A stretch of DNA of 64,000 nt from positions 12,985,383-13,049,382 of the forward strand of contig OX030955.1 of assembly GCA_943735955.1 (NCBI GenBank), given 5' to 3'. Of this stretch, positions 1 to 64,000 are shown piece after piece (the first letter of the stretch is position 1; each line of letters begins with the position of its first letter). Source of the DNA: Piscicola geometra (lineage: Eukaryota > Annelida > Clitellata > Hirudinida > Piscicolidae). The notes beneath the pieces were generated by a model that worked only from the letters and a program-made list of their open reading frames with translations, did not search any database and was not told the DNA's origin. The position numbers were made by a program, and so were the translations under genes.

Positions 1-3000
1 AAGTGTGTCTACCGCTGCATCGACAACAGTGCTGATTACTGCATCGACAACAGTGCCTACTACTGCATCGACAACAGTGCCGACTACTGCATCGAAACGT
101 GTGTCTAGTGCTGCATCGACAACAGTGCCGACTACTGCCTCAACAACAGAGCCGACTACTGCATCGACAACAGTGCCGACTACTGCATCGACAACAGTGC
201 CGACTACTGCATCGACAACAGTGCCGACTACTGCATCAAAAACAGTGCCGACTACTGCATCGACAACAGTGCCGACTACTGCATCGACAACAGTGCCGAC
301 TACTGCATCAAAAAGTGTGTCTAGTGCTGCATCGACAACAGTGCCGACAACTGCCTCAACAACAGTGCCGACTACTGCTTCGACAACAGTGCCGACAACT
401 GCATCGACAACTGTGCCGACTACTGCATCGACAACAGTGCCGACAACTGCATCGACAACAGTGCCGACTACTGCATCGACAACAGTGCCGACTACTGCAT
501 CGACAACAATGATTTCTACAGCATCAACAAGTGTGTCTACCGCTGCATCGACAACAGTGCTGATTACTGCATCAACAACAGTGCCGACTACTGCATCAAC
601 AACAGTGCCGACTACTGCATCGACAACAGTGCCGACTACTGCATCGACAACAGTGCCGACTACTGCATCAACAAGTGTGTCTAGTGCTGCATCGACAACA
701 GTGCCGACTACTGTCTCAACAACAGTGCCGACTACTGCTTTGACAACAGTGCCAACTACTGCATCGACAACAGTGCCGACTACTGCATCGACAACAGTGC
801 CGACTACTGCATCGACAACAATGATTTCTACAGCATCAACAAGTGTGTCTACCGCTGCATCGACAACAGTGCTGATTACTGCATCGACAACAGTGCCTAC
901 TACTGCATCGACAACAGTGCCGACTACTGCATCGAAAAGTGTGTCTAGTGCTGCTTCGACAACAGTGCCGACTACTGCCTCAACAACAGAGCCGACTACT
1001 GCATCGACAACAGTGCCGACTACTGCATCGACAACAGTGCCGACTACTGCATCGACAACAGTGCCGACTACTGCATCAAAAACAGTGCCGACTACTGCAT
1101 CGACAACAGTGCCGACTACTGCATCGACAACAGTGCCGACTACTGCATCAAAAAGTGTGTCTAGTGCTGCATCGACAACAGTGCCGACAACTGCCTCAAC
1201 AACAGTGCCGACTACTGCATCGACAACAGTGCCGACTACTGCATCGACAACAGTGCTGACTATTGCATCAACAACAGTGCCGACTACTGCCTCAACAACA
1301 GTGCCGACTACTGCATCGACAACAGTGCCGACTACTGCATCGACAACAGTGCTGACTATTGCATCAACAACAGTGCCGACTACTGCATCGACAACAGTGC
1401 CGACAACTGCATCGACAACAGTGCCGACTACTGCATCGACAACAGTGCCGACTACTGCATCGACAACAATGATTTCTACAGCATCAACAAGTGTGTCTAC
1501 CGCTGCATCGACAACAGTGCCGACTACTGCATCGACAACAGTGCCGACTACTGCATCGACAACAATGATTTCTACTGCATCGACAACAATGATTTCTACA
1601 GCATCAACAAGTGTGTCTACCGCTGCATCGACAACAGTGCTGATTACTGCATCGACAACAGTGCCGACTACTGCATCGACAACAGTGCCGACTACTGCAT
1701 CAACAAGTGTGTCTAGTGCTGCATCGACAACAGTGCCGACTACTGTCTCAACAACAGTGCCGACTACTGCTTTGACAACAGTGCCGACTACTGCATCGAC
1801 AACAGTGCCGACTACTGCATCGACAACAGTGCCGACTACTGCATCGACAACAATGATTTCTACAGCATCAACAAGTGTGTCTACCGCTGCATCGACAACA
1901 GTGCTGATTACTGCATCGACAACAGTGCCTACTACTGCATCGACAACAGTGCCGACTACTGCATCGAAACGTGTGTCTAGTGCTGCATCGACAACAGTGC
2001 CGACTACTGCCTCAACAACAGAGCCGACTACTGCATCGACAACAGTGCCGACTACTGCATCGACAACAGTGCCGACTACTGCATCGACAACAGTGCCGAC
2101 TACTGCATCAAAAACAGTGCCGACTACTGCATCGACAACAGTGCCGACTACTGCATCGACAACAGTGCCGACTACTGCATCAAAAAGTGTGTCTAGTGCT
2201 GCATCGACAACAGTGCCGACAACTGCCTCAACAACAGTGCCGACTACTGCTTCGACAACAGTGCCGACAACTGCATCGACAACTGTGCCGACTACTGCAT
2301 CGACAACAGTGCCGACAACTGCATCGACAACAGTGCCGACTACTGCATCGACAACAGTGCCGACTACTGCATCGACAACAATGATTTCTACAGCATCAAC
2401 AAGTGTGTCTACCGCTGCATCGACAACAGTGCTGATTACTGCATCAACAACAGTGCCGACTACTGCATCAACAACAGTGCCGACTACTGCATCGACAACA
2501 GTGCCGACTACTGCATCGACAACAGTGCCGACTACTGCATCAACAAGTGTGTCTAGTGCTGCATCGACAACAGTGCCGACTACTGTCTCAACAACAGTGC
2601 CGACTACTGCTTTGACAACAGTGCCGACTACTGCATCGACAACAGTGCCGACTACTGCATCGACAACAGTGCCGACTACTGCATCGACAACAATGATTTC
2701 TACAGCATCAACAAGTGTGTCTACCGCTGCATCGACAACAGTGCTGATTACTGCATCGACAACAGTGCCTACTACTGCATCGACAACAGTGCCGACTACT
2801 GCATCGAAAAGTGTGTCTAGTGCTGCTTCGACAACAGTGCCGACTACTGCCTCAACAACAGAGCCGACTACTGCATCGACAACAGTGCCGACTACTGCAT
2901 CGACAACAGTGCCGACTACTGCATCGACAACAGTGCCGACTACTGCATCAAAAACAGTGCCGACTACTGCATCGACAACAGTGCCGACTACTGCATCGAC

Positions 3001-3456
3001 AACAGTGCCGACTACTGCATCAAAAAGTGTGTCTAGTGCTGCATCGACAACAGTGCCGACAACTGCCTCAACAACAGTGCCGACTACTGCATCGACAACA
3101 GTGCCGACTACTGCATCGACAACAGTGCTGACTATTGCATCAACAACAGTGCCGACTACTGCCTCAACAACAGTGCCGACTACTGCATCGACAACAGTGC
3201 CGACTACTGCATCGACAACAGTGCTGACTATTGCATCAACAACAGTGCCGACTACTGCATCGACAACAGTGCCGACAACTGCATCGACAACAGTGCCGAC
3301 TACTGCATCGACAACAGTGCCGACTACTGCATCGACAACAATGATTTCTACAGCATCAACAAGTGTGTCTACCGCTGCATCGACAACAGTGCCGACTACT
3401 GCATCGACAACAGTGCCGACTACTGCATCGACAACAATGATTTCTACTGCATCGAC
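1..3456 (+). repeat. Direct duplication with 1,872-bp spacing (78 units)
   Basis: Positions 1-1584 correspond to 1873-3456. The only difference I saw is CCA versus CCG (position 754 versus 2626), which is silent in the mucin frame. Even the rare Lys-Arg codon pair is shared. The two diverge just after 1584/3456. The first copy probably starts upstream of the window, so the duplication junction would lie near 1584/1585. Confidence 0.85.
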
Positions 3457-6400
3457 AAAAGTGCCGACTACTGCATCAACAACAGTGCCAACTACTGCAT
3501 CGACAACAGTGCCGACTACTGCATCGACAACAGTGCCGACTACTGCATCAAAAAGTGTGTCTAGTGCTGCATCGACAACAGTGCCGACTACTGCATCGAC
3601 AACAGTGCCGACTACTGCATCGACAACAGTGCCGACTACTGCATCAACAACAGTGCCGACTACTGCTTCGACAACAGTGCCGACAACTGCATCGACAACT
3701 GTGCCGACTACTGCATCGACAACAGTGCCGACAACTGCATCGACAACAGTGCCGACTACTGCATCGACAACAGTGCCGACTACTGCATCGACAACAATGA
3801 TTTCTACAGCATCAACAAGTGTGTCTACCGCTGCATCGACAACAGTGCTGATTACTGCATCAACAACAGTGCCGACTACTGCATCAACAACAGTGCCGAC
3901 TACTGCATCGACAACAGTGCCGACTACTGCATCGACAACAGTGCCGACTACTGCATCAACAAGTGTGTCTAGTGCTGCATCGACAACAGTGCCGACTACT
4001 GTCTCAACAACAGTGCCGACTACTGCTTTGACAACAGTGCCGACTACTGCATCGACAACAGTGCCGACTACTGCATCGACAACAGTGCCGACTACTGCAT
4101 CGACAACAATGATTTCTACAGCATCAACAAGTGTGTCTACCGCTGCATCGACAACAGTGCTGATTACTGCATCGACAACAGTGCCTACTACTGCATCGAC
4201 AACAGTGCCGACTACTGCATCGAAAAGTGTGTCTAGTGCTGCATCGACAACAGTGCCGACTACTGCCTCAACAACAGAGCCGACTACTGCATCGACAACA
4301 GTGCCGACTACTGCATCGACAACAGTGCCGACTACTGCATCGACAACAGTGCCGACTACTGCATCAAAAACAGTGCCGACTACTGCATCGACAACAGTGC
4401 CGACTACTGCATCGACAACAGTGCCGACTACTGCATCAAAAAGTGTGTCTAGTGCTGCATCGACAACAGTGCCGACAACTGCCTCAACAACAGTGCCGAC
4501 TACTGCATCGACAACAGTGCCGACTACTGCATCGACAACAGTGCTGACTATTGCATCAACAACAGTGCCGACTACTGCCTCAACAACAGTGCCGACTACT
4601 GCATCGACAACAGTGCCGACTACTGCATCGACAACAGTGCCGACAACTGCATCGACAACAGTGCCGACTACTGCATCGACAACAGTGCCGACTACTGCAT
4701 CGACAACAATGATTTCTACAGCATCAACAAGTGTGTCTACCGCTGCATCGACAACAGTGCCGACTACTGCATCGACAACAGTGCCGACTACTGCATCGAC
4801 AACAATGATTTCTACTGCATCGACAAAAGTGCCGACTACTGCATCAACAACAGTGCCAACTACTGCATCGACAACAGTGCCGACTACTGCATCGACAACA
4901 GTGCCGACTACTGCATCAAAAAGTGTGTCTAGTGCTGCATCGACAACAGTGCCGACTACTGCATCGACAACAGTGCCGACTACTGCATCGACAACAGTGC
5001 CGACTACTGCATCAACAACAGTGCCGACTACTGCATCGACAACAGTGCCCACAACTGCATCGACAACTGTGCCGACTACTGCATCGACAACAGTGCCGAT
5101 TACTGCATCGACAAAAGTGCCGACTACTGCATCAACACCAATGATTTCTACAGCATCAACAAGTGTGTCTACCGCTGCATCGACAACAGTGCCGACTACT
5201 GCATCGACAACAGTGCCGACTACTGCATCGACAACAATGATTTCTACTGCATCGACAACAGTGCCGACTACTGGATTAACAACAGTGCCGACTACTGCAT
5301 CAACAACAGTGCCGACTACTGCATCGACAACAGTGCCGACTACTGCATCGACAACAGTGCCGACTACTGCATCGAAAACAGTGCCGACTACTGCATCGAC
5401 AACAGTGCCGACTACTTCATCAACAACAGTGCCGACTACTGCATCGACAACAGTGCCGACTACTGCATCGACAACAGTGCCGACTACTGCATCAACAAGT
5501 GTGTCTAGTGCTGCATCGACAACAGTGCCGACTACTGCCTCAACAACAGTGCCGACTACTGCATCGACAACAGTGCCGACTACTGCATCGACAACAGTGC
5601 TGACTATTGCATCAACAACAGTGCCGACTACTGCCTCAACAACAGTGCCGACTACTGCATCGACTACAGTGCCGACTACTGCATCGACAACAGTGCTGAC
5701 TATTGCATCAACAACAGTGCCGACTACTGCATCGACAACAGTGCCGACAACTGCATCGACAACAGTGCCGACTACTGCATCGACAACAGTGCCGACTACT
5801 GCATCGACAACAGTGCTGACTATTGCATCAACAACAGTGCCGACTACTGCATCGACAACAGTGCCGACAACTGCATCGACAACAGTGCCGACTACTGCAT
5901 CGACAACAGTGCCGACTACTGCATCGACAACAATGATTTCTACAGCATCAACAAGTGTGTCTACCGCTGCATCGACAACAGTGCCGACTACTGCATCGAC
6001 AACAGTGCCGACTACTGCATCGACAACAATGATTTCTACTGCATCGACAAAAGTGCCGACTACTGCATCAACAACAGTGCCAACTACTGCATCGACAACA
6101 GTGCCGACTACTGCATCGACAACAGTGCCGACTACTGCATCAAAAAGTGTGTCTAGTGCTGCATCGACAACAGTGCCGACTACTGCATCGACAACAGTGC
6201 CGACTACTGCATCGACAACAGTGCCGACTACTGCATCAACAACAGTGCCGACTACTGCTTCGACAACAGTGCCGACAACTGCATCGACAACTGTGCCGAC
6301 TACTGCATCGACAACAGTGCCGACAACTGCATCGACAACAGTGCCGACTACTGCATCGACAACAGTGCCGACTACTGCATCGACAACAATGATTTCTACA

Positions 6401-9400
6401 GCATCAACAAGTGTGTCTACCGCTGCATCGACAACAGTGCTGATTACTGCATCAACAACAGTGCCGACTACTGCATCAACAACAGTGCCGACTACTGCAT
6501 CGACAACAGTGCCGACTACTGCATCGACAACAGTGCCGACTACTGCATCAACAAGTGTGTCTAGTGCTGCATCGACAACAGTGCCGACTACTGTCTCAAC
6601 AACAGTGCCGACTACTGCTTTGACAACAGTGCCGACTACTGCATCGACAACAGTGCCGACTACTGCATCGACAACAGTGCCGACTACTGCATCGAAAAGT
6701 GTGTCTAGTGCTGCATCGACAACAGTGCCGACTACTGCCTCAACAACAGAGCCGACTACTGCATCGACAACAGTGCCGACTACTGCATCGACAACAGTGC
6801 CGACTACTGCATCGACAACATTGCCGACTACTGCATCAAAAACAGTGCCGACTACTGCATCGACAACAGTGCCGACTACTGCATCGACAACAGTGCCGAC
6901 TACTGCATCAAAAAGTGTGTCTAGTGCTGCATCGACAACAGTGCCGACAACTGCCTCAACAACAGTGCCGACTACTGCATCGACAACAGTGCCGACTACT
7001 GCATCGACAACAGTGCTGACTATTGCATCAACAACAGTGCCGACTACTGCCTCAACAACAGTGCCGACTATTGCATCGACAACAGTGCCGACTACTGCAT
7101 CGACAACAGTGCCGACAACTGCATCGACAACAGTGCCGACTACTGCATCGACAACAGTGCCGACTACTGCATCGACAACAATGATTTCTACAGCATCAAC
7201 AAGTGTGTCTACCGCTGCATCGACAACAGTGCCGACTACTGCATCGACAACAGTGCCGACTACTGCATCGACAACAATGATTTCTACTGCATCGACAAAA
7301 GTGCCGACTACTGCATCAACAACAGTGCCAACTACTGCATCGACAACAGTGCCGACTACTGCATCGACAACAGTGCCGACTACTGCATCAAAAAGTGTGT
7401 CTAGTGCTGCATCGACAACAGTGCCGACTACTGCATCGACAACAGTGCCGACTACTGCATCGACAACAGTGCCGACTACTGCATCAACAACAGTGCCGAC
7501 TACTGCATCGACAACAGTGCCGACTACTGCATCGACAACAGTGCTGACTATTGCATCAACAACAGTGCCGACTACTGCATCGACAACAGTGCCCACAACT
7601 GCATCGACAACTGTGCCGACTACTGCATCGACAACAGTGCCGATTACTGCATCGACAAAAGTGCCGACTACTGCATCAACACCAATGATTTCTACAGCAT
7701 CAACAAGTGTGTCTACCGCTGCATCGACAACAGTGCCGACTACTGGATTAACAACAGTGCCGACTACTGCATCAACAACAGTGCCGACTACTGCATCGAC
7801 AACAGTGCCGACTACTGCATCGAAAACAGTGCCGACTACTGCATCGACAACAGTGCCGACTACTTCATCAACAACAGTGCCGACTACTGCATCGACAACA
7901 GTGACGACTACTGCATCGACAACAGTGCCGACTACTGCATCAACAAGTGTGTCTAGTGCTGCATCGACAACAGTGCCGACTACTGCCTCAACAACAGTGC
8001 CGACTACTGCATCGACAACAGTGCCGACTACTGCATCGACAACAGTGCTGACTATTGCATCAACAACAGTGCCGACTACTGCCTCAACAACAGTGCCGAC
8101 TACTGCATCGACAACAGTGCCGACTACTGCATCGACAACAGTGCTGACTATTGCATCAACAACAGTGCCGACTACTGCATCGACAACAGTGCCGACAACT
8201 GCATCGACAACAGTGCCGACTACTGCATCGACAACAGTGCCGACTACTGCATCGACAACAATGATTTCTACAGCATCAACAAGTGTGTCTACCGCTGCAT
8301 CGACAACAGTGCCGACTACTGCATCGACAACAGTGCCGACTACTGCATCGACAACAATGATTTCTACTGCATCGACAAAAGTGCCGACTACTGCATCAAC
8401 AACAGTGCCAACTACTGCATCGACAACAGTGCCGACTACTGCATCGACAACAGTGCCGACTACTGCATCAAAAAGTGTGTCTAGTGCTGCATCGACAACA
8501 GTGCCGACTACTGCATCGACAACAGTGCCGACTACTGCATCGACAACAGTGCCGACTACTGCATCAACAACAGTGCCGACTACTGCATCGACAACAGTGC
8601 CGACTACTGCATCGACAACAGTGCTGACTATTGCATCAACAACAGTGCCGACTACTGCATCGACAACAGTGCCCACAACTGCATCGACAACTGTGCCGAC
8701 TACTGCATCGACAACAGTGCCGATTACTGCATCGACAAAAGTGCCGACTACTGCATCAACACCAATGATTTCTACAGCATCAACAAGTGTGTCTACCGCT
8801 GCATCGACAACAGTGCCGACTACTGGATTAACAACAGTGCCGACTACTGCATCAACAACAGTGCCGACTACTGCATCGACAACAGTGCCGACTACTGCAT
8901 CGAAAACAGTGCCGACTACTGCATCGACAACAGTGCCGACTACTTCATCAACAACAGTGCCGACTACTGCATCGACAACAGTGCCGACTACTGCATCGAC
9001 AACAGTGCCGACTACTGCATCAACAAGTGTGTCTAGTGCTGCATCGACAACAGTGCCGACTACTGCCTCAACAACAGTGCCGACTACTGCATCGACAACA
9101 GTGCCGACTACTGCATCGACAACAGTGCTGACTATTGCATCAACAACAGTGCCGACTACTGCATCGACAACAGTGCCGACAACTGCATCGACAACTGTGC
9201 CGACTACTGCATCGACAACAGTGCCGATTACTGCATCGACAAAAGTGCCGACTACTGCATCAACACCAATGATTTCTACAGCATCAACAAGTGTGTCTAC
9301 CGCTGCATCGACAACAGTGCCGACTACTGGATTAACAACAGTGCCGACTACTGCATCAACAACAGTGCCGACTACTGCATCGACAACAGTGCCGACTACT

Positions 9401-12400
9401 GCATCGAAAACAGTGCCGACTACTGCATCGACAACAGTGCCGACTACTGCATCGACAACAGTGCCGACTACTGCATCAACAAGTGTGTCTAGTGCTGCAT
9501 CGACAACAGTGCCGACTACTGCATCGACAACAGTGCCGACTACTGCATCGACAACAGTGCCGACTACTGCATCAACAACAGTGCCGACTACTGCATCGAC
9601 AACAGTGCCGACTACTGCATCGACAACAGTGCTGACTATTGCATCAACAACAGTGCCGACTACTGCATCGACAACAGTGCCCACAACTGCATCGACAACT
9701 GTGCCGACTACTGCATCGACAACAGTGCCGATTACTGCATCGACAAAAGTGCCGACTACTGCATCAACACCAATGATTTCTACAGCATCAACAAGTGTGT
9801 CTACCGCTGCATCGACAACAGTGCCGACTACTGCATCGACAACAGTGCCGACTACTGCATCGAAAACAGTGCCGACTACTGCATCGACAACAGTGCCGAC
9901 TACTTCATCAACAACAGTGCCGACTACTGCATCGACAACAGTGCCGACTACTGCATCGACAACAGTGCCGACTACTGCATCAACAAGTGTGTCTAGTGCT
10001 GCATCGACAACAGTGCCGACTACTGCCTCAACAACAGTGCCGACTACTGCATCGACAACAGTGCCGACTACTGCATCGACAACAGTGCCGACTACTGCAT
10101 CAACAAGTGTGTCTAGTGCTGCATCGACAACAGTGCCGACTACTGCCTCAACAACAGTGCCGACTACTGCATCGACAACAGTGCCGACTACTGCATCGAC
10201 AACAGTGCCGACTACTTCATCAACAACAGTGCCGACTACTGCATCAACAACAGTGCCGACTACTGCATCGACAACAGTGCCGACTACTGCATCGAAAACA
10301 GTGCCGACTACTGCATCGACAACAGTGCCGACTACTTCATCAACAACAGTGCCGACTACTGCATCGACAACAGTGCCGACTACTGCATCGACAACAGTGC
10401 CGACTACTGCATCAACAAGTGTGTCTAGTGCTGCATCGACAACAGTGCCGACTACTGCCTCAACAACAGTGCCGACTACTGCATCGACAACAGTGCCGAC
10501 TACTGCATCGACAACAGTGCTGACTATTGCATCAACAACAGTGCCGACTACTGCATCGACAACAGTGCCGACAACTGCATCGACAACAGTGCCGACTACT
10601 GCATCGACAACAGTGCCGACTACTGCATCGACAACAATGATTTCTACAGCATCAACAAGTGTGTCTACCGCTGCATCGACAACAGTGCTGATTACTGCAT
10701 CAACAACTGTGCCGACTACTGCATCGACAACAGTGCCGACTACTGCATCAACAACAATGATTTCTACAGCATCAACAAGTGTGTCTACCGCTGCATCGAC
10801 AACAGTGCCGACTACTGCATCGACAACAGTGCCGACTACTGCATCGACAACAATGATTTCTACTGCATCGACAACAGTGCCGACTACTGCATCAACAACA
10901 GTGCCAACTACTGCATCGACAACAGTGCCGACTACTGCATCGACAACAGTGCCGACTACTGCATCAACAAGTGTGTCTAGTGCTGCATCGACAACAGTGC
11001 CGACTACTGCATCGACAACAGTGCCGACTACTACATCGACAACAGTGCCGACTACTGCATCAACAACAGTGCCGACTACTGCATCGACAACAGTGCCGAC
11101 TACTGCATCGACAACAGTGCTGACTATTGCATCAACAACAGTGCCGACTACTGCATCGACAACAGTGCCCACAACTGCATCGACAACTGTGCCGACTACT
11201 GCATCGACAACAGTGCCGATTACTGCATCGACAAAAGTGCCGACTACTGCATCAACACCAATGATTTCTACAGCATCAACAAGTGTGTCTACCGCTGCAT
11301 CGACAACAGTGCCAACTACTGGATTAACAACAGTGCCGACTACTGCATCAACAACAGTGCCGACTACTGCATCGACAACAGTGCCGACTACTGCATCGAA
11401 AACAGTGCCGACTACTGCATCGACAACAGTGCCGACTACTGCATCGACAACAGTGCCGACTACTGCATCGACAACAGTGCCGACTACTGCATCAACAAGT
11501 GTGTCTAGTGCTGCATCGACAACAGTGCCGACTACTGCCTCAACAACAGTGCCGACTACTGCATCGACAACAGTGCCGACTACTGCATCGACAACAGTGC
11601 TGACTATTGCATCAACAACAGTGCCGACTACTGCATCGACAACAGTGCCGACAACTGCATCGACAACAGTGCCGACTACTGCATCGACAACAGTGCCGAC
11701 TACTGCATCGACAACAATGATTTCTACAGCATCAACAAGTGTGTCTACCGCTGCATCGACAACAGTGCTGATTACTGCATCAACAACTGTGCCGACTACT
11801 GCATCAACAACAGTGCCGACTACTGCATCAACAACAGAGCCGTCTACTGCATCGACAACAGTGCCGACTACTGCATCGACAACAGTGCCGACTACTGCAT
11901 CGACAACAGTGCCGACTACTGCATCAACAACAGTGCCGACTACTGCATCGACAACAGTGCCGACTACTGCTTCGACAACAGTGCCGACTACTGCATCAAC
12001 AAGTGTGTCTAGTGCTGCATCGACAACAGTGCCGACTACTGTCTCAACAACAGTGCCGACTACTGCATCGACAACAGTGCCGACTACTGCATCGACAACA
12101 GTGCCGACTACTGCATCGACAACAGTGCCGACTACTGCATCGACAACAATGATTTCTACAGCATCAACAAGTGTGTCTACCGCTGCATCGACAACAGTGC
12201 CGATTACTGCATCGACAAAAGTGCCGACTACTGCATCAACACCAATGATTTCTACAGCATCAACAAGTGTGTCTACCGCTGCATCGACAACAGTGCCAAC
12301 TACTGGATTAACAACAGTGCCGACTACTGCATCAACAACAGTGCCGACTACTGCATCGACAACAGTGCCGACTACTGCATCGAAAACAGTGCCGACTACT

Positions 12401-15400
12401 GCATCGACAACAGTGCCGACTACTTCATCAACAACAGTGCCGACTACTGCATCGACAACAGTGCCGACTACTGCATCGACAACAGTGCCGACTACTGCAT
12501 CAACAAGTGTGTCTAGTGCTGCATCGACAACAGTGCCGACTACTGCCTCAACAACAGTGCCGACTACTGCATCGACAACAGTGCCGACTACTGCATCGAC
12601 AACAATGATTTCTACAGCATCAACAAGTGTGTCTACCGCTGCATCGACAACAGTGCTGATTACTGCATCAACAACTGTGCCGACTACTGCATCAACAACA
12701 GTGCCGACTACTGCATCAACAACAGAGCCGTCTACTGCATCGACAACAGTGCCGACTACTGCATCGACAACAGTGCCGACTACTGCATCGACAACAGTGC
12801 CGACTACTGCATCAACAACAGTGCCGACTACTGCATCGACAACAGTGCCGACTACTGCTTCGACAACAGTGCCGACTACTGCATCAACAAGTGTGTCTAG
12901 TGCTGCATCGACAACAGTGCCGACTACTGTCTCAACAACAGTGCCGACTACTGCATCGACAACAGTGCCGACTACTGCATCGACAACAGTGCCGACTACT
13001 GCATCGACAACAATGATTTCTACAGCATCAACAAGTGTGTCTACCGCTGCATCGACAACAGTGCTGATTACTGCATCGACAACAGTGCCGACTACTGCAT
13101 CGACAACAGTGCCGACTACTGCATCAAAAAGTGTGTCTAGTGCTGCATCGACAACAGTGCCGACTACTGCCTCAACAACAGAGCCGACTACTGCATCGAC
13201 AACAGTGCCGACTACTGCATCGACAACAGTGCCGACTACTGCATCGACAACAGTGCCGACTACTGCATCAAAAACAGTGCCGACTACTGCATCGACAACA
13301 GTGCCGACTACTGCATCGACAACAGTGCCGACTACTGCATCAAAAAGTGTGTCTAGTGCTGCATCGACAACAGTGCCGACAACTGCCTCAACAACAGTGC
13401 CGACTACTGCATCGACAACAGTGCCGACTACTGCATCGACAACAGTGCTGACTATTGCATCAACAACAGTGCCGACTACTGCCTCAACAACAGTGCCGAC
13501 TACTGCATCGACAACAGTGCCGACTACTGCATCGACAACAGTGCTGACTATTGCATCAACAACAGTGCCGACTACTGCATCGACAACAGTGCCGACAACT
13601 GCATCGACAACAGTGCCGACTACTGCATCGACAACAGTGCCGACTACTGCATCGACAACAATGATTTCTACAGCATCAACAAGTGTGTCTACCGCTGCAT
13701 CGACAACAGTGCCGACTACTGCATCAACAACAGTGCCGACTACTGCATCAACAACAGTGCCGACTACTGCATCGATAACAGTGCCGACTACTGCATCGAC
13801 AACAGTGCCGACTACTGCATCGACAACAGTGCCGACTACTGCATCGACAACAATGATTTCTACAGCATCAACAAGTGTGTCTAGTGCTGCATCGACAACA
13901 GTGCCGACTACTGCCTCAACAACAGTGCCGACTACTGCATCGACAACAGTGCCGACTACTGCATCGAAAACAGTGCTGACTATTGCATCAACAACAGTGC
14001 CGACTACTGCATCGACAACAGTGCCGACAACTGCATCGACAACTGTGCCGACTACTGCATCAACAACAGTGCCGACTACTGCATCAACAACAGTGCCGAC
14101 TACTGCATCGACAACAGTGCCGACAACTGCATCAACAACAGTGCCGACTACTGCATCGACAACAGTGCCGACTACTGCATCGACAACAGTGCCGACTACT
14201 GCATCAACAAGTGTGTCTAGTGCTGCATCGACAACAGTGCCGACTACTGTCTCAACAACAGTGCCGACTACTGCATCGACAACAGTGCCGACTACTGCAT
14301 CAACAACAATGATTTCTACAGCATCAACAAGTGTGTCTACCGCTGCAGCGACAACAGTGCTGATTACTGCATCGACAACAGTTCCGACTACTGCATCGAC
14401 AACAGTGCCGACTACTGCATCGACAACAGTGCCGACTACTGCATCGACAACAGTGCCGACTACTGCATCGACAACAATGATTTCTACAGCATCAACAAGT
14501 GTGTCTACCGCTGCATCGACAACAGTGCCGACTACTGCATCAACAACAGTGCCGACTACTGCATCAACAACAATGCCGACTACTGCATCGACAACAGTGC
14601 CGACTACTGCATCAATAACAGTGCCGACTACTGCATCGACAACAGTGCCGACTACTGCATCGATAACAGTGCCGACTACTGCATCGACAACAGTGCCGAC
14701 TACTGCATCGACAACAATGATTTCTACTGCATCGACAACAGTGCCGACTACTGCATCGACAACAGTGCCGACTACTGCATCAACAAGTGTGTCTAGTGCT
14801 GCATCGACAACAGTGCCGACTACTGCATCGACAGGAGTGCCGACTACTGCATCGACAACAGTGCCGACTAATGCATCAACAACAGTGCCGACTACTGCAT
14901 CGACAACAGTGCCGACTACTGCATCGACAACAGTGCTGACTATTGCATCAACAACAGTGCCGACTACTGCATCGACAACAGTGCCGACAACTGCATCGAC
15001 AACTGTGCCGACTACTGCATCGACAACAGTGCCGATTACTGCATCGACAAAAGTGCCGACTACTGCATCAACACCAATGATTTCTACGGCATCAACAAGT
15101 GTGTCTACCGCTGCATCGACAACAGTGCCGACTACTGGATCAACAACAGTGCCGACTACTGCATCAACAACAGTGCCGACTACTGCATCGACAACAGTAC
15201 CGACTACTGCATCGAAAACAGTGCCGACTACTGCATCGACAACAGTGCCGACTACTTCATCAACAACAGTGCCGACTACTGCATCGACAACAGTGCCGAC
15301 TACTGCATCGACAACAGTGCCGACTACTGCATCAACAAGTGTGTCTAGTGCTGCATCGACAACAGTGCCGACTACTGCTTCAACAACAGTGCCGACTACT

Positions 15401-18400
15401 GCATCGACAACAGTGCCGACTACTGCATCGACAACAGTGCTGACTATTGCATCAACAACAGTGCCGACTACTGCATCGACAACAGTGCCGACAACTGCAT
15501 CGACAACAGTGCCGACTACTGCATCGACAACAGTGCCGACTACTGCATCGACAACAATGATTTCTACAGCATCAACAAGAGTGTCTACCGCTGCATCGAC
15601 AACAGTGCTGATTACTGCATCAACAACTGTGCCGACTACTGCATCAACAACAGTGCCGACTACTGCATCAACAACAGAGCCGTCTACTGCATCGACAACA
15701 GTGCCGACTAATGCATCGACAACAGTGCCGACTACTGCATCGACAACAGTGCCGACTACTGCATCAACAACAGGGCCGACTACTGCATCGACAACAGTGC
15801 CGACTACTGCATCGACAACAGTGCCGACTACTGCATCAACAAGTGTGTCTAGTGCTGCATCGACAACAGTGCCGACTACTGTCTCAACAACAGTGCCGAC
15901 TACTGCATCGACAACAGTGCCGACTACTGCATCGACAACAGTGCCGACTACTGCATCGACAACAGTGCCGACTACTGCATCGACAACACTGATTTCTACA
16001 GCATCAACAAGTGTGTCTACCGCTGCATCGACAACAGTGCTGATTACTGCATCGACAACAGTGCCGACTACTGCATCGACAACAGTGCCGACTACTGCAT
16101 CAAAAAGTGTGTCTAGTGCTGCATCGACAACAGTGCCGACTACTGCCTCAACAACAGAGCCGACTACTGCATCGACAACAGTGCCGACTACTGCATCGAC
16201 AACAGTGCCGACTACTGCATCGACAACAGTGCCGACTACTGCATCAAAAACAGTGCCGACTACTGCATCGACAACAGTGCCGACTACTGCATCGACAACA
16301 GTGCCGACTACTGCATCAAAAAGTGTGTCTAGTGCTGCATCGACAACAGTGCCGACAACTGCCTCAACAACAGTGCTGACTATTGCATCAACAACAGTGC
16401 CGACTACTGCCTCAACAACAGTGCCGACTACTGCATCGACAACAGTGCCGACTACTGCATCGACAACAGTGCCGACTACTGCATCGACAACAATGATTTC
16501 TACAGCATCAACAAGTGTGTCTACCGCTGCATCGACAACAGTGCCGACTACTGCTTCAACAACAGTGCCGACTACTGCATCGACAACAGTGCCGACTACT
16601 GCATCGACAACAGTGCTGACTATTGCATCAACAACAGTGCCGACTACTGCATCGACAACAGTGCCGACAACTGCATCGACAACAGTGCCGACTACTGCAT
16701 CGACAACAGTGCCGACTACTGCATCAACAAGTGTGTCTAGTGCTGCATCGACAACAGTGCCGACTACTGCATCGACAGGAGTGCCGACTACTGCATCGAC
16801 AACAGTGCCGACTAATGCATCAACAACAGTGCCGACTACTGCATCGACAACAGTGCCGACTACTGCATCGACAACAGTGCTGACTATTGCATCAACAACA
16901 GTGCCGACTACTGCATCGACAACAGTGCCGACAACTGCATCGACAACTGTGCCGACTACTGCATCGACAACAGTGCCGATTACTGCATCGACAAAAGTGC
17001 CGACTACTGCATCAACACCAATGATTTCTACGGCATCAACAAGTGTGTCTACCGCTGCATCGACAACAGTGCCGACTACTGGATCAACAACAGTGCCGAC
17101 TACTGCATCAACAACAGTGCCGACTACTGCATCGACAACAGTACCGACTACTGCATCGAAAACAGTGCCGACTACTGCATCGACAACAGTGCCGACTACT
17201 TCATCAACAACAGTGCCGACTACTGCATCGACAACAGTGCCGACTACTGCATCGACAACAGTGCCGACTACTGCATCAACAAGTGTGTCTAGTGTTGCAT
17301 CGACAACAGTGCCGACTACTGCTTCAACAACAGTGCCGACTACTGCATCGACAACAGTGCCGACTACTGCATCGACAACAGTGCTGACTATTGCATCAAC
17401 AACAGTGCCGACTACTGCATCGACAACAGTGCCGACAACTGCATCGACAACAGTGCCGACTACTGCATCGACAACAGTGCCGACTACTGCATCGACAACA
17501 ATGATTTCTACAGCATCAACAAGAGTGTCTACCGCTGCATCGACAACAGTGCTGATTACTGCATCAACAACTGTGCCGACTACTGCATCAACAACAGTGC
17601 CGACTACTGCATCAACAACAGAGCCGTCTACTGCATCGACAACAGTGCCGACTACTGCATCGACAACAGTGCCGACTACTGCATCGACAACAGTGCCGAC
17701 TACTGCATCAACAACAGTGCCGACTACTGCATCGACAACAGTGCCGACTACTGCATCGACAACAGTGCCGACTACTGCATCAACAAGTGTGTCTAGTGCT
17801 GCATCGACAACAGTGCCGACTACTGTCTCAACAACAGTGCCGACTACTGCATCGACAACAGTGCCGACTACTGCATCGACAACAGTGCCGACTACTGCAT
17901 CGACAACAGTGCCGACTACTGCATCGACAACACTGATTTCTACAGCATCAACAAGTGTGTCTACCGCTGCATCGACAACAGTGCTGATTACTGCATCGAC
18001 AACAGTGCCGACTACTGCATCGACAACAGTGCCGACTACTGCATCAAAAAGTGTGTCTAGTGCTGCATCGACAACAGTGCCGACTACTGCCTCAACAACA
18101 GAGCCGACTACTGCATCGACAACAGTGCCGACTACTGCATCGACAACAGTGCCGACTACTGCATCGACAACAGTGCCGACTACTGCATCAAAAACAGTGC
18201 CGACTACTGCATCGACAACAGTGCCGACTACTGCATCGACAACAGTGCCGACTACTGCATCAAAAAGTGTGTCTAGTGCTGCATCGACAACAGTGCCGAC
18301 AACTGCCTCAACAACAGTGCTGACTATTGCATCAACAACAGTGCCGACTACTGCCTCAACAACAGTGCCGACTACTGCATCGACAACAGTGCCGACTACT

Positions 18401-21400
18401 GCATCGACAACAGGGCCGACTACTGCATCGACAACAATGATTTCTACAGCATCAACAAGTGTGTCTACCGCTGCATCGACAACAGTGCCGACTACTGCAT
18501 CAACAACAGTGCCGACTACTGCATCAACAACAGTGCCGACTACTGCATCGACAACAGTGCCGACTACTGCATCAACAACAGTGCCGACTACTGCATCGAC
18601 AACAGTGCCGACTACTGCATCGATAACAGTGCCGACTACTGCATCGACAACAGTGCCGACTACTGCATCGACAACAGTGCCGACTACTGCATCGACAACA
18701 ATGATTTCTACAGCATCAACAAGTGTGTCTAGTGCTGCATCGACAACAGTGCCGACTACTGCCTCAACAACAGTGCCGACTACTGCATCGACAACAGTGC
18801 CGACTACTGCATCGAAAACAGTGCTGACTATTGCATCAACAACAGTGCCGACTACTGCATCGACAACAGTGCCGACAACTGCATCGACAACTGTGCCGAC
18901 TACTGCATCAACAACAGTGCCGACTACTGCATCAACAACAGTGCCGACTACTGCATCGACAACAGTGCCGACAACTGCATCAACAACAGTGCCGACTACT
19001 GCATCGACAACAGTGCCGACTACTGCATCGACAACAGTGCCGACTACTGCATCAACAAGTGTGTCTAGTGCTGCATCGAAAACAGTGCCGACTACTGTCT
19101 CAACAACAGTGCCGACTACTGCATCGACAACAGTGCCGACTACTGCATCAACAACAATGATTTCTACAGCATCAACAAGTGTGTCTACCGCTGCAGCGAC
19201 AACAGTGCTGATTACTGCATCGACAACAGTGCCGACTACTGCATCGACAACAGTGCCGACTACTGCATCGACAACAGTGCCGACTACTGCATCGACAACA
19301 GTGCCGACTACTGCATCGACAACAATGATTTCTACAGCATCAACAAGTGTGTCTACCGCTGCATCGACAACAGTGCTGATTACTGCATCAACAACTGTGC
19401 CGACTACTGCTTCAACAACAGTGCCGACTACTGCATCAACAACAGAGCCGACTACTGCATCGACAACAGTGCCGACTACTGCATCAACAACAGTGCCGAC
19501 TACTGCATCAACAACAGTGCCGACTACTGCATCGACAACAGTGCCGACTACTGCATCAACAACAGTGCCGACTACTGCATCGACAACAGTGCCGACTACT
19601 GCATCGATAACAGTGCCGACTACTGCATCGACAACAGTGCCGACTACTGCATCGACAACAGTGCCGACTACTGCATCGACAACAATGATTTCTACAGCAT
19701 CAACAAGTGTGTCTAGTGCTGCATCGACAACAGTGCCGACTACTGCCTCAACAACAGTGCCGACTACTTCATCGACAACAGAGCCGACTACTGCATCGAA
19801 AACAGTGCTGACTATTGCATCAACAACAGTTCCGACTACTGCATCGACAACAGTGCCTACAACTGCATCGACAACTGTGCCGACTACTGCATCAACAACA
19901 GTGCCGACTACTGCATCAACAACAGTGCCGACTACTGTATCGACAACAGTGCCGACTACTGCATCAACAACAGTGCCGACTACTGCATCGACAACAGTGC
20001 CGACTACTGCATCGACAACAGTGCCGACTACTGCATCGACAACAATGATTTCTACAGCATCAACAAGTGTGTCTAGTACTGCATCGACAACAGTGCCGAC
20101 TACTGCCTCAACAACAGTGCCGACTACTGCATCGACAACAGTGCCGACTACTGCATCGAAAACAGTGCTGACTATTGCATCAACAACAGTGCCGACTACT
20201 GCATCGACAACAGTGCCGACAACTGCATCGACAACTGTGCCGACTACTGCATCAACAACAGTGCCGACTACTGCATCAACAACAGTGCCGACTACTGCAT
20301 CGACAACAGTGCCGTCTACTGCATCAACAAGTGTGTCTAGTGCTGCATCGACAACAGTGCCGACTACTGTCTCAACAACAGTGCCGACTACTGCATCGAC
20401 AACAGTGCCGACTACTGCATCAACAACAATGATTTCTACAGCATCAACAAGTGTGTCTACCGCTGCAGCGACAACAGTGCTGATTACTGCATCGACAACA
20501 GTGCCGACTACTGCATCGACAACAGTGCCGACTACTGCATCGACAACAGTGCCGACTACTGCATCGACAACAGTGCCGACTACTGCATCGACAACAATGA
20601 TTTCTACAGCATCAACAAGTGTGTCTACCGCTGCATCGACAACAGTGCTGATTACTGCATCAACAACTGTGCCGACTACTGCATCAACAACAGTGCCGAC
20701 TACTGCATCGACAACAGTGCCGACTACTGCATCAACAACAGTGCCGACTACTGCATCGACAACAGTGCCGACTACTGCATCGACAACAGTGCCGACTACT
20801 GCATCGACAACAGTGCCGACTACTGCATCGACAACAATGATTTCTACAGCATCAACAAGTGTGTCTAGTGCTGCATCGACAACAGTGCCGACTACTGCAT
20901 CGACAACAATGATTTCTACAGCATCAACAAGTGTGTCTACTGCTGCATCGACAACAGTTCCGACTACTGCATCAACAACAGTGCCGACTACTGCATCGAC
21001 AACAGTGCCGACTACTGCATCGAAAACAGTGCTGACTATTGCATCAACAACAGTGCCGACTACTGCATCGACAACAGTGCCGACAACTGCATCGACAACT
21101 GTGCCGACTACTGCATCAACAACAGTGCCGACTACTGCATCAACAACAGTGCCGACTACTGCATCAACAACAGTGCCGACTACTGCATCGACAACAGTGC
21201 CGACTACTGCATCGATAACAGTGCCGACTACTGCATCGACAACAGTGCCGACTACTGCATCGACAACAGTGCCGACTACTGCATCGACAACAATGATTTC
21301 TACAGCATCAACAAGTGTGTCTAGTGCTGCATCGACAACAGTGCCGACTACTGCCTCAACAACAGTGCCGACTACTGCATCGACAACAGTGCCGACTACT

Positions 21401-24400
21401 GCATCGAAAACAGTGCTGACTATTGCATCAACAACAGTGCCGACTACTGCATCGACAACAGTGCCGACAACTGCATCGACAACTGTGCCGACTACTGCAT
21501 CAACAACAGTGCCGACTACTGCATCAACAACAGTGCCGACTACTGCATCAACAAGTGTGTCTAGTGCTGCATCGACAACAGTGCTGACTACTGTCTCAAC
21601 AAGTGTGTCTAGTGCTGCATCGACAACAGTGCCGACTACTGTCTCAACAACAGTGCCGACTACTGCATCGACAACAGTGCCGACTACTGCATCAACAACA
21701 ATGATTTCTACAGCATCAACAAGTGTGTCTACCGCTGCAGCGACAACAGTGCTGATTACTGCATCGACAACAGTGCCGACTACTGCATCGACAACAGTGC
21801 CGACTACTGCATCGACAACAGTGCCGACTACTGCATCGACAACAGTGCCGACTACTGCATCGACAACAATGATTTCTACAGCATCAACAAGTGTGTCTAC
21901 CGCTGCATCGACAACAGTGCTGATTACTGCATCAACAACTGTGCCGACTACTGCATCAACAACAGTGCCGACTACTGCATCGACAACAGTGCCGACTACT
22001 GCATCAACAACAGTGCCGACTACTGCATCGACAACAGTGCCGACTACTGCATCGACAACAGTGCCGACTACTGCATCGACAACAGTGCCGACTACTGCAT
22101 CGACAACAATGATTTCTACAGCATCAACAAGTGTGTCTAGTGCTGCATCGACAACAGTGCCGACTACTGCATCGACAACAATGATTTCTACAGCATCAAC
22201 AAGTGTGTCTACTGCTGCATCGACAACAGTTCCGACTACTGCATCAACAACAGTGCCGACTACTGCATCGACAACAGTGCCGACTACTGCATCGAAAACA
22301 GTGCTGACTATTGCATCAACAACAGTGCCGACTACTGCATCGACAACAGTGCCGACAACTGCATCGACAACTGTGCCGACTACTGCATCAACAACAGTGC
22401 CGACTACTGCATCAACAACAGTGCCGACTACTGCATCAACAACAGTGCCGACTACTGCATCGACAACAGTGCCGACTACTGCATCGATAACAGTGCCGAC
22501 TACTGCATCGACAACAGTGCCGACTACTGCATCGACAACAGTGCCGACTACTGCATCGACAACAATGATTTCTACAGCATCAACAAGTGTGTCTAGTGCT
22601 GCATCGACAACAGTGCCGACTACTGCCTCAACAACAGTGCCGACTACTGCATCGACAACAGTGCCGACTACTGCATCGAAAACAGTGCTGACTATTGCAT
22701 CAACAACAGTGCCGACTACTGCATCGACAACAGTGCCGACAACTGCATCGACAACTGTGCCGACTACTGCATCAACAACAGTGCCGACTACTGCATCAAC
22801 AACAGTGCCGACTACTGCATCAACAAGTGTGTCTAGTGCTGCATCGACAACAGTGCTGACTACTGTCTCAACAACAGTGCCGACTACTGCATCGACAACA
22901 GTGCCGACTACTGCATCAACAACAATGATTTCTACAGCATCAACAAGTGTGTCTACCGCTGCAGCGACAACAGTGCTGATTACTGCATCGACAACAGTGC
23001 CGACTACTGCATCGACAACAGTGCCGATTACTGCATCGACAACAGTGCCGACTACTGCATCGACAACAATGATTTCTACAGCATCAACAAGTGTGTCTAC
23101 CGCTGCATCGACAACAGTGCTGATTACTGCATCAACAACTGTGCCGACAACTGCTTCAACAACAGTGCCGACTACTGCATCAACAACAGAGCCGACTACT
23201 GCATCGACAACAGTGCCGACTACTGCATCAACAACAGAGCCGACTACTGCATCGACAACAGTGCCAATTACTGCATCGACAACAATGATTTCTACAGCAT
23301 CAACAAGTGTGTCTACCGCTGCATCGACAACAGTGCCGACTACTGCATCAACAACAGTGCCGATTACCGCATCAACAACAGTGCCGACTACTGCATCGAC
23401 AACAGTGCCGACTACTGCATCAACAACAGTGCCGACTACTGCATCGACAACAGTGCCGACTACTGCATCGACAACAATGATTTCTACAGCATCAACAAGT
23501 GTGTCTAGTGCTGCATCGACAACAGTGCCGACTACTGCCTCAACAACAGTGCCGACTACTGCATCGACAACAGTGCCGACTACTGCATCGAAAACAGTGC
23601 TGACTATTGCATCAACAACAGTTCCGACTACTGCATCGACAACAGTGCCTACAACTGCATCGACAACTGTGCCGACTACTGCATCAACAACAGTGCCGAC
23701 TACTGCATCAACAACAGTGCCGACTACTGCATCGACAACAGTGCCGACTACTGCATCAACAACAGTGCCGACTACTGCATCGACAACAGTGCCGACTACT
23801 GCATCGATAACAGTGCCGACTACTGCATCGACAACAGTGCCGACTACTGCATCGACAACAGTGCCGACTACTGCATCGACAACAATGATTTCTACAGCAT
23901 CAACAAGTGTGTCTAGTGCTGCATCGACAACAGTGCCGACTACTGCCTCAACAACAGTGCCGACTACTGCATCGACAACAGTGCCGACTACTGCATCGAA
24001 AACAGTGCTGACTATTGCATCAACAACAGTGCCGACTACTGCATCGACAACAGTGCCGACAACTGCATCGACAACTGTGCCGACTACTGCATCAACAACA
24101 GTGCCGACTACTGCATCAACAACAGTGCCGACTACTGCATCGACAACAGTGCCGACAACTGCATCAACAACAGTGCCGACTACGGCATCGACAACAGTGC
24201 CGACTACTGCATCGACAACACTGCCGTCTACTGCATCAACAAGTGTGTCTAGTGCTGCATCGACAACAGTGCCGACTACTGTCTCAACAACAGTGCCGAC
24301 TACTGCATCGACAACAGTGCCGACTACTGCATCAACAACAATGATTTCTACAGCATCAACAAGTGTGTCTACCGCTGCAGCGACAACAGTGCTGATTACT

Positions 24401-27400
24401 GCATTAACAACTGTGCCGACTACTGCATCAACAACAGTGCCGACTACTGCATCGACAACAGTGCCGACTACTGCATCAACAACAGTGCCGACTACTGCAT
24501 CGACAACAGTGCCGACTACTGCATCGATAACAGTGCCGACTACTGCATCGACAACAGTGCCGACTACTGCATCGACAACAGTGCCGACTACTGCATCGAC
24601 AACAATGATTTCTACAGCATCAACAAGTGTGTCTAGTGCTGCATCGACAACAGTGCCGACTACTGCCTCAACAACAGTGCCGACTACTGCATCGACAACA
24701 GTGCCGACTACTGCATCGAAAACAGTGCTGACTATTGCATCAACAACAGTTCCGACTACTGCATCGACAACAGTGCCTACAACTGCATCGACAACTGTGC
24801 CGACTACTGCATCAACAACAGTGCCGACTACTGCATCAACAACAGTGCCGACTACTGCATCAACAACAGTGCCGACTACTGCATCAACAACAGTGCCGAC
24901 TACTGCATCGACAACAGTGCCGACTACTGCATCAACAACAGTGCCGACTACTGCATCGACAACAGTGCCGACTACTGCATCGATAACAGTGCCGACTACT
25001 GCATCGACAACAGTGCCGACTACTGCATCGACAACAGTGCCGACTACTGCATCGACAACAATGATTTCTACAGCATCAACAAGTGTGTCTAGTGCTGCAT
25101 CGACAACAGTGCCGACTACTGCCTCAACAACAGTGCCGACTACTGCATCAACAACAATGATTTCTACAGCATCAACAAGTGTGTCTACCGCTGCATCGAC
25201 AACAGTGCTGATTACTGCATCAACAACTGTGCCGACTACTGCTTCAACAACAGTGCCGACTACTGCATCAACAACAGAGCCGACTACTGCATCGACAACA
25301 GTGCCGACTACTGCATCAACAACAGAGCCGACTACTGCATCGACAACAGTGCCAATTACTGCATCGACAACAATGATTTCTACAGCATCAACAAGTGTGT
25401 CTACCGCTGCATCGACAACAGTGCCGACTACTGCATCAACAACAGTGCCGACTACCGCATCAACAACAGTGCCGACTACTGCATCGACAACAGTGCCGAC
25501 TACTGCATCAACAACAGTGCCGACTACTGCATCGACAACAGTGCCGACTACTGCATCGACAACAATGATTTCTACAGCATCAACAAGTGTGTCTAGTGCT
25601 GCATCGACAACAGTGCCGACTACTGCCTCAACAACAGTGCCGACTACTGCATCGACAACAGTGCCGACTACTGCATCGAAAACAGTGCTGACTATTGCAT
25701 CAACAACAGTTCCGACTACTGCATCGACAACAGTGCCTACAACTGCATCGACAACTGTGCCGACTACTGCATCAACAACAGTGCCGACTACTGCATCAAC
25801 AACAGTGCCGACTACTGCATCGACAACAGTGCCGACTACTGCATCAACAACAGTGCCGACTACTGCATCGACAACAGTGCCGACTACTGCATCGACAACA
25901 GTGCCGACTACTGCATCGACAACAATGATTTCTACAGCATCAACAAGTGTGTCTAGTGCTGCATCGACAACAGTGCCGACTACTGCCTCAACAACAGTGC
26001 CGACTACTGCATCAACAACAATGATTTCTACAGCATCAACAAGTGTGTCTACCGCTGCATCGACAACAGTGCTGATTACTGCATCAACAACTGTGCCGAC
26101 TACTGCTTCAACAACAGTGCCGACTACTGCATCAACAACAGAGCCGACTACTGCATCGACAACAGTGCCGACTACTGCATCAACAACAGAGCCGACTACT
26201 GCATCGACAACAGTGCCAATTACTGCATCGACAACAATGATTTCTACAGCATCAACAAGTGTGTCTACCGCTGCATCGACAACAGTGCCGACTACTGCAT
26301 CAACAACAGTGCCGACTACCGCATCAACAACAGTGCCGACTACTGCATCGACAACAGTGCCGACTACTGCATCAACAACAGTGCCGACTACTGCATCGAC
26401 AACAGTGCCGACTACTGCATCGACAACAATGATTTCTACAGCATCAACAAGTGTGTCTAGTGCTGCATCGACAACAGTGCCGACTACTGCCTCAACAACA
26501 GTGCCGACTACTGCATCGACAACAGTGCCGACTACTGCATCGAAAACAGTGCTGACTATTGCATCAACAACAGTTCCGACTACTGCATCGACAACAGTGC
26601 CTACAACTGCATCGACAACTGTGCCGACTACTGCATCAACAACAGTGCCGACTACTGCATCAACAACAGTGCCGACTACTGCATCGACAACAGTGCCGAC
26701 TACTGCATCAACAACAGTGCCGACTACTGCATCGACAACAGTGCCGACTACTGCATCGATAACAGTGCCGACTACTGCATCGACAACAGTGCCGACTACT
26801 GCATCGACAACAGTGCCGACTACTGCATCGACAACAATGATTTCTACAGCATCAACAAGTGTGTCTAGTGCTGCATCGACAACAGTGCCGACTACTGCCT
26901 CAACAACAGTGCCGACTACTGCATCGACAACAGTGCCGACTACTGCATCGAAAACAGTGCTGACTATTGCATCAACAACAGTGCCGACTACTGCATCGAC
27001 AACAGTGCCGACAACTGCATCGACAACTGTGCCGACTACTGCATCAACAACAGTGCCGACTACTGCATCAACAACAGTGCCGACTACTGCATCGACAACA
27101 GTGCCGACAACTGCATCAACAACAGTGCCGACTACGGCATCGACAACAGTGCCGACTACTGCATCGACAACACTGCCGTCTACTGCATCAACAAGTGTGT
27201 CTAGTGCTGCATCGACAACAGTGCCGACTACTGTCTCAACAACAGTGCCGACTAAAGCATCGACAACAGTGCCGACTACTGCATCAACAACAATGATTTC
27301 TACAGCATCAACAAGTGTGTCTACCGCTGCAGCGACAACAGTGCTGATTACTGCATCGACAACTGTGCCGACTACTGCATCGACAACAGTGCCGACTACT

Positions 27401-30400
27401 GCATCGACAACAGTGCCGACTACTGCATCGACAACAGTGCCGACTACTGCATCGACAACAATGATTTCTACAGCATCAACAAGTGTGTCTACCGCTGCAT
27501 CGACAACAGTGCTGATTACTGCATTAACAACTGTGCCGACTACTGCATCAACAACAGTGCCGACTACTGCATCGACAACAGTGCCGACTACTGCATCAAC
27601 AACAGTGCCGACTACTGCATCGACAACAGTGCCGACTACTGCATCGATAACAGTGCCGACTACTGCATCGACAACAGTGCCGACTACTGCATCGACAACA
27701 GTGCCGACTACTGCATCGACAACAGTGCCGACAACTGCATCGACAACTGTGCCGACTACTGCATCAACAACAGTGCCGACTACTGCATCAACAACAATGA
27801 TTTCTACAGCATCAACAAGTGTGTCTAGTGCTGCATCGACAACAGTGCCGACTACTGCCTCAACAACAGTGCCGACTACTGCATCGACAACAGTGCCGAC
27901 TACTGCATCGAAAACAGTGCTGACTATTGCATCAACAACAGTTCCGACTACTGCATCGACAACAGTGCCTACAACTGCATCGACAACTGTGCCGACTACT
28001 GCATCAACAACAGTGCCGACTACTGCATCAACAACAGTGCCGACTACTGCATCAACAACAGTGCCGACTACTGCATCAACAACAGTGCCGACTACTGCAT
28101 CGACAACAGTGCCGACTACTGCATCAACAACAGTGCCGACTACTGCATCGACAACAGTGCCGACTACTGCATCGATAACAGTGCCGACTACTGCATCGAC
28201 AACAGTGCCGACTACTGCATCGACAACAGTGCCGACTACTGCATCGACAACAATGATTTCTACAGCATCAACAAGTGTGTCTAGTGCTGCATCGACAACA
28301 GTGCCGACTACTGCCTCAACAACAGTGCCGACTACTGCATCAACAACAATGATTTCTACAGCATCAACAAGTGTGTCTACCGCTGCAGCGACAACAGTGC
28401 TGATTACTGCATCGACAACAGTGCCGACTACTGCATCGACAACAGTGCCGACTACTGCATCGACAACAGTGCCGACTACTGCATCGACAACAATGACTTC
28501 TACAGCATCAACAAGTGTGTCTACCGCTGCATCGACAACAGTGCTGATTACTGCATCAACAACTGTGCCGACTACTGCTTCAACAACAGTGCCGACTACT
28601 GCATCAACAACAGTGCCGACTACTGCATCGACAACAGTGCCGACTACTGCATCAACAACAGTGCCGACTACTGCATCGACAACAGTGCCGACTACTGCAT
28701 CGATAACAGTGCCGACTACTGCATCGACAACAGTGCCGACTACTGCATCGACAACAGTGCCGACTACTGCATCGACAACAATGATTTCTACAGCATCAAC
28801 AAGTGTGTCTAGTGCTGCATCGACAACAGTGCCGACTACTGCCTCAACAACAGTGCCGACTACTGCATCGACAACAGTGCCGACTACTGCATCGAAAACA
28901 GTGCTGACTATTGCATCAACAACAGTGCCGACTACTGCATCGACAACAGTGCCGACAACTGCATCGACAACTGTGCCGACTACTGCATCAACAACAGTGC
29001 CGACTACTGCATCAACAACAGTGCCGACTACTGCATCGACAACAGTGCCGACAACTGCATCAACAACAGTGCCGACTACGGCATCGACAACAGTGCCGAC
29101 TACTGCATCGACAACACTGCCGTCTACTGCATCAACAAGTGTGTCTAGTGCTGCATCGACAACAGTGCCGACTACTGTCTCAACAACAGTGCCGACTAAA
29201 GCATCGACAACAGTGCCGACTACTGCATCAACAACAATGATTTCTACAGCATCAACAAGTGTGTCTACCGCTGCAGCGACAACAGTGCTGATTACTGCAT
29301 CGACAACTGTGCCGACTACTGCATCGACAACAGTGCCGACTACTGCATCGACAACAGTGCCGACTACTGCATCGACAACAGTGCCGACTACTGCATCGAC
29401 AACAATGATTTCTACAGCATCAACAAGTGTGTCTACCGCTGCATCGACAACAGTGCTGATTACTGCATTAACAACTGTGCCGACTACTGCATCAACAACA
29501 GTGCCGACTACTGCATCGACAACAGTGCCGACTACTGCATCAACAACAGTGCCGACTACTGCATCGACAACAGTGCCGACTACTGCATCGATAACAGTGC
29601 CGACTACTGCATCGACAACAGTGCCGACTACTGCATCGACAACAGTGCCGACTACTGCATCGACAACAGTGCCGACAACTGCATCGACAACTGTGCCGAC
29701 TACTGCATCAACAACAGTGCCGACTACTGCATCAACAACAATGATTTCTACAGCATCAACAAGTGTGTCTAGTGCTGCATCGACAACAGTGCCGACTACT
29801 GCCTCAACAACAGTGCCGACTACTGCATCGACAACAGTGCCGACTACTGCATCGAAAACAGTGCTGACTATTGCATCAACAACAGTTCCGACTACTGCAT
29901 CGACAACAGTGCCTACAACTGCATCGACAACTGTGCCGACTACTGCATCAACAACATTGCCGACTACTGCATCAACAACAGTGCCGACTACTGCATCAAC
30001 AACAGTGCCGACTACTGCATCAACAACAGTGCCGACTACTGCATCGACAACAGTGCCGACTACTGCATCAACAACAGTGCCGACTACTGCATCGACAACA
30101 GTGCCGACTACTGCATCGATAACAGTGCCGACTACTGCATCGACAACAGTGCCGACTACTGCATCAACAACAGTGCCGACTACGGCATCGACAACAGTGC
30201 CGACTACTGCATCGACAACACTGCCGTCTACTGCATCAACAAGTGTGTCTAGTGCTGCATCGACAACAGTGCCGACTACTGTCTCAACAACAGTGCCGAC
30301 TAAAGCATCGACAACAGTGCCGACTACTGCATCAACAACAATGATTTCTACAGCATCAACAAGTGTGTCTACCGCTGCAGCGACAACAGTGCTGATTACT

Positions 30401-33400
30401 GCATCGACAACTGTGCCGACTACTGCATCGACAACAGTGCCGACTACTGCATCGACAACAGTGCCGACTACTGCATCGACAACAGTGCCGACTACTGCAT
30501 CGACAACAATGATTTCTACAGCATCAACAAGTGTGTCTACCGCTGCATCGACAACAGTGCTGATTACTGCATTAACAACTGTGCCGACTACTGCATCAAC
30601 AACAGTGCCGACTACTGCATCGACAACAGTGCCGACTACTGCATCAACAACAGTGCCGACTACTGCATCGACAACAGTGCCGACTACTGCATCGATAACA
30701 GTGCCGACTACTGCATCGACAACAGTGCCGACTACTGCATCGACAACAGTGCCGACTACTGCATCGACAACAGTGCCGACAACTGCATCGACAACTGTGC
30801 CGACTACTGCATCAACAACAGTGCCGACTACTGCATCAACAACAATGATTTCTACAGCATCAACAAGTGTGTCTAGTGCTGCATCGACAACAGTGCCGAC
30901 TACTGCCTCAACAACAGTGCCGACTACTGCATCGACAACAGTGCCGACTACTGCATCGAAAACAGTGCTGACTATTGCATCAACAACAGTTCCGACTACT
31001 GCATCGACAACAGTGCCTACAACTGCATCGACAACTGTGCCGACTACTGCATCAACAACATTGCCGACTACTGCATCAACAACAGTGCCGACTACTGCAT
31101 CAACAACAGTGCCGACTACTGCATCAACAACAGTGCCGACTACTGCATCGACAACAGTGCCGACTACTGCATCAACAACAGTGCCGACTACTGCATCGAC
31201 AACAGTGCCGACTACTGCATCGATAACAGTGCCGACTACTGCATCGACAACAGTGCCGACTACTGCATCGACAACAGTGCCGACTACTGCATCGACAACA
31301 ATGATTTCTACAGCATCAACAAGTGTGTCTAGTGCTGCATCGACAACAGTGCCGACTACTGCCTCAACAACAGTGCCGACTACTGCATCAACAACAATGA
31401 TTTCTACAGCATCAACAAGTGTGTCTACCGCTGCAGCGACAACAGTGCTGATTACTGCATCGACAACAGTGCCGACTACTGCATCGACAACAGTGCCGAC
31501 TACTGCATCGACAACAGTGCCGACTACTGCATCGACAACAATGACTTCTACAGCATCAACAAGTGTGTCTACCGCTGCATCGACAACAGTGCTGATTACT
31601 GCATCAACAACTGTGCCGACTACTGCTTCAACAACAGTGCCGACTACTGCATCAACAACAGAGCCGACTACTGCATCGACAACAGTGCCGACTACTGCAT
31701 CAACAACAGAGCCGACTACTGCATCGACAACAGTGCCAATTACTGCATCGACAACAATGATTTCTACAGCATCAACAAGTGTGTCTACCGCTGCATCGAC
31801 AACAGTGCCGACTACTGCATCAACAACAGTGCCGACTACTGCATCAACAACAGTGCCGACTACTGCATCGACAACAGTGCCGACTACTGCATCAACAACA
31901 GTGCCGACTACTGCATCGACAACAGTGCCGACTACTGCATCGACAACAATGCCGACTACTGCATCGACAACAATGATTTCTACAGCATCAACAAGTGTGT
32001 CTAGTGCTGCATCGACAACAGTGCCGACTACTGCCTCAACAACAGTGCCGACTACTGCATCGACAACAGTGCCGACTACTGCATCGAAAACAGTGCTGAC
32101 TATTGCATCAACAACAGTTCCGACTACTGCATCGACAACAGTGCCTACAACTGCATCGACAACTGTGCCGACTACTGCATCAACAACAGTGCCGACTACT
32201 GCATCAACAACAGTGCCGACTACTGCATCGACAACAGTGCCGACTACTGCATCAACAACAGTGTCGACTACTGCATCGACAACAGTGCCGACTACTGCAT
32301 CGATAACAGTGCCGACTACTGCATCGACAACAGTGCTGACTACTGCATCGACAACAGTGCCGACTACTGCATCGACAACAATGCTTTCTACAGCATCAAC
32401 AAGTGTGTCTAGTGCTGCATCGACAACAGTGCCGACTACTGCCTCAACAACAGTGCCGACTACTGCATCGACAACAGTGCCGACTACTGCATCGAAAACA
32501 GTGCTGACTATTGCATCAACAACAGTGCCGACTACTGCATCGACAACAGTGCCAACAACTGCATCGACAACTGTGCCGACTACTGCATCAACAACAGTGC
32601 CGACTACTGCATCAACAACAGTGCCGACTACTGCATCGACAACAGTGCCGACAACTGCATCAACAACAGTGCCGACTACTGCATCGACAACAGTGCCGAC
32701 TACTGCATCGACAACAGTGCCGTCTACTGCATCAACAAGTGTGTCTAGTGCTGCATCGACAACAGTGCCGACTACTGTCTCAACAACAGTGCCGACTACT
32801 GCATCGACAACAGTGCCGACTACTGCATCAACAACAATGATTTCTACAGCATCAACAAGTGTGTCTACCGCTGCAGCGACAATAGTGCTGATTACTGCAT
32901 CGACAACAGTGCCGACTACTGCATCGACAACAGTGCCGACTACTGCATCGACAACAGTGCCGACTACTGCATCGACAACAGTGCCGACTACTGCATCGAC
33001 AACAATGATTTCTACAGCATCAACAAGTGTGTCTACCGCTGCATCGACAACAGTGCTGATTACTGCATTAACAACTGTGCCGACTACTGCATCAACAACA
33101 GTGCCGACTACTGCATCAACAACAGTGCCGACTACTGCATCAACAACAGAGCCGACTACTGCATCGACAACAGTGCCGACTACTGCATCAACAACAGTGC
33201 CGACTACTGCATCGACAACAGTGCCGACTACTGCATCGACAACAATGATTTCTACAGCATCAACAAGTGTGTCTAGTGCTGCATCGACAACAGTGCCGAC
33301 TACTGCCTCAACAACAGTGCCGACTACTGCATCGACAACAGTGCCGACTACTGCATCGAAAACAGTGCTGACTATTGCATCAACAACAGTGCCGACTACT

Positions 33401-36400
33401 GCATCGAAAACAGTGCCAACAACTGCATCGACAACTGTGCCGACTACTGCATCGACAACAGTGCCGACTACTGCATCGACAACAGTGCCGTCTACTGCAT
33501 CAACAAGTGTGTCTAGTGCTGCATCGACAACAGTGCCGACTACTGTCTCAACAACAGTGCCGACTACTGCATCGACAACAGTGCCGACTACTGCATCAAC
33601 AACAATGATTTCTACAGCATCAACAAGTGTGTCTACCGCTGCAGCGACAATAGTGCTGATTACTGCATCGACAACAGTGCCGACTACTGCATCGACAACA
33701 GTGCCGACTACTGCATCGACAACAGTGCCGACTACTGCATCGAAAACAGTGCCGACTACTGCATCGACAACAATGATTTCTACAGCATCAACAAGTGTGT
33801 CTACCGCTGCATCGACAACAGTGCTGATTACTGCATTAACAACTGTGCCGACTACTGCATCAACAACAGTGCCGACTACTGCATCAACAACAGTGCCGAC
33901 TACTGCATCAACAACAGTGCCGACTACTGCATCGACAACAGTGCCGACTACTGCATCAACAACAGTGCCGACTACTGCATCGACAACAGTGCCGACTACT
34001 GCATCGATAACAGTGCCGACTACTGCATCGACAACAGTGCCGACTACTGCATCGACAACAGTGCCGACTACTGCATCGACAACAATGATTTCTACAGCAT
34101 CAACAAGTGTGTCTAGTGCTGCATCGACAACAGTGCCGACTACTGCCTCAACAACAGTGCCGACTACTGCATCGACAACAGTGCCGACTACTGCATCGAA
34201 AACAGTGCTGACTATTGCATCAACAACAGTGCCGACTACTGCATCGAAAACAGTGCCAACAACTGCATCGACAACTGTGCCGACTACTGCATCAACAACA
34301 GTGCCGACTACTGCATCAACAACAGTGCCGACTACTGCATCGACAACAGTGCCGACAACTGCATCAACAACAGTGCCGACTACTGCATCGACAACAGTGC
34401 CGACTACTGCATCGACAACAGTGCCGTCTACTGCATCAACAAGTGTGTCTAGTGCTGCATCGACAACAGTGCCGACTACTGTCTCAACAACAGTGCCGAC
34501 TACTGCATCGACAACAGTGCCGACTACTGCATCAACAACAATGATTTCTACAGCATCAACAAGTGTGTCTACCGCTGCAGCGACAACAGTGCTGATTACT
34601 GCATCGACAACAGTGCCGACTACTGCATCGACAACAGTGCCGACTACTGCATCGACAACAGTGCCGACTACTGCATCGACAACAGTGCCGACTACTGCAT
34701 CGACAACAATGATTTCTACAGAATCAACAAGTGTGTCTACCGCTGCATCGACAACAGTGCTGATTACTGCATTAACAACAGTGCCGACTACTGCATCGAC
34801 AACAGTGCCGATTACTGCATCAACAACAGTGCCGACTACTGCATCGACAACAGTGCCGACTACTGCATCGATAACAGTGCCGACTACTGCATCGACAACA
34901 GTGCCGACTACTGCATCGACAACAGTGCCGACTACTGCATCGACAACAATGATTTCTACAGCATCAACAAGTGTGTCTAGTGCTGCATCGACAACAGTGC
35001 CGACTACTGCCTCAACAACAGTGCCGACTACTGCATCGACAACAGTGCCGACTACTGCATCGAAAACAGTGCTGACTATTGCATCAACAACAGTGCCGAC
35101 TACTGCATCGACAACAGTGCCGACAACTGCATCGACAACTGTGCCGACTACTGCATCAACAACAGTGCCGACTACTGCATCAACAACAGTGTCGACTACT
35201 GCATCAACAACAGTGCCGACAACTGCATCAACAACAATGCCGACTACTGCATCAACAACAGTGCCGACTACTGCATCGACAACAGTGCCGACTACTGCAT
35301 CAATAACAGTGCCGACTACTGCATCGACAACAGTGCCGACTACTGCATCGATAACAGTGCCGACTACTGCATCGACAACAGTGCCGACTACTGCCTCAAC
35401 AACAGTGCCGACTACTGCATCGACAACAGTGCCGACTACTGCATCGAAAACAGTGCTGACAATTGCATCAACAACAGTGCCGACTACTGCATCGAAAACA
35501 GTGCCAACAACTGCATCGACAACTGTGCCGACTACTGCATCAACAACAGTGCCGACTACTGCATCAACAACAGTGCCGACTACTGCATCGATAACAGTGC
35601 CGACTACTGCATCGACAACAGTGCCGACTACTGCATCGACAACAGTGCCGACTACTGCATCGACAACAATGATTTCTACAGCATCAACAAGTGTGTCTAG
35701 TGCTGCATCGACAACAGTGCCGACTACTGCCTCAACAACAGTGCCGACTACTGCATCGACAACAGTGCCGACTACTGCATCGAAAACAGTGCTGACTATT
35801 GCATCAACAACAGTGCCGACTACTGCATCGACAACAGTGCCGACAACTGCATCGACAACTGTGCCGACTACTGCATCAACAACAGTGCCGACTACTGCAT
35901 CAACAACAGTGCCGACTACTGCATCGACAACAGTGCCGACAACTGCATCAACAACAGTGCCGACTACGGCATCGACAACAGTGCCGACTACTGCATCGAC
36001 AACACTGCCGTCTACTGCATCAACAAGTGTGTCTAGTGCTGCATCGACAACAGTGCCGAATACTGTCTCAACAACAGTGCCGACTACTGCATCGACAACA
36101 GTGCCGACTACTGCATCAACAACAATGATTTCTACAGCATCAACAAGTGTGTCTACCGCTGCAGCGACAACAGTGCTGATTACTGCATCGACAACTGTGC
36201 CGACTACTGCATCGACAACAGTGCCGACTACTGCATCGACAACAGTGCCGACTACTGCATCAACAACAGTGCCGACTACTGCATCGACAACAGTGCCGAC
36301 TACTGCATCGATAACAGTGCCGACTACTGCATCGACAACAGTGCCGACTACTGCATCGACAACAGTGCCGACTACTGCATCGACAACAATGATTTCTACA

Positions 36401-39400
36401 GCATCAACAAGTGTGTCTAGTGCTGCATCGACAACAGTGCCGACTACTGCCTCAACAACAGTGCCGACTACTGCATCGACAACAGTGCCGACTACTGCAT
36501 CGAAAACAGTGCTGACTATTGCATCAACAACAGTTCCGACTACTGCATCGACAACAGTGCCTACAACTGCATCGACAACTGTGCCGACTACTGCATCAAC
36601 AACAGTGCCGACTACTGCATCAACAACAGTGCCGACTACTGCATCAACAACAGTGCCGACTACTGCATCGAAAACAGTGCTGACTATTGCATCAACAACA
36701 GTTCCGACTACTGCATCGACAACAGTGACTACAACTGCATCGACAACTGTGCCGACTACTGCATCAACAACAGTGCCGACTACTGCATCAACAACAGTGC
36801 CGACTACTGCATCGACAACAGTGCCGACTACTGCATCAACAACAGTGCCGACTACTGCATCGACAACAGTGCCGACTACTGCATCGATAACAGTGCCGAC
36901 TACTGCATCGACAACAGTGCTGACTACTGCATCGACAACAGTGCCGACTACTGCATCGACAACAATGCTTTCTACAGCATCAACAAGTGTGTCTAGTGCT
37001 GCATCGACAACAGTGCCGACTACTGCCTCAACAACAGTGCCGACTACTGCATCGACAACAGTGCCGACTACTGCATCGAAAACAGTGCTGACTATTGCAT
37101 CAACAACAGTTCCGACTACTGCATCGACAACAGTGCCTACAACTGCATCGACAACTGTGCCGACTACTGCATCAACAACAGTGCCGACTACTGCATCAAC
37201 AACAGTGCCGACTACTGCATCAACAACAGTGCCGACTACTGCATCAACAACAGTGCCGACTACTGCATCGACAACAGTGCCGACTACTGCATCAACAACA
37301 GTGCCGACTACTGCATCGACAACAGTGCCGACTACTGCATCGATAACAGTGCCGACTACTGCATCGACAACAGTGCCGACTACTGCATCGACAACAGTGC
37401 CGACTACTGCATCGACAACAATGATTTCTACAGCATCAACAAGTTTGTCTAGTGCTGCATCGACAACAGTGCCGACTACTGCCTCAACAACAGTGCCGAC
37501 TACTGCATCAACAACAATGATTTCTACAGCATCAACAAGTGTGTCTACCGCTGCAGCGACAACAGTGCTGATTACTGCATCGACAACAGTGCCGACTACT
37601 GCATCGACAACAGTGCCGACTACTGCATCGACAACAGTGCCGACTACTGCATCGACAACAATGACTTCTACAGCATCAACAAGTGTGTCTACCGCTGCAT
37701 CGACAACAGTGCTGATTACTGCATCGAAAACAGTGCTGACTATTGCATCAACAACAGTTCCGACTACTGCATCGACAACAGTGCCGACTACTGCATCGAA
37801 AACAGTGCTGACTATTGCATCAACAACAGTTCCGACTACTGCATCGACAACAGTGACTACAACTGCATCGACAACTGTGCCGACTACTGCATCAACAACA
37901 GTGCCGACTACTGCATCAACAACATTGCCGACTACTGCATCGACAACAGTGCTGACTACTGCATCGACAACAGTGCCGACTACTGCATCGACAACAATGC
38001 TTTCTACAGCATCAACAAGTGTGTCTAGTGCTGCATCGACAACAGTGCCGACTACTGCCTCAACAACAGTGCCGACTACTGCATCGACAACTGTGCCGAC
38101 TACTGCATCAACAACAGTGCCGACTACTGCATCAACAACAGTGCCGACTACTGCATCGACAACAGTGCCAACAACTGCATCGACAACTGTGCCGACTACT
38201 GCATCAACAACAGTGCCGACTACTGCATCGACAACAGTGCCGACAACTGCATCAACAACAGTGCCGACTACTGCATCAACAACAGTGCCGACTACTGCAT
38301 CGAAAACAGTGCTGACTATTGCATCAACAACAGTGCCGACTACTGCATCGACAACAGTGCCAACAACTGCATCGACAACTGTGCCGACTACTGCATCAAC
38401 AACAGTGCCGACTACTGCATCAACAACAGTGCCGACTACTGCATCGACAACAGTGCCGACAACTGCATCAACAACAGTGCCGACTACTGCATCGACAACA
38501 GTGCCGACTACTGCATCGACAACAGTGCCGTCTACTGCATCAACAAGTGTGTCTAGTGCTGCATCGACAACAGTGCCGACTACTGTCTCAACAACAGTGC
38601 CGACTACTGCATCGACAACAGTGCCGACTACTGCATCAACAACAATGATTTCTACAGCATCAACAAGTGTGTCTACCGCTGCAGCGACAATAGTGCTGAT
38701 TACTGCATCGACAACAGTGCCGACTACTGCATCGACAACAGTGCCGACTACTGCATCGACAACAGTGCCGACTACTGCATCGACAACAGTGCCGACTACT
38801 GCATCGACAACAATGATTTCTACAGCATCAACAAGTGTGTCTACCGCTGCATCGACAACAGTGCTGATTACTGCATTAACAACTGTGCCGACTACTGCAT
38901 CAACAACAGTGCCGACTACTGCATCAACAACAGTGCCGACTACTGCATCAACAACAGTGCCGACTACTGCATCGACAACAGTGCCGACTACTGCATCAAC
39001 AACAGTGCCGACTACTGCATCGACAACAGTGCCGACTACTGCATCAATAACAGTGCCGACTACTGCATCGACAACAGTGCCGACTACTGCATCGACAACA
39101 GTGAGGACTACTGCATCGACAACAATGATTTCTACAGCATCAACAAGTGTGTCTAGTGCTGCATCGACAACAGTGCCGACTACTGCCTCAACAACAGTGC
39201 CGACTACTGCATCGACAACAGTGCCGACTACTGCATCGAAAACAGTGCTGACTATTGCATCAACAACAGTGCCGACTACTGCATCGAAAACAGTGCCAAC
39301 AACTGCATCGACAACTGTGCCGACTACTGCATCAACAACAGTGCCGACTACTGCATCAACAACAGTGCCGACTACTGCATCAACAACAGTGCCGACTACT

Positions 39401-42400
39401 GCATCGACAACAGTGCCGACTACTGCATCGATAACAGTGCCGACTACTGCATCGACAACAGTGCCGACTACTGCATCGACAACAGTGAGGACTACTGCAT
39501 CGACAACAATGATTTCTACAGGATCAACAAGTGTGTCTAGTGCTGCATCGACAACAGTGCCGACTACTGCCTCAACAACAGTGCCGACTACTGCATCGAC
39601 AACAGTGCCGACTACTGCATCGAAAACAGTGCTGACTATTGCATCAACAACAGTGCCGACTACTGCATCGAAAACAGTGCCAACAACTGCATCGACAACT
39701 GTGCCGACTACTGCATCAACAACAGTGCCGACTACTGCATCAACAACAGTGCCGACTACTGCATCGACAACAGTGCCGACAACTGCATCAACAACAGTGC
39801 CGACTACTGCATCGACAACAGTGCCGACTACTGCATCGACAACAGTGCCGTCTACTGCATCAACAAGTGTGTCTAGTGCTGCATCGACAACAGTGCCGAC
39901 TACTGTCTCAACAACAGTGCCGACTACTGCATCGACAACAGTGCCGACTACTGCATCAACAACAATGATTTCTACAGCATCAACAAGTGTGTCTACCGCT
40001 GCAGCGACAACAGTGCTGATTACTGCATCGACAACAGTGCCGACTACTGCATCGACAACAGTGCCGACTACTGCATCGACAACAGTGCCGACTACTGCAT
40101 CGACAACAGTGCCGACTACTGCATCGACAACAATGATTTCTACAGCATCAACAAGTGTGTCTACCGCTGCATCGACAACAGTGCTGATTACTGCATTAAC
40201 AACTGTGCCGACTACTGCATCAACAACAGTGCCGACTACTGCATCAACAACAGTGCCGACTACTGTATCAACAACAGTGCCGACTACTGCATCGACAACA
40301 GTGCCGACTACTGCATCAACAACAGTGCCGACTACTGCATCGACAACAGTGCCGACTACTGCATCGATAACAGTGCCGACTACTGCATCGACAACAGTGC
40401 CGACTATTGCATCGACAACAGTGCCGACTACTGCATCGACAACAATGATTTCTACAGCATCAACAAGTGTGTCTAGTGCTGCATCGACAACAGTGCCGAC
40501 TACTGCCTCAACAACAGTGCCGACTACTGCATCGACAACAGTGCCGACTACTGCATCGAAAACAGTGCTGACTATTGCATCAACAACAGTGCCGACTACT
40601 GCATCGACAACAGTGCCGACAACTGCATCGACAACTGTGCCGACTACTGCATCAACAACAGTGCCGACTACTGCATCAACAACAGTGCCGACTACTGCAT
40701 CGACAACAGTGCCGACAACTGCATCAACAACAATGCCGACTACTGCATCAACAACAGTGCCGACTACTGCATCGACAACAGTGCCGACTACTGCATCAAC
40801 AACAGTGCCGACTACTGCATCGACAACAGTGCCGACTACTGCATCGACAACAGTGCCGACTACTGCATCGACAACAATGATTTCTACAGCATCAACAAGT
40901 GTGTCTAGTGCTGCATCGACAACAATGATTTCTACAGCATCAACAAGTGTGTCTAGTGCTGCATCGACAACAGTGCCGACTACTGCCTCAACAACAGTGC
41001 CGACTACTGCATCGACAACAGTGCCGACTACTGCATCGACAACAGTGCCGACTACTGCATCAACAACAGTGCCGACTACTGCATCGACAACAGTGCCGAC
41101 TACTGCATCGATAACAGTGCCGACTACTGCATCGACAACAGTGCCGACTATTGCATCGACAACAGTGCCGACTACTGCATCGACAACAATGATTTCTACA
41201 GCATCAACAAGTGTGTCTAGTGCTGCATCGACAACAGTGCCGACTACTGCCTCAACAACAGTGCCGACTACTGCATCGACAACAGTGCCGACTACTGCAT
41301 CGAAAACAGTGCTGACTATTGCATCAACAACAGTGCCGACTACTGCATCGACAACAGTGCCGACAACTGCATCGACAACTGTGCCGACTACTGCATCAAC
41401 AACAGTGCCGACTACTGCATCAACAACAGTGCCGACTACTGCATCGACAACAGTGCCGACAACTGCATCAACAACAATGCCGACTACTGCATCAACAACA
41501 GTGCCGACTACTGCATCGACAACAGTGCCGACTACTGCATCAACAACAGTGCCGACTACTGCATCGACAACAGTGCCGACTACTGCATCGACAACAGTGC
41601 CGACTACTGCATCGACAACAATGATTTCTACAGCATCAACAAGTGTGTCTAGTGCTGCATCGACAACAATGATTTCTACAGCATCAACAAGTGTGTCTAG
41701 TGCTGCATCGACAACAGTGCCGACTACTGCCTCAACAACAGTGCCGACTACTGCATCGACAACAGTGCCGACTACTGCATCGAAAACAGTGCTGACTATT
41801 GCATCGACAACAGTGCCGACTACTGCATCGACAACAGTGCCGACTACTGCATCGACAACAGTGCCGACTACTGCATCGACAACAATGATTTCTACAGCAT
41901 CAACAAGTGTGTCTACCGCTGCATCGACAACAGTGCTGATTACTGCATTAATAACTGTGCCGACTACTGCATCAACAACAGTGCCGACTACTGCATCAAC
42001 AACAGTGCCGACTACTGCATCAACAACAGTGCCGACTACTGCATCGACAACAGTGCCGACTACTGCATCAACAACAGTGCCGACTACTGCATCGACAACA
42101 GTGCCGACTACTGCATCGATAACAGTGCCGACTACTGCATCGACAACAGTGCCGACTACTGCATCGACAACAGTGCCGACTACTGCATCGACAACAATGA
42201 TTTCTACAGCATCAACAAGTGTGTCTAGTGCTGCATCGACAACAGTGCCGACTACTGCCTCAACAACAGTGCCGACTACTGCATCGACAACAGTGCCGAC
42301 TACTGCATCGAAAACAGTGCTGACTATTGCATCAACAACAGTGCCGACTACTGCATCGACAACAGTGCCGACAACTGCATCGACAACTGTGCCGACTACT

Positions 42401-45400
42401 GCATCAACAACAGTGCCGACTACTGCATCAACAACAGTGCCGACTACTGCATCGACAACAGTGCCGACAACTGCATCAACAACAATGCCGACTACTGCAT
42501 CAACAACAGTGCCGACTACTGCATCGACAACAGTGCCGACTACTGCATCAACAACAGTGCCGACTACTGCATCGACAACAGTGCCGACTACTGCATCGAT
42601 AACAGTGCCGACTACTGCATCGACAACAGTGCCGACTACTGCATCGACAACAGTGCCGACTACTGCATCGACAACAATGATTTCTACAGCATCAACAAGT
42701 GTGTCTAGTGCTGCATCGACAACAGTGCCGACTACTGCCTCAACAACAGTGCCGACTACTGCATCGACAACAGTGCCGACTACTGCATCGAAAACAGTGC
42801 TGACTATTGCATCAACAACAGTGCCGACTACTGCATCGAAAACAGTGCCAACAACTGCATCGACAACTGTGCCGACTACTGCATCAACAACAGTGCCGAC
42901 TACTGCATCAACAACAGTGCCGACTACTGCATCGACAACAGTGCCGACAACTGCATCAACAACAATGCCGACTACTGCATCAACAACAGTGCCGACTACT
43001 GCATCGACAACAGTGCCGACTACTGCATCAACAACAGTGCCGACTACTGTCTCAACAACAGTGCCGACTACTGCATCGACAACAGTGCCGACTACTGCAT
43101 CAACAACAATGATTTCTACAGCATCAACAAGTGTGTCTACCGCTGCAGCGACAACAGTGCTGATTACTGCATCGACAACTGTGCCGACTACTGCATCGAC
43201 AACAGTGCTGACTACTGCATCGACAACAGTGCCGACTACTGCATCGACAACAGTGCCGACTACTGCATCGACAACAATGATTTCTACAGCATCAACAAGT
43301 GTGTCTACCGCTGCATCGACAACAGTGCTGATTACTGCATTAACAACTGTGCCGACTACTGCATCAACAACAGTGCCGACTACTGCATCGACAACAGTGC
43401 CGACTACTGCATCAACAACAGTGCCGACTACTGCATCGACAACAGTGCCGACTACTGCATCGATAACAGTGCCGACTACTGCATCGACAACAGTGCCGAC
43501 TACTGCATCGACAACAGTGCCGACTACTGCATCGACAACAATGATTTCTACAGCATCAACAAGTGTGTCTAGTGCTGCATCGACAACAGTGCCGACTACT
43601 GCCTCAACAACAGTGCCGACTACTGCATCGACAACAGTGCCGACTACTGCATCGAAAACAGTGCTGACTATTGCATCAACAACAGTTCCGACTACTGCAT
43701 CGACAACAGTGCCTACAACTGCATCGACAACTGTGCCGACTACTGCATCAACAACAGTGCCGACTACTGCATCAACAACAGTGCCGACTACTGCATCAAC
43801 AACAGTGCCGACTACTGCATCAACAACAGTGCCGACTACTGCATCGACAACAGTGCCGACTACTGCATCAACAACAGTGCCGACTACTGCATCGACAACA
43901 GTGCCGACTACTGCATCGATAACAGTGCCAACTACTGCATCGACAACAGTGCCGACTACTGCATCGACAACAGTGCCGACTACTGCATCGACAACAATGA
44001 TTTCTACAGCATCAACAAGTGTGTCTAGTGCTGCATCGACAACAGTGCCGACTACTGCCTCAACAACAGTGCCGACTACTGCATCAACAACAATGATTTC
44101 TACAGCATCAACAAGTGTGTCTACCGCTGCAGCGACAACAGTTCTGATTACTGCATCGACAACAGTGCCGACTACTGCATCAACAACTGTGCCGACTACT
44201 GCTTCAACAACAGTGCCGACTACTGCATCAACAACAGAGCCGACTACTGCATCGACAACAGTGCCGACTACTGCATCAACAACAGAGCCGACTACTGCAT
44301 CGACAACAGTGCCAATTACTGCATCGACAACAATGATTTCTACAGCATCAACAAGTGTGTCTACCGCTGCATCGACAACAGTGCCGACTACTGCATCAAC
44401 AACAGTGCCGACTACTGCATCAACAACAGTGCCGACTACTGCATCGACAACAGTGCCGACTACTGCATCAACAACAGTGCCGACTACTGCATCGACAACA
44501 GTGCCGACTACTGCATCGACAACAATGCCGACTACTGCATCGACAACAATGATTTCTACAGCATCAACAAGTGTGTCTAGTGCTGCATCGACAACAGTGC
44601 CGACTACTGCCTCAACAACAGTGCCGACTACTGCATCGACAACAGTGCCGACTACTGCATCGAAAACAGTGCTGACTATTGCATCAACAACAGTTCCGAC
44701 TACTGCATCGACAACAGTGCCTACAACTGCATCGACAACTGTGCCGACTACTGCATCAACAACAGTGCCGACTACTGCATCAACAACAGTGCCGACTACT
44801 GCATCGACAACAGTGCCGACTACTGCATCAACAACAGTGCCGACTACTGCATCGACAACAGTGCCGACTACTGCATCGATAACAGTGCCGACTACTGCAT
44901 CGACAACAGTGCTGACTACTGCATCGACAACAGTGCCGACTACTGCATCGACAACAATGCTTTCTACAGCATCAACAAGTTTGTCTAGTGCTGCATCGAC
45001 AACAGTGCCGACTACTGCCTCAACAACAGTGCCGACTACTGCATCGACAACAGTGCCGACTACTGCATCGAAAACAGTGCTGACTATTGCATCAACAACA
45101 GTGCCGACTACTGCATCGACAACAGTGCCAACAACTGCATCGACAACTGTGCCGACTACTGCATCAACAACAGTGCCGACTACTGCATCAACAACAGTGC
45201 CGACTACTGCATCGACAACAGTGCCGACAACTGCATCAACAACAGTGCCGACTACTGCATCGACAACAGTGCCGACTACTGCATCGACAACAGTGCCGTC
45301 TACTGCATCAACAAGTGTGTCTAGTGCTGCATCGACAACAGTGCCGACTACTGCATCGAAAACAGTGCTGACTATTGCATCAACAACAGTGCCAACTACT

Positions 45401-48400
45401 GCATCGACAACAGTGCCAACAACTGCATCGACAACTGTGCCGACTACTGCATCAACAACAGTGCCGACTACTGCATCAACAACAGTGCCGACTACTGCAT
45501 CGACAACAGTGCCGACTACTGTCTCAACAACAGTGCCGACTACTGCATCGACAACAGTGCCGACTACTGCATCAACAACAATGATTTCTACAGCATCAAC
45601 AAGTGTGTCTACCGCTGCAGCGACAATAGTGCTGATTACTGCATCGACAACAGTGCCGACTACTGCATCGACAACAGTGCCGACTACTGCATCGACAACA
45701 GTGCCGACTACTGCATCGACAACAGTGCCGACTACTGCATCGACAACAATGATTTCTACAGCATCAACAAGTGTGTCTACCGCTGCATCGACAACAGTGC
45801 TGATTACTGCATTAACAACTGTGCCGACTACTGCATCAACAACAGTGCCGACTACTGCATCAACAACAGTGCCGACTACTGCATCAACAACAGTGCCGAC
45901 TACTGCATCGACAACAGTGCCGACTACTGCATCAACAACAGTGCCGACTACTGCATCGACAACAGTGCCGACTACTGCATCGATAACAGTGCCGACTACT
46001 GCATCGACAACAGTGCCGACTACTGCATCGACAACAATGATTTCTACAGCATCAACAAGTGTGTCTAGTGCTGCATCGACAACAGTGCCGACTACTGCCT
46101 CAACAACAGTGCCGACTACTGCATCGACAACAGTGCCGACTACTGCATCAACAAGTGTGTCTACCGCTGCAGCGACAATAGTGCTGATTACTGCATCGAC
46201 AACAGTGCCGACTACTGCATCGACAACAGTGCCGACTACTGCATCGACAACAGTGCCGACTACTGCATCGACAACAGTGCCGACTACTGCATCGACAACA
46301 ATGATTTCTACAGCATCAACAAGTGTGTCTAGTGCTGCATCGACAACAGTGCCGACTACTGCCTCAACAACAGTGCCGACTACTGCATCGACAACAGTGC
46401 CGACTACTGCATCGAAAACAGTGCTGACTATTGCATCAAAAACAGTGCCGACTACTGCATCGAAAACAGTGCCAACAACTGCATCGACGACTGTGCCGAC
46501 TACTGCATCAACAACAGTTCCGACTACTGCATCAACAACAGTGCCGACTACTGCATCGACAACAGTGCCGACAACTGCATCAACAACAGTGCCGACTACT
46601 GCATCGACAACAGTGCCGACTACTGCATCGACAACAGTGCCGTCTACTGCATCAACAAGTGTGTCTAGTGCTGCATCGACAACAGTGCCGACTACTGTCT
46701 CAACAACAGTGCCGACTACTGCATCGACAACAGTGCCGACTACTGCATCAACAACAATGATTTCTACAGCATCAACAAGTGTGTCTACCGCTGCAGCGAC
46801 AACAGTGCTGATTACTGCATCGACAACAGTGCCGACTACTGCATCGACAACAGTGCCGACTACTGCATCGACAACAGTGCCGACTACTGCATCGACAACA
46901 ATGATTTCTACAGCATCAACAAGTGTGTCTACCGCTGCATCGACAACAGTGCTGATTACTGCATTAACAACTGTGCCGACTACTGCATCAACAACAGTGC
47001 CGACTACTGCATCAACAACAGTGCCGACTACTGCATCAACAACAGTGCCGACTACTGCATCGACAACAGTGCCGAATACTGCATCAACAACAGTGCCGAC
47101 TACTGCATCGACAACAGTGCCGACTACTGCATCGACAACAATGATTTCTACAGCATCAACAAGTGTGTCTAGTGCTGCATCGACAACAGTGCCGACTACT
47201 GCCTCAACAACAGTGCCGACTACTGCATCGACAACAGTGCCGACTACTGCATCAACAACAGTGCCGACTACTGCATCGACAACAGTGCCGACTACTGCAT
47301 CGATAACAGTGCCGACTACTGCATCGACAACAGTGCCGACTACTGCATCGACAACAATGATTTCTACAGCATCAACAAGTGTGTCTAGTGCTGCATCGAC
47401 AACAGTGCCGACTACTGCCTCAACAACAGTGCCGACTACTGCATCGACAACAGTGCCGACTACTGCATCAACAAGTGTGTCTACCGCTGCAGCGACAATA
47501 GTGCTGATTACTGCATCGACAACAGTGCCGACTACTGCATCGACAACAGTGCCGACTACTGCATCGACAACAGTGCCGACTACTGCATCGACAACAGTGC
47601 CGACTACTGCATCGACAACAATGATTTCTACAGCATCAACAAGTGTGTCTAGTGCTGCATCGACAACAGTGCCGACTACTGCCTCAACAACAGTGCCGAC
47701 TACTGCATCGACAACAGTGCCGACTACTGCATCGAAAACAGTGCTGACTATTGCATCAAAAACAGTGCCGACTACTGCATCGAAAACAGTGCCAACAACT
47801 GCATCGACGACTGTGCCGACTACTGCATCAACAACAGTGCCGACTACTGCATCAACAACAGTGCCGACTACTGCATCGACAACAGTGCCGACAACTGCAT
47901 CAACAACAGTGCCGACTACTGCATCGACAACAGTGCCGACTACTGCATCGACAACAGTGCCGTCTACTGCATCAACAAGTGTGTCTAGTGCTGCATCGAC
48001 AACAGTGCCGACTACTGTCTCAACAACAGTGCCGACTACTGCATCGACAACAGTGCCGACTACTGCATCAACAACAATGATTTCTACAGCATCAACAAGT
48101 GTGTCTACCGCTGCAGCGACAACAGTGCTGATTACTGCATCGACAACAGTGCCGACTACTGCATCGACAACAGTGCCGACTACTGCATCGACAACAGTGC
48201 CGACTACTGCATCGACAACAATGATTTCTACAGCATCAACAAGTGTGTCTACCGCTGCATCGACAACAGTGCTGATTACTGCATTAACAACTGTGCCGAC
48301 TACTGCATCAACAACAGTGCCGACTACTGCATCAACAACAGTGCCGACTACTGCATCAACAACAGTGCCGACTACTGCATCGACAACAGTGCCGAATACT

Positions 48401-51400
48401 GCATCAACAACAGTGCCGACTACTGCATCGACAACAGTGCCGACTACTGCATCGACAACAATGATTTCTACAGCATCAACAAGTGTGTCTAGTGCTGCAT
48501 CGACAACAGTGCCGACTACTGCCTCAACAACAGTGCCGACTACTGCATCGACAACAGTGCCGACTACTGCATCAACAAGTGTGTCTACCGCTGCAGCGAC
48601 AATAGTGCTGATTACTGCATCGACAACATTGCCGACTACTGCATCGACAACAGTGCCGACTACTGCATCGACAACAGTGCCGACTACTGCATCGACAACA
48701 GTGCCGACTACTGCATCGACAACAATGATTTCTACAGCATCAACAAGTGTGTCTAGTGCTGCATCGACAACAGTGCCGACTACTGCCTCAACAACAGTGC
48801 CGACTACTGCATCGACAACAGTGCCGACTACTGCATCGAAAACAGTGCTGACTATTGCATCAAAAACAGTGCCGACTACTGCATCGAAAACAGTGCCAAC
48901 AACTGCATCGACAACTGTGCCGACAACTGCATCAACAACAGTGCCGACTACTGCATCAACAACAGTGCCGACTACTGCATCGACAACAGTGCCGACAACT
49001 GCATCAACAACAGTGCCGACTACTGCATCGACAACAGTGCCGACTACTGCATCGACAACAGTGCCGTCTACTGCATCAACAAGTGTGTCTAGTGCTGCAT
49101 CGACAACAGTGCCGACTACTGTCTCAACAACAGTGCCGACTACTGCATCGACAACAGTGCCGACTACTGCATCAACAACAATGATTTCTACAGCATCAAC
49201 AAGTGTGTCTACCGCTGCAGCGACAACAGTGCTGATTACTGCATCGACAACAGTGCCGACTACTGCATCGACAACAGTGCCGACTACTGCATCGACAACA
49301 GTGCCGACTACTGCATCGACAACAATGATTTCTACAGCATCAACAAGTGTGTCTACCGCTGCATCGACAACAGTGCTGATTACTGCATTAACAACTGTGC
49401 CGACTACTGCATCAACAACAGTGCCGACTACTGCATCAACAACAGTGCCGACTACTGCATCAACAACAGTGCCGACTACTGCATCGACAACAGTGCCGAA
49501 TACTGCATCAACAACAGTGCCGACTACTGCATCGACAACAGTGCCGACTACTGCATCGATAACAGTGCCGACTACTGCATCGACAACAGTGCCGACTACT
49601 GCATCGACAACAGTGCCGACTACTGCATCGACAACAATGATTTCTACAGCATCAACAAGTGTGTCTAGTGCTGCATCGACAACAGTGCCGACTACTGCCT
49701 CAACAACAGTGCCGACTACTGCATCGACAACAGTGCCGACTACTGCATCGAAAACAGTGCTGACTATTGCATCAACAACAGTGCCGACTACTGCATCGAC
49801 AACAGTGCCGACAACTGCATCGACAACTGTGCCGACTACTGCATCAACAACAGTGCCGACTACTGCATCAACAACAGTGCCGACTACTGCATCGACAACA
49901 GTGCCGACAACTGCATCAACAACAATGCCGACTACTGCATCAACAACAGTGCCGACTACTGCATCGACAACAGTGCCGACTACTGCATCAACAACAGTGC
50001 CGACTACTGCATCGACAACAGTGCCGACTACTGCATCGATAACAGTGCCGACTACTGCATCGACAACAGTGCCGACTACTGCATCGACAACTGTGCCGAC
50101 TACTGCATCAACAACAGTGCCGACTACTGCATCAACAACAGTGCCGACTACTGCTTCGACAACAGTGCCGACAACTGCATCAACAACAGTGCTGACTACT
50201 GCATCGACAACAGTGCCGACTACTGCATCGACAACAGTGCCGTCTACTGCATCAACAAGTGTGTCTAGTGCTGCATCGACAACAGTGCCGACTACTGTCT
50301 CAACAACAGTGCCGACTACTGCATCGACAACAGTGCCGACTACTGCATCAACAACAATGATTTCTACAGCATCAACAAGTGTGTCTACCGCTGCAGCGAC
50401 AACAGTGCTGATTACTGCATCGACAACAGTGCCGACTACTGCATCGACAACAGTGCCGACTACTGCATCGACAACAGTGCCGACTACTGCATCGACAACA
50501 GTGCCGACTACTGCATCGACAACAATGATTTCTACAGCATCAACAAGTGTGTCTACCGCTGCATCGACAACAGTGCTGATTACTGCATTAACAACTGTGC
50601 CGACTACTGCATCAACAACAGTGCCGACTACTGCATCAACAACAGTGCCGACTACTGCATCAACAACAGTGCCGACTACTGCATCGACAACAGTGCCGAC
50701 TACTGCATCAACAACAGTGCCGACTACTGCATCGACAACAGTGCCGACTACTGCATCGATAACAGTGCCGACTACTGCATCGACAACAGTGCCGACTACT
50801 GCATCGACAACAGTGCCGACTACTGCATCGACAACAATGATTTCTACAGCATCAACAAGTGTGTCTAGTGCTGCATCGACAACAGTGCCGACTACTGCCT
50901 CAACAACAGTGCCGACTACTGCATCGACAACAGTGCCGACTACTGCATCGAAAACAGTGCTGAATATTGCATCAACAACAGTGCCGACTACTGCATCGAC
51001 AACAGTGCCGACAACTGCATCGACAACTGTGCCGACTACTGCATCAACAACAGTGCCGACTACTGCATCAACAACAGTGCCGACTACTGCATCGACAACA
51101 GTGCCGACAACTGCATCAACAACAATGCCGACTACTGCATCGACAACAGTGCCGACTACTGCATCGACAACAGTGCCGTCTACTGCATCAACAAGTGTGT
51201 CTAGTGCTGCATCGACAACAGTGCCGACTACTGTCTCAACAACAGTGCCGACTACTGCATCGACAACAGTGCCGACTACTGCATCAACAACAATGATTTC
51301 TACAGCATCAACAAGTGTGTCTACCGCTGCAGCGACAACAGTGCTGATTACTGCATCGACAACAGTGCCGACTACTGCATCGACAACAGTGCCGACTACT

Positions 51401-54400
51401 GCATCGACAACAGTGCCGACAACTGCATCGAAAACAGTGCTGACTATTGCATCAACAACAGTGCCGACTACTGCATCGAAAACAGTGCCAACAACTGCAT
51501 CGACAACTGTGCCGACTACTGCATCAACAACAGTGCCGACTACTGCATCAACAACAGTGCCGACTACTGCTTCGACAACAGTGCCGACAACTGCATCAAC
51601 AACAGTGCTGACTACTGCATCGACAACAGTGCCGACTACTGCATCGACAACAGTGCCGTCTACTGCATCAACAAGTGTGTCTAGTGCTGCATCGACAACA
51701 GTGCCGACTACTGTCTCAACAACAGTGCCGACTACTGCATCGACAACAGTGCCGACTACTGCATCAACAACAATGATTTCTACAGCATCAACAAGTGTGT
51801 CTACCGCTGCAGCGACAACAGTGCTGATTACTGCATCGACAACAGTGCCGACTACTGCATCGACAACAGTGCCGACTACTGCATCGACAACAGTGCCGAC
51901 TACTGCATCGACAACAGTGCCGACTACTGCATCGACAACAGTGCCGACTACTGCATCAACAACAGTGCCGACTACAGCATCAACAAGTGTGTCTACCGCT
52001 GCATCGACAACAGTGCTGATTACTGCATTAACAACTGTGCCGACTACTGCATCAACAACAGTGCCGACTACTGCATCAACAACAGTGCCGACTACTGCAT
52101 CAACAACAGTGCCGACTACTGCATCGACAACAGTGCCGACTACTGCATCAACAACAGTGCCGACTACTGCATCGACAACAGTGCCGACTACTGCATCGAT
52201 AACAGTGCCGACTACTGCATCGACAACAGTGCCGACTACTGCATCGACAACAGTGCCGACTACTGCATCGACAACAATGATTTCTACAGCATCAACAAGT
52301 GTGTCTAGTGCTGCATCGACAACAGTGCCGACTACTGCCTCAACAACAGTGCCGACTACTGCATCGACAACAGTGCCGACTACTGCATCGAAAACAGTGC
52401 TGAATATTGCATCAACAACAGTGCCGACTACTGCATCGACAACAGTGCCGACAACTGCATCGACAACTGTGCCGACTACTGCATCAACAACAGTGCCGAC
52501 TACTGCATCAACAACAGTGCCGACTACTGCATCGACAACAGTGCCGACAACTGCATCAACAACAATGCCGACTACTGCATCGACAACAGTGCCGACTACT
52601 GCATCGACAACAGTGCCGTCTACTGCATCAACAAGTGTGTCTAGTGCTGCATCGACAACAGTGCCGACTACTGTCTCAACAACAGTGCCGACTACTGCAT
52701 CGACAACAGTGCCGACTACTGCATCAACAACAATGATTTCTACAGCATCAACAAGTGTGTCTACCGCTGCAGCGACAACAGTGCTGATTACTGCATCGAC
52801 AACAGTGCCGACTACTGCATCGACAACAGTGCCGACTACTGCATCGACAACAGTACCGACTACTGCATCGACAACAGTGCCGACTACTGCATCGACAACA
52901 ATGATTTCTACAGCATCAACAAGTGTGTCTACCGCTGCATCGACAACAGTGCTGATTACTGCATTAACAACTGTGCCGACTACTGCATCAACAACAGTGC
53001 CGACTACTGCATCAACAACAGTGCCGACTACTGCATCAACAACAGTGCCGACTACTGCATCGACAACAGTGCCGACTACTGCATCAACAACAGTGCCGAC
53101 TACTGCATCGACAACAGTGCCGACTACTGCATCGATAACCGTGCCGACTACTGCATCGACAAAAGTGCCGACTACTGCATCAACAACAGTGCCGACTACT
53201 GCATCGACAATAATGATTTCTACAGCATCAACAAGTGTGTTTAGTGCTGCATCGACAACAGTGCCGACTACTGCCTCAACAACAGTGCCGACTACTGCAT
53301 CGACAACAGTGCCGACTACTGCATCGAAAACAGTGCTGACTATTGCATCAACAACAGTGCCGACTACTGCATCGACAACAGTGCCGACAACTGCATCGAC
53401 AACTGTGCCGACTACTGCATCAACAACAGTGCCGACTACTGCATCAACAACAGTGCCGACTACTGCATCGACAACAGTGCCGACGACTGCATCAACAACA
53501 ATGCCGACTACTGCATCGACAACAGTGCCGACTACTGCATCGACAACAGTGCCGTCTACTGCATCAACAAGTGTGTCTAGTGCTGCATCGACAACAGTGC
53601 CGACTACTGTCTCAACAACAGTGCCGACTACTGCATCGACAATAATGATTTCTACAGCATCAACAAGTGTGTTTAGTGCTGCATCGACAACAGTGCCGAC
53701 TACTGCCTCAACAACAGTGCCGACTACTGCATCGACAACAGTGCCGACTACTGCATCGAAAACAGTGCTGACTATTGCATTAACAACAGTGCCGACTACT
53801 GCATCGACAACAGTGCCGACAACTGCATCGACAACTGTGCCGACTACTGCATCAACAACAGTGCCGACTACTGCATCAACAACAGTGCCGACTACTGCAT
53901 CGACAACAGTGCCGACAACTGCATCAACAACAATGCCGACTACTGCATCGACAACAGTGCCGACTACTGCATCGACAACAGTGCCGTCTACTGCATCAAC
54001 AAGTGTGTCTAGTGCTGCATCGACAACAGTGCCGACTACTGTCTCAACAACAGTGCCGACTACTGCATCGACAACAGTGCCGACTACTGCATCAACAACA
54101 ATGATTTCTACAGCATCAACAAGTGTGTCTACCGCTGCAGCGACAACAGTGCTGATTACTGCATCGACAACAGTGCCGACTACTGCATCGACAACAGTGC
54201 CGACTACTGCATCGACAACAGTACCGACTACTGCATCGACAACAGTGCCGACTACTGCATCGACAACAATGATTTCTACAGCATCAACAAGTGTGTCTAC
54301 CGCTGCATCGACAACAGTGCTGATTACTGCATTAACAACTGTGCCGACTACTGCATCAACAACAGTGCCGACTACTGCATCAACAACAGTGCCGACTACT

Positions 54401-57400
54401 GCATCAACAACAGTGCCGACTACTGCATCGACAACAGTGCCGACTACTGCATCAACAACAGTGCCGACTACTGCATCGACAACAGTGCCGACTACTGCAT
54501 CGATAACAGTGCCGACTACTGCATCGACAAAAGTGCCGACTACTGCATCAACAACAGTGCCGACTACTGCATCGACAATAATGATTTCTACAGCATCAAC
54601 AAGTGTGTTTAGTGCTGCATCGACAACAGTGCCGACTACTGCCTCAACAACAGTGCCGACTACTGCATCGACAACAGTGCCGACTACTGCATCGAAAACA
54701 GTGCTGACTATTGCATCAACAACAGTGCCGACTACTGCATCGACAACAGTGCCGACAACTGCATCGACAACTGTGCCGACTACTGCATCAACAACAGTGC
54801 CGACTACTGCATCAACAACAGTGCCGACTACTGCATCGACAACAGTGCCGACAACTGCATCAACAACAAGGCCGACTACTGCATCGACAACAGTGCCGAC
54901 TACTGCATCGACAACAGTGCCGTCTACTGCATCAACAAGTGTGTCTAGTGCTGCATCGACAACAGTGCCGACTACTGTCTCAACAACAGTGCCGACTACT
55001 GCATCGACAACAGTGCCGACTACTGCATCAACAACAATGATTTCTACAGCATCAACAAGTGTGTCTACCGCTGCAGCGACAACAGTGCTGATTACTGCAT
55101 CGACAACAGTGCCGACTACTGCATCGACAACAGTGCCGACTACTGCATCGACAACAGTGCCGACTACTGCATCGACAACAGTGCCGACTACTGCATCGAC
55201 AACAATGATTTCTACAGCATCAACAAGTGTGTCTACCGCTGCATCGACAACAGTGCTGATTACTGCATTAACAACTGTGCCGACTACTGCATCAACAACA
55301 GTGCCGACTACTGCATCGACATCAGTGCCGACTACTGCATCAACAACAGTGCCGACTACTGCATCGACAACAGTGCCGACTACTGCATCAACAACAGTGC
55401 CGACTACTGCATCGACAACAGTGCCGACTACTGCATCGATAACAGTGCCGACTACTGCATCGACAAAAGTGCCGACTACTGCATCAACAACAGTGCCGAC
55501 TACTGCATCGACAATAATGATTTCTACAGCATCAACAAGTGTGTTTAGTGCTGCATCGACAACAGTGCCGACTACTGCCTCAACAACAGTGCCGACTACT
55601 GCATCGACAACAGTGCCGACTACTGCATCGAAAACAGTGCTGACTATTGCATCAACAACAGTGCCGACTACTGCATCGACAACAGTGCCGACAACTGCAT
55701 CGACAACTGTGCCGACTACTGCATCAACAACAGTGCCGACTACTGCATCAACAACAGTGCCGACTACTGCATCGACAACAGTGCCGACAACTGTATCAAC
55801 AACAATGCCGACTACTGCATCGACAACAGTGCCGACTACTGCATCGACAACAGTGCCGTCTACTGCATCAACAAGTGTGTCTAGTGCTGCATCGACAACA
55901 GTGCCGACTACTGTCTCAACAACAGTGCCGACTACTGCATCGACAACAGTGCCGACTACTGCATCAACAACAATGATTTCTACAGCATCAACAAGTGTGT
56001 CTACCGCTGCAGCGACAAATGTGCTGATTACTGCATCGACAACAGTGCCGACTACTGCATCGACAACAGTGCCGACTACTGCATCGACAACAGTGCCGAC
56101 TACTGCATCGACAACAATGATTTCTACAGCATCAACAAGTGTGTCTACCGCTGCATCGACAACAGTGCTGATTACTGCATTAACAACTGTGCCGACTACT
56201 GCATCAACAACAGTGCCGACTACTGCATCAACAACAGTGCCGACTACTGCATCAACAACAGTGCCGACTACTGCATCGACAACAGTGCCGACTACTGCAT
56301 CGATAACAGTGCCGACTACTGCATCGACAACAGTGCCGACTACTGCATCGACAACAGTGCCGACTACTGCATCGACAACAATGATTTCTACAGCATCAAC
56401 AAGTGTGTCTAGTGCTGCATCGACAACAGTGCCGACTACTGCCTCAACAACAGTGCCGACTACTGCATCGACAACAGTGCCGACTACTGCATCGAAAACA
56501 GTGCTGACTATTGCATCAACAACAGTTCCGACTACTGCATCGACAACAGTGCCTACAACTGCATCGACAACTGTGCCGACTAATGCATCAACAACAGTGC
56601 CGACTACTGCATCAACAACAGTGCCGACTACTGCATCGACAACAGTGCCGACTACTGCATCAACAACAGTGCCGACTACTGCATCGACAACAGTGCCGAC
56701 TACTGCATCGATAACAGTGCCGACTACTGCATCGACAACAGTGCCGACTACTGCATCGACAACAGTGCCGACTACTGCATCGACAACAATGATTTCTACA
56801 GCATCAACAAGTGTGTCTAGTGCTGCATCGACAACAGTGCCGACTACTGCCTCAACAACAGTGCCGACTACTGCATCGACAACAGTGCCGACTACTGCAT
56901 CGAAAACAGTGCTGACTATTGCATCAACAACAGTGCCGACTACTGCATCGACAACAGTGCCGACAACTGCATCGACAACTGTGCCGACTACTGCATCAAC
57001 AACAGTGCCAACTACTGCATCAACAACAGTGCCGACTACTGCATCGACAACAGTGCCGACAACTGCATCAACAACAGTGCCGACTACTGCATCGACAACA
57101 GTGCCGACTACTGCATCGACAACAGTGCCGACAACTGCATCAACAACAGTGCCGACTACTGCATCGACAACAGTGCCGACTACTGCATTGACAACAGTGC
57201 CGTCTACTGCATCAACAAGTGTGTCTAGTGCTGCATCGACAACAGTGCCGACTACTGCCTCAACAACAGTGCCGACTACTGCATCGACAACAGTGCCGAC
57301 TACTGCATCAACAACAGTGCCGACTACTGCATCAACAACAGTGCCGACTACTGCATCGACAACAGTGCCGACAACTGCATCAACAACAATGCCGACTACT

Positions 57401-60400
57401 GCATCGACAACAGTGCCGACTACTGCATCGACAACAGTGCCGTCTACTGCATCAACAAGTGTGTCTAGTTCTGCATCGACAACAGTGCCGACTACTGTCT
57501 CAACAACAGTGCCGACTACTGCATCGACAACAGTGCCGACTACTGCATCAACAACAATGATTTCTACAGCATCAACAAGTGTGTCTACCGCTGCAGCGAC
57601 AACAGTGCTGATTACTGCATCGACAACAGTGCCGACTACTGCATCGACAACAGTGCCGACTACTGCATCGACAACAGTGCCGACTACTGCATCAACAACA
57701 GTGCCGACTACTGCATCGACAACAATGATTTCTAAAGCATCAACAAGTGTGTCTACCGCTGCATCGACAACAGTGCTGATTACTGCATTAACAACTGTGC
57801 CGACTACTGCATCAACAACAGTGCCGACTACTGCATCAACAACAGTGCCGACTACTGCATCAACAACAGTGCCGACTACTGCATCGACAACAGTGCCGAC
57901 TACTGCATCAACAACAGTGCCGACTACTGCATCGACAACAGTGCCGACTACTGCATCGATAACAGTGCCGACTACTGCATCGACAACAGTGCCGACTACT
58001 GCATCGACAACAGTGCCGACAACTGCATCGACAACTGTGCCGACTACTGCATCAACAACAGTGCCGACTACTGCATCAACAACAGTGCCGACTACTGCAT
58101 CGACAACAGTGCCGACAACTGCATCAACAACAATGCCGACTACTGCATCGACAACAGTGCCGACTACTGCCTCAACAACAGTGCCGACTACTGCATCAAC
58201 AACAGTGCCGACTACTGCATCGAAAACAGTGCCGACTACTGTCTCAACAACAGTGCCGACTACTGCATCGACAACAGTGCCGACTACTGCATCAACAACA
58301 ATGATTTCTACAGCATCAACAAGTGTGTCTACCGCTGCAGCGACAACAGTGCTGATTACTGCATCGACAACAGTGCCGACTACTGCATCGACAACAGTGC
58401 CGACTACTGCATCGACAACAGTGCCGACTACTGCATCGACAACAATGATTTCTACAGCATCAACAAGTGTGTCTACCGCTGCATCGACAACAGTGCTGAT
58501 TACTGCATTAACAACTGTGCCGACTACTGCATCAACAACAGTGCCGACTACTGCATCGACATCAGTGCCGACTACTGCATCAACAACAGTGCCGACTACT
58601 GCATCGACAACAGTGCCGACTACTGCATCGATAACAGTGCCGACTACTGCATCGACAACAGTGCCGACTACTGCATCGACAACAATGATTTCTACAGCAT
58701 CAACAAGTGTGTCTAGTGCTGCATCGACAACAGTGCCGACTACTGCCTCAACAACAGTGCCGACTACTGCATCGACAACAGTGCCGACTACTGCATCGAA
58801 AACAGTGCTGACTATTGCATCAACAACAGTGCCGACAACTGCATCGACAACTGTGCCGACTACTGCATCAACAACAGTGCCGACTACTGCATCAACAACA
58901 GTGCCGACTACTGCATCGACAACAGTGCCGACAACTGCATCAACAACAATGCCGACTACTGCATCGACAACAGTGCCGACTACTGCATCGACAACAGTGC
59001 CGTCTACTGCATCAACAAGTGTGTCTAGTGCTGCATCGACAACAGTGCCGACTACTGTCTCAACAACAGTGCCGACTACTGCATCGACAACAGTGCCGAC
59101 TACTGCATCAACAACAATGATTTCTACAGCATCAACAAGTGTGTCTACCGCTGCAGCGACAACAGTGCTGATTACTGCATCGACAACAGTGCCGACTACT
59201 GCATCGACAACAGTGCCGACTACTGCATCGACAACAGTGCCGACTACTGCATCGACAACAGTGCCGACTACTGCATCGACAACAATGATTTCTACAGCAT
59301 CAACAAGTGTGTCTACCGCTGCATCGACAACAGTGCTGATTACTGCATTAACAACTGTGCCGACTACTGCATCAACAACAGTGCCGACTACTGCATCGAC
59401 ATCAGTGCCGACTACTGCATCAACAACAGTGCCGACTACTGCATCGACAACAGTGCCGACTACTGCATCGATAACAGTGCCGACTACTGCATCGACAACA
59501 GTGCCGACTACTGCATCGACAACAGTGCCGACTACTGCATCGACAACAATGATTTCTACAGCATCAACAAGTGTGTCTAGTGCTGCATCGACAACAGTGT
59601 CGACTACTGCATCGACAACAGTGCCGACTACTGCATCGAAAACAGTGCTGACTATTGCATCAACAACAGTTCCGACTACTGCATCGACAACAGTGCCTAC
59701 AACTGCATCGACAACTGTGCCGACTACTGCATCAACAACAGTGCCGACTACTGCATCAACAACAGTGCCGACTACTGCATCGACAACAGTGCCGACTACT
59801 GCATCAACAACAGTGCCGACTACTGCATCGACAACAGTGCCGACTACTGCATCGATAACAGTGCCGACTACTGCATCGACAACAGTGCCGACTACTGCAT
59901 CGACAACAGTGCCGACTATTGCATCGACAACAATGATTTCTACAGCATCAACAAGTGTGTCTAGTGCTGCATCGACAACAGTGCCGACTACTGCCTCAAC
60001 AACAGTGCCGACTACTGCATCGACAACATTGCCGACTACTGCATCGAAAACAGTGCTGACTATTGCATCAACAACAGTGCCGACTACTGCATCGACAACA
60101 GTGCCGACAACTGCATCAACAACAGTGCCGACTACTGCATCGACAACAGTGCCGACAACTGCATCAACAACAGTGCCGACTACTGCATTGACAACAGTGC
60201 CGACTACTGCATCGACAACAGTGCCGACAACTGCATCAACAACAGTGCCGACTACTGCATCGACAACAGTGCCGACTACTGCATCGACAACAGTGCCGTC
60301 TACTGCATCAACAAGTGTGTCTAGTGCTGCATCGACAACAGTGCCGACTACTGCCTCAACAACAGTGCCGACTACTGCATCGAAAAAAGTGCCGACTACT

Positions 60401-63400
60401 GCATCAACAACAGTGCCGACTACTGCATCAACAACAGTGCCGACTACTGCATCGACAACAGTGCCGACAACTGCATCAACAACAATGCCGACTACTGCAT
60501 CGACAACAGTGCCGACTACTGCATCGACAACAGTGCCGTCTACTGCATCAACAAGTGTGTCTAGTGCTGCATCGACAACAGTGCCGACTACTGTCTCAAC
60601 AACAGTGCCGACTACTGCATCAACAACAATGATTTCTACAGCATCAACAAGTGTGTCTACCGCTGCAGCGACAACAGTGCTGATTACTGCATCGACAACA
60701 GTGCCGACTACTGCATCGACAACAGTGCCGACTACTGCATCGACAACAGTGCCGACTACTGCATCAACAACAGTGCCGACTACTGCATCGACAACAATGA
60801 TTTCTACAGCATCAACAAGTGTGTCTACCGCTGCATCGACAACAGTGCTGATTACTGCATTAACAACTGTGCCGACTACTGCATCAACAACAGTGCCGAC
60901 TACTGCATCAACAACAGTGCCGACTACTGCATCAACAACAGTGCCGACTACTGTATCGACAACAGTGCCGACTTATGCATCAACAACAGTGCCGACTACT
61001 GCATCGACAACAGTGCCGACTACTGCATCGATAACAGTGCCGACTACTGCATCGACAACAGTGCCGACTACTGCATCGACAACAGTGCCGACTACTGCAT
61101 CGACAACAATGATTTCTACAGCATCAACAAGTGTGTCTAGTGCTGCATCGACAACAGTGCCGACTACTGCCTCAACAACAGTGCCGACTACTGCATCGAC
61201 AACAGTGCCGACTACTGCATCGAAAACAGTGCTGACGATTGCATCAACAACAGTGCCGACTACTGCATCGACAACAGTGCCGACAACTGCATCGACAACT
61301 GTGCCGACTACTGCATCAACAACAGTGCCGACTACTGCATCAACAACAGTGCCGACTACTGCATCGACAACAGTGCCGACAACTGCATCAACAACAATGC
61401 CGACTACTGCATCGACAACAGTGCCGACTACTGCATCGACAACAGTGCCGTCTACTGCATCAACAAGTGTGTCTAGTGCTGCATCGACAACAGTGCCGAC
61501 TACTGTCTCAACAACAGTGCCGACTACTGCATCGACAACAGTGCCGACTACTGCATCAACAACAATGATTTCTACAGCATCAACAAGTGTGTCTACCGCT
61601 GCAGCGACAACAGTGCTGATTACTGCATCGACAACAGTGCCGACTACTGCATCAACAACAGTGCTGACTACTGCATCGACAACAGTGCCGACTACTGCAT
61701 CGATAACAGTGCCGACTACTGCATCGACAACAGTGCCGACTACTGCATCGACAACAGTGCCGACTACTGCATCGACAACAATGATTTCTACAGCATCAAC
61801 AAGTGTGTCTAGTGCTGCATCGACAACAGTGCCGACTACTGCCTCAACAACAGTGCCGACTACTGCATCGACAACAGTGCCGACTACTGCATCGAAAACA
61901 GTGCTGACTATTGCATCAACAACAGTTCCGACTACTGCATCGACAACAGTGCCTACAACTGCATCGACAACTGTGCCGACTACTGCATCAACAACAGTGC
62001 CGACTACTGCATCAACAACAGTGCCGACTACTGCATCGACAACAGTGCCGACTACTGCATCAACAACAGTGCCGACTACTGCATCGACAACAGTGCCGAC
62101 TACTGCATCGATAACAGTGCCGACTACTGCATCGACAACAGTGCCGACTACTGCATCGACAACAGTGCCGACTACTGCATCGACAACAATGATTTCTACA
62201 GCATCAACAAGTGTGTCTAGTGCTGCATCGACAACAGTGCCGACTACTGCCTCAACAACAGTGCCGTCTACTGCATCGACAACAGTGCCGACTACTGCAT
62301 CGAAAACAGTGCTGACTATTGCATCAACAACAGTGCCGACTACTGCATCGACAACAGTGCCGACAACTGCATCGACAAATGTGCCGACTACTGCATCAAC
62401 AACAGTGCCGACTACTGCATCAACAACAGTGCCGACTACTGCATCGACAACAGTGCCGACAACTGCATCAACAACAGTGCCGACTACTGCATCGACAACA
62501 GTGCCGTCTACTGCATCAACAAGTGTGTCTAGTGCTGCATCGACAACAGTGCCGACTACTGTCTCAACAACAGTGCCGACTACTGCATCAACAACAATGA
62601 TTTCTACAGCATCAACAAGTGTGTCTACCGCTGCAGCGACAACAGTGCTGATTACTGCATCGACAACAGTGCCGACTACTGCATCGACAACAGTGCCGAC
62701 TACTGCATCGACAACAGTGCCGACTACTGCATCGACAACAGTGCCGACTACTGCATCGACAACAATGATTTCTACAGCATCAACAAGTGTGGCTACCGCT
62801 GCATCGACAACAGTGCTGATTACTGCATCAACAACTGTGCCGACTACTGCATCAACAACAGTGCCGACTACTGCATCAACAACAGAGCCGACTACTGCAT
62901 CGACAACAGTGCCGACTACTGCATCAACAACAGAGCCGACTACTGCATCAACAACAGTGCCGACTACTGCATCAACAACAGTGCCGACTACTGCATCGAA
63001 AACAGTGCCGACAACTGCATCAACAACAGTGACGACTACTGCATCGACAACAGTGCCGACTACTGCATCGACAACAGTGCCGTCTACTGCATCAACAAGT
63101 GTGTCTAGTGCTGCATCGACAACAGTGCCGACTACTGTCTCAACAACAGTGCCGACTACTGCATCAACAACAATGATTTCTACAGCATCAACAAGTGTGT
63201 CTACCGCTGCAGCGACAACAGTGCTGATTACTGCATCGACAACAGTGCCGACTACTGCATCAACAACAGTGCCGACTACTGCATCAACAACAGAGCCGAC
63301 TACTGCATCGACAACAGTGCCGACTACTGCATCAACAACAGAGCCGACTACTGCATCGACAACAGTGCCGACTACTGCATCGACAACAATGATTTCTACA

Positions 63401-64000
63401 GCATCAACAAGTGTGTCTACCGCTACATCGACAACAGTGCCGACTACTGCATCAACAACAGTGCCGACTACTGCATCAACAACAGTGCCGACTACTGCAT
63501 CGACAACAGTGCCGACTACTGCATCAACAACAGTGCCGACTACTGCATCGACAACAGTGCCGACTACTGCATCGATAACAGTGCCGACTACTGCATCGAG
63601 AACAGTGCCGACTACTGCATCCACAACAGTGCCGACTACTGCATCGACAACAATGATTTTTACAGCATCAACAAGTGTGTCTAGTGCTACATCGACAACA
63701 GTGCCGACTACTGCCTCAACAACAGTGCCGACTACTGCATCGACAACAGTGCCGACTACTGCATCGAAATCAGTGCTGACTATTGCATCAACAACAGTGC
63801 CGACTACTGCATCGACAACAGTGCCGACAACTGCATCGACAACTGTGCCGACTACCGCATCAACAACAGTGCCGACTACTGCATCAACAACAGTGCCGAC
63901 TACTGCATCAACAACAGTGCCGACTACTGCATCAACAACAGAGCCGACTACTGCATCGACAACAGTGCCGACTACTGCATCAACAACAGAGCCGACTACT
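2..64000 (+). CDS. Interior of a giant mucin-like Thr/Ser/Pro-rich tandem-repeat protein (partial, open at both ends)
   Basis: Codons begin at positions equal to 2 modulo 3. The frame reads Thr-Thr-Val-Pro-Thr-Thr-Ala-Ser over and over, and I found no TAA, TAG or TGA in it anywhere, giving 21,333 codons without start or end. The composition is about 50% Thr with the rest mostly Ser, Pro, Ala and Val. I saw no Cys and no N-X-S/T sequon; Lys, Arg and Glu occur only in scattered variant units. This is the signature of a mucin PTS domain, a scaffold for dense O-glycosylation in the Golgi, so a secreted or surface mucus, glue or slime protein is inferred. Human MUC5AC also has an 8-residue PTS repeat (TTSTTSAP), but there cysteine-rich CysD modules interrupt it; none occur here. 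In-frame Met codons (for example 509 and 821) belong to a variant repeat and are not start sites. No intron, signal peptide or terminal domain is visible. A non-coding satellite or the antisense frame are the alternatives; both are less likely. Confidence 0.8.
503..550 (+). repeat. Composite 48-bp marker unit TTMISTAS-TSVSTAAS (example copy)
   Basis: This is one instance of a two-unit marker that recurs throughout the window, usually every few hundred bases. The first 24 bp encode Thr-Thr-Met-Ile-Ser-Thr-Ala-Ser. The second encode Thr-Ser-Val-Ser-Thr-Ala-Ala-Ser or, in alternating copies, Thr-Ser-Val-Ser-Ser-Ala-Ala-Ser. The Met-Ile unit is almost always followed directly by the Ser-Val unit, although the Ser-Val unit can occur alone. 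The pair supplies nearly all Met residues of the protein and punctuates the canonical TTVPTTAS runs. It also explains the shadow frames: it puts a TGA in one other plus frame, and the TSVSSAAS version puts a TAG in the remaining one. Confidence 0.95.
7081..9161 (+). repeat. Direct tandem duplication with 1,080-bp spacing (45 units)
   Basis: Positions 7081-8081 match 8161-9161. One substitution was seen: GTG ACG at about 7904 against GTG CCG in the second copy, a Pro to Thr change. Both copies include the TTVPTGLT unit and the CCC-ACA variant. The match fails beyond 9161, where a GCC-bearing unit in the first copy is replaced by a GCA unit. Confidence 0.85.
13681..18440 (+). repeat. Array zone B: transitional zone mixing variants of zones A and C
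   Basis: The zone carries zone-A features: Lys-marked TSVSSAAS at about 16105, 16320, 18050 and 18265, and TTVPTGST-type units at about 15134 and 17078. It also carries the first zone-C features: gataac Ile units from about 13775 and TSVSTAAA (gcagcgac) at about 14345. Much of it is a 1.8-kb segment present twice. The mixture looks like a boundary where two array families have been brought together. Both edges are approximate. Confidence 0.7.
14726..18496 (+). repeat. Direct duplication with 1,944-bp spacing (81 units)
   Basis: Positions 14726-16552 match 16670-18496. Shared rare variants include an ACA GGA GTG codon string (about 14831 and 16775) and the GTA variant at about 15199 and 17143. 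At least three substitutions separate the copies: about 15774 versus 17718, 15351 versus 17295, and 16467 versus 18411. The copies are therefore somewhat older than the near-identical duplications further right. Confidence 0.8.
20329..22872 (+). repeat. Abutting tandem duplication of a 1,272-bp block (53 units)
   Basis: The first copy is 20329-21600 and the second 21601-22872, joined without any intervening base. I saw no difference between them when comparing line by line. The junction places two TSVSSAAS units 48 bp apart (21553 and 21601), an arrangement found only here. Both copies carry the unusual ACT GCT form of the TSVSTAAS unit, at 20929 and 22201. Confidence 0.85.
25005..26759 (+). 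repeat. Tandem duplication with 864-bp spacing (36 units)
   Basis: Positions 25005-25895 match 25869-26759. Each copy carries one CCA ATT unit (about 25351 and 26215), two TTEPTTAS units and one ACC unit. The same CCA ATT unit also occurs near 23269, 31737 and 44311, so this block belongs to a wider family. Confidence 0.75.
26641..30165 (+). repeat. Direct duplication with 1,944-bp spacing
   Basis: Positions 26641-28221 match 28585-30165. The shared rare codon is ACT AAA GCA (taaagc at 27253 and 29197), a Thr to Lys change. A GTG to TTG change near 29957 distinguishes the second copy. The right part of the second copy was then duplicated again with a 1,104-bp spacing. Confidence 0.8.
29053..31260 (+). 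repeat. Abutting tandem duplication of a 1,104-bp block (46 units)
   Basis: The first copy is 29053-30156 and the second 30157-31260. No difference was seen. The Lys codon AAA at 29197 reappears at 30301, and the TTG variant at about 29957 reappears at about 31061. Because TTG is absent from the older copy near 28013, this event is later than the overlapping 1,944-bp one. Confidence 0.85.
31600..32778 (+). repeat. Long-range duplicated segment, copy 1
   Basis: The segment matches 44176-45354, 12,576 bp away (524 units). Shared rare features are an ACA ATG CCG unit (about 31948 and 44524) and an ATG CTT unit (32381 and 44957). Differences include GTG TCG at about 32265 against GTG CCG, and AGT GTG against AGT TTG at about 32403 and 44980. 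Confidence 0.8.
40274..41783 (+). repeat. Abutting tandem duplication with 744-bp spacing (31 units)
   Basis: Positions 40274-41039 match 41018-41783. Each copy has a Thr to Ile unit (gactattgc, about 40405 and 41149). Each also has a compact arrangement in which two TSVSSAAS units flank a single TTMISTAS unit (about 40897-40960 and 41641-41704). Confidence 0.8.
44176..45354 (+). repeat. Long-range duplicated segment, copy 2
   Basis: This is the partner of 31600-32778. Its AGT TTG variant near 44980 is also found at about 37444, in another ATG CTT-associated block, so the segment is a mosaic of at least two sources. The left neighbour carries a GTT CTG unit at about 44140 that was not seen elsewhere. 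Confidence 0.8.
45901..48576 (+). repeat. Abutting tandem duplication of a 1,320-bp block (55 units)
   Basis: The first copy is 45901-47220 and the second 47221-48540, with the match continuing to 48576. Comparing all lines I saw one difference: GTT at about 46519 against GTG at about 47839, silent for Val. Both copies share rare codons: ACG ACT (about 46488 and 47808), CCG AAT (about 47073 and 48393), and TCA AAA near 46437 and 47757. Confidence 0.9.
50535..52860 (+). repeat. Direct duplication with 1,440-bp spacing (60 units)
   Basis: Positions 50535-51420 match 51975-52860, with one substitution seen (GTG versus GTA at about 51414 and 52854, silent). Both share the rare CTG AAT ATT unit (about 50961 and 52401). 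The left junction near 51972 joins a canonical unit directly onto the second half of a TTMISTAS unit, so a unit hybrid marks the recombination point. Confidence 0.85.
53206..55556 (+). repeat. Block family with 936-bp spacing marked by TSVFSAAS
   Basis: A TCT to TTT change (Ser to Phe) next to an ATA ATG unit occurs four times, with TTT at 53240, 53672, 54608 and 55544. The spacings are 432, 936 and 936 bp. I saw this Phe unit nowhere else, so it arose once and was copied. The copies differ by scattered substitutions, such as AAT to AAG near 54869 and TCA to TTA near 53781. Confidence 0.85.
58381..59520 (+). repeat. Duplicated segment with 840-bp spacing
   Basis: Positions 58381-58680 match 59221-59520. 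Both contain an ACA TCA GTG variant (about 58560 and 59400), which also occurs near 55320. The right edges differ by one extra canonical unit in the second copy. Confidence 0.7.

Follow-up and report, generated by a model that had tools for sequence, protein, structure and literature searches.

The open frame and its extent

The DNA analysed in this study (hereafter the window) is a stretch of 64,000 bases from the fish leech Piscicola geometra, C1:12985383-13049382 (C1 denotes contig OX030955.1), inside a genome of 171,024,195 bases in 66 contigs. A tandem array occupies the window from base 15 on, according to the rows of the repeat finder, and the GC content is 49-51% throughout. The repeated unit of 24 bp, ACT ACT GCA TCG/A ACA ACA GTG CCG, encodes the 8 residues TTASTTVP, and 1,369 perfect copies of this peptide lie in the plus-strand frame that begins at base 2. 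A re-scan confirmed the claim of the sequence-only reading that this single frame is open across the whole window (0 stops in 21,333 codons). Stops number 159 and 495 in the two remaining plus frames, and a single one occurs in one of the minus frames. Thr and Ser together were counted 12,829 times in the window frame, in agreement with the ~13,000 claimed earlier. When 100 kb on each side were included (264,000 bases, no N), the same frame showed 0 stops in 87,999 codons, against ~3,895 expected from an order-1 Markov model of this neighbourhood.

The window covers only a part of the feature: the open frame starts 472 kb upstream of it, and the end of the ORF lies 640 kb downstream. It is continuous from a unique N-terminal ORF (C1:12513253) through the repeats, a stalk and a transmembrane helix to the stop at 13689488, and each of the two ends has one match in the genome. 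The sole interruption seen is an assembly gap of 200 N. In the genome search, the open frame reported by the tool with the N-terminal ORF was 223,780 aa long, and that with the C-terminal end was 173,346 aa long. By arithmetic, the former ends just past the gap, and the latter reaches back past the gap in a shifted frame. The sum of the codons up to the gap (223,710) and from the gap (168,301) is 392,011. The sequence-only reading was therefore right about a giant frame, but its figure of at least 21,333 codons fell far short of ~392,000. Since the array contains a gap, the true length may well exceed even the assembled one.

About 890 kb of the array was covered by the tool-reported frames together with samples, not letter by letter; such frames would read Ns as open, and no second gap was seen in the sequence that was read. 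Forty samples of 300 bases across the chromosome were used to trace the array. The repeat was absent from the 4 samples at 12285001-12505001 and from the samples at 13709001 and 13749001. All 18 samples at 12515001-13180001 were open in the window frame. The 15 samples at 13189001-13689001 had stops in the window frame; the shifted frame was open in the last seven of them, and in the other eight it is covered by the 173,346-aa open frame. The change of frame after 13.18 Mb was rejected as a true end of the ORF, for it coincides with the 200-N gap and the 66-bp unit described below lies on both sides. According to the published report on the assembly (wrPisGeom1.1), it was built from HiFi reads at 76-fold coverage, has a QV of 51.3 and was scaffolded with Hi-C (PMC11134150); the present analysis covered one haplotype. 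A giant gene of a prokaryote was rejected as an explanation because the genome is of 171 Mb and has a mitochondrion that uses the invertebrate code, by which COX1 on the mitochondrial contig (C66) reads. Among the best 120 of 7,999 matches, this COX1 has 97% identity to Codonobdella, 89% to Notostomum and 86% to Pterobdella, and glossiphoniid leeches stand at 81-84%; the assignment to the fish leeches (Piscicolidae) is firm.

The array consists of two zones ( Table 1 ). The earlier statement that the frame is built from one 8-residue unit holds for the first part, the 24-bp zone (~640 kb), but the remainder, 531 kb, is made of ~8,000 copies of a 22-residue unit of 66 bp. The identity at a lag of one unit is 83-89% in the 24-bp zone (20-kb blocks), and the unit-to-unit identity in the 66-bp zone is 97.7% (in the part read after the gap). 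This much higher homogeneity suggests that the 66-bp zone probably expanded more recently. Ser and Thr make up 59.7% of the residues in the 24-bp zone, and Ser, Thr and Pro 69.8% (87,999 codons); Ser and Thr make up 53.6% in the 66-bp zone (4 kb counted). Extrapolated to the whole ORF, these values give a polypeptide of 38 MDa before sugars with ~224,000 Ser/Thr residues.

Table 1. Parts of the predicted gene, with positions on C1 (a slash marks a predicted splice junction)
Feature	Position	Strand	Remarks
Candidate first coding exon, MTLTRGILLLAGLLSLLSA, signal-peptide-like	12512291-12512348	+	Predicted; donor GCAT/GTATGT
Unique N-terminal part of the long exon	12513253 to ~12514620	+	Lys/Glu-rich; runs in frame into the repeats
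24-bp (8-residue) zone	~12514621 to a border between 13149383 and 13158445	+	~26,500-26,800 units
Part of the ORF in the window	window 2..64000	+	21,333 codons; TTASTTVP; inside the 24-bp zone
66-bp (22-residue) zone, unit TTVSMMTTESTSVPTAVSTTVP	~13158445 to ~13689180	+	
Assembly gap, 200 N	13184383-13184582		66-bp unit on both sides
Transmembrane helix LLLWYVGFVFCLLLLLLLL	13689363-13689419	+	By hydropathy only; after the unique Ser/Thr stalk
Predicted last intron, 127 bp	13689439-13689565	+	TATG/GTGAGT...CTCTAG/CTCGAG
Predicted last coding exon, tail RQYARETLEAEE and stop	13689566-13689594	+	AATAAA at 13689590
Unspliced alternative tail	end at 13689488	+	

The unique ends of the frame

At the N-terminal end, a stop at 12513250 precedes the frame and is followed by a Lys/Glu-rich ORF of 446 codons. 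It contains 0 stops, while the two alternative frames have 39 and 48 and shuffled sequences 39.5 on average. Six Cys residues are found among the first 93 residues of this part. The ATG of MTLTRGILLLAGLLSLLSA is located ~0.9 kb upstream, and the donor after it would join AAAAG/GC at 12513257 in frame. The acceptor at this position has no pyrimidine tract and is below the score cut-off; the sole acceptor above the cut-off is at 12512441, not at the proposed 12513257. In addition, the 15 kb scanned contain 12 ATGs followed by a hydrophobic stretch, of which this is one. The signal peptide encoded by the MTLTRGILLLAGLLSLLSA exon is regarded as a candidate only. Other signal-peptide-like starts were rejected: the ATGs at 12504277-12504289 have no donor above the cut-off, and the only donor above the cut-off for the ATG at 12506268 lies beyond the stop of its reading frame.

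At the C-terminal end, the repeats run into a Ser/Thr stalk and then into the helix LLLWYVGFVFCLLLLLLLL, all in one frame. The predicted donor follows the helix, and the predicted 127-bp intron, the tail RQYARETLEAEE and AATAAA come after it. Extension of the contig in both directions, which had been proposed as a check, thus reached a unique 446-codon ORF upstream and a stalk, a transmembrane helix, a predicted donor and a poly(A) signal downstream. The flanks are not those of a plain heterochromatic satellite without exons, the finding that was to have spoken against the gene. Since the array joins unique ends in frame on both sides, the view of the window as the interior of a giant mucin-like gene is supported.

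Among the domains for which a search of the ends had been suggested, the transmembrane domain was found at the C-terminal end by hydropathy; no VWD or CysD domain appeared. A Pfam search of the 446-aa N-terminal and the 161-aa C-terminal parts gave 0 families at E 1 or below, and accordingly neither the SEA or EGF domain nor the VWD, CysD and cystine-knot domains of gel-forming mucins were found in these two unique parts. A search of the protein collection with the C-terminal part yielded 2,182 candidates, none of them with an E value of 10 or less. For the N-terminal part plus repeats, 7,992 candidates were scored and 4 matched, over 13% of the query at most; they comprise one fungal protein, one metagenome protein and two mammalian Fc-epsilon receptors, and one of the four lacks an alignment. 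These matches were judged to be low-complexity and were rejected as homologues.

Several other features were observed around the two ends. The predicted first intron contains a purine-rich, irregular GGTGGTTGATTGG-like repeat (C1:~12512580-12513100). A part of a rhodopsin-family GPCR (Pfam 7tm_1, E 1.6e-7, 31.5 bits, cut-off 30.5) lies at C1:12500029-12500628 on the minus strand, ~12 kb upstream of the first exon of the mucin candidate and on the opposite strand. A short ORF at C1:12506923-12507147 showed a weak match to RVT_1 (E 0.00095, 19.4 bits, below the cut-off of 29.6). The fragment '..SLTDA.HVTMV..TMVLMR.GATPHDVHI.QCIRRKHRI.YTRY' is found at C1:13690085-13690435 on the plus strand, 0.5-0.9 kb downstream of the gene, and a related copy at C1:~12502974-12503300 on the minus strand, ~9 kb upstream. 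The downstream ORF at C1:13690778-13691080, with 0 Pfam families, resembles a hAT-type transposase. The sample C1:13729001-13729300 reads N; it lies ~40 kb beyond the 3' end of the gene and 20 kb after the polypyrimidine repeat found at 13709001.

Sequence changes within the array

Selection on the frame was analysed through rare 24-bp variants that lie one step from a parent at least ten times commoner, each treated as an independent event. The 374 events counted come from 539 distinct 24-mers; the 165 without a tenfold commoner parent were left out, and the mutation spectrum used for the expectations was drawn from the same 374 events. In the 264 kb, 0 events created a new stop in the mucin frame, whereas 7.7 were expected from the observed spectrum. 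This expectation, which takes the repeats into account, is much lower than the ~3,895 stops of the Markov model. The shifted plus frames gained 40 (42.0 expected) and 20 (16.2 expected), and the minus frames 0 (0.5 expected), 25 (29.6 expected) and 17 (26.0 expected). The calibration of the test is fair but imperfect, as the last of these control frames runs low. For the 205 rarest events, the mucin frame had 0 new stops vs 4.4 expected. Under a flat transition/transversion model, the expectation fell to 3.8 (2.1 for the rarest events), and 0 were seen. The Poisson probability is ~5 in 10,000 for 0 of 7.7 and ~1 in 45 for 0 of 3.8, both from 22% of the ORF; extended over the whole stop-free ORF, the nonsense deficit would be far stronger.

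Exact patterns were also counted genome-wide. In one exact context, the missense change TCR>TTR was found in 594 copies and TCR>TRR, which covers the three stops and TGG, in 0. In the 66-bp zone the analogous Ser>Leu change was present in 381 copies, and the tool-reported frame contains no stop there. Neighbouring repeat pairs numbered 9,156 at the normal spacing and 0 when shifted by one or two bases; the normal-spacing pattern also admits one base fewer, for which a separate pattern gave 0. Irregular steps occurred 12 times among 10,980 units, in two basic kinds, and all are multiples of 3. Indels and stops accumulating regardless of frame, as in a satellite, were not what we observed.

The residues themselves appear to be much less constrained. 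Missense events were not depleted in the 264 kb (256 seen vs 251.2 expected), and synonymous events numbered 118 vs 115.0 expected. Codon-level purifying selection was therefore rejected for missense changes, which stand with the synonymous ones at neutral proportions. The departure from the consensus was 0.116 at third positions vs 0.048 and 0.063 elsewhere. Most of this excess comes from one TCG/TCA site (0.421). The absence of new stops, together with undepleted missense changes, suggests that continuity is kept and not the exact residues. The continuity of the domain thus seems to matter and its exact residues hardly, as expected of a mucin-like ectodomain.

No GTRAGT donor and no ten-pyrimidine acceptor was found in 264 kb of the array, nor in the 8.5 kb of the 66-bp zone tested; these patterns represent strong sites only. 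From this lack of splice signals we infer that the array forms one exon. All copies counted by the three patterns (594, 9,156 and 381) were on the forward strand, with 0 on the reverse. The in-register minus frame was rejected as the true gene, since it has 9 stops in 264 kb. Its near-openness has no power as evidence, because just 0.5 new-stop events were expected there.

Predicted product, rival readings and scale

In our judgement, the locus is probably a protein-coding gene whose product is mucin-like and anchored in the membrane, with a Thr/Ser/Pro-rich ectodomain encoded by one exon of ~1.176 Mb. The composition and the open frame of this part agree with those of transmembrane mucins, in which a single large exon holds a long Thr/Ser/Pro domain of tandem repeats, and a single C-terminal transmembrane helix with a short tail, in frame with the repeats, is suggested by hydropathy. 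That the locus is a gene is concluded from the conservation of the frame and from its in-frame ends; synthesis of the full chain is a prediction. The further proposal that the fish leech makes a single chain of ~392,000 residues (~38 MDa before sugars) from one 1.18-Mb exon is put forward tentatively, as plausible and not yet as probable. Splicing at both ends, expression and glycosylation are likewise predicted from the DNA.

The putative signal peptide would route the chain into the secretory pathway, and the Lys/Glu-rich, Cys-bearing N-terminal part would form a distal head. The ~26,500-26,800 8-residue and ~8,000 22-residue units, judging from their composition, would be O-glycosylated to give a stiff, hydrated bottlebrush, which the C-terminal helix and the short cytosolic tail would anchor at the presumed cell surface. 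The array may have grown by the copying of whole in-frame units. Selection would purge truncations and frameshifts and tolerate residue changes as long as the Thr/Ser/Pro character stays. Such a tethered bottlebrush might serve in lubrication, adhesion or immune shielding on the epidermis, sucker, gland duct or gut, although these sites are guesses. A chain that terminates early would be shed as secreted mucin, and a single gene could in this way provide a tethered and a released form.

It is worth noting that the balance between these forms could be reversed. Ribosome drop-off on a real giant gene might give mainly a polydisperse secreted mucin without an anchor and only a minority of full-length tethered chains. 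An assumed drop-off of 1 in 100,000 codons over 392,000 codons would, by arithmetic, leave ~2% full-length product. On the other hand, the frame stays open through the far 3' half as far as the transmembrane end, suggesting that the full-length product matters. We regard this reading, a variant of the membrane-anchored mucin and compatible with it, as rather unlikely.

A non-coding satellite of 24-bp and 66-bp units, homogenised and stop-free by chance, would account for a very regular tandem array of megabase scale with neutral missense changes, and for the in-register minus frame being nearly open too, as composition alone predicts. The contrast between the mucin frame, which gains no stops, and the shifted plus frames, which gain them at about the neutral rate, is not explained in this way. 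Nor are the spacing of the pairs (9,156 normal and none off by one or two bases), the location of all counted copies on one strand, and the entry of both array ends into unique ORFs in frame, one of them with a transmembrane helix, a predicted donor and a poly(A) signal. A satellite is improbable on these grounds. It is highly improbable that the gene is real and the array is removed or skipped as an intron-like insertion, leaving a mature protein of N-terminus and transmembrane stalk with few repeats. This would spare the cell a 1.18-Mb mRNA, and each end does have its own unique sequence, but the strong splice sites looked for in the 264 kb are missing and a skipped array would freely gather stops and frameshifts, of which this one has none. 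A misjoin of two genes or contigs, each with its own array, at the 200-N scaffold gap (C1:13184383-13184582) of the Hi-C-scaffolded assembly is an equally slight prospect, since the 66-bp unit extends for ~26 kb ahead of the gap and for 505 kb beyond it, the N- and C-terminal ends are each a single match in the genome, and either half alone would still have 223,710 or 168,301 codons.

For the membrane-anchored mucin, we know of no protein near ~392,000 residues; the candidate, if made in full, would be several times larger than any known to us. The dystrophin gene is 2.2 Mb long, and transcription of 1.18 Mb is within known gene lengths; a mature message of 1.18 Mb is, to our knowledge, outside the known range. 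Translation proceeds at ~5 residues per second, at which rate the full chain would take ~22 hours. We know of no precedent for a 1.18-Mb mRNA or for a day-long translation. A glycosylated mucin has a length of ~0.25 nm per residue; if the proposal is true, the fully glycosylated chain could reach ~0.1 mm, longer than most cells, while tethered at one end. If the frame is fully translated, the known maximum length of an exon, an mRNA and a polypeptide rises several-fold, and the copying, export, translation and folding of a megabase message become testable. Even if it is only partly translated, an open frame has been kept over more than 1 Mb of tandem repeat of a kind usually dismissed as satellite. 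The gene would be a candidate surface or mucus molecule of a fish ectoparasite that grips slimy fish skin.

No account of such a gene came up in the full-text literature on megabase exons, giant proteins, leech mucins and Piscicolidae (including PMC11573180, PMC10066038, PMC12300183 and PMC12326168). Because few subscription papers or preprints were covered, this negative result carries little weight. The nearest known systems are compared here by architecture. The vertebrate transmembrane mucins (MUC16, MUC4 and MUC3/12/17) share with the candidate a huge Thr/Ser/Pro repeat exon, a single C-terminal transmembrane helix and a short cytosolic tail. The leech candidate differs in that no SEA or EGF domain was found at its ends, and in its far greater length, and no sequence homologue was found for it. 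The length of MUC16 is of the order of 14,000-22,000 aa. Proteins of the Cryptosporidium GP900 type are also described as mucin-like glycoproteins with a single transmembrane domain in a parasite; the organism is unrelated, and the likeness noted is one of description. They belong to an entirely different size class.

Among bacteria, the largest protein of Omnitrophota is said to have ~85,800 aa. The accessible text on this phylum describes giant single uninterrupted ORFs that are thought to be surface-associated and are poorly conserved, as is the case here, and gives 39,678 aa and 42 predicted transmembrane helices for an ORF of Velamenicoccus (PMC10066038). Unlike the leech candidate, these ORFs are bacterial and do not consist of one mucin-like repeat. 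The size benchmarks among eukaryotic proteins are titin (~35,000-38,000 aa) and PKZILLA-1 (~45,000 aa), which are multi-domain proteins, do not consist of one short repeat and are about ten times shorter than the chain predicted for the leech.
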